Shown: positions 1 through 35,622 of the stretch, piece after piece
How the letters are laid out: every line of letters starts with the position of its first letter
Position numbering within the stretch: the first letter of the stretch is position 1
Source: an uncultured Bacteroidales bacterium
GTDB taxonomy: Bacteria > Bacteroidota > Bacteroidia > Bacteroidales > Bacteroidaceae
Length of the DNA stretch: 35,622 nt
Assembly (NCBI GenBank): GCA_902779315.1
Contig: CACZBC010000034.1
Location: 1-35,622 of the forward strand
Reading direction: 5' to 3'
The notes under the pieces: generated by a model
Databases searched by the model: none
Told to the model about the DNA's origin: nothing
Seen by the model: the letters and a program-made list of their open reading frames with translations, nothing else
Made by a program: the position numbers and the translations under genes

Positions 1-409
1 AATTGAATAAGTGTAATTATTGATATAATATAATTATATAGTCACGATACACCTTGTCTCGTTTCCGCTTGTAAGATTTGTAAGATTTGTAAGATTGTAT
101 GACCAACCCGCTCGAGGTCTGTTGATGCTAGAGAGAAAGACTGATTATTTATATATTTATAGCAGCATTTCGATAGCAGTAAAATTCATAGAATTTTAAC
201 GGCTCATTTTAAGGTACCGTAGAGCGCAAGTTTTTGCCTCGGTGGTACAAATGTACGTCGGAGGCATTTGAAGCGATTCTGGGGCAAAAGAGAGGGGTTT
301 TTCGGGGGTTCTGGATTTCGTGCCAAGACTGGCAATTCTATTTGGCATGAAAACGAGGGGAAAATCGCGGCTTCAGTGGGGGCAAAATGGAGATTGCGAG
401 AAGTTTGCA
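1..409. other. Non-coding left edge, AT-rich, no gene recognised
   Basis: I see no convincing gene here. A short open frame on the minus strand (about 204-410) has no signal peptide, no recognisable family and a composition unlike its neighbours, so I leave it out. The stretch contains a 9-bp tandem repeat (71-97) and a small perfect palindrome at 180-198, with arms TAAAATTC and GAATTTTA around ATA. It leads directly into the 22-bp repeat array that follows the GH43 gene. Confidence 0.5.
71..97. repeat. 9-bp tandem repeat, three copies
   Basis: The unit GTAAGATTT begins at 71, 80 and 89; the third copy is slightly degraded at its end. It lies in non-coding DNA with no gene close by. A slippage-prone microsatellite is the simplest reading. 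Confidence 0.7.
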
Positions 410-554
410 AATTACACGCGCGTCGATGCCCAACGTCACACTAGTTAAACGCAAACGTCACACTAGTAAATTGCAAACATCACACTAGATGATCGCAAAC
501 ATCACACTAGATGATCGCAAACGTGGCACTATACAATCGCATTCGTCACACGCG
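410..554 (-). repeat. 22-bp-phased intergenic repeat array 1 (six units)
   Basis: Units with the core CGTCACACTA (reverse complement TAGTGTGACG) begin at 434, 456, 478, 500, 522 and 544, so every step is exactly 22 bp. The rest of each unit is a variable segment around TTGCAAAC or TCGCAAAC. The unit nearest the gene (544) reads CGTCACACGC instead of CGTCACACTA, and a similar ACACGCG end-like stretch lies at 414-420. The array ends about 10 nt beyond the stop codon of the minus-strand GH43 gene. Read in that gene's direction, the units are in the TAGTGTGACG orientation. The same family occurs at four other places in the window. Confidence 0.9.
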
Positions 555-564
555 AGGCGGCCGG

Positions 565-1632
565 CTAAAACTGCGGACGGTTGACAATCCAGCAGGGGTG
601 ATTGGTGGGGTTGCCCTTGTGGTCGACGAAGACGAGGCGGCCGTCGATGTCCTTCAGCTCCATCAGAATCATGGGACGGGGACGGTAATCGCCCCGACGT
701 GGGATGAGCCCTTCGCAATGTGAGTGCATGATCATGAACATGCGGCCTGCCCGGTCCGTGATGATCTCGCCGTTGTGGCCCGCTCCGTTCAGTATCGCGT
801 CGGGATTTTCGGAGGTGAGGACGGGTTCGGGCTCTGTCCAACCCGAGAAGAGATTCTTTGAGGTGCTGAGGCAAAGGGTGTACTCGTAGTTGTTGAAGTG
901 GTTCTTGGAGCAGTAGAAGTAGTACAGGCCTTTATATTTATAGATGTAGCCGCCCTCGTAGGCCGTCGTGATGTGGTGGGGTTCGCTCCCTTTCGCATAG
1001 CTCAGGCCGTCCTTCGCCAGTTCGCGGATATAGTTGCCCTTGCTGTTCACATCGCCGTAGACGAGGTAGTGGCGGCCGTCGTCGTCGAGGAAATACTGCC
1101 CGTCTTGAGGTGTGGGATGCTCTGGAGTGCCGATGTTCAGGGTGTTGGCATAGCGGAAAGGACTGTCTATGTCATCGACAACGAGAACTACCTGCCGGTC
1201 GTTCTCCATCGAGACGAAGAGGGTCAGGTAGACGACGAGTTTGCCCTGGATGAGAGCCGGACTTGGCGCCCAGAAGTTGATGTTCTGCTTCCCGGCCCCA
1301 GTCTTCATGGGGTCGAGCTTGCCGTCGCCAAAGGGGTCGTGAGGGTTCGGACCTGGGAACATGTCGCGGTAGAAGGTCCAATTGCAGAGGTCGCGGCTGC
1401 GATAGATCTTGATGGGGAAGCCCGTCTTGAAGCAGTAGAACCATTCGCCAATCTGCACGACGGAGGGGTCCGGGCAGTCGAAATCGGTGACGGGATTCAT
1501 GGCGACGGTCTTGTCGGGCATGTCTTTCCTGAGTTCGAACAGGGCTTTGTCGGCGATTGCGCGCTCTGTCTGAGCCTTGGCGGCCATGCTTCCCAAGCAT
1601 GCCAGAAGCATAAGAAAGTAGAGTCTTTTCAT
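565..1632 (-). CDS. Secreted glycoside hydrolase, family 43-like
   Basis: A 355-aa protein with a signal peptide (residues 1 to about 20, ending AAKAQ). The body reads as a five-bladed beta-propeller of the GH43 clan. CPDPSVV (Asp55) fits the catalytic base, PQDGQYF with DDDGRHYLVYG (around Asp177) fits the pKa-modulating aspartate, and YEGGYIY (Glu226) fits the general acid. The family cleaves arabinose- or xylose-containing and related side chains by inversion; the exact substrate cannot be read from sequence. The expected site is the periplasm or cell surface. No susC/susD pair lies nearby, so this is not an ordinary polysaccharide utilisation locus. It is divergent from the DUF3298 lipoprotein gene, with about 128 bp between starts, and a 22-bp repeat array follows its stop codon. 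Confidence 0.82.
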   Translation of the reverse strand: MKRLYFLMLLACLGSMAAKAQTERAIADKALFELRKDMPDKTVAMNPVTDFDCPDPSVVQIGEWFYCFKTGFPIKIYRSRDLCNWTFYRDMFPGPNPHDPFGDGKLDPMKTGAGKQNINFWAPSPALIQGKLVVYLTLFVSMENDRQVVLVVDDIDSPFRYANTLNIGTPEHPTPQDGQYFLDDDGRHYLVYGDVNSKGNYIRELAKDGLSYAKGSEPHHITTAYEGGYIYKYKGLYYFYCSKNHFNNYEYTLCLSTSKNLFSGWTEPEPVLTSENPDAILNGAGHNGEIITDRAGRMFMIMHSHCEGLIPRRGDYRPRPMILMELKDIDGRLVFVDHKGNPTNHPCWIVNRPQF

Positions 1633-1666
1633 GTCTGTTTTACTTTCAGCTAATCATCTTTTGCTG

Positions 1667-1674
1667 CAAATATA
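1667..1674 (-). promoter_or_regulatory. Bacteroidetes -7 box for the GH43 gene
   Basis: On the minus strand this reads TATATTTG, matching TAnnTTTG. It lies about 34 nt upstream of the ATG at 1632. I found no matching TTG -33 element at the usual spacing, so this is a partial match. Confidence 0.5.
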
Positions 1675-1693
1675 CGAAAAAAGGATGTAATTC

Positions 1694-1724
1694 TTGCCAT
1701 TCTAGGAAAAATATGCTAATTTTG
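1694..1724 (+). promoter_or_regulatory. Bacteroidetes promoter for the DUF3298 lipoprotein gene
   Basis: TTG at 1694-1696, a 20-nt spacer, then TAATTTTG at 1717-1724, matching the TTG/TAnnTTTG consensus. The predicted transcription start (about 1730) lies downstream of an alternative in-frame ATG at 1713. This supports the start at 1761. Confidence 0.7.
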
Positions 1725-1760
1725 CCTGCAAATAAAACAACTAAACAACCGAACGACAAA

Positions 1761-2525
1761 ATGAAAAAACTTCTTTTCCCCCTTTCCTTAGCAGTCTTCT
1801 TCTGCGCTTGCGAAGACTGGAAAACCACCGAAACGACTCAGGCAGAACCCTCTTGGGGAAAAGCCTCGCTCTGCATCGAAAAACCCGTTGCCGAAGGCGC
1901 GGAGGAATGTTACCACATCGAATTCAACCTCGACACCTTGGACGGCGAGAGCGAATTGGCAAAGAACCTCTCGCAAGTCCTTCGCGACAGCGTGATCTAC
2001 ACAGGCGATTTCGCCACCATCCAGGAAGCCATGCAGGCTTATGCCGACAGCACCGAGGCGGAATGGAAAGTCGAGCTGGCCGAAAGGTATGCGGACGAGC
2101 CCGAATACAGGGACATCCTGCAGTACTACTATAATGTGGAAGGCACTCCCGTAGAGAACGGCAACGACAGCATCCTCTCCTATCAGACAAACATCTCGTG
2201 CTACCTCGGAGGTGCTCACGGCAGCTATGTGGTGTCGTATTTCAACTTCGACAAGAAGACAGGCAAGCTGCTCAGCATCAGAGACTTCGTCCCAGTCGAA
2301 AAGGAGAAACCTGTGCTGGAAGCGATGGAGCAGCAGCTCTGCAAGGATTGGGAAGCAAAAGACCTGGCCGACCTGCAGGAGAAAACCGGCATCACGATGC
2401 TGGGCGACCTCTACCTGACGAACAATTTCCTAGTAAAGGACGACAGCCTGCTCTTCCTCTTTAACCAATACGAGATTGCACCCTACGCAGCAGGGCTGAT
2501 AAGCGTAACCGTAGAAAAGCCGTAA
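1761..2525 (+). CDS. DUF3298 (RsiV-like) lipoprotein
   Basis: A 254-aa protein. It begins MKKLLFPLSLAVFFCACEDW, which gives a lipobox-like FCAC with Cys17 as the probable lipidated residue, followed by acidic residues. The second half matches the DUF3298 fold also found in RsiV-type anti-sigma factors: GGAHGSYVVSYFNFDKKTG and near the end NQYEIAPYAAG. Bacteroidales carry many stand-alone lipoproteins of this type and their function is not established; in RsiV a related domain binds lysozyme. No sigma factor gene is adjacent, so an anti-sigma role is not supported. I chose ATG 1761 because the predicted promoter lies downstream of the earlier in-frame ATG. Its stop codon is only 2 bp from that of the convergent clostripain-like gene. 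Confidence 0.8.
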   Translation: MKKLLFPLSLAVFFCACEDWKTTETTQAEPSWGKASLCIEKPVAEGAEECYHIEFNLDTLDGESELAKNLSQVLRDSVIYTGDFATIQEAMQAYADSTEAEWKVELAERYADEPEYRDILQYYYNVEGTPVENGNDSILSYQTNISCYLGGAHGSYVVSYFNFDKKTGKLLSIRDFVPVEKEKPVLEAMEQQLCKDWEAKDLADLQEKTGITMLGDLYLTNNFLVKDDSLLFLFNQYEIAPYAAGLISVTVEKP

Positions 2526-2527
2526 AG

Positions 2528-3697
2528 TTACCAGCCCGTCCGGGCCCAGCCCGCAGCTTCGTACCACGAAGTCTTTTGGAACTCGGCGTTCCATCCGTAG
2601 TCGTCGTACACATTCAGGGGTACAAACATGGAGACGCCCCCATAGCATTCGGGGTCTTCCAGGAACGGATGGGCGCACAAACCGTTGCTGAACCATTTGT
2701 TCGTGTAAGAGTGCGTCCGTAGCGGGACAGCCTTGTCGAAATACTCCATCCAGACGGAATAGTCCTCCTGGGAAAGCAGACGGCACATCGTAGTCCGCAT
2801 GTCGAAATAGTTCGTGTACTTGTCCAGGAAATTACAATACACCTGAAAACCCTCGGCGGAGGGTTGGCTGCGCTCCATATAGAAAGGCGTCAAGAACTGC
2901 CCTGTCACTCGAGCAAGGTCGTCAAGCTCGTTGCAGTCGATGCAGGAAAGCAATACGCCGGGGTAGGTGCTGTTGAGGGGATAGGCGCTGTCATAGCCCT
3001 CGACAATACCCTCGGCATCTCCCTTGCAGAGCGACTCCACGATTCTATGATAAGGCGCTCCAGGAGCGGGAATCTCTGCAGGCGAGCTTATCATCCAACG
3101 CGTAACGTCGCGCAACTCGTAGGCAACCTCGATGCATTGCATGAAGCAAGCGTCGAAGAAGAGGTAGTCGAACTTGGGGAAATGGGCAAGCACGTTGCGG
3201 AGCTCGGGAATCTCCATCTCACCTTCTCCCTGCATCGTGCCGTGTGTTTCGTCCTTTCCGAAGGTGTCCCGCCGTGGAGTCCAACCTGTAGCGTGCGACC
3301 AAAGCGTGATGCCGTAGTGACGGGCAGGGAAAAAGTGCTCTATCTGCTGAAGCGCGTTGAGCATCACATCGGCATTGGTGCTGCACAACTCCTCTTGATA
3401 TTGCTTCCATAGCCGCAACCCCTTCTTCGCAGACAATTCGTAAATGGCAGGCTTGTGCAGTCTGTCGTCGAGATAGATGATGAAGTTGACATCCTCGGGA
3501 ATCGTGCCTTTGCTCCTCACCATTTCCGTCGTGTCCTCCCGGACCTGGAGGGTGAGCGAGTTGTCGGCTGCCATGTAAACGATGACCGTGCGTTCCGCTT
3601 CAGCTCGAGGTTGTTCTTCAGGAGGCGCAGGGTACTCATGGCATCCCGTCAAGAGGAGTCCTATATATATAATAATGTATAGGTCGAAACGTTTCAT
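2528..3697 (-). CDS. Clostripain-family (C11) cysteine peptidase lipoprotein
   Basis: A 389-aa protein that starts MKRFDLYIIIYIGLLLTGC; LLTGC is a lipobox with Cys19 lipidated. ERTVIVYMAADNSL is the typical first strand of Bacteroidetes C11 peptidases. The catalytic dyad is visible as His135 in ITLWSHATGW and Cys184 in YLFFDACFM. C11 enzymes cleave after basic residues and are usually self-processed, secreted proteases. The lipobox suggests a surface or periplasmic location. An in-frame ATG 13 codons upstream (3736) lies beyond the predicted promoter and is rejected. The promoter sits so close to 3697 that the mRNA may be leaderless. Confidence 0.85.
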   Translation of the reverse strand: MKRFDLYIIIYIGLLLTGCHEYPAPPEEQPRAEAERTVIVYMAADNSLTLQVREDTTEMVRSKGTIPEDVNFIIYLDDRLHKPAIYELSAKKGLRLWKQYQEELCSTNADVMLNALQQIEHFFPARHYGITLWSHATGWTPRRDTFGKDETHGTMQGEGEMEIPELRNVLAHFPKFDYLFFDACFMQCIEVAYELRDVTRWMISSPAEIPAPGAPYHRIVESLCKGDAEGIVEGYDSAYPLNSTYPGVLLSCIDCNELDDLARVTGQFLTPFYMERSQPSAEGFQVYCNFLDKYTNYFDMRTTMCRLLSQEDYSVWMEYFDKAVPLRTHSYTNKWFSNGLCAHPFLEDPECYGGVSMFVPLNVYDDYGWNAEFQKTSWYEAAGWARTGW

Positions 3698-3701
3698 GCT
3701 G

Positions 3702-3731
3702 CAAAGGTACGAAGAAAATCTTAAATCGCAA
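3702..3731 (-). promoter_or_regulatory. Promoter abutting the clostripain start codon
   Basis: On the minus strand, TTG (3731-3729), a 19-nt spacer, then TACCTTTG (3709-3702). Only four bases separate the -7 box from the ATG at 3697, so transcription would begin at or within the start codon. Confidence 0.7.
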
Positions 3732-3768
3732 TACAATAAGCAGGCATTTCTTTCCGTTATTATAAAGT

Positions 3769-4926
3769 ATGCAATGGATAAACAGAATACGTCAGGTTAA
3801 GATAATTTTGGTTGTCTTGGCTGTTGTGCTCAGCGTGGCGTCGCTCGTTGTCTCTAATTTCCTTGTCCGAGACCTCAAGGTGGAAGAGCAGAGGAAAATG
3901 GAGATTTGGGCGGAAGCGATGCGTTCGCTGAATAACGCAGACGAGACGACAGACCTTACGCTAGTCTGGACGGTGCTCAACTCGAACAACACCATTCCCG
4001 TCGTCGTGCTCGACAGCGGCGGACGAGTGCAGGACTATCGCAACATGGAGGTTTCTGCAGCCTCTCCCGCTTCGCTCGACTCCTTGGTCTTGCATAGCGC
4101 ACAATCCATGAAACAGGCGGGAAGAGCTATCCGCATCAACTTCGGCGACAACGATTACATGGAGATCTGCTATGCCGACAGTCTCATCCTGACGCGTCTG
4201 GCATGGTGGCCCTACGTGCAACTTGGCGTTGTGCTCATCTTTGTTGTCGTCGCCATCTTTGCGCTGCTGAGCAGTAAAAGGGCAGAGCAGAACAAGGTGT
4301 GGGTCGGCTTGAGCAAAGAGACGGCTCACCAACTCGGCACGCCCATCAGCAGCCTCATGGCTTGGCACGAAGTCCTTCAGGAGAACTACCCCGACGACGA
4401 ACTGCTTCCCGAAATGGGAAAGGACATCAAGCGTCTGCAACGTATCGCAGAGAGATTCAGCAAGATAGGCTCTCAACCGGAACCTAAACCCGAGAACCTC
4501 AACGAAGTGCTTAATAATGTGATGCAATACATAAGCCGTCGCACCAGCAACCGCATCACGATGAACTGCAACTTGCCTGCAGAACCCCTCATAGCCCCCG
4601 TCAGCGCTCCTTTGTTCGAATGGGTGATAGAGAACCTCTGCAAGAACGCCATCGATGCGATGGAAGGCAAGGGCAGCATCACGCTGACGGCAAAAGAAGA
4701 GCCGGATTGCATCAGCGTAGAAGTAAGCGACACTGGTAAAGGCATCCCCAAGAAACGTTTCAGCTCCGTCTTCACTCCAGGCTATACGACTAAAGAGCGT
4801 GGATGGGGACTTGGACTTTCGCTTGCCAAACGTATCGTCGAAGAGTATCACAACGGACGCATTTTCGTGAAGAATTCCGAGATTGGAAAGGGCACAACCT
4901 TCCGTGTTGAACTCAAAAAGCACTAA
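3769..4926 (+). CDS. Orphan membrane sensor histidine kinase
   Basis: A 385-aa protein. Two membrane segments (about residues 11-33 and 148-168) enclose a small periplasmic sensor of about 115 residues. The cytoplasmic part has the phospho-acceptor H-box at His187 (KETAHQLGTPISSL). It is followed by a HATPase domain with an N-box (IENLCKNAIDAM, Asn293), G1 (DTGKGIP) and G2 (GWGLGLSLAKR). No HAMP domain is evident and no response regulator gene is adjacent, so its partner is encoded elsewhere. It precedes the DUF177-rpmF-fabH-era block in the same direction, but a promoter-like element separates them. The signal sensed is unknown. Confidence 0.9.
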   Translation: MQWINRIRQVKIILVVLAVVLSVASLVVSNFLVRDLKVEEQRKMEIWAEAMRSLNNADETTDLTLVWTVLNSNNTIPVVVLDSGGRVQDYRNMEVSAASPASLDSLVLHSAQSMKQAGRAIRINFGDNDYMEICYADSLILTRLAWWPYVQLGVVLIFVVVAIFALLSSKRAEQNKVWVGLSKETAHQLGTPISSLMAWHEVLQENYPDDELLPEMGKDIKRLQRIAERFSKIGSQPEPKPENLNEVLNNVMQYISRRTSNRITMNCNLPAEPLIAPVSAPLFEWVIENLCKNAIDAMEGKGSITLTAKEEPDCISVEVSDTGKGIPKKRFSSVFTPGYTTKERGWGLGLSLAKRIVEEYHNGRIFVKNSEIGKGTTFRVELKKH

Positions 4927-4950
4927 TTCGGCATTTTTTTCGTGCCAAAG

Positions 4951-4983
4951 TTGCACAAGTAATTGATTTTTTTAGTAATTTTG
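4951..4983 (+). promoter_or_regulatory. Possible promoter of the DUF177-rpmF operon
   Basis: TAATTTTG at 4976-4983 matches the -7 box. The closest usable -33 TTG (4951-4953) gives a rather long 22-nt spacer. Only seven bases lie between the -7 box and the ATG at 4991, so a leaderless or near-leaderless transcript is possible. Confidence 0.45.
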
Positions 4984-4990
4984 CAGCCCG

Positions 4991-5503
4991 ATGGGAAAAC
5001 TGGACGGTTATAAAGTTGATTTGAAAGGTCTTTCCTCTGATACTGTGTCGTACCATTGGAAGGTAGACAATGACTTCTTCTCCGCCGTTCAGGGACCGGA
5101 AATCAAGCAGGGTCTGCTCGATGTTGCATTACGGGTGAAACAGACATCTGGCACCTTTGAGTTGGAGTTCCAGCTGAAGGGCGAGGTGGAAGTGACGTGC
5201 GACCGCTGCCTCGAACCCATGTCCCAACCCATCGACGCCTTGTGCACGTTGCGTGTCAAGATGGGCGATGACTTTGCCGACGACGGCGATGTGGTGACGG
5301 TTCCGGAAAGGGAAGGCATCATCGACGTAGCTTGGAACATCTATGAGTTTGCAGCTCTGCAGATTCCTATAAGGCATGTTCATCCCGACGGGAAGTGTCC
5401 CGAACGCATCACCCATGCATTGGCAAACGAGACGTCCGAAGAGGCAACACCCAACGACCCACGCTGGGACGAACTGAAAAAAATATTACATAACAATAAA
5501 TAG
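4991..5503 (+). CDS. DUF177 (YceD-type) large-subunit rRNA accumulation protein
   Basis: A 170-aa protein of the DUF177/YceD family. This family is genetically linked to bL32 in most bacteria and in E. coli and plants is needed for normal 23S rRNA accumulation. The family mark VTCDRCLEPM is present, followed by an acidic stretch and HPDGKCPE. It lies 9 nt upstream of rpmF, the usual arrangement, so co-transcription with rpmF is likely. Confidence 0.88.
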   Translation: MGKLDGYKVDLKGLSSDTVSYHWKVDNDFFSAVQGPEIKQGLLDVALRVKQTSGTFELEFQLKGEVEVTCDRCLEPMSQPIDALCTLRVKMGDDFADDGDVVTVPEREGIIDVAWNIYEFAALQIPIRHVHPDGKCPERITHALANETSEEATPNDPRWDELKKILHNNK

Positions 5504-5512
5504 TATAAGAAA

Positions 5513-5692
5513 ATGGCACATCCAAAGAGAAGACAGTCCAAAACAAGGACCCTTAAGAGAAGAACTCACGACAAGGCTGTAGCTCCCGCATTGGCAGTTT
5601 GTCCCAACTGCGGCGAGTTCCACATTTATCACACGGTGTGTCCTGCTTGCGGTTACTATCGCGGCAAGGTCGCAATCGAAAAGGAAGCTTAA
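5513..5692 (+). CDS. rpmF: 50S ribosomal protein bL32
   Basis: A 59-aa protein beginning MAHPKRRQSKTRTLKRRTHD, the highly conserved basic start of bL32. Two cysteine pairs follow (CPNCGEF and CPACGYYRG), so this is the zinc-binding form. Its length is normal. It is a structural protein of the 50S subunit. It sits between DUF177 and fabH, the conserved order that couples ribosome and fatty acid synthesis genes. A strong hairpin follows its stop codon. Confidence 0.97.
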   Translation: MAHPKRRQSKTRTLKRRTHDKAVAPALAVCPNCGEFHIYHTVCPACGYYRGKVAIEKEA

Positions 5693-5707
5693 GACTAAAC
5701 GTGTAAG

Positions 5708-5743
5708 GATTGGAGATTAGGGATTCGCCTCTAATCTCCAATC
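5708..5743 (+). repeat. Perfect 13-bp hairpin between rpmF and fabH
   Basis: The left arm GATTGGAGATTAG (5708-5720) and right arm CTAATCTCCAATC (5731-5743) are perfectly complementary around a 10-nt loop. No T-run follows, so it is not a classical terminator. The left arm plus loop is built of near-heptamers (GGATTGG, AGATTAG, GGATTCG). Possible roles are an RNA processing site or partial attenuator setting the rpmF to fabH ratio, or a small repeat element. Confidence 0.75.
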
Positions 5744-5749
5744 ACAATT

Positions 5750-6841
5750 ATGCCAATGGAAAAGATAAATGCCGTCATAACCGGCGTGGGCGGGTATGTA
5801 CCCGACTATATCCTTGATAATGAGGAGATGTCGCGGATTGTGGATACCAGCGACGAGTGGATCATGGAAAGAATCGGCGTGAAAACACGCCATATCCTGA
5901 AGCCTGAACAAGGTAGCGGTACATCGTATATGATGACGAAAGCCGTAAATCAGCTCCTTCGCAAGACAGGTGCAGATCCCGATTCCATAGAACTTGTCAT
6001 CTGTGCTACTACTACGCCCGACTATCATTTCCCCTCCACCGCATCGCTCGTTATAGGCAACTGCGGTTTGAATAATGCTTTCGGCTACGACATGGAGGCA
6101 GCCTGCGCAAGTTTCCTTTACGGCATGGAGGCTGGCGCTGCCTATATCCGTTCCGGTCGCTACAAGCGCATCATTATCTGTGGCGGCGACCACATGAGTT
6201 CGATGACCAACTATGAAGACCGCAATTCCTGTCCCATCTTCGGTGATGGCGCTGCATGCGTCATGATGGAAGCAACGACGGAAGAGGTGGGACTCATTGA
6301 CGGTTGCTACTATGTCGACGGTAAGGGATACCAGAATCTTCACATGGCTGCAGGCGGTTCGGCTAAGATGCCGAGTCATGAAACCGTAGATGCCCGGGAG
6401 CACTTCGTCTATCAAGAAGGTCGTGCAGTATATAAGCATGCCGTTCTTGACATGACATCTGCCGTTAAGACTATCACCAAGCGTAACAACCTAACGAAGG
6501 AGAACATTGATTGGGTCGTTCCTCATCAGGCAAATATCAACATCGAGGTCTCCGTTGCGCAGCGTATAGGCATTGAGAAAGACCACATTATGATAAACAT
6601 CGACCACATGGCGAACACTTCCGGAGGCACGTTGCCACTCTGTCTTTGGGAGTACGAGCCACAGCTCAAGAAAGGCGACAAACTTGTCTTTACTGCTTTC
6701 GGTGCAGGCTTCACTTGGGGCGCGAGCTATATGATATGGGGTTACGATGGTGCGAAGGAAGCAGCCAAGGAGCCTGCCCAGTTCTATAAGGAAGGGCTGA
6801 TGACTCGCGAAGAATGGTACAAGCTTCGCCAGAATGCATAA
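5750..6841 (+). CDS. fabH: 3-oxoacyl-ACP synthase III (KAS III)
   Basis: This enzyme condenses an acyl-CoA primer with malonyl-ACP to start fatty acid synthesis. The full catalytic triad is visible: Cys119 in MEAACASFLYG, His259 in VPHQANINI and Asn289 in MANTSGGT. The protein is 363 aa, longer than the usual 315-335, because of a C-terminal tail after MIWGYDG. The start may be 5750 or the ATG two codons later (5756), with little difference. It overlaps era by 8 nt, so the two are translationally coupled. Confidence 0.93.
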   Translation: MPMEKINAVITGVGGYVPDYILDNEEMSRIVDTSDEWIMERIGVKTRHILKPEQGSGTSYMMTKAVNQLLRKTGADPDSIELVICATTTPDYHFPSTASLVIGNCGLNNAFGYDMEAACASFLYGMEAGAAYIRSGRYKRIIICGGDHMSSMTNYEDRNSCPIFGDGAACVMMEATTEEVGLIDGCYYVDGKGYQNLHMAAGGSAKMPSHETVDAREHFVYQEGRAVYKHAVLDMTSAVKTITKRNNLTKENIDWVVPHQANINIEVSVAQRIGIEKDHIMINIDHMANTSGGTLPLCLWEYEPQLKKGDKLVFTAFGAGFTWGASYMIWGYDGAKEAAKEPAQFYKEGLMTREEWYKLRQNA

Positions 6842-7715
6842 ATCAGGTTTCGTTAATATCGTAGGCAACCCGAATGTCGGGAAGTCAACCCTCATGAATC
6901 TTTTGGTGGGGGAACGTATTTCTATTGCCACTTTCAAGGCTCAGACAACTCGTCATCGCATTATGGGCATCCTGAATACGCCTGAGATGCAGATCTGTTT
7001 TAGCGATACGCCAGGTGTTCTGAAGCCTAATTACAAGTTGCAGGAGCAGATGCTCCAGTTCAGCGAAAGTGCCTTGCAGGATGCCGATGTGCTGCTTTAT
7101 GTCACAGATATGGTGGAGACACCCGACAAGAACAGCGACTTCCTGGAGAAAGTCAAGAAGCAGCAAGCGCCGGTTCTAGTCCTTATTAATAAAATAGACC
7201 TTAGCGATCAGAAGGCTTTGACTGAGAAGGTCGAGCTTTGGCACGAGGCTTTGCCCGAAGCGGAAATCATTCCGATCAGTGCTTTACATCGCTTCAATGT
7301 CGATAATGTCCTGAAACGCATACAGGAACTCTTGCCTGAGAGCCCTGCCTACTTTGATAAAGACCAATGGACGGACAAGCCTGCCCGTTTCTTCGTGACT
7401 GAAATCATCCGCGAAAAGATACTCCTCTATTACGACAAGGAAATCCCCTATAGTGTGGAGGTCGTTGTCGAGCAGTTCAAGGAGACTGACCGGAATATCC
7501 GAATCAATGCAGTTATCTTTGTCGAGAGAGAGTCCCAGAAGGGGATTATTATCGGCCATCAAGGTGTCGCTTTGAAGCGTGTTTCAACCGAAGCCCGCAA
7601 GAGCTTGGAGAAGTTTTTCGGCAAGAGTATCTATCTTGAGGTCTTCGTGAAGGTCGATAAGGACTGGCGTCAGAGTGATCGCGCCATGAAAGCATACGGA
7701 TATAATCTTGATTGA
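6834..7715 (+). CDS. era: GTPase Era
   Basis: A 293-aa ribosome-assembly GTPase that binds the 3' end of 16S rRNA. G1 is GNPNVGKST (residues 11-19), G3 is DTPG (58-61) and G4 is NKID (119-122). The C-terminal KH domain contains the IIGHQG loop. Length and motifs are complete. The first eight bases overlap fabH. In many Bacteroidetes der follows era; here purN follows instead. Confidence 0.96.
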   Translation: MHKSGFVNIVGNPNVGKSTLMNLLVGERISIATFKAQTTRHRIMGILNTPEMQICFSDTPGVLKPNYKLQEQMLQFSESALQDADVLLYVTDMVETPDKNSDFLEKVKKQQAPVLVLINKIDLSDQKALTEKVELWHEALPEAEIIPISALHRFNVDNVLKRIQELLPESPAYFDKDQWTDKPARFFVTEIIREKILLYYDKEIPYSVEVVVEQFKETDRNIRINAVIFVERESQKGIIIGHQGVALKRVSTEARKSLEKFFGKSIYLEVFVKVDKDWRQSDRAMKAYGYNLD

Positions 7716-7735
7716 AGCTTATGAAAGACAGTTCG

Positions 7736-8308
7736 ATGAAAGTCAATATCGCTATCTTTGTGTCGGGAAGTGGCACGAATTGCGAGAATCTGATACGCTA
7801 TTTTGAGCATTCGGATGTCGTGAAGTGTGCTTTGGTGGTAAGCAATAAACCTGATGCTTATGCTTTGGTCAGGGCTGAACGGCTGGGTGTTCCTTCGGCT
7901 GTGGTTACGAAGGAAATGCTGAACGATTCCGAGAGGATGCTTCCTTTGCTGCAGAACTATGGCATTGGCTTTATCGTTTTGGCTGGTTTCTTGCCGCTTA
8001 TACCTTCTTTCCTCATAGATGCTTTCCCTCGGAAAATCATCAATCTTCACCCTGCTTTGCTGCCTAAATTTGGTGGAAAAGGTATGTGGGGACATCATGT
8101 TCATGAGGCTGTGAAAGCTGCAGGCGAGACGGAAACGGGAATGACCGTGCACTACGTAACTCCTGTCTGCGATTCTGGAGAGATTATCGCCCAGTATCGT
8201 GTTGCCATTTCTCCTGAAGATTCGGTTGATGACATTGCCGAGAAAGAGCATCAACTGGAGATGGAATATTTCCCCAAGGTAGTGGAGTCTGTAATCGTGG
8301 CACGTTAA
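7736..8308 (+). CDS. purN: Phosphoribosylglycinamide formyltransferase
   Basis: Transfers a formyl group from 10-formyl-THF to GAR in purine synthesis. It starts MKVNIAIFVSGSGTN, the phosphate-binding start of PurN. NLHPALLPKFGG supplies the catalytic Asn and His, and VCDSGEIIAQ supplies the conserved Asp. It is 190 aa from ATG 7736, normal for the family. An ATG at 7721 or a TTG at 7712 overlapping era would add 5 or 8 residues that do not resemble the family start. Its stop codon lies inside the first, degenerate unit of a 22-bp repeat array. Confidence 0.92.
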   Translation: MKVNIAIFVSGSGTNCENLIRYFEHSDVVKCALVVSNKPDAYALVRAERLGVPSAVVTKEMLNDSERMLPLLQNYGIGFIVLAGFLPLIPSFLIDAFPRKIINLHPALLPKFGGKGMWGHHVHEAVKAAGETETGMTVHYVTPVCDSGEIIAQYRVAISPEDSVDDIAEKEHQLEMEYFPKVVESVIVAR

Positions 8309-8392
8309 GATTGCAAACGTATAGTGTGACGATTGCAAACATATAGTGTTACAATCGCCAACGTAACGTGTTACGATATCAATCGTAACACG
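8300..8392 (+). repeat. 22-bp-phased intergenic repeat array 2 (four units)
   Basis: Units begin at 8300 (degenerate, overlapping the purN stop codon), 8322 (TAGTGTGACG), 8344 (TAGTGTTACA) and 8366 (ACGTGTTACG), all 22 bp apart. An inverted copy CGTAACACG at 8384-8392 closes the array and forms a dyad with the 8366 unit. It lies between purN and the promoter of the first M60 gene. Confidence 0.85.
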
Positions 8393-8457
8393 CTTTGTTT
8401 TTTCTCACCACATTTCTCTCCTTTTGTCGCTTTTAGCTTTCTTTTTCTCTTTTTCTC

Positions 8458-8488
8458 TTGCAGGAATAAATGGAAAAAGGTAAATTTG
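8458..8488 (+). promoter_or_regulatory. Promoter of the first M60 peptidase gene
   Basis: TTG at 8458-8460, a 20-nt spacer, then TAAATTTG at 8481-8488. The predicted start of transcription (about 8495) lies downstream of an in-frame ATG at 8470, so translation must begin at 8518. Confidence 0.75.
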
Positions 8489-8517
8489 CGTGCGAAAAAC
8501 AATTAACTAACAACAAT

Positions 8518-11500
8518 ATGAACAGGAAACTCTACACAAAACTATTCCGGCTGTTCTTCGCAGCCCTGATTTGTTTCACCTCCACAAACCTTTGGGCCGT
8601 TACGGAAATTCATGTGGAAACGGCAGGCACGCTGTCTTCTCTGCTTACTTCTACTGAAAAGGAACTCAAGGTGACTGGCTTCATCAACGGAACGGACATC
8701 AAATACATCCGCGGACTCGTTTCTGCAGGAACTGTGACGGACCTCGACTGGTCCGGCGTTCGCATCGTAAGTGGTGGCGAGGCTTATACCGAGAGTCTCA
8801 AGACATCGAACGATGTTATCGGCGAAAAGATGTTCTATCAGTTCACGAACCTGAAGAAGATGGTTTTGCCAACCACTTTGACGGCAATCCAAGTCAATGC
8901 TTTCGCAAACTCGGGACTCAAGAAGATTGACATCCCAAGCACTGTGACGAAGCTTGGCGGCGATGCTTTCGCCTATTGCAACAGTCTTGACACTGTAGTT
9001 ATCGGCAAGAAAGTGACTCAGCTCGACCAAGGCGTCTTCTACAGTTCTTCCGTCAAGATTGCTTACGTGAAACCCCTCACACCTCCAAGCACACCTTCCT
9101 ATCTCTTCTCGTCGAGTCCGAAGATACTTGTCTATACTGAGGCTTTGGCAGACTATCGCGCATCGAGTTGGAAGAGTTATGGAACCATTTATGGCGGTTT
9201 GGAGAACACCTATCCGATGGAACGCGACGCCAACACCATCGCTAAGGAAATGTGCGCTAACTTCTTCGAGGATGCTGCTTGTACCCAACTCAAGGCAGAA
9301 TATCAGGCTATGACCGATGAAGAACTGACGGCTGCCTTTGCAGAAGTGGAAATGCCGGAGTATATGATCAACATCGCCCTTAAGGTAAAGAACGAGACTT
9401 GGGCGAACTTTGAGAAAGACTTCCGCATTCATGAATACAAACCCTATAGCGATGCTTCTTATTGGAACGAGAAGATGATGAGTTCTGGCGGTTCGTATAT
9501 GGGCAATCCTACAGGCATCTATGCTGCAAACGACGGCGACGAGATTTATGTCTTCGTGGATGAAGAAGTGTCGAGCGACGCCACTTTGTATATTGCAGGC
9601 TGCGTCGAGAACCAACTCATCTATAGTGCAAAGACGGGTACGAAGTTGTCGAAAGGTCTCAATGTTGTTGAAGGTGTGAAGAACGCCCTCTACTACATTG
9701 TCTATACTGCCGACACGAAGCGAATGACCAAGACGCTGAGCGAATGGCCAAACATAAAGATCCACGTAGAAGGCGGTAAGGTGAACGGTTACTACGACCT
9801 CAGCCGTCACAGCGATGCCGAATATAAGGCTCTTCGTAACGCTTCCACGCTTGGCCGTTTCACCCTTCGAGGAGAGCATTCCCTCATTCATCTCAAGACG
9901 ACTTCCTTCAAGACCGTCTTCCCCAATACCGTCGACAAGAGCATTTGCTGGTACGACAGCGTAGCCGTATGGGAGAAGGATTTGATGGGTATGACTGAGG
10001 CGGTAGCTACAGGAAAGAAGGCTGGCTATCCTTGGTTCCTGACGGGTGGCGAAGCAATCTATCCCCTTTATTACAACAACCCGAACTTCGCGATTGAAGG
10101 CGAACCAGAAGATGCAGGCTATGCTAACTCGACGGCTTACAGAGTCTCGTTTAACGGTCTCGACTGCATCAAGAACTGCCTTAACGCCTTGAATCCCAAT
10201 ATGGATGACTGGTGTGCAGGTCACGAATGTGGTCACAACAACCAGCGTGCTATCAATGTGGAAGGTTGCACGGAGGCTTCGAACAACGTCTTCTCGAATC
10301 TCGTTCGCTATCTCGACGGACTTAACGCTTCTGGCGGTTCCACTCTTGCAACCGTAATGGATGAGTATGCTCGTCGCGAGCCTTTCTATTATAGAGATGT
10401 GAATAGCAGGCTTCGTATGTATTGGAACTTCTACCTTTACTATCATCTCGGGCAGAAGAACACTTCCTTCTATCCTGAACTTTTCAAGGCTCTCCGCAAA
10501 GACCCGTTGACTTTGTATAACGCATCAAACAACAATAACGGCGGCTTGAAGTTCGTGCGAAAGGTTTGCGAAGTAGCGCAAGAGGACCTTACCGACTTCT
10601 TTGATATCTGGGGCTTCTTCGAGCCTATTAAAGTTGGTTCCAAGATTGAAGACTACGGCCAGCATTCAATAGCTGTCACGAAAGCAAACATCAATAGCAC
10701 GAAGACCAACATTGCCAGATACGAGAAGAAGAATCGCGAGATCATCTTCGTTGAGGATCGTGTCGACTATGTTCCTTCGACGGGCTTCCTGACGCCAGTC
10801 GGGCAAAGACGTAATGGCTCGGATCAGGTCGGACAATGTGGCGATCTTGGACAATTCACATCTTATTGGGAAGGTGGTTGCGAACCTTCGGAATACGTTT
10901 ATTTCCAGTCAGATTCCCTTTATGCAATGGAGGGTTCAGGCGGCCTGGGCTTCCTGATGCTCGATGATGAAGGCAACATTAAGTTTGCATCCAACGCCAA
11001 GAATATTTGCATTCCCACAGTCGTAGGAAATCCTGGAAAGGACTTTACCATCTATTCTTATGATGCAGACGGCAGTTTGCACGAAGTCACTAAGGCTGGC
11101 AACGGTACGGCCTTCGCGGATGTTGCTGTTGCGGGAAGGCTCCAGACAACCCTTACGAACGATCAGGTTATCAAGCTTGTCCTCACTGGAAAGATTAACA
11201 GCAAGGATGTCAAGTACATGCGCCAACTCATCAACGAGAATAATCTTCAGAGCATAGACCTTTCGGAAGCGAGAGTCGTTAGTGGCGGAGGATACTATTA
11301 CCAGACTTACGCCACAGCCTCAAACAATTTGGGAACCCACGTTTTCCAAGACTTCAAGAAACTTCTCTCGATCAAATTGCCTGAGACAATTACCACGATT
11401 GGCTCTAATTCCTTCTCCAGATCTGGACTCAGCAGGATTATCATTCCTGATAAGGTAACGTCGGTTGGAGGTGACGCCTTTGCTTATTGCGATAAGCTGA

Positions 11501-11892
11501 GGCTGGTAGTTATCGGTAAGGCTGTCAGATCGATGGATCAGGGCGTGTTCTACAGTTCGCCTGTCAAGGAAGTCTATATCAAGGCCGCTACTCCTCCCAC
11601 TTTGAACGGCGTCAGCGATTATCTCTTCTCTGGAAAAGACCGCATCATTCACGTCTATGCCGGCTCAGTTGAGAAATACAAAGCAGCCAATTGGGAAAGG
11701 TTCGGCACCATCGTTGGCGACCTTACTGACGACATCATAGACGGCATAGATGCAATCGAGGTGGATCAGGAGATTGCGAACGGCACGATCGAGGACAATC
11801 AATGTTACGACTTGATGGGTCGCAAGGTTGCCGATCTGAAGCCTGGCACCATATACATCCGTAACGGCAAAAAGTTCATGTTCAGAAAGTAG
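8518..11892 (+). CDS. Secreted M60-like metallopeptidase flanked by LRR modules (paralog 1)
   Basis: A 1124-aa secreted protein. A signal peptide (about residues 1-28, ending NLWA) is followed by a BspA-like LRR_5 module (about 30-225). Next comes an M60-like domain with the TGIY motif and the zinc site HECGH (569-573), with Glu582 as probable third ligand. A second LRR module (about 860-1075) closely resembles the first. The C-terminus ends YDLMGRKV, PGTIYIRNGKKF, resembling a type IX secretion sorting end. M60-like enzymes of gut bacteria cleave O-glycosylated proteins such as mucins, so glycoprotein attack at the surface is likely but inferred. The start at 8518 is fixed by the upstream promoter. 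A paralog follows in tandem. Confidence 0.87.
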   Translation: MNRKLYTKLFRLFFAALICFTSTNLWAVTEIHVETAGTLSSLLTSTEKELKVTGFINGTDIKYIRGLVSAGTVTDLDWSGVRIVSGGEAYTESLKTSNDVIGEKMFYQFTNLKKMVLPTTLTAIQVNAFANSGLKKIDIPSTVTKLGGDAFAYCNSLDTVVIGKKVTQLDQGVFYSSSVKIAYVKPLTPPSTPSYLFSSSPKILVYTEALADYRASSWKSYGTIYGGLENTYPMERDANTIAKEMCANFFEDAACTQLKAEYQAMTDEELTAAFAEVEMPEYMINIALKVKNETWANFEKDFRIHEYKPYSDASYWNEKMMSSGGSYMGNPTGIYAANDGDEIYVFVDEEVSSDATLYIAGCVENQLIYSAKTGTKLSKGLNVVEGVKNALYYIVYTADTKRMTKTLSEWPNIKIHVEGGKVNGYYDLSRHSDAEYKALRNASTLGRFTLRGEHSLIHLKTTSFKTVFPNTVDKSICWYDSVAVWEKDLMGMTEAVATGKKAGYPWFLTGGEAIYPLYYNNPNFAIEGEPEDAGYANSTAYRVSFNGLDCIKNCLNALNPNMDDWCAGHECGHNNQRAINVEGCTEASNNVFSNLVRYLDGLNASGGSTLATVMDEYARREPFYYRDVNSRLRMYWNFYLYYHLGQKNTSFYPELFKALRKDPLTLYNASNNNNGGLKFVRKVCEVAQEDLTDFFDIWGFFEPIKVGSKIEDYGQHSIAVTKANINSTKTNIARYEKKNREIIFVEDRVDYVPSTGFLTPVGQRRNGSDQVGQCGDLGQFTSYWEGGCEPSEYVYFQSDSLYAMEGSGGLGFLMLDDEGNIKFASNAKNICIPTVVGNPGKDFTIYSYDADGSLHEVTKAGNGTAFADVAVAGRLQTTLTNDQVIKLVLTGKINSKDVKYMRQLINENNLQSIDLSEARVVSGGGYYYQTYATASNNLGTHVFQDFKKLLSIKLPETITTIGSNSFSRSGLSRIIIPDKVTSVGGDAFAYCDKLRLVVIGKAVRSMDQGVFYSSPVKEVYIKAATPPTLNGVSDYLFSGKDRIIHVYAGSVEKYKAANWERFGTIVGDLTDDIIDGIDAIEVDQEIANGTIEDNQCYDLMGRKVADLKPGTIYIRNGKKFMFRK

Positions 11893-11936
11893 GGACAGGA
11901 AGTCCTGAAACATAGGCAGTGATGTAGGCAAACATC

Positions 11937-12016
11937 ACGTGTGACGATTGCAATTTACTAGTGTGACGTTTGCGATTTACTAGTGTGACGATTGGGATTA
12001 TCACGTGTGACGTTTG
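11937..12016 (+). repeat. 22-bp-phased intergenic repeat array 3 (four units)
   Basis: Units begin at 11937 (ACGTGTGACG), 11959 and 11981 (both TAGTGTGACG) and 12003 (ACGTGTGACG). All steps are exactly 22 bp. Both end units carry ACGTG, both inner units TAGTG, so this is the clearest example of bounded array structure. It lies between the two M60 paralogs. Confidence 0.9.
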
Positions 12017-12061
12017 CCAACATCGCCAGTCAAGTTGGAAAGGTTCATTAAAGACTCTGTT

Positions 12062-15000
12062 ATGATAGGCGAGAGAATCCAGGGAATATGCAGGCAGATG
12101 CTGATTGGCGTCGCTTGTCTCATCACGTCGAATTCCTGGTCGGCAGATACGATTCATGTGGAAACGGCGGGCTCGCTCTCCACTCTGATGGAAACGGCAG
12201 GCAGGTCTGTCAAACTGACGGGCTTCGTCAACGGGACAGACATCAAGTTCCTCCGCGAAAGGATTAGTGCAGGCAAGTTGTCGACGCTCGACTTGGCGGA
12301 TGTCCGTATCGTCAGTGGAGGCTCGGCTTATAACGAGAGTTATACGACTCGGAACGACGTCATCGGAGACTACATGTTTGCCGACCTTTCCAAACTGACA
12401 TCAATCACTTTGCCCACGACAATCACCGATATTGGCCGTTATGCGTTCTCAAAGACCGGCATCAGCAAGGCTGAGATCCCAGATGACGTCACTCATCTTG
12501 GCGGAGCGGCCTTTGCCGATTGCAATTCCCTGACGAGGGTCGTTATCGGAAGACGAGTCTCGCAACTTGATCAGGCTGTCTTCTACAACTCTTCTTCCAT
12601 CAGATATGCCTACGTGAAACCCAAGACGCCCCCAGCTTTGGCAGCCTATATCTTTACTGCAAGCCCCAAAATCTACGTCTATACCAGCGTCTTGTCGGAC
12701 TATAAGGCTTCCTCCTGGAATCAGTATGGCACGATTGTCGGCAAGTTGGAGAACTACTACGAAGAGGAATCGGACTCCAGCGATGTCGTTAACGAACTGG
12801 CAGGCAACTTCTTCGAGGATGTCGCTTGTACCAGGTTGAAAAGTGAGTTCCAGTTGATGAGCGACGAGGAGCTGTCGACGTCCCTAATCGAAGGAGGAAT
12901 GCCTTCGTATATGATTCCCATAGCCTTGAAGTTGAAAAACCAGAATTGGGCGGCCTACGAAAAGGACTTTCGCATCCACGACTACAAACCTTACAGCGAC
13001 GCAGGCTATTGGAACAGTAAGTTGAGGAGTACAGGCGGCTCCTTTATGGGTAATCCTACCGGCATCTATACGACGGACTTCAATCCCTTGTATGTCTTCG
13101 TCGATGCCGATGTGCCTTCTGGAGCCACTTTGTATATGGCAGGATGTACTGACAACAATCTCATTACGAGTGCCAAGCAGGGCAAAATGCTCAAGAAAGG
13201 TTTGAACATTGTGGAAGGAAACACGAACGCCCTCTACTACATTATTTATACGGCAGACACGAAAAACATGACAAAAACCCTCGACGAGTGGCCCTCCATG
13301 AAGATCCACATCGAGGGAGGCGTCGTGAATGGTTACTATGATGTGAAACGTCAAAGCGACTCTGACTACAAGGCAATTCTTGCAAAAGCCACGCATGAAA
13401 GGTTCACAGTAAAAGGTGGACAGTCGCTCTTCAACTTCAAAACAAGCACATACAGGAACGTCTGGCCCACCACTATCGACAAGAGTATCTGTTGGTTCGA
13501 CAGCCTGACCGTTTGGGAGAAGGAGTTGATGGGCATCAGCGAATCTGTCGCTTCGGGCAAACGGGCTGGAGCGCCTTTCTACATTTCGGGTGGCGAATCG
13601 TACTTCCCTCAGTATTACAACAACCCGAACTTTGCAGTCGAAGGAGAGGAGAGCGATGGAGGCTTTGCAAACTCGGCCTCTTTCAGGACCATGTATAACA
13701 CGCAAGGCTGCGTCCAAAGCTCTTTCGATGTAAGTCGGACGGCAAGTTTCGATGACTGGTGTGCCGCTCATGAATGTGGTCACAACAATCAGGGCGCCAT
13801 TACGGTTGAAGGCGGAACAGAGGTCTCGAACAACCTCTTCTCGAACTATATCCGCTTCCATACTGGTCTGATCGCCTCGAATGGTTCGCCACTTTCTACA
13901 ATCATGACCGAGTATTCCCGACACGAACCATTCTTCACTCGCTCGCTTGACAGCCAGATGCGAATGTATTGGCAACTCTATCTCTACTATCATTTGGCAC
14001 AGAAGAACACATCGTTCTATCCGGAACTCTTCAAGGCCTTGCGAGCTGATCCGTTGACTTTGTACAGCTCCAATACTGGTTGCCTGAAGTTTGTCCGTAA
14101 AGTGTGTGAAATCGCACAAGAAGACCTGACGGAATTCTTCACGGTTTGGGGCTTCTTCGAACCGCTTACGAACTATACTGTCAACGACTATGGTGCTCAT
14201 TCTATGACAGTTAAGCAGAGCGACATCGATAACACCTTGGCCGAGATAGCACAATATCCCGTCAAGAACCGCGAGATACTTTTCATCGAGGATCGTGCCG
14301 ATTATGTTCTTACGACAGACTTCCTCACCACTCCAGGGCAGCGTCGTCGGGAATCGTCACAGGTCGGGCAATGTGGAGACGTTGGTCAGTATACCGATTA
14401 TTTGCCTGGAGCAAGTTCGCCTTCTGCATATACTTATCTGCAAGCCGACTCGCTTTATGCATTGGAAGGCGAAGGAGGATTAGGTTTTGTCGTGCTCGAT
14501 TCGAACAATGACTTCAAGTTTGCAGCCAACTCGAAGAACTTTTGCCTGCCTACTAATACAGGCCTCAATTTGACGATTTACTCGTATGATGCCGATGGTT
14601 CGCTGCATGAAATAACCAGGTCCGGCGATGGTGCCGAGTACGTTGTCATGCCTAAGGCGGGAGTTTTGGCTGACTCGTTGTCAGCAAAAGCCATAAAAGT
14701 GACTGTGTCAGGCAGCATAAATGGTGCAGACATCAAGTATATGCGTCAACTCATCAGCAAAGGAAATCTGCAATCTATCGACCTTTCGGATACCAAGATA
14801 ATGAGTGGAGGTGGAGCTTATTACGAGTCTTATATCACTAGTTTCAACGTGATGGGCAACTATGCATTTGACAGTTTCAAGAAACTCATCTCAATGCGTT
14901 TGCCCTTGAAGATCACTAAGATAGGAGACAGAGCATTCCGTTTCTCTGGACTCAGGATGATAGAAATCCCCGATGCAGTTACTGCGATTGGTCTGGAAGC

Positions 15001-15400
15001 TTTTGGTGGTTGCGATCAACTCTCGACTGTTATCATCGGAACCAAAGTCAAGTCAATAAGTCAGGGAGTCTTCTACAACTCTCCTGTAAAGGATGTTTAT
15101 GTAAAAGCCCTTACGCCTCCAACCCTTTCGGACTATATCTTCAACAGCAATCCCACGATTCATGTCTATCAAAGTGCACTTGCAAAATATCAGGCATCGA
15201 GTTGGTCAAAGTTCGGCACCATTGTTGGCGACCTTACGGACGACATGATAGATGGAATCGAAGCTGTACAAGAAAAAACACTTCCCCAAAGAGGAAGTGT
15301 GGAAGGGGCTGTTGTCTATGATCTTATGGGCCGACGCGTTACCGAACTTAAGCCGGGTTCCATCTACATTCGAGATGGCAAGAAGGTAATGGTCAAATGA
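12062..15400 (+). CDS. Secreted M60-like metallopeptidase flanked by LRR modules (paralog 2)
   Basis: A 1112-aa paralog of the preceding gene with the same plan: signal peptide (ending TSNSWSA), LRR_5 module, M60-like domain, second LRR module, and a C-terminal YDLMGRRV, PGSIYIRDGKKV end. The zinc site HECGH is at 570-574 with Glu583. The two proteins align along their whole length, while their DNA has diverged at many synonymous sites. I chose ATG 12062 because it begins a signal peptide; an upstream TTG (12014) would lie within the repeat array. No -7/-33 promoter is obvious, so it may be read from the upstream gene. The role is probably cleavage of glycosylated host proteins at the surface, with a different substrate preference (inference). 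Confidence 0.86.
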   Translation: MIGERIQGICRQMLIGVACLITSNSWSADTIHVETAGSLSTLMETAGRSVKLTGFVNGTDIKFLRERISAGKLSTLDLADVRIVSGGSAYNESYTTRNDVIGDYMFADLSKLTSITLPTTITDIGRYAFSKTGISKAEIPDDVTHLGGAAFADCNSLTRVVIGRRVSQLDQAVFYNSSSIRYAYVKPKTPPALAAYIFTASPKIYVYTSVLSDYKASSWNQYGTIVGKLENYYEEESDSSDVVNELAGNFFEDVACTRLKSEFQLMSDEELSTSLIEGGMPSYMIPIALKLKNQNWAAYEKDFRIHDYKPYSDAGYWNSKLRSTGGSFMGNPTGIYTTDFNPLYVFVDADVPSGATLYMAGCTDNNLITSAKQGKMLKKGLNIVEGNTNALYYIIYTADTKNMTKTLDEWPSMKIHIEGGVVNGYYDVKRQSDSDYKAILAKATHERFTVKGGQSLFNFKTSTYRNVWPTTIDKSICWFDSLTVWEKELMGISESVASGKRAGAPFYISGGESYFPQYYNNPNFAVEGEESDGGFANSASFRTMYNTQGCVQSSFDVSRTASFDDWCAAHECGHNNQGAITVEGGTEVSNNLFSNYIRFHTGLIASNGSPLSTIMTEYSRHEPFFTRSLDSQMRMYWQLYLYYHLAQKNTSFYPELFKALRADPLTLYSSNTGCLKFVRKVCEIAQEDLTEFFTVWGFFEPLTNYTVNDYGAHSMTVKQSDIDNTLAEIAQYPVKNREILFIEDRADYVLTTDFLTTPGQRRRESSQVGQCGDVGQYTDYLPGASSPSAYTYLQADSLYALEGEGGLGFVVLDSNNDFKFAANSKNFCLPTNTGLNLTIYSYDADGSLHEITRSGDGAEYVVMPKAGVLADSLSAKAIKVTVSGSINGADIKYMRQLISKGNLQSIDLSDTKIMSGGGAYYESYITSFNVMGNYAFDSFKKLISMRLPLKITKIGDRAFRFSGLRMIEIPDAVTAIGLEAFGGCDQLSTVIIGTKVKSISQGVFYNSPVKDVYVKALTPPTLSDYIFNSNPTIHVYQSALAKYQASSWSKFGTIVGDLTDDMIDGIEAVQEKTLPQRGSVEGAVVYDLMGRRVTELKPGSIYIRDGKKVMVK

Positions 15401-15416
15401 GAATAAAGGCCGTGCG

Positions 15417-15872
15417 TTACTTCCAGAAACGGTATGTAATGTCCGTGAGTTCTCCTTGTTCTACACGATAAAGCCTCTGATTGGTAGTCTTGACGTTCAA
15501 AGGCCCGCATTTCGCATCATAAGGTCCAGTCTTCAGATAGTCGAAGTTGCTCAACTCTATTTCTTGTGGCAACTCGTTTCGACCGCTATACCATGCAGTA
15601 CGCACTTTGGAGTTATGCTTCACCCAGCATGCCAATCTGTCAATCTCGGCAGGGTCTTGGTCGCCTCCCATCAGGCAGATGCACGTCACTCCGATGTGGC
15701 TCTTCAACATCTCGGCCAATGCCTCCTCAGTCAACGGCTCCCCTATGTCTGTCCAAAGATATTGGCTGTGACAGCCCGGGCAATGAATAGGGCAGCCGCT
15801 GATACTGATGGCTAGGGTTATCTCGTCGGGAATCTCTGCAAAGACTTCCTTTACATCGACGTACTTCATCAT
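15417..15872 (-). CDS. nrdG: Anaerobic ribonucleotide reductase activating protein
   Basis: A short radical-SAM enzyme (152 aa from ATG 15872) that installs the glycyl radical on NrdD. The 4Fe-4S cysteines are in ISGCPIHCPGCHS, the C-x3-C-x2-C spacing typical of NrdG, and LMGGDQDP is the following conserved strand. The start overlaps the nrdD stop as ATGA (15869-15872), implying translational coupling. Its stop codon lies 16 bp from that of the convergent M60 gene. Confidence 0.92.
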   Translation of the reverse strand: MMKYVDVKEVFAEIPDEITLAISISGCPIHCPGCHSQYLWTDIGEPLTEEALAEMLKSHIGVTCICLMGGDQDPAEIDRLACWVKHNSKVRTAWYSGRNELPQEIELSNFDYLKTGPYDAKCGPLNVKTTNQRLYRVEQGELTDITYRFWK

Positions 15873-18031
15873 CCTATACCACAACTATAGGTGCGCTTTG
15901 CAGCTTCGATTTGTCGGTCGCGACCAAAGGCAGGGATTGGACGAAGGTATCCAATGATGCGGGTGTACTGTGTGATGTTTGAACTGCCGCAGCAGGGACA
16001 AACCTCGATGGGCTTCTTGATGATGTGGCCGCAGTCCTCGCACTTCGAGTTGGGAATGTTGAAAGTATAGTAAGATGTGCCGTTCTCGATGGCGAAGTCA
16101 ATAAGCTTGAGGTACTGCTCCTTCGAGAGGTGGTCTTGCAAGTTGCAGTGCAGAGCGCTTCCGCCATCAGTATACTGATAGGTCTGACGTCCGTGAAGGA
16201 TGAACTTGTCGAGTACGCGCGTATCGTCGTGTGCATCGTAGAAGTAGGAGTTATAGAGGTTCTCGTCTTCCGGAACCCAATAGCCGTCTTCTTTATCCCA
16301 ACGATAGTTCTTGCCGCCAAGTCCTTCGGCAGGCACAACTTCGGAGTTGAAGAGGAAGGGCTTCTTCTTGTCGTGGATGCTGTGACGCTTGTTCTCTTCC
16401 TTGATGGTGCCCAGGATGAGTTGCAAGAACTCGATGTATTCGGGATTGTTGCCTACCTTCATTCCGAGGAAGCGAGCAGCCTCGTTCAATCCATTGATGC
16501 CAATGGTGGAGTAGAGCTTGCTGATGTAGATGTAGCCGCCATTTGAAGCAGCGAACATGCCGCGGTCTTCCATTTCGTAGAGCATGGTCTTGTAGGCGAT
16601 GTGATACTTGTAGACGCGCTCCAAGATGGTTGTCAAGTAGAGACGCAGGAATGCGTAGAAGTCGAAATTGCCTTCTGCTGCAGCGACGGTGCGCTTGGCA
16701 TCCTGCACGATACGGTTGATGTTCAGGGTGATGACGTTGCATGAGCCAGTCATTACACCTGTCAGACCAGAGGTGGGATTGAAGGTGTTCTCCGTCAACT
16801 CGTTCTTCAGACGGCAGCATGATGCAAGCGAGTCAGCACTGTCCGAGATATAGGTGAAGAAGGAGTGACCTTCGGCATACATCTCTGCGGTGAAGTCCTT
16901 GTAATCCTTGTCGATGATGTCCTTCGTTTTGGGATCATACACCATAGCCATCGTCTCGACAGGGAAGGTGAGCAACTGCTTCAGGCGAAGTTTGTTGAAC
17001 CACTTCATGAACATGCGCTGCAGGGTGTCGATTGCTTTCCATTCGGGCTTGGTGCCATCGGGATAGCAGAAGTCGGCGAAGAGACTGTTGAAATATGTGT
17101 GGTCGTAATAAGAGACGTTTGTGAAGGGAGACTGATATGAGCGATTGCCTGCAGGCTGGTTGATGCCCCAGATGAATTGCTTGAAGGCTTTCAGGATGTG
17201 GTCGCGAACGGTGCGCTCCTGCAGACAGATGTCGGAGGTGGTAGCCAAATCGTCAAGATGGTCGTACCACTTCTGGCCGAACTCGGAGATGATGTAGTAG
17301 TTCAGCACGACAAAGTATTCGCCGAAGGCAACTGCACCTTTACACTGGGAAGAGAGAAGGAATGTGAGGTTCGTAATCTGTCCGGAGAAGGACTGCAGGT
17401 CGTTTGGAGGACCAGGTGTGACGCCGTCGATGTTGCCCACGCCATCAGTCATCAGGGGATAAAGGCTGACTGCCATGCAGTACTGTTTCAGTACAGGAGT
17501 CGAGGCTTCATCGTGCGTATATATAATATGGTGGTTCAGGTCGGCCTCGTACTGCTTGGAAACTTCGGGATACAACTGGTTCAGCTTGTCCTTCATACGT
17601 TGGCGCTGGATGACGCGATTGGTGGTCTTGTAGACCTCGCCCTCCAAGTTTGCCACGTTCTTCATCGTTACGTTGGCATTGGCGTCTGTTTCCGAAGCTG
17701 TGGCGGCATTGTCGTCGCTGTGGCTGTACTCGTTCATGTAGTCGATGCGCTCCTTGATGAAACGGGCTTCGGCATGCTGCTGACGATAAAGGATGTAAGC
17801 TTTTGCTTCGTCATAGTAGCCGTTTTGCATTAACGCCAACTCTACTCGGTTCTGTATCTCCTCGACGGTAAAGCCGTCGCGTACGGAGATGCTCTCGCTC
17901 AAGTCAGTAGCCACGCTTCTGATTTTTTCCTCATCTAGCTTGTTCACTGACTGTAGTGCCCCCATGAGGGCATTCTTGATTTTGGCTCTGTTAAACTCTT
18001 CCTGTGAGCCGTCTCTTTTGATTACGATCAT
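15869..18031 (-). CDS. nrdD: Anaerobic ribonucleoside-triphosphate reductase
   Basis: Class III ribonucleotide reductase, 720 aa, which makes dNTPs without oxygen. The N-terminal ~90 residues (VIKRDGSQEEFNRAKIKNAL onward) form an ATP-cone for allosteric control. The C-terminal part has the zinc site CEDCGH and CPCCGS, then the glycyl radical motif TRIIGYL with the radical glycine near residue 694. The last residues, RTYSCGIG, add a cysteine at the extreme C-terminus. I chose ATG 18031 because the start MIVIKRDGS fits the family. Upstream in-frame codons to 18160 span the promoter and give an unlikely Phe-rich extension. Confidence 0.95.
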   Translation of the reverse strand: MIVIKRDGSQEEFNRAKIKNALMGALQSVNKLDEEKIRSVATDLSESISVRDGFTVEEIQNRVELALMQNGYYDEAKAYILYRQQHAEARFIKERIDYMNEYSHSDDNAATASETDANANVTMKNVANLEGEVYKTTNRVIQRQRMKDKLNQLYPEVSKQYEADLNHHIIYTHDEASTPVLKQYCMAVSLYPLMTDGVGNIDGVTPGPPNDLQSFSGQITNLTFLLSSQCKGAVAFGEYFVVLNYYIISEFGQKWYDHLDDLATTSDICLQERTVRDHILKAFKQFIWGINQPAGNRSYQSPFTNVSYYDHTYFNSLFADFCYPDGTKPEWKAIDTLQRMFMKWFNKLRLKQLLTFPVETMAMVYDPKTKDIIDKDYKDFTAEMYAEGHSFFTYISDSADSLASCCRLKNELTENTFNPTSGLTGVMTGSCNVITLNINRIVQDAKRTVAAAEGNFDFYAFLRLYLTTILERVYKYHIAYKTMLYEMEDRGMFAASNGGYIYISKLYSTIGINGLNEAARFLGMKVGNNPEYIEFLQLILGTIKEENKRHSIHDKKKPFLFNSEVVPAEGLGGKNYRWDKEDGYWVPEDENLYNSYFYDAHDDTRVLDKFILHGRQTYQYTDGGSALHCNLQDHLSKEQYLKLIDFAIENGTSYYTFNIPNSKCEDCGHIIKKPIEVCPCCGSSNITQYTRIIGYLRPIPAFGRDRQIEAAKRTYSCGIG

Positions 18032-18086
18032 GATGTTATAGTGTGTTAATTTTAAGTCCGCAATACATCCTTGTGGAAAACGACTA

Positions 18087-18117
18087 CAAAGGTAGAATTT
18101 TTTTTCGAGTTGACCAA
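18087..18117 (-). promoter_or_regulatory. Promoter of nrdDG
   Basis: On the minus strand, TTG (18117-18115), a 20-nt spacer, then TACCTTTG (18094-18087). It lies 56 nt upstream of the nrdD start. It supports a leader of about 50 nt and excludes the longer nrdD reading. Confidence 0.75.
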
Positions 18118-18147
18118 AACAAAACAAGAAAAAGTTCAAAAAAAAAT

Positions 18148-18274
18148 AAAAGTTTTCCAAAACAAAATGTTAAGTTGTTGATATATAGCGACATGACTAT
18201 ACTTGGTCAAACGAAAAGTTTTCCAAAAAGGATATTTCTGCCTGAAAGTGTGTTGTTTCCGTTGGAAAACTTTT
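18148..18274. promoter_or_regulatory. Three copies of an AAAAGTTTTCCAA motif upstream of nrdDG
   Basis: AAAAGTTTTCCAAAA occurs identically at 18148-18162 and 18214-18228. An inverted copy of its first 13 bases lies at 18262-18274. All three are just upstream of the nrdDG promoter, in an otherwise AT-rich gap of about 520 bp (18032-18550). An operator for a regulator of anaerobic dNTP synthesis is possible. The local AT-richness weakens the case, but a 15-bp exact repeat is still unlikely by chance. Confidence 0.5.
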
Positions 18275-18351
18275 TGATTTTCTGGGCATGGAAGCGGGAA
18301 GTGTGTTGAAAGTTGGTAAAATTGCCGCGATTTATACTAAAAATATATATG

Positions 18352-18442
18352 GTATAGCGAGGCTTTTCAAGTTGAACGTTTAAGTGTTCAAATTTAGTCT
18401 CTTTGTGAGCACGAATATTGGGGGAGAAGGCACTTGCTATAC
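18352..18442. repeat. Long-range inverted repeat upstream of ddh
   Basis: GTATAGCGAG (18352-18361) and CTTGCTATAC (18433-18442) are complementary with one mismatch, about 70 bp apart. A second small dyad, TTGAAC and GTTCAA around 8 nt, lies between them at 18372-18391. Nothing else recognisable lies in this part of the gap. The role is unknown. Confidence 0.4.
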
Positions 18443-18480
18443 ATTCTTATCCTTTTTGCAATAAAAAGTGAACATTTTGT

Positions 18481-18510
18481 TTGTTATTTTGGCAAAAAGC
18501 TGTACCTTTG
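18481..18510 (+). promoter_or_regulatory. Promoter of ddh
   Basis: TTG at 18481-18483, a 19-nt spacer, then TACCTTTG at 18503-18510, forty bases before the ATG at 18551. Confidence 0.75.
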
Positions 18511-18550
18511 TCGTCGAAAACAGGATAAAAGTAACTAAAAGTTCATTAGT

Positions 18551-19450
18551 ATGGAGAAGTTGAGAATTGCCGTTGTCGGATACGGAAACATTGGAAAGTA
18601 CACAGTTCAGGCCTTGCAAGCAGCTCCTGATATGGAGATTGCAGGTATCGTTCGCCGTAACGGAGCAGCAGATAAGCCTGCTGAACTGGCTGATTATAAA
18701 GTTGTTAAGGACATTACGGAGCTGGGCAAAGTGGATGTCGCGATATTGGCTACTCCGACTCGATCTGTCGAAGAGCACGCTTTGAAGTGTCTTGCTTTGG
18801 GCATCAATACTGTAGACAGTTTCGACATTCACACTTCCATTCTCGATCTTCGCCGAAGCCTTTCTGCAGCTGCAAAGCAACATAATGCTGTGAGCATCAT
18901 TTCTGCAGGATGGGATCCGGGTAGCGACAGTATCGTCAGGACTTTGATGGAGAGCTTGGCACCTAAGGGGTTGACTTACACCAACTTCGGTCCTGGCCGT
19001 AGTATGGGGCACAGTGTTTGTGTTCGCAGCAAGGCTGGTGTGAAAGATGCGCTTTCGATGACGATTCCTGTTGGTGAAGGCATCCATCGTCGTATGGTTT
19101 ATGTCGAGCTGGAAGAGGGTGCTAAGTTGGAAGAGGTGACGAAGGCCATCAAGGCTGATCCCTATTTTGCTAACGATGAGACGCATGTTTTCCAAGTGGA
19201 AAGTGTTGATGCCCTGAACGATGTCGGACATGGTGTGAACCTCGTTCGCAAGGGCGTTAGCGGCCAGACTCACAACCAACTTTTCGAGTTCAACATGAAG
19301 ATCAACAACCCAGCCCTAACTGCTCAGGTTCTCGTGAATGCAGCCAGAGCTACAATGAAGCAGCAACCTGGAGCTTACACGATGATTGAGATTCCCGTTA
19401 TCGACTATCTTCCTGGTGATCGCGAACAGATAATCGGGCACTTGGTTTAG
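18551..19450 (+). CDS. ddh: meso-Diaminopimelate D-dehydrogenase
   Basis: A 299-aa NADP-dependent enzyme that reductively aminates tetrahydrodipicolinate to meso-DAP in one step, feeding lysine and peptidoglycan. The Rossmann motif VVGYGNIGKYT is at the N-terminus. Family-typical segments are present: TPTRSVEEHA, VDSFDIH, SAGWDPGSDS and GPGRSMGHSV. Length is normal. This one-step pathway is common in Bacteroides and Prevotella. The gene is monocistronic, with its own promoter and a 22-bp repeat array about 100 nt downstream. Confidence 0.93.
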   Translation: MEKLRIAVVGYGNIGKYTVQALQAAPDMEIAGIVRRNGAADKPAELADYKVVKDITELGKVDVAILATPTRSVEEHALKCLALGINTVDSFDIHTSILDLRRSLSAAAKQHNAVSIISAGWDPGSDSIVRTLMESLAPKGLTYTNFGPGRSMGHSVCVRSKAGVKDALSMTIPVGEGIHRRMVYVELEEGAKLEEVTKAIKADPYFANDETHVFQVESVDALNDVGHGVNLVRKGVSGQTHNQLFEFNMKINNPALTAQVLVNAARATMKQQPGAYTMIEIPVIDYLPGDREQIIGHLV

Positions 19451-19552
19451 GGCTGGAGTTCCTTTCTGGAACGGCTTTCGAGATAAAGTGTGCGGCTCTT
19501 GAAGAAAGGGTCGCACACTTGTTTTTCAAACGACTCTGGTCAAGTTCCAAAA

Positions 19553-19674
19553 CGTCACACTAGTAAAAGCCAATCGTCACACTAGTAAAAGCCAAACGTC
19601 ACACTAGTAAAAGTCAAACGTAACACTATGCAATCGCAAACGTAACACTATATGTTTGCCTTCGTCGCACGTTA
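19553..19674 (-). repeat. 22-bp-phased intergenic repeat array 4 (six units)
   Basis: Units begin at 19553, 19575, 19597 (all CGTCACACTA), 19619 and 19641 (both CGTAACACTA) and 19663 (CGTCGCACGT). Every step is exactly 22 bp. The last unit has the CGTG-type end in reverse complement. It lies in the 469-bp gap between ddh and miaB. Unlike the other four arrays, its orientation is opposite to the upstream gene. The rest of this gap (19675-19855) shows nothing recognisable. Confidence 0.9.
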
Positions 19675-19855
19675 TCTTTTCAAACTTGATTAGGGACGTT
19701 TTTCAACAAGCCTGACCAAGTCTTCCAAATGGATTAGCCTCGTTTTTCGACTTTTTTGTGTGTTCTGAATGCCGTCTTTCACATTATTTAATTATAAAGG
19801 CAGTCGAAAAGCCACATTTTATTCGCTAAAAATCGCGTTTTTCGCAAAAATGTAT

Positions 19856-19863
19856 TATCTTTG
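19856..19863 (+). promoter_or_regulatory. -7 box for miaB
   Basis: TATCTTTG matches TAnnTTTG and lies 56 nt before the miaB ATG. No TTG is found at the right spacing, so the -33 element is weak or absent. Confidence 0.55.
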
Positions 19864-19919
19864 CCGCGAAAATGGGGGAGTATACACTATTCTTGAGCTA
19901 ATGCTCAAGCTGAACGAAG

Positions 19920-21230
19920 ATGAAAAAACTACTCATAGAAACATACGGATGCCAGATGAATGTGGCCGACAGCGAAGTCGTTGCCAGCGTGATGGGTATG
20001 GCCGGATACGAGGTTACAGAGAGTCAGGACGAGGCTGATGCCGTGTTCCTGAACACCTGTTCTGTGCGAGACAATGCCGAGCAGAAAATCCTCTCTCGCC
20101 TCGACTTCTACCATAGTTTGCAGAAGAAACTGGGCAGACGGATCATCGTCGGTGTGCTTGGCTGCATGGCAGAAAGGGTTCGCGAGGAACTGATCGAGGC
20201 TCATCATGCCGATCTCGTTGCAGGTCCTGACGCTTATCTCACTTTGCCCGACCTGATTGCCCAAGCCGAATGCGGACACAAGGCGATCAACGTAGAGCTC
20301 TCAACCACAGAGACTTATCGCGACATCGTGCCTCAGCGAATCTGCGGACCACACATCAGCGGTTTCGTCAGCATTATGCGAGGCTGCAACAACTTCTGCC
20401 ACTATTGCATCGTGCCCTATACTAGAGGTCGTGAACGCAGCCGGGATGTGGAAAGCATCCTGCGCGAATGTCGCGACTTGCGGGATCGAGGCTACAAAGA
20501 AGTCACCCTGTTGGGGCAGAATGTGAACTCCTACTTGAGCGAAGGAACGACTTTCCCGGAGCTCCTGCGCCTTGTAGCTCAGGAAGTTCCACAGATGAGA
20601 GTGCGTTTCACCACATCCCATCCAAAGGATATGAGCGACGAAACGCTTCAGGTTATTGCAGAAGAGCCGAACCTTTGCCACCACATACATCTGCCAGTTC
20701 AAAGCGGAAGTGACCGCATCCTGAAGCTCATGAACCGCAAGTACACGAGGGATTGGTACTTGGATCGCGTTTCAGCCATCCGTCGCATCCTTCCCGATTG
20801 TGCCATCACGACAGATATCTTTGTCGGTTATAGTGGTGAAACTGAGGAAGATCACCAGCAAAACCTCTCGCTCATGCAAGAGGTGGGTTACGACAGCGCC
20901 TTCATGTTCAAGTATAGCGAAAGGCCTGGAACTTATGCCAGCAAACACCTTCCAGACGATGTTCCCGAGGAAGTGAAGATCCGAAGGCTGAATGAAATCA
21001 TCGCCTTGCAGAACGAACTTTCGGCCCAAGCCAATCGGAAGTGCATCGGAAAGCAGTATGAAGTCCTCGTCGAAGGCGTGAGCAAACGCAGCAAAGACGA
21101 GCTCTTCGGCAGAACAGGGCAGAACAAAGTGGTCATCGTCCCTCGCGAAAACCTCAGAATAGGACAGACAGTGCCCGTCGTCATCACAGAAAGCAGCAGT
21201 GCTACGCTGAAAGGAAAAGTAATAGTTTAA
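19920..21230 (+). CDS. miaB: tRNA-2-methylthio-N6-dimethylallyladenosine synthase
   Basis: A 436-aa radical-SAM methylthiotransferase acting on i6A37 of tRNAs that read UNN codons. The N-terminal UPF0004 domain holds the three cysteines of the auxiliary cluster (GCQMN, NTCSVRDNAEQK, GCMAERV). The radical-SAM cluster is in GCNNFCHYCIVPYTRGRERS. A TRAM domain (about residues 370-436) ends the protein. All motifs are complete. It probably starts the operon that runs through ftsX to queA, with 9 nt to ftsX. Confidence 0.94.
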   Translation: MKKLLIETYGCQMNVADSEVVASVMGMAGYEVTESQDEADAVFLNTCSVRDNAEQKILSRLDFYHSLQKKLGRRIIVGVLGCMAERVREELIEAHHADLVAGPDAYLTLPDLIAQAECGHKAINVELSTTETYRDIVPQRICGPHISGFVSIMRGCNNFCHYCIVPYTRGRERSRDVESILRECRDLRDRGYKEVTLLGQNVNSYLSEGTTFPELLRLVAQEVPQMRVRFTTSHPKDMSDETLQVIAEEPNLCHHIHLPVQSGSDRILKLMNRKYTRDWYLDRVSAIRRILPDCAITTDIFVGYSGETEEDHQQNLSLMQEVGYDSAFMFKYSERPGTYASKHLPDDVPEEVKIRRLNEIIALQNELSAQANRKCIGKQYEVLVEGVSKRSKDELFGRTGQNKVVIVPRENLRIGQTVPVVITESSSATLKGKVIV

Positions 21231-21239
21231 ACAGGAAAT

Positions 21240-22115
21240 ATGACAAACAAACGCAGAAGGAAAAACAAGATAGCGTGGGCAATGCAGGCTTTCACCAGTA
21301 CTGTCAGCGTCACTCTGCTGCTCATCTTGATGGGCCTCATAGTGTTGCTCTCGCTCACAGCCAGGGTTGTAGCCGACAGTGTCAAGGAGAACCTGACCGT
21401 TACGGTTGTGCTCGAAGACGATGTCCAAACGCCAGATGCACAACATTTGTGCGACTCGTTGAACAGGATGTACTACGTCAGCAGCATCGACTACATCAGT
21501 CGCGAGCAAGCTTTGCAGGAACAAATCGAGAGCATGGGCATCGACCCGACTGATTTTCTTGGCGCAAATCCGTTCTCCATCTCAATGGAGGTGAGGGTTA
21601 AGCCAGAGTTCTCCTCGAATGACAGCCTGATGTGGATCAGCAACGAATTCCGCAAATCGGAACTTGTGGCGGATGTGATGTATCAGAAGGACTTGGTGGA
21701 GAGCATGAACAAGAACCTTCATCGTGCCTCCTACTTCTTGCTTGCCATTGCTCTTCTGCTGGTCATCATTTCCCTGAGCCTTATCAACAATACTGTCCGA
21801 CTGAGTGTGTTCAGCCATCGTTTCGTGCTCCACACCATGAAGCTGGTGGGTGCGAAGTGGAGTTTCATTCGTCGTCCGTTCCTTGTTCGAGGCTTTTGGA
21901 TTGGCTTCATCTCAGCTCTCATTGCCGATGCAGCCATTTTGGGTGGCATCTATTGGGCATCGAGATACGACAGCAGCATCCTGAACTATGTCACTCAGGA
22001 GAACATGATCATCACAGCCGTCTCGGTTCTCGTCATCGGACTCCTGCTCACAATCGTCTGCACCTACTTCTCTGTGACGCATTGCCTGAAGATGCGTGGC
22101 TCGGAACTGTATTAG
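21240..22115 (+). CDS. ftsX: Cell division protein FtsX
   Basis: A 291-aa permease-like partner of the ATPase FtsE, which controls septal peptidoglycan hydrolases. TM1 (about residues 23-45) is followed by an extracytoplasmic domain containing TVTVVLEDDVQTPDAQ. Three further TM segments (from about 160) include the FtsX-family stretch LSVFSHRFVLHTMKLVGAKWSFIRRPF. ftsE is not in this window. The order ftsX, DUF3098, uppP, truB, queA is conserved in Bacteroidetes. Confidence 0.9.
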   Translation: MTNKRRRKNKIAWAMQAFTSTVSVTLLLILMGLIVLLSLTARVVADSVKENLTVTVVLEDDVQTPDAQHLCDSLNRMYYVSSIDYISREQALQEQIESMGIDPTDFLGANPFSISMEVRVKPEFSSNDSLMWISNEFRKSELVADVMYQKDLVESMNKNLHRASYFLLAIALLLVIISLSLINNTVRLSVFSHRFVLHTMKLVGAKWSFIRRPFLVRGFWIGFISALIADAAILGGIYWASRYDSSILNYVTQENMIITAVSVLVIGLLLTIVCTYFSVTHCLKMRGSELY

Positions 22116-22144
22116 AAAAGAAAAATGATTAAATAGTGAAAAAT

Positions 22145-22372
22145 ATGGCATTTAGTAAAAAGAACTACATCCTGCTTGCCATCGGAATGGCAATCGTCAT
22201 TCTCGGTTTGGTGTTGATGTCTGGCGAAGGAAGTGCAGAAGGCTTCTTCAACGCAGACATTTTCAGTGCTCGTCGCATCAAAGTGGCACCTTTGGTGAGC
22301 CTTTTCGGCTTCATCTTCATCATGATCGCCATCATGTACAAGCCCAAAACGCGTAAAGTGGAAGATAGATGA
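22145..22372 (+). CDS. DUF3098 small membrane protein
   Basis: A 75-aa protein with two predicted membrane segments (about residues 7-24 and 50-68), separated by a short loop with [16 protein letters not shown], typical of DUF3098. It is found between ftsX and uppP in many Bacteroidetes; its function is unknown. I chose ATG 22145 over an in-frame GTG three codons earlier. Its stop overlaps the uppP start as ATGA. Confidence 0.82.
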
Positions 22373-23193
22373 ACGAACTGCAAGCACTCATTCTGGGCCT
22401 TGTCCAAGGCCTCACGGAATACCTTCCCGTCAGCAGTAGCGGGCATTTGGAGATAGGCAAGATGCTTTTGGGCCTCGATCCGGAACAGGGCGGCCTGACT
22501 TTCGACATTGCAGTTCACGTGGCAACTGTGCTCGCAACCATCGTCATATTGTGGCGCGAGATCATCTGGATTGTGCAAGGTCTGCTGAAGTTCAAGTGGA
22601 ACGATGAGGCCCGTTATGCCTTTGCCATTCTCGTCAGCATGATTCCTGTTGCAATCGTGGGCTTCTTCCTGAAGGACAGCATCGAGGCGCTCTATGCCGA
22701 TGAACATGCCAGGACGCTTGTTGTGGGCTGTTGTCTGATTGTGACTGCCGTGCTGCTCACCTTGACACACTTCTACAAACCACAGGAAAAGGAAGAGATT
22801 TCGCCCATTCATGCCTTCGTGATTGGTATTGCGCAAGCCATCGCGGTCCTGCCAGGCTTGAGTCGAAGCGGCTCAACCATCGCGACAGGTCTGCTCTTGG
22901 GCAACAATAAGCAGAAACTTGCGCAGTTCTCTTTCCTCATGGTCATTCCGCCTATTTTGGGCGAGGCGCTGCTCGATTTCAAGCACATCGTTGCCCCCAG
23001 CGCGGAATATCTGGCAGAGCATGGCGCTTCGACGTCAATTCCTACGACATCCTTGCTTGTAGGTTTCGTGGCAGCTTTCGTGTCAGGATGCTTCGCCTGC
23101 AAGTGGATGATAGCGCTCGTGAAGAAATGTAAACTCATATACTTCGGCATCTATTGCGCCATAGCAGGCATTTTGGTGCTGATTCTGGGATGA
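22369..23193 (+). CDS. uppP: Undecaprenyl-diphosphatase
   Basis: A 274-aa polytopic membrane enzyme (BacA/UppP family) that dephosphorylates undecaprenyl diphosphate to recycle the lipid carrier for peptidoglycan and glycans; overproduction gives bacitracin resistance. Both signature motifs are present: [15 protein letters not shown] and [14 protein letters not shown]. It starts within the stop of the DUF3098 gene and ends 4 nt before truB. Confidence 0.95.
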
Positions 23194-23197
23194 TAAA

Positions 23198-23908
23198 ATG
23201 GATTTCATCGAGGGAGAGATACTTTGTTTCGACAAGCCGTTGAACTGGACGAGCTTCAATCTTGTCGCCAAGATACGCAGTCAGCTGTGTCATCGTCTTG
23301 GCGTGAAGAAGCTCAAGGTGGGCCATGCAGGTACGCTCGACCCGTTGGCTACGGGTGTGATGGTCGTATGTACAGGCCGCGCCACAAAGCGCATCGACGA
23401 GCTCCAGGCACACGTCAAAGAGTATGTTGCCACGCTTCAGTTCGGAGCGACGACGCCTTGTTTCGACCTCGAGAAACCCATCGACAAGACCTATCCAACG
23501 AAACACATCACTGAGGCCCTCGTTCGGGAGGTTCTCGGCAAGTTCCTCGGTCGTATAGAACAGATTCCGCCAGCTTTCTCGGCCTGCAAGATAGACGGCA
23601 AACGCGCGTACGATCTTGCCCGAAAGGGTAGGGAGGTGGAGCTCAAGCCCAAGGTCTTGGTTATCGACGAGATTGAGCTACAAGACTTCAACGCCGAGAA
23701 GATGCAGGCCACCATTCGCGTCGTTTGCAGCAAAGGGACATACATCAGGGCTCTGGCTCGCGACATAGGGGAAGCTTTGAACAGTGGTGCTCACCTCATA
23801 GCTTTGCGCCGCACTCGTGTGGGAGACGTTCGAGTGGAGGATTGCATGCAGGTTGAGGACTTTCCCGAATGGCTCGGCAAACAAGAACTTCCCGTAATAA
23901 CGACATAA
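23198..23908 (+). CDS. truB: tRNA pseudouridine-55 synthase
   Basis: A 236-aa enzyme that makes pseudouridine 55 in the T-loop of tRNAs. The catalytic aspartate is in KVGHAGTLDPLATGVMVV, and the N-terminal DKPLNWTSF and the CSKGTYIRALARDIG motif are typical. The C-terminal PUA-like extension of some homologues is minimal here, as in other Bacteroidetes. Confidence 0.94.
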   Translation: MDFIEGEILCFDKPLNWTSFNLVAKIRSQLCHRLGVKKLKVGHAGTLDPLATGVMVVCTGRATKRIDELQAHVKEYVATLQFGATTPCFDLEKPIDKTYPTKHITEALVREVLGKFLGRIEQIPPAFSACKIDGKRAYDLARKGREVELKPKVLVIDEIELQDFNAEKMQATIRVVCSKGTYIRALARDIGEALNSGAHLIALRRTRVGDVRVEDCMQVEDFPEWLGKQELPVITT

Positions 23909-23928
23909 CACAATAACGATATAAGACA

Positions 23929-25011
23929 ATGAAACTACAGCAATTCAAGTACAAACTTCCCGATGATCGCATTGCTCTGGAACCCGCTCCTTTCCGCGAT
24001 GACTGCCGACTCATGGTCATCCACGCAAAGAGAGGTGTCATCTCGCATCATGAATCCTTCCGCGATGTGCTAAACTATTTCGACGAGAAGGACGTCTTTG
24101 TCTTCAACGACACAAAGGTCTTTCCCGCTCGCCTCTACGGAAACAAGGAGAAGACGGGTGCCAAGATTGAGGTCTTCCTGCTTCGCGAACTGAACAAGGA
24201 CATGCGTCTGTGGGATGTTCTGGTCGATCCGGCACGCAAGATCCGCATCGGCAACAAGCTCTATTTCGGCGAGGACGAGTCGATGGTGGCTGAGGTGATC
24301 GACAATACGACGAGTCGTGGCCGTACACTTCGCTTCCTCTTCGACGGCACTCACGACGAGTTCAAGCGTGCCCTCTTCGCACTCGGCGAAACACCCATTC
24401 CGAAGCAGATCATCAAGCGCGATGTCCTTCCCGAAGATGCTGAGAACTTCCAGACCATCTTTGCCGAGAAGGAAGGTGCTGTGACGGCTCCCACGGCGGG
24501 TCTTCACTTCTCCCCACAGCTCATGAAGATGATGGAGATAAAGGGCGTGGACTTCGCCTATGTCACCCTTCATTGTGGTCTCAGCAACTTCCGCGAAATC
24601 GATGTCGAGGATTTGACGAAGCACAAGATGGACAGCGAGGAGATGCATGCCGACCAGAAGGCTTGCGACATCATCAACAAGGCCCACGAAGAGGGACATA
24701 AGATTGTTGCCGTCGGAACCACAGTCCAAAGGGTGCTCGAGACTGCAGTCTCCACCGACGGCCAGCTCAAGGAATACCATGGATGGACGAATCGCTTCAT
24801 CTTCCCGCCTTACGACTTCCATTTGGCAGACGCCATGATAGCCAATTTCTATTTGCCTTACAGCACTATGTTGATGCTGACGTGTGCTTTCGGAGGTTAC
24901 GACCTCATCATGAAGGCCTACAAGGAAGCGCTCCGTTACAACGAGAACGACCCCGAAAAGCGCTATCGCTTCGGCCCTTACGGCGATGCCATGCTGATAC
25001 TGAACGATTAG
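23929..25011 (+). CDS. queA: S-adenosylmethionine:tRNA ribosyltransferase-isomerase
   Basis: A 360-aa enzyme that transfers ribose from SAM to preQ1 in tRNA, giving epoxyqueuosine. Family segments are clear: [42 protein letters not shown] and [12 protein letters not shown]. It lies in the conserved operon; in other Bacteroidetes folK commonly follows directly. Here a mobile-looking cassette begins 2 nt after the stop codon. Confidence 0.95.
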
Positions 25012-25013
25012 CA

Positions 25014-25045
25014 GTTCATAATTCATAGTTCATAATTCATAGTTA
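25014..25045 (+). repeat. Left inverted arm of the four-helix-bundle cassette
   Basis: A 32-bp arm made of alternating heptamers GTTCATA and ATTCATA (four units plus GTTA). It matches the reverse complement of 25400-25431 at 30 of 32 positions. It starts 2 nt after the queA stop. Confidence 0.88.
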
Positions 25046-25051
25046 AGGGTT

Positions 25052-25402
25052 GTGAAGGAGAGTATCATTAAGGATAAGAGCATGTCTTTTGCCATTCGAG
25101 TGGTGCGCTGCTACAAGTACTTGGTTGAAGAAAAACATGAATTTACCCTTTCCAAGCAGATGCTTCGTTGTGGAACAAGCATCGGAGCAAACATAAAGGA
25201 AGCCTTAAGAGGGCAAAGTCGTCCGGACTTCATAGCTAAGATGAACATCTCGTTGAAAGAAGCCAGTGAGTGTGAATACTGGATAGAACTGATGACGAAT
25301 ACAGAGTACTTACCCCAGGATTCAGCCCAATCATTGCTGGAAGATTGTCAGGAATTAATAAAAATCCTAACCTCAATCGTAAAGTCAGCGAACGGGAAAT
25401 AA
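25052..25402 (+). CDS. Four-helix-bundle protein, 23S rRNA intervening-sequence (IVP) type
   Basis: A 116-aa protein of the S23/IVP four-helix-bundle family (TIGR02436), related in fold to the Avd protein of diversity-generating retroelements. Family marks are IIKDKSMSFAIRVVRCYKYL, LSKQMLRCGTSIGANIKEAL and ECEYWIELM. It starts at GTG 25052, because the next ATG (25082) would remove the conserved first helix. Family members were first found inside intervening sequences of 23S rRNA genes. Here the gene is enclosed by 32-bp inverted arms between queA and folK. Its function is unproven; nucleic-acid binding is likely from Avd. Confidence 0.88.
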   Translation: MKESIIKDKSMSFAIRVVRCYKYLVEEKHEFTLSKQMLRCGTSIGANIKEALRGQSRPDFIAKMNISLKEASECEYWIELMTNTEYLPQDSAQSLLEDCQELIKILTSIVKSANGK

Positions 25403-25431
25403 CTATGAATTATGAATTATGAACTATGAAC
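25400..25431 (+). repeat. Right inverted arm of the four-helix-bundle cassette
   Basis: This is the complement of the left arm, with two mismatches. It begins within the stop codon of the four-helix-bundle gene and contains the folK start codon (25419) and its first four codons. In a shared transcript the two arms would pair and enclose the gene. Confidence 0.88.
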
Positions 25432-25850
25432 TCTACCTATCTTTAGGCTCCAATCTCGGTGACAGAGCCGAGATGTTGCGCCGTGCCATCATGCTCATTG
25501 GCGAGCGGATTGGTGCGGTGCAGCGCGTTTCGTCCTTCATCGAGACCGAACCTTGGGGCTTCGAAAGCGCAAATCCCTTCCTGAACGCAGCCGTGATGGT
25601 GCAGACCACACTCACTCCGCTCCAATGCCTGAGGAAAACCCAGCAGATAGAGCGTGAATTGGGACGCAAGACGAAGTCGAAAGACGGCATCTATCACGAC
25701 CGACCTATCGACATAGACCTGCTTCTGTATGGCGATCAGACCATTTCCACTCCCCGGCTCACCATCCCTCATCCACATATGTTCGAGCGCGACTTTGTCA
25801 TGATCCCGCTCAGGGAAATCCTGCCCTCCATAGGTGAGAGGAAAACTTAA
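25419..25850 (+). CDS. folK: 2-amino-4-hydroxy-6-hydroxymethyldihydropteridine pyrophosphokinase
   Basis: A 143-aa HPPK of folate synthesis that transfers pyrophosphate from ATP to the pterin. Motifs are complete: YLSLGSNLGDRAEM, ETEPWGF, NPFLNAAVMV and the metal-binding DRPIDIDLLLYG, followed by TIPHPHMFERDFVM. It starts at 25419; residues 1-4 (MNYE) come from the inverted arm. Its stop codon is directly followed by a 22-bp repeat array. Confidence 0.93.
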   Translation: MNYELYLSLGSNLGDRAEMLRRAIMLIGERIGAVQRVSSFIETEPWGFESANPFLNAAVMVQTTLTPLQCLRKTQQIERELGRKTKSKDGIYHDRPIDIDLLLYGDQTISTPRLTIPHPHMFERDFVMIPLREILPSIGERKT

Positions 25851-25947
25851 CGTGCCACGATTGCAAACATCTAGTGTGACGATGGCGATTAACTAGTGTG
25901 ACGATTGCAATTATCTAGTGTGACGATGGCCACTTAATCGTGCGACA
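25850..25947 (+). repeat. 22-bp-phased intergenic repeat array 5 (five units)
   Basis: Units begin at 25850 (ACGTGCCACG), 25872, 25894, 25916 (all TAGTGTGACG) and 25938 (TCGTGCGACA). Every step is exactly 22 bp. Both end units have CGTG instead of TAGTG. The first unit overlaps the last base of the folK stop codon. Confidence 0.92.
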
Positions 25948-26066
25948 TCTGTTCGGACGGATTTTGACCTCCGGCTTTGCCGCCTGCTCCGCGACTAAAA
26001 TCGCGCCTTGGTGCTAGAGCATCCTAGAATACCTACGGAGCGCAAGAATGTGAAATGTCGGGAAAC
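25948..26066. other. Non-coding spacer, no gene seen
   Basis: This stretch links array 5 to the heptamer elements. It has one short dyad, CGCGA and TCGCG around CTAAAA, at 25990-26005. I see no ORF of interest and no promoter. Confidence 0.5.
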
Positions 26067-26216
26067 ACTCTACACTCTACACCAATCTGCTTTAATCTAT
26101 TGAATACTAGCAAGTAATGAGGGTGTAGAGTCTCTTCACTACTCTACACCAACTCTACACCCATGTATATGATTGACATATAATGACTTAAATGGCATTG
26201 GTGTAGAGTGCAGAGT
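26067..26216. repeat. Heptamer inverted-repeat element A (ACTCTAC)
   Basis: A direct doublet ACTCTAC-ACTCTAC (26067-26080) is followed by an inverted copy GGGTGTAGAGT (26121-26131). Two direct copies, ACTCTACACC (26141-26150) and ACTCTACACCC (26152-26162), come next. An inverted doublet (26203-26216) closes the element. The outer arms pair over about 20 bp with one mismatch and the inner copies form a hairpin. It is non-coding. The next element has the same plan. Confidence 0.85.
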
Positions 26217-26240
26217 TTTTTCAATTTTGTTTTGCATTTT

Positions 26241-26389
26241 ACTCATCACTCATCATATTCATGTTCTAAAGTCTTGATAACCAAACAAGTAATACCCTGA
26301 TGAGTTCCTGACGACTCATCAGGGCACTCATCATGTTCTATATGGTTGATACTCTTTGTATTAACCCCCAAACCTGACGAGTGACGAGT
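26241..26389. repeat. Heptamer inverted-repeat element B (ACTCATC)
   Basis: A direct doublet ACTCATC-ACTCATC (26241-26254) is followed by an inverted copy CCCTGATGAGT (26295-26305), then direct copies ACTCATCAGGG (26314-26324) and ACTCATCATG (from 26326). An inverted doublet GACGAGT-GACGAGT (26376-26389) closes it. The inner hairpin has an 11-bp perfect stem and an 8-nt loop. Spacer words are shared with element A, for example CAAGTAAT at 26111 and 26286. Both are therefore copies of one element type. Confidence 0.85.
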
Positions 26390-26485
26390 GTTTGCTTTGA
26401 TGTGATTTTGCCTTATTACAAGAGGAAAATCCAATATAATTCGCAAAAACATCAACAGGTACAAAAAAGATTGAAGGAAAAGTAG

Positions 26486-26493
26486 TATCTTTG
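26486..26493 (+). promoter_or_regulatory. -7 box for the TPR/HTH regulator gene
   Basis: TATCTTTG matches TAnnTTTG and lies 20 nt before the first ATG. The nearest TTG (26471-26473) is too close for a -33 element. Confidence 0.5.
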
Positions 26494-26513
26494 CAACACA
26501 GAACATCGATAAC

Positions 26514-28298
26514 ATGATGATGAAGCAGCGTAAAAGCACTTTAATCCTAACTATCTTGGTAGTCTTTTTCTCTGCCGTTGCCATTACGACCGTATGCGAA
26601 GTGAAAAAGGCACATCGGATGAAGGTGGCGTTGGAAACGGCATTAGAGCAGAACCGCAACTTCATCCCCTTCACCTCCGATACTATATATCCGTCCCCTT
26701 CGCACGACCTCAGTCTCATACCCACCAGAGGTGTTTCCCTGCGCGATGTCGTCGCCTACTACAACCATCCCCTCCGCCGCCACATTCATCTTCCCATTTG
26801 GGGGAATCTGAGAGGACTTTCAGCCTATTACGTCCTCGGCTGTGTCTGCCGTGACCTGCACGAAGCGCCCATCGCTCTCCTTACATGGGAGGAAGCCATT
26901 GCCGCTTACTCCTCCCCAAAGGACAGACGGGAAGGGGCTGCCACCCTCTGCCGCATCTATGGGCAGATGGCCGAAGTGTATTATCGGCAGTATATGCCAG
27001 AGAAGCAGCTCGAAGCCCAGCAAAAGTGTAGCGATTATGCCTTGATGGCAGGCGACACCTTGAATTATATAAGATGTATGTTATCCCAAAATGATGCATA
27101 CCTCTCAATGGGCGACACTGCCGCTGTCTTCGAGAACATCAAGCACGTGAGACAACTCTATTTGGAGCGAGGTCTAAAACAGGAGGCTGCACAAGTATAT
27201 CCTTCTGCCATTCAGATTGCCCTTGACCGTGGGGAGTACGTGAAGGCAGATTCCATGATGCGGATATTTGAGAAGGAATCGGGACTATTTGACGAACAGG
27301 GGAATATTGAAGCGACACGAGAAATATACTATTACGATAAAGGCTGCTACTTCGCCGGTATCGGCTTGCTGGATTCGGCTGAAATACAATTCCGACGGCT
27401 TTTAAACCACGAACCTAACATAGTGGATGCCTATCGTGGCCTTGTTTCCCTTTATCTGCGGAAAGAGAACAGGGATTCGCTTCGCAAGTACACGAAACTC
27501 TATGAAGATGCAATAGCCAATTATCTGGAAGAGACACAAACACAAGCCATTGTTCAAGCGGAGGGAATGTATGACTACAGTCGCCAGCAACGCATGGCAG
27601 CAGCACAAAAACGGAAAGCCGACATTCTTGTCCTGACGGGATTGTTATTCGTCTTGTTTTTCATTGCTACGATAGCTTATATCGTCAGAAGATACAAAAA
27701 GGCTAACGAACAGGAGAAAAAGAGACACATGGAAGTGAGAGCCCAATATGGTGACGCCATCCAGAAGCTAGCCCAAGTTAAAAGGGAAATAGGAATTCTT
27801 CAGCGCAATACGTCCGATAAAGAAAATGCGTTGGATTCATTAACACAGGAAAAGAAAGAATTGGCTCAACTGTACGAGAAGGAGATTGAAAGATTAACAT
27901 CCGAACTCGCCTCATACAAGGAAACACAGGACGAAGTCGAGAGGAAGGCTGCTATCATCAGTCATTTTCATACCATTGCAAAACCGCATCTCGAGAACGA
28001 TGAAAAAGGGCTATCGAGAAGGGTCGGAGCAAGGGAAGCGTCAGAAGAAGAATGGAATCAGTTGATAGAGACGGTACGACTCTGCTACCCAAGATTTTAT
28101 GTTCATCTTATGGAGCATTCGCTTTCGGACTTACGACTTCACGTATGCATACTCTCACGTTTGGGCTTCGAGAACAAGGATATTGTCACTTTGGTAAAAT
28201 CAAGCATACAGTCAGTCAGCAATGTCAGAACAACTTTGGCCAAGGTCTTTGGCCTTACAAGCACAAAAGATCTTAATGACTATTTGAAGAATTTTTAG
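26514..28298 (+). CDS. TPR, transmembrane, coiled-coil and helix-turn-helix regulator
   Basis: A 594-aa protein. An N-terminal hydrophobic segment (about residues 9-28) is followed by TPR-like helices (about 60-340). A membrane span (about 368-388), a long coiled coil (about 402-475) and a C-terminal winged or LuxR-like helix-turn-helix region (about 530-594, LGFENKDIVTLVKSSIQSVSNVRTTLAKVFG) complete it. The layout suggests a one-piece membrane sensor with a periplasmic TPR region and a cytoplasmic DNA-binding end, as seen in many Bacteroides and Prevotella regulators. It stands alone just upstream of the secreted-protein cluster; control of that cluster is possible but unproven. Three consecutive ATG codons (26514-26522) leave the exact start open. 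Confidence 0.75.
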   Translation: MMMKQRKSTLILTILVVFFSAVAITTVCEVKKAHRMKVALETALEQNRNFIPFTSDTIYPSPSHDLSLIPTRGVSLRDVVAYYNHPLRRHIHLPIWGNLRGLSAYYVLGCVCRDLHEAPIALLTWEEAIAAYSSPKDRREGAATLCRIYGQMAEVYYRQYMPEKQLEAQQKCSDYALMAGDTLNYIRCMLSQNDAYLSMGDTAAVFENIKHVRQLYLERGLKQEAAQVYPSAIQIALDRGEYVKADSMMRIFEKESGLFDEQGNIEATREIYYYDKGCYFAGIGLLDSAEIQFRRLLNHEPNIVDAYRGLVSLYLRKENRDSLRKYTKLYEDAIANYLEETQTQAIVQAEGMYDYSRQQRMAAAQKRKADILVLTGLLFVLFFIATIAYIVRRYKKANEQEKKRHMEVRAQYGDAIQKLAQVKREIGILQRNTSDKENALDSLTQEKKELAQLYEKEIERLTSELASYKETQDEVERKAAIISHFHTIAKPHLENDEKGLSRRVGAREASEEEWNQLIETVRLCYPRFYVHLMEHSLSDLRLHVCILSRLGFENKDIVTLVKSSIQSVSNVRTTLAKVFGLTSTKDLNDYLKNF

Positions 28299-28472
28299 CC
28301 CTAGCTATTAGAAATCTTGTGTTTCAATCCTGAAGTGTATTTTAGGTGTAACTTTTTGTGTTTATATCTAATAACCTATAATACAGCTTGTTATATCCGG
28401 CCCATTTGGGTAAGATGAATTTTTCGCGTACACTTTCTGTATTTAATAATCACGTAATTCATTTAGTTATAC
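28299..28472. other. Non-coding part of the 28299-28977 gap
   Basis: AT-rich. The only structure seen is a weak pair of complementary 7-mers, TATTAGA (about 28306) and TCTAATA (about 28366), which could form a terminator-like fold after the regulator gene. I see no gene. Confidence 0.4.
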
Positions 28473-28480
28473 TATATTTG
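28473..28480 (+). promoter_or_regulatory. -7 box before a 29-codon ORF
   Basis: TATATTTG matches TAnnTTTG. A short reading frame with a hydrophobic start begins 29 nt downstream. No good -33 element is seen. Confidence 0.4.
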
Positions 28481-28486
28481 CAGCGT

Positions 28487-28594
28487 CTAACAAATAAACG
28501 ACACTGCTATGAAATTAAAACTTTTACTATTGGTTGTAGCTATCCTAACGAGCACACAAACTGCAAACAGACACGCGAGTAATAAATGCTTCAT
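28487..28594 (-). CDS. Small hydrophobic peptide ORF, 35 aa
   Basis: The frame reads MKHLLLACLFAVCVLV and continues to a short polar tail. It is a signal-peptide or single-membrane-helix type peptide. A good promoter (28619-28648) lies just upstream on the same strand, with an operator-like dyad across it. It overlaps, on the opposite strand, another short hydrophobic ORF (28509-28598). I do not recognise a family. It could be a toxin-like small membrane peptide, a decayed gene start, or chance. Confidence 0.35.
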   Translation of the reverse strand: MKHLLLACLFAVCVLVRIATTNSKSFNFIAVSFIC

Positions 28595-28598
28595 ATAA
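28509..28598 (+). CDS. Short signal-peptide-like ORF, 29 aa
   Basis: The frame reads MKLKLLLLVVAILTSTQT and stops soon after. It looks like the start of a secreted protein whose body has been lost, or a tiny leader peptide. It is fully antisense to the 35-aa ORF. A -7 box precedes it. Confidence 0.3.
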   Translation: MKLKLLLLVVAILTSTQTANRHASNKCFI

Positions 28599-28610
28599 TA
28601 TATGACTCTT

Positions 28611-28648
28611 TTTGGCAGCAAAGGTATGTATTTTCTGCCAAACGGCAA
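28611..28648 (-). promoter_or_regulatory. Minus-strand promoter with overlapping operator-like dyad
   Basis: On the minus strand, TTG (28648-28646), a 19-nt spacer, then TACCTTTG (28626-28619). A perfect 8-bp inverted repeat, TTTGGCAG (28611-28618) and CTGCCAAA (28635-28642), encloses the -7 box and the predicted transcription start. This is a classical place for a repressor site. Confidence 0.55.
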
Positions 28649-28710
28649 AATGTAGTGCCTCGATGAAATGGGCGAAAATAAAGTTGTGAAGTTTTTGTGA
28701 AGTTTTTTTC

Positions 28711-28742
28711 TTGGAAAGTGGCACAACAAGTCCATATCTTTG
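28711..28742 (+). promoter_or_regulatory. Promoter-like element without a recognisable gene
   Basis: TTG at 28711-28713, a 21-nt spacer and TATCTTTG at 28735-28742. Only a nine-codon frame follows (from 28776). This may be the promoter of a deleted gene or of a small RNA. Between here and 28917 I see only a weak 6-bp hairpin near 28859-28886. Confidence 0.35.
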
Positions 28743-28917
28743 TGACAAATTCGTGAACAAAACTATTAACTATACATGAAAATGAACATGAATGATGCGT
28801 CTCTATAATGATAATCCATTTCCTGAACAAAGTTAATAAATAAAAGATACGCGCAAATCAGCTCCTTCGTCGTGAGATGCGGGAGCTTTAAGAAAAAAAA
28901 CTAAATACCCACAACAT

Positions 28918-28948
28918 TTGGAATCGATAATTATATTCACTAACTTTG
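28918..28948 (+). promoter_or_regulatory. Promoter of the 224-aa secreted protein gene
   Basis: TTG at 28918-28920, a 20-nt spacer, TAACTTTG at 28941-28948, then CAAACAGAAAAC. The same -7 and early-transcribed sequence recurs upstream of the later genes of this cluster. Confidence 0.75.
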
Positions 28949-28977
28949 CAAACAGAAAACAAATAAAACCAGAAACC

Positions 28978-29652
28978 ATGAAAAGAATAGTATTCCTATT
29001 TATTGCAAGTTTAATGGCGCACTATAGTGCCTTGGCCGAGACAATCCTCCCTTTTGTACAAGATGGGAAGGTCTGGGTTTATGATGTCAGTAATTTTATC
29101 TATGATTGGGAAGAGACATTTAGCTTGGAGGGAGACACTTTGATAGGTACCCGCAATTGCCTGAAACTCTACTACACATGCCAGGTTTATGGCCACAGCA
29201 CCACACCTGTCCTGATGTACGACTTTGCCAGCGAACCAGGAACCATAATCAATGTAGGGCCGTTTGAACTGAAAATCAATGAAAAGAAGCTTGCGAAATA
29301 TCACGGAGAATACTTGAAGGTTATTGATTATAGCAATCTTGAACGTGAAGATTATCCATTCAAAGGGATTGAAGGTCTCGGCTTTCTCGGAGGAGGTTTA
29401 ACATGTATCATAGATGGCTATCTTCCGGGGGCTACTGGCGGAGAAAGACAACTGAAAACGTGTGCTGTGAATGGCGAAATTGTCTTTGAATGGAACGATT
29501 TCTACACATCGTCTCAGATTGTAACAGGCATCTCCATGCCCTCTGTCTCGAACAGGAAGAATACCCTCTTCGACCTCCAAGGCCGCAAAATCGACAAGAT
29601 AACGCAGCCAGGCATCTACATCGGGAACGGACAAAAAATCTTGGCAAAGTAA
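28978..29652 (+). CDS. Secreted protein of unknown function with C-terminal sorting motif
   Basis: A 224-aa protein. The signal peptide covers about residues 1-20 (ending SALAE). The body has LPFVQDGKVWVYD near the start and FKGIEGLGFLGGG in the middle, a pattern I associate with small secreted Bacteroides and Prevotella proteins of unknown role. The end, LFDLQGRKIDK then PGIYIGNGQKILAK, resembles a type IX secretion sorting end and is nearly identical in two other proteins of this cluster. The start at 28978 lies just after the promoter; an upstream in-frame ATG at 28918 overlaps the -33 element. Confidence 0.72.
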   Translation: MKRIVFLFIASLMAHYSALAETILPFVQDGKVWVYDVSNFIYDWEETFSLEGDTLIGTRNCLKLYYTCQVYGHSTTPVLMYDFASEPGTIINVGPFELKINEKKLAKYHGEYLKVIDYSNLEREDYPFKGIEGLGFLGGGLTCIIDGYLPGATGGERQLKTCAVNGEIVFEWNDFYTSSQIVTGISMPSVSNRKNTLFDLQGRKIDKITQPGIYIGNGQKILAK

Positions 29653-29777
29653 AAAAGAACAGAATAATTCACTATCTTTGCAAACAGAAAAAGCTAATAA
29701 AGGAATAGGATATGAAACACTTTGCTTGCATCATAATCCTTTTGCTTGCTTGCCTGCCTCCGATTGTGGCACAGGAA
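29565..29777 (+). repeat. 3'-end/promoter/signal-peptide repeat cassette, copy 1
   Basis: This covers the last ~30 codons of the 224-aa protein gene, the intergenic promoter (TATCTTTG at 29673-29680) and the first ~22 codons of the MG2 gene. It is nearly identical to 35301-35510; its first part also matches 33471-33600. The promoter of the next gene is thus part of the repeated unit. Confidence 0.88.
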
Positions 29778-32399
29778 TCGGCTCTCGAAATGCTTTCACA
29801 GAGGCAAGCAGCCTTTGGTCGGACCATTCCGCAGGAAAAGGTGTATATTCACTTGGATAACACTTGCTATTTCCTTGGTGACATCATCTGGTTCAAGGCA
29901 TATCTCAGACAAACCACCGATGACACGCCTTCCAAGGTGAGTGGCACGTTGTATGTGGAACTGATAAACAACGAAGGCTATCTCGTAGAACGCAAACTCA
30001 TAGAGATGAAGAACGGCGAGGGAGACGGACATTTCGATCTGCCTGCCACAGGCTCGATGTATGCGGGTTTCTACGAGATAAGAGCTTATACCAGATGGCA
30101 ACTGAATTGGGGAGAATACGAACATGATTGGGGGAATATTTTCCCTATTCGTCATTGGAACCCCTACTTTAACAAAGCGATGCGTCATGAAGCCGAACGC
30201 GATTACGAGAAGCTGTATAGCAGAGTTTTTCCTGTCTATAACAAACCTTCGCAACCAGGGGAGTATGACATGAGTATGACCATGCACCCGCATCAGAGGG
30301 TATACAAGGAGAAGGGACATGACATCGAGATGCACTTTTTCCCCGAAGGAGGAAATCTGATAGAAGGTGTTCCGAACAGAGTGGCATTTGAAGTGACGAG
30401 GAATGGAGAATGGATAAGTGGCACACTGAACATCGAAGGCAAGAAAATCCGGACTGTCAATCGGGGAAGAGGAATGTTTGAGATAGTTCCAGACAGTCGG
30501 ACTCAGCGACAGCTGACATTCGTGACCGACAGTGGCGAGGCTGTGAAGTCCAAGCTGCCTCAAACCGACAGGCGGGGTGTGGCATTGCAGGTAACACGTC
30601 TGGGTGATGAAGTAAGAATAAAGACACAAGTCGTGGGCATACCTGTTGACAGCCTTGCCCTGACCATCATGCACGAGGGAAAGACGCAATACTTTTCGCC
30701 CTTGCAGCAAATAAGAGATGTCATACATTGCCAAGACTTGCCTTCAGGAGTAAATCAGGTGACAGTTTTCGACACACAGGGCCGTGTCTTTGCTGACCGT
30801 CTCTTTTTTGTTACAAAAGCAGAGGATTTACGACCGAACATAAGCATAAGCACTCGCGAGCGATACCATTCTGCATTCGAACGTATTGATGTAGATGTAC
30901 GGTCTGTCCATCAAGGCCCAAGCCATTTGTCGGTATCAGTTCGCGATGTGTCGCGAGGTGCCCGCAACTATGACTCAGGCAACATCCTCACCGAAATGCT
31001 GCTTGCCAGCGAGATTCGCGGTTTCGTGCCAGACCCCGGATACTTTTTTAAAGTGGACGACGACGAACATCGTCAGGCCTTGGACCTGTTGATGATGACG
31101 CAGGGATGGCGTCGGTTCAATTGGCGCGACATGGCCGTAAAAGGAGAATGGGGGTTCGTTCATCCGGCAGAGAAAACACCTCTGCTGATGGGTTCTGTGC
31201 ATAAGTATGAGCCGAGAGCAAAATACGATCCACTTGTTGACCTTTCAACTGTAAGTCGTCTGTACAATGGGAAGGATTTCAAGGACATTTCCCTTGACAG
31301 CCTGGAGATATCTTCGAGGCTGAGGAAGCGGATGATGACAGACGGAGAAGCGCTGAAACGTGAAGTACGTGTGCATGGATTGTTCTTCAATAAAAATTTT
31401 GAGGATTATATCATAGGCGATGTTACGACCAAGGATGGAAAGTTTCACATCGTCCTGCCCCGCTTTTATGGCAAGTGTGACTTTTTCCTCTCCGCAAGCG
31501 ATACTACGCGATGGAAAAAGAAAGAAAAGGAACACAAGGTGCCACACCAGTGGATAGTTGACGACGAAGAACAGTATCCCGAGTTTTATGTGCGTCTGTC
31601 GTTTCCATACCCGAATTTCGTCAAGCCCTATACTCACTATCAAATGCAAGAACAGCCTTTGGTGGTAAACGATAGCGGGAAAGTACAGGAGCAGACAGAC
31701 AGCCATCTCATGAGCGAAGTTAGTGTCAAGGCTCGCCGAGCAGGTTTCAGGTCGTATCGATATGCAGTTCCAGTTCTGGGCTTTGACGCCTATGATGCAT
31801 TTAACATGGGAGTTGATGCAGGACTTATTGATGCCTGGTATTCCTCGGCTGACGACATTGCCATGACCTTGCTTAGATGCTATATCAAGGAAATAGAGCG
31901 AGGCAATAGACCAAGTATCCAAGCTGGCTATGGAGATGTGTTGCATGGCATGTTTGAAAATAGCGACACGTATTTTAGGTTAACACCCATGGAATTGCGT
32001 AAATATCAGTACCTGTATAATCTTGACTCTGTCTACCTTTATACAGACTATGAGCCCCGTCTCGAAGGTGATTCGCGATATTGGGGGGAGGAGAATTTAC
32101 GAGTGGCTATATTGTTTAAGTTATTCAAGGACGGCAGTGTCCGTCGCACCTATCGCGACCGTTTCCTTCATCTTCAAGGGTATGCGATACCCGCCGAGTT
32201 CTATAGTCCGGACTATTCAACCCGTCCTTTGCCCGAAACGGTAGACTATCGGCGCACACTGTACTGGAACCCGAACCTGTGTTTGGACTCGAATGGTGAA
32301 GCGCACATTACTTTATATAATAGTTGTCGAAACAGCATCATAGAGGTTGATGCCCAAGGCCAGGCCTCGGACGGTACCCTCCTATGGGGCGAGTGGTAG
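29712..32399 (+). CDS. Secreted MG2-domain (alpha-2-macroglobulin-like) protein
   Basis: An 895-aa protein. The signal peptide is about residues 1-20 (MKHFACII to PPIVAQE). EKVYIHLDNTCYFLGDIIWFKAYL (about 42-65) is the MG2 strand pattern of Bacteroidetes macroglobulin-like surface proteins. Further beta-sandwich domains follow, with DLLMMTQGWRRFNW in the middle and MSEVSVKARR near residue 675, as in proteins with a TonB-plug-like segment. The end, HITLYNSCRNSIIEVDAQG, is a normal family end. The role is unknown; an outer-membrane or surface location is likely. A fragment of the sorting motif lies out of frame directly after its stop codon. Confidence 0.72.
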   Translation: MKHFACIIILLLACLPPIVAQESALEMLSQRQAAFGRTIPQEKVYIHLDNTCYFLGDIIWFKAYLRQTTDDTPSKVSGTLYVELINNEGYLVERKLIEMKNGEGDGHFDLPATGSMYAGFYEIRAYTRWQLNWGEYEHDWGNIFPIRHWNPYFNKAMRHEAERDYEKLYSRVFPVYNKPSQPGEYDMSMTMHPHQRVYKEKGHDIEMHFFPEGGNLIEGVPNRVAFEVTRNGEWISGTLNIEGKKIRTVNRGRGMFEIVPDSRTQRQLTFVTDSGEAVKSKLPQTDRRGVALQVTRLGDEVRIKTQVVGIPVDSLALTIMHEGKTQYFSPLQQIRDVIHCQDLPSGVNQVTVFDTQGRVFADRLFFVTKAEDLRPNISISTRERYHSAFERIDVDVRSVHQGPSHLSVSVRDVSRGARNYDSGNILTEMLLASEIRGFVPDPGYFFKVDDDEHRQALDLLMMTQGWRRFNWRDMAVKGEWGFVHPAEKTPLLMGSVHKYEPRAKYDPLVDLSTVSRLYNGKDFKDISLDSLEISSRLRKRMMTDGEALKREVRVHGLFFNKNFEDYIIGDVTTKDGKFHIVLPRFYGKCDFFLSASDTTRWKKKEKEHKVPHQWIVDDEEQYPEFYVRLSFPYPNFVKPYTHYQMQEQPLVVNDSGKVQEQTDSHLMSEVSVKARRAGFRSYRYAVPVLGFDAYDAFNMGVDAGLIDAWYSSADDIAMTLLRCYIKEIERGNRPSIQAGYGDVLHGMFENSDTYFRLTPMELRKYQYLYNLDSVYLYTDYEPRLEGDSRYWGEENLRVAILFKLFKDGSVRRTYRDRFLHLQGYAIPAEFYSPDYSTRPLPETVDYRRTLYWNPNLCLDSNGEAHITLYNSCRNSIIEVDAQGQASDGTLLWGEW

Positions 32400-32400
32400 A

Positions 32401-32439
32401 ATCCACATCGGGAACGGACAAAAAATCCTGATTAAGTGA
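32401..32439 (+). pseudogene. Out-of-frame remnant of the C-terminal sorting motif
   Basis: Starting one base after the MG2 stop codon, the next frame reads IHIGNGQKILIK then TGA. This is the last part of the sorting motif carried by the neighbouring genes. It is one base out of frame with the MG2 gene, so it is not translated as its tail. A shortened copy of the shared promoter (TATCTTTG at 32459-32466) follows. Confidence 0.75.
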
Positions 32440-32489
32440 AAACAACGGAAATAATTCGTATCTTTGCAAACAGAAAGATAACTAAAGAT

Positions 32490-33555
32490 ATGAAAAGGAC
32501 TCTTTTACTTATTTCGGCAGGTTTGCTGCCACTGATAGCATTAGCCTACGATGCCAAAATTAATGGCATATTTTATAATTTCACCGGCAGCGAAGCAGAA
32601 GTGACGAGCTCTAATGATAACACTGCCAATTACTCGGGCTCTGTGGTTATTCCGGAATCAGTCACATATGGTGGCAAGACCTACAGCGTGACAAGCATTG
32701 GCAACAGTGCTTTCGGGAATTGTAGTGGGCTGACATCCGTACGCATTCCTGAGAGTGTGACTAATATCAACAATGGGGCTTTCCAAGGTTGCAGAGTCCT
32801 GAATTCGGTAATTATTCCAAAGAATGTGACGGTAATCGATCAAAATGTTTTCATGAACTGTTCCAGCCTGAGAACTGTCAGCATTCCCGAGGGTGTGACA
32901 AGTATTGGAATTGCTGCATTCTCTGGCTGCAGCAGCCTTGTCTCCGTCACTATACCAAACGATGTAACAAGCATAGGTAATGGTGCATTTAGTGGTTGTC
33001 GCAGCTTGACCTCCATCACAATTCCTGAAGGCATAACACGCATCGGTTTCGTTACTTTTAAAGGTTGCCGCAGTCTGACTACCATCATCATTCCAAACGG
33101 AGTGACAAGATCCAAACGGAGTGACAAGAATTGAAGGCGAAGCTTTCATGGATTGCAGTGGTCTGGTTTCCGTCACGATTCCAAATAGTGTGACCAACAT
33201 TGATAATGGTGCTTTCGAGGGTTGTAGTAGCCTAACAGATGTTTATTGTTATGCTGCAGAACCTCCTGGCGTACGTTCTATGTTTGAAGATGAGGCCTGG
33301 GATGGATATCCGTTTGGCCAATACTATATAAAGGAACAAACTACGCTCCATGTTCCGGCAAGCTCCTTGGAGAAGTACAAAACCGCTATACGTTGGAGCG
33401 ATTTCTGGAAAATCGTTCCAATAACAGGTACATCTGTCAAGGACATTCCATTTAGCGACAAATCAAATTACTTCGACCTGCAAGGCCGCAAAATCGACAA
33501 GATAACGCAGCCAGGCATTTACATCGGGAACGGACAAAAAATCTTGGCAAAGTAA
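32490..33555 (+). pseudogene. BspA-like LRR secreted protein, frameshifted by a 19-bp duplication
   Basis: The first part (32490-33134) has a signal peptide (MKRTLLLISAGLLPLIALA) and six to seven LRR_5 repeats of 23 residues (pattern LTSVxIPxxVTSIGxxAFxGC). After a tandem 19-bp duplication it runs out of frame and stops at 33134. The rest continues in the +1 frame (about 33121-33555): another LRR, a DVYCYAAEPPG segment, a short C-domain and the sorting end GRKIDKITQPGIYIGNG. Without the duplication the gene would encode about 349 aa. BspA-like proteins bind host or bacterial surface partners. It may be a true pseudogene, a phase-variable gene, or an assembly error. Confidence 0.8.
33092..33129 (+). 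repeat. 19-bp perfect tandem duplication causing a frameshift
   Basis: TCCAAACGGAGTGACAAGA occurs twice in direct succession (33092-33110 and 33111-33129). Because 19 is not a multiple of 3, it shifts the frame by one. Removing one copy restores IPNGVTRIEGEAF, a normal LRR sequence. Confidence 0.92.
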
Positions 33556-33600
33556 AAAGAACAGAATAATTCACTATCTTTGCAAACAGAAAACAAATAA
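33471..33600 (+). repeat. 3'-end/promoter repeat cassette, copy 2
   Basis: It covers the sorting-motif codons, the stop codon, and the intergenic promoter (TATCTTTG at 33575-33582) with CAAACAGAAAACAAATAA. It matches copy 1 to just past the -7 box. It then matches the leader of the 224-aa gene (28949 onward) better than copy 1, which suggests mosaic recombination. Confidence 0.82.
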
Positions 33601-33615
33601 TAAATCAATCCGGTC

Positions 33616-35388
33616 ATGAAAAGGGGATTAATATATATGATTTTAATGCTCCTGATGGGAGCACGAATTGCAGCCCATGCACAGGAACTGACTGTCTCTG
33701 ATATTCAGAATAGTGGCTGCATGCGGGACCGCGAGTATGGAAGGAGACGCGCAAATGCAGAGGGTGAACCAACTCGAACGATTATCCTGACCAAAGAAGG
33801 CGATGCCCTACATGTGCAACTGCTCAATTGCGTGGAAAACTGCAGCACATCAGGCTTTGATGTGACGCCTAGCATGAGTTGCGACAGCGATGGCTTTTGC
33901 TCTGTGGATATAGACGTAACTCCTATAATTTATATGGAAGCAGATTGTGTTTGCCCATACGATGTGTCGTTTACTGTTCATGGTCTTAAGGCAAATAGTT
34001 TCTTTTTCTCGTGCTGGTGGTGCGAGGGGTTGGTCAACCTGGCCGAAGGGGAATCGCTGGTGTTGGAGGATTCATGGGAAAGCATCAACATCGGAGGCTT
34101 GAACTACCTGACACATAATGCGTTGCATGCTGCCAAGCTGATGGATGGGAAAACGTGGGAAGGCGAGTTGAGGATTCCATCGGAACTGGAATATGAAGGA
34201 CAGACATACATCGTGACTCGCATTGGCAGCGAAGCCTTCAAAGGCAATACGACACTAACCTCCGTTATCATTCCCGAGGGAGTGAAAACCATTGAATATT
34301 ACGCCTTTTATGGCTGTACCAACTTGGCCAGTATCACCATTCCTAACAGTGAAATCCAGATAGGCGGCAGTGTCTTCAACGGTACTGCGTGGTACGACAA
34401 CCAGCCCGACGGCGTGATTTATGCCGGCAGAATGGCCTACACCTATAAAGGCACCATACCCGAGGGAACGAAGATTGACATCAAGGAAGGGACGATTGCG
34501 ATAGCCGACAATGCTTTCTGCAGATGCAACAACCTGGCCTCCGTCATAATTCCGAGTAGTGTGACTACAATAGGCAGTATGGCATTCTATAGGTGCATGG
34601 ACTTGATGTCCGTCTCAATCGCAGAGGGTTTGAAAAACATCCAGGACCTCGCATTCATTGGTTGCAGTAATCTGCAATCTATCAACATTCCTCAAAGTGT
34701 CGAAAGAATCGGGGAGTTTGCCTTTTGTGACTGTAAAAGCTTAGCATCGCTTGTTATCCCCGCAGGTGTTGTAACAAGGAGATTTGCTTTCTCAGAGTGC
34801 ACCGGCTTGACCTCTCTTGTTATTTCTGAAGGCGTGAAGAGTATCGGTTACTCTGCTTTCTCCGCTTGCAATAGCTTGACCTCCGTCAGCATTCCAGGCA
34901 GCGTTCAAACTGTTTGTGACGAAGCTTTCAGACTGTGCAGCGGTCTGACATCTGTTGTCATTTCCGAAGGGGTAAAGACTATTGACGGGGGTGCTTTTTA
35001 TCGTTGTAGCAACCTGACCACCGTCAGCATTCCGAAAAGTATGACACTCATCCGTGACTATGCATTCCAAGATTGCAGCAACCTGGCAGATGTCTATTGC
35101 TATGCGGACAGCGTCCCCAAGACAGCAAACAACTGGGTGTTTTACAACTCTCCCATAGCCTCTGCCACGCTTCATGTTCCCGCAGGTTCTGTAGATGCAT
35201 ATAGAACTACTTCGCCTTGGAGCGGTTTCGGCACAATTGTCGCTCTAAAAGCCGATGATCCTACAGGAATAACAAAGGCGGATAAAGGTACGGGCGAGGC
35301 CCTCTTCGACCTGCAAGGCCGCAAAATCGACAAGATAACGCAGCCAGGCATCTACATCGGGAACGGACAAAAAATCTTGGCAAAGTAA
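33616..35388 (+). CDS. BspA-like LRR_5 secreted protein
   Basis: A 590-aa protein. The signal peptide is about residues 1-22 (ending HAQE). A cysteine-rich N-terminal region (about 25-165, with CVENC, CVCPYDVSF and SCWWCEG) is followed by about ten LRR_5 repeats (about 190-510), for example LTSVIIPEGVKTIEYYAFYGC. Next comes DVYCYADSVP and a C-terminal DLQGRKIDK, PGIYIGNGQKILAK sorting end. The role is probably surface adhesion, by analogy with BspA. The start follows the shared cassette promoter by 33 nt. The cysteine-rich domain is not one I can name. Confidence 0.82.
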   Translation: MKRGLIYMILMLLMGARIAAHAQELTVSDIQNSGCMRDREYGRRRANAEGEPTRTIILTKEGDALHVQLLNCVENCSTSGFDVTPSMSCDSDGFCSVDIDVTPIIYMEADCVCPYDVSFTVHGLKANSFFFSCWWCEGLVNLAEGESLVLEDSWESINIGGLNYLTHNALHAAKLMDGKTWEGELRIPSELEYEGQTYIVTRIGSEAFKGNTTLTSVIIPEGVKTIEYYAFYGCTNLASITIPNSEIQIGGSVFNGTAWYDNQPDGVIYAGRMAYTYKGTIPEGTKIDIKEGTIAIADNAFCRCNNLASVIIPSSVTTIGSMAFYRCMDLMSVSIAEGLKNIQDLAFIGCSNLQSINIPQSVERIGEFAFCDCKSLASLVIPAGVVTRRFAFSECTGLTSLVISEGVKSIGYSAFSACNSLTSVSIPGSVQTVCDEAFRLCSGLTSVVISEGVKTIDGGAFYRCSNLTTVSIPKSMTLIRDYAFQDCSNLADVYCYADSVPKTANNWVFYNSPIASATLHVPAGSVDAYRTTSPWSGFGTIVALKADDPTGITKADKGTGEALFDLQGRKIDKITQPGIYIGNGQKILAK

Positions 35389-35510
35389 AAAAGAACAGAA
35401 TAATTCACTATATTTGCAACGGAAAGCTAATAAAGGAATAGGATATGAAACACTTTGCTTGCATCATAATGCTTTTGCTTGCCTGCCTGCCTCCGATTGT
35501 GGCACAAGAA
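35301..35510 (+). repeat. 3'-end/promoter/signal-peptide repeat cassette, copy 3
   Basis: It spans the sorting-motif codons of the 590-aa LRR gene, the promoter (TATATTTG at 35409-35416) and the signal peptide of the next gene. It is nearly identical to 29565-29777; the early leader differs by small changes (CAACGG in place of CAAACAGAA). Confidence 0.88.
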
Positions 35511-35622
35511 CTTTCCGATTCTGCATTCTTGGATGCGGAGATGGAGGACTCTATCAGCGCAATGGCTATCAGACCTGTCGAGTATCCAGAAGAATTGCTG
35601 ATGCGTGCCTTGCAACAACTTG
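35445..35622 (+). CDS. Secreted protein, cut by the window edge
   Basis: The first 59 codons are present. It opens MKHFACII and ends its signal peptide at PPIVAQE, almost identical to the MG2 protein. The mature part, LSDSAFLDAEMEDSISAMAI, is different and I do not recognise it. The identical signal peptide comes from the shared repeat cassette rather than from homology of the mature proteins. Confidence 0.7.
   Translation, partial: MKHFACIIMLLLACLPPIVAQELSDSAFLDAEMEDSISAMAIRPVEYPEELLMRALQQL

What the first reader, a model, noticed from the sequence alone, without database searches (positions are those of the whole stretch)
410..25947. Five intergenic arrays of an exactly 22-bp-phased repeat
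Twenty-five units in five separate intergenic sites (434-554, 8300-8392, 11937-12016, 19553-19674, 25850-25947). Each has the core TAGTGTGACG, and all 20 steps between neighbouring units are exactly 22 bp even where the unit sequence has drifted. Fixed spacing with loose sequence suggests a protein that must bind on one DNA face (about two helical turns), or cooperative filament formation. There are no spacers, so it is not CRISPR. All lie in gaps between genes and none was seen in coding DNA. I know of no described family with this pattern.
Basis: seen in the sequence. Interest (0 to 1): 0.8.

Follow-up and report, generated by a model that had tools for sequence, protein, structure and literature searches.

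The report
Hairpin repeats with fixed 22-base step
Gaps between genes in this uncultured bacterium and its relatives hold short DNA repeats that keep an exact 22-base step even where their letters differ beyond recognition, as if something counted length and shape rather than reading sequence.

Summary
In detail: 25 units, 20 steps, all 22 bp, in five gaps. It reaches far beyond the window. In 428,695 bp of the same genome I find 56 arrays and 224 units; 166 of 168 steps are exactly 22. In co-directional gaps they start a median 33 bp after the upstream gene, and they are rare in divergent gaps. The larger finding is that relatives share the period, not the sequence. In non-coding DNA sampled from other genomes, lag 22 gives 58 arrays in 42 sequence clusters, against 13 at lag 21 and 3 at lag 23. 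The enrichment is in the family (Bacteroidaceae, inferred); a small sample of other families is at background. At the same gene gap, relatives carry 22-bp arrays of unrelated sequence. In four ortholog comparisons array lengths differ by 0, 22, 22 and 44 bp. Of 58 relatives' arrays, 40 are significant whole-element quasi-palindromes. I read this as a class of hairpin-type tandem elements, closest to the 23-nt BrickBuilt MITE of Porphyromonas gingivalis. What fixes 22 bp is not shown; compensatory pairing was not found in the own genome, and avoidance of divergent gaps is seen only there.

The parts
400..553 (-). Array 1: six clear 22-bp units (422-553) plus one degenerate unit (400-421), 11 bp after the 3' end of the GH43 gene (565-1632, -)
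8300..8387 (+). Array 2: four 22-bp units, starting 9 bases inside the 3' end of purN (7712-8308, +)
8367..8403 (+). Perfect 11-bp inverted repeat (8367-8377 / 8382-8392) made largely by the last unit of array 2, followed by a T-run: intrinsic-terminator-like
   Evidence: sequence, fold, coordinates
11914..12030 (+). Array 3: four 22-bp units (11937-12024) inside a whole-element hairpin, between two M60/BspA-like genes
   Evidence: (z -4.6)
19541..19672 (-). Array 4: six 22-bp units between a diaminopimelate-dehydrogenase-like gene and a radical-SAM/TRAM (MiaB-like) gene, antisense to both
19527..19546 (+). End of the array 4 element: CAAACGAC..CAAGTT, imperfect inverted copy of 19683-19701
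   Evidence: the inverted relation read by eye
19683..19701 (+). Other end of the array 4 element: AACTTG..GGGACGTTT
25850..25947 (+). Array 5: four 22-bp units plus a degenerate fifth, starting on the last base of the folK (HPPK) stop codon

Best explanation
The arrays are copies of a non-coding, tandem-repeat, hairpin-type intergenic element. Shown: head-to-tail 22-bp units, usually 3-5 per element, flanked in this genome by short inverted-repeat-like ends (AAACGnC ... GnCGTTT). Shown: at the four ortholog comparisons made, the array changes length only by whole 22-bp units, and relatives keep the 22-bp register with unrelated sequences. Shown in 40 of 58 sampled arrays of relatives: the whole element is an imperfect palindrome beyond a column-permuted null. 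Inferred: the conserved property is geometry, with pseudo-dyads every 11 bp (about one helical turn) repeated every two turns. A structure-reading factor (a hairpin or dsRNA enzyme, or an architectural DNA protein) would tolerate any letters but not a change of register. Inferred: the elements spread and are homogenised within a genome as REP/MITE-like selfish repeats, survive best just after genes, and there may act as 3'-end or bidirectional terminator-like structures.
For: Spacing: 166 of 168 steps at 22 in 56 own arrays, reversed-sequence control 0 arrays. Pooled non-own non-coding lag scan: 58 at lag 22 against 13 at 21 and 3 at 23; 42 sequence clusters in 23 genomes. Between-cluster similarity in the first set (22 clusters) equals shuffled, 10.20 against 10.28. 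Same gene gap in relatives: of 13 gaps read, 22 is the best of lags 10-40 in 10, with 28-43 matches of 44 and runner-up at most 25; in G052, G005, G111 and G071 the letters are unrelated to the window's. Ortholog length differences 0, 22, 22 and 44 bp. Dyad above null at p<0.05: genus 20/33 and 5/7, family 3/4 and 11/12, order 1/2, own 17/45. Own 4-unit consensus: 84 of 130 positions pair Watson-Crick about one centre. Own arrays: 3 in divergent gaps against 14.7 expected; median 33 bp to the upstream 3' end against 222 to the next start. Adjacent units are more alike than units of other arrays (16.3 against 13.7 of 22). One array fills a 90-bp gap in a phage contig.
Against: No clear within-element compensatory change in the own genome: arm-swap test P 0.14 Watson-Crick, 0.13 with G-U, 0.03 with A-C. 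The own unit alone is rarely palindromic beyond chance, 5 of 51. Axis shifts of +/-22 pair as well as the true axis. In other genomes divergent gaps are not avoided, 10 against 9.0 expected, though arrays still lie nearer the upstream 3' end in 17 of 25 co-directional gaps. Terminator-like sites in arrays (13/40 against 9% shuffled) are about as common as after array-less genes (18/66 against 10%). No mobilising enzyme was identified; no target-site duplication or empty site was shown. 3 of 13 relative gaps hold no array. In genus genomes without hits to my search pattern only 3 of 20 showed a lag-22 region in the 2.5-20 kb read of each.
Confidence: 0.55

Rival explanations
1. Protein-binding direct repeats, as in iterons: a sequence-specific protein binds each 22-bp unit on one face of the DNA and co-evolves with the unit in each species.
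For: Exact two-turn spacing without sequence fixity and whole-unit length changes. A real case of 22-bp triple direct repeats beside a replication initiator (PF10134) turned up in Rhodobacterales contigs.
Against: Several unrelated unit families at 22 bp inside single genomes, for example G005 and G071; unrelated arrays at the same gap in relatives; whole-element dyads that a direct-repeat binder does not need.
Confidence: 0.2
2. Frozen accident: one ancient 22-bp element spread through the family; unequal exchange keeps unit length while substitutions erase the sequence. 22 has no function.
For: Whole-unit gain and loss and shared changes in three units of G090; adjacent units more alike; some families share a CACG..TTTGC-like layout by eye.
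Against: Between-cluster similarity equals shuffled over 22 clusters, apart from a small upper tail at 14 of 22. Neutral arrays would be expected to collect 1-bp indels, yet 166 of 168 own steps are 22.
Confidence: 0.25
3. Ordinary REP/BIME elements spread by a RAYT (Y1) transposase.
For: Hundreds of copies, 3'-of-gene niche in the own genome, species-specific sequence, palindromy. The array-rich G111 does have a weak PF01797 match.
Against: Head-to-tail units, while head-to-tail REP dimers are absent or rare in most genomes (PMC3733652, passages read). No PF01797 match in the own genome, and the array-rich G090 and G092 are not among the 62 of 139 matching genomes. Of four RAYT loci looked at, one (in G071) has a lag-22 region within 3.3 kb at a looser cut-off, which its genome's density makes unremarkable (inference).
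Confidence: 0.1

Closest known systems
BrickBuilt minisatellite MITE of Porphyromonas gingivalis (PMC4596501; abstract, two sections and found passages read)
   Same: Spacerless tandem units of about two helical turns, intergenic, imperfect units, predicted long stem-loops, inverted-repeat ends.
   Different: 23 nt, not 22; 0-6% indels within elements; 19 copies in one genome; leader and tail up to 285 and 318 nt; no BLASTn match outside the species reported. Here: 22 in 166 of 168 steps, 56 arrays in 0.43 Mb, short ends, many unrelated unit sequences across relatives.
REP/BIME palindromic elements (PMC3733652; abstract and found passages read)
   Same: Palindromic, high copy, often species-specific, predominantly downstream of genes, between unidirectional and convergent genes.
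   Different: REPs are 20-40 bp palindromes with a GTAG or CGTC tag, paired head-to-head or tail-to-tail; here head-to-tail with a constant period shared by unrelated sequences.
PINSR, 188-bp Prevotella intermedia repeat (PMC4755523; abstract and section 3.4 read)
   Same: High-copy intergenic repeat (177 and 184 copies) of Prevotella, no transposase known.
   Different: One 188-bp consensus without terminal inverted repeats; no 22-bp phase described in the section read (its letters are not in the text, so not compared).
Plasmid iterons (for example beside PF10134 replication initiators)
   Same: Direct repeats at exactly 22 bp.
   Different: Three units at one place beside an initiator gene; not dispersed through a chromosome.

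Membership tests
BrickBuilt MITE | 23-nt unit | tested here: not met
   166 of 168 steps are 22
BrickBuilt MITE | Intergenic tandem units without spacers | tested here: met
BrickBuilt MITE | Conserved leader and tail with terminal inverted repeats | tested here: inconclusive
   Weak end consensus about 30 bp left and 13 bp right; a further 40 bp to the right shows nothing clear, further left was not profiled
BrickBuilt MITE | Long stem-loop prediction | tested here: met
   47 own arrays: mean z -1.95 and -2.18 on the two strands against dinucleotide shuffles, -1.07 against column-permuted arrays; dyads
REP/BIME | Associated Y1 (RAYT) transposase | tested here: not met
   No PF01797 match in own genome, which is 84% complete
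REP/BIME | Alternating or inverted orientation of units | tested here: not met
   Units follow on one strand at 22-bp steps with no room between them (166 of 168)
REP/BIME | GTAG or CGTC tag beside the stem | not tested
   The unit holds GACG, but stem borders were not mapped
REP/BIME | Downstream of genes | tested here: met
   Own genome; in other genomes nearer the 3' end in 17 of 25 but divergent gaps not depleted
MITE | Target-site duplication and a parent insertion sequence | not tested
   No empty site was available; no insertion-sequence search was run
CRISPR array | Repeats separated by unique spacers | tested here: not met
   Units abut
Plasmid iteron | Adjacent replication initiator | tested here: not met
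   Eight genes flanking the window arrays were scanned: seven match metabolic, RNA-modification or surface families, one (26514-28298) has no match
Known RNA family (Rfam 15) | Match at gathering score | tested here: not met
   0 matches in the window

The most novel reading that the evidence does not exclude
Bacteroidaceae possess a sequence-blind 22-bp ruler: an unknown enzyme or architectural protein that builds, copies or maintains intergenic hairpin arrays by counting two helical turns, so that unrelated sequences in different species, and at the same gene gap, are repeatedly cast into the same 22-bp lattice.
Probability: 0.3. Interest if true: 0.88.

Novelty: new variant of a known kind. 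Interest (0 to 1): 0.66.

Why it matters
Repeats normally share sequence; here relatives share length and shape while the letters change, even at the same gene gap. That makes 'what counts 22 base pairs' a testable question. If a protein or RNA enzyme enforces the register, it would be a new structural code at gene ends in a major gut-bacterial family. If not, the arrays are a clean natural test of how tandem DNA keeps its period under drift. Either way, such gaps deserve annotation in draft genomes of this family.

Tried and rejected
CRISPR: rejected, no spacers. Chance: rejected, 0 of 100 shuffles. One sequence family as the constant: rejected. Free iteration of the unit profile mixed both strands because the unit is quasi-palindromic; redone with orientation competition. 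Unit-level palindromy: weak in the own genome (5 of 51 consensus units p<0.05), moderate in others (8 of 33). Compensatory pairing in own arrays: not found for Watson-Crick pairs. Strand preference: the G-T against A-C counts are not oriented and say nothing; oriented, own arrays have more G-U on the TAGTGTG strand (0.570 against 0.495) and that strand folds lower in 37 of 47, but z-scores are about equal and orientation to genes is mixed. Terminator role: above shuffle, not above other gene ends. The AGTGTGA x3 pattern imposes both core and period, and its reversed control is meaningless because AGTGTGA reads the same backwards; its counts were used only to pick genomes. The two-unit core pattern (up to 2 mismatches) matched 3 of 61 genus genomes, own included. 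Papers: nine searches; from the titles and abstract starts listed I saw no description of 22-bp phased arrays in Bacteroidaceae. Only open-licence papers are held and most listed papers were not opened. 'Satellites in the prokaryote world' (PMC6749651, found passages) has no occurrence of '22 bp' or 'Bacteroid'.
Full report
What is there. The window's five arrays are as described: 25 units and 20 steps, all 22 bp. Arrays 1 and 4 read on the minus strand. A lag scan finds five lag-22 regions, these five, and 100 of 100 dinucleotide shuffles have none. The window is contig 34 of a draft genome of 2,825,570 bp in 107 contigs, 84% complete. That genome has 573 core pairs at 22-bp spacing (291 + 282, up to 3 mismatches) and the reversed pattern has 0.

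Own-genome survey. I took 20 further stretches, which with the window make 428,695 bp, and scored both strands with an oriented unit profile. There are 56 arrays and 224 units. Sizes in units: 1 (2 arrays), 2 (7), 3 (9), 4 (21), 5 (10), 6 (3), 7 (3), 8 (1). Steps: 166 of 168 are exactly 22, the others 44 and 45. The reversed sequence gives 0 arrays at the same cut-off. Gene context used a simple codon-based gene caller that I wrote. Seven of 56 arrays touch a called gene: five by 1-23 bases, one by 68 of 132, one wholly. Of 56 arrays, 49 have their midpoint in a gap flanked by called genes: 32 co-directional, 14 convergent, 3 divergent. Random placement of all 56 expects 14.7 divergent, and none of 2000 placements had 3 or fewer; scaled to 49 arrays the expectation is about 13. 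In co-directional gaps the median distance is 33 bp to the upstream 3' end and 222 bp to the next start, with 28 of 32 closer to the 3' end. Orientation relative to the gene is mixed, 19 same and 13 opposite.

Element shape. Outside the units, a weak consensus extends about 30 bp on the left (AAACG..) and about 13 bp on the right (..CGTTT), and these ends are imperfect inverted copies. In the consensus of the 21 four-unit elements, 84 of 130 positions pair about one centre. Array 3 folds into one long hairpin (z -4.6), and 47 own arrays of three or more units average z -1.95 on the sense and -2.18 on the antisense strand, and -1.07 against column-permuted arrays. Against this, pairing between the two arms of one element is no better than between arms of different elements (P 0.14), and axes shifted by 22 bp pair equally well. 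So the hairpin form is a property of the family consensus here, without proof that each copy is kept foldable.

The period is shared by relatives, the sequence is not. A tandem-repeat search on 400 kb from 16 other genomes of the genus gave 22 as the commonest period of 15 bp or more (40 rows; next 15 with 13), with unrelated units. I repeated this with a lag scan. Non-coding lag-22 regions, and genomes with at least one: genus sample 1, genomes that had hits to the AGTGTGA pattern but stretches mostly away from them (1 of 33 arrays is a listed hit), 33 and 11 of 16; genus sample 2, 20 genomes without any such hit, 7 and 3 of 20; family sample 1, one genome per genus, 4 (one of them a listed hit) and 4 of 20; family sample 2, chosen from hit genomes and others (G143), 12 (five of them at listed hits) and 6 of 9; other families of the order, 2 and 2 of 20, with lags 16, 21 and 23 also at 2. 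Pooled: lag 22, 58; lag 44 (harmonic), 29; lag 21, 13; lag 42, 6; each other lag of 12-60, 5 or fewer. Low-complexity units were dropped before these counts. The 58 arrays, from 23 genomes, fall into 42 clusters at 16 of 22 cyclic identity. For the 22 clusters of the first set, mean similarity between clusters is 10.20 against 10.28 for shuffled units, with a small excess at 14 of 22. So 22 is shared and the letters are not, though a faint common layout in some families cannot be excluded.

Dyads. Scored without gaps against arrays whose 22 columns were permuted, the whole-element dyad passes p<0.05 in 20 of 33, 5 of 7, 3 of 4 and 11 of 12 arrays of the four family and genus samples, 1 of 2 in the order sample and 17 of 45 in the own genome.

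Same gap, different letters. I searched 10 relatives for the DNA around arrays 2-5, took 20 stretches and could read the gap in 13 cases: array 2 in two genomes, array 3 in six, array 4 in five, array 5 in none; array 1 was not tried. Lag 22 is the best of lags 10-40 in 10 of 13, with 28-43 matches of 44 and runner-up at most 25; the exceptions are two short G089 gaps (23 and 49 bp) and G005 at array 2. At array 3, G090 and G092 carry the window's unit family (4 and 3 units), G052 has CCGCGTGCGGCG-type units, G005 CAACGCCCTATAGGGGAA-type units, G111 a long hairpin with a 22-bp register. At array 4, G090 and G092 carry the family, G052 another 22-bp family followed by a T-run, G071 several others (read by eye). 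At array 2, G005 has an ordinary hairpin plus T-run by eye, where the window has an array ending in one. Between the window and G090 or G092 the array stretch differs in length by 0 and 22 bp (array 3: G090, G092) and 22 and 44 bp (array 4), with no other gap inside it; G092 lacks a further 44 columns in the right flank of array 4. Array identity is below both flanks in three of four comparisons (for example 116 of 140 against 355 of 380 and 371 of 390) and between them in the fourth (85 of 96 against 349 of 380 and 328 of 390). Three units of G090 share the same changes. This looks like whole-unit turnover with homogenisation and little constraint on letters.

Where it occurs. The family is therefore Bacteroidaceae by inference; the source of the window itself is not known. 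Two viral contigs, 99.99% identical over 9.7 kb and so one phage, carry one TAGTGTGACG array that fills the 90-bp gap between an ORF end and a radical-SAM gene; the phage has a terminase match. So the family also occurs on a phage.

Mechanism. Shown: register, dyad form in many arrays, 3' placement in this genome, whole-unit change, sequence turnover. Inferred: the register is what is read or built. Units of about two turns with dyads one turn apart suggest a structure-reading factor on hairpin DNA, on hairpin RNA (A-form, 11 bp per turn; general knowledge) or on duplex DNA. On the TAGTGTG strand G-U pairs outnumber A-C mismatches (0.570 against 0.495 with Watson-Crick) and that strand folds lower in 37 of 47 arrays, but its orientation to genes is mixed, so transcription of that strand is not favoured. 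RAYT-driven spread is not supported: Y1 transposase matches occur in 62 of 139 genus genomes but not in the own genome or the array-rich G090 and G092; the array-rich G111 has a weak match. A terminator role is possible but not distinctive (13 of 40 arrays against 9% shuffled; array-less gene ends 18 of 66 against 10%).

Comparison. BrickBuilt (PMC4596501) is nearest: 23-nt units without spacers, stem-loops, intergenic, 19 copies. It fails on unit length, copy number and long leader and tail. REPs (PMC3733652) share the niche but are tagged and not head-to-tail. PINSR (PMC4755523) is a 188-bp repeat without terminal inverted repeats. I therefore file this as a new variant of a known kind. The sequence-free 22-bp rule is what would surprise a specialist.

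Noticed in passing
L122:3745-3813 and like places in L074, L081, L088, L113, L124, L131, L134, L149, L152: Three direct repeats at exactly 22 bp (GGTGTGTGAAATGACGAA-like) near an ORF whose L122 copy matches replication initiator protein A (PF10134, 1.6e-85); a similar ORF is seen by eye in 10 of 11 loci looked at. Likely plasmid iterons, mostly Rhodobacterales by record title.
   Followed up: partly
L276:12844-12942 and L277:7664-7762: The window's array family in a phage (terminase match), filling the 90-bp gap between an ORF end and a radical-SAM gene.
   Followed up: partly
window 19487-19526: Terminator-like hairpin with stem AGTGTGCG, close to the array core, directly before array 4; similar sequence in G090 and G092 (read by eye).
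   Followed up: no
window 33092-33129: Perfect 19-bp tandem duplication where a BspA-type leucine-rich ORF (32436-33134) ends and another ORF (33121-33555) begins: the gene may be split between two frames.
   Followed up: no
pooled non-own samples: A secondary peak at lag 21 (13 regions), some perhaps true 21-bp arrays such as G095 L063 10301-10374.
   Followed up: no
L095:2218-2353: 22-bp array of a palindromic GTTCACACGCCTGAAC-like unit in a contig titled Myxococcales; found with a 22-bp pattern, so enrichment there is untested.
   Followed up: no
G011: The reversed core GCAGTGTGAT, meant as a control, matched 14 times at 22-bp spacing in G011, probably another unit family of the same kind; not read.
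   Followed up: no
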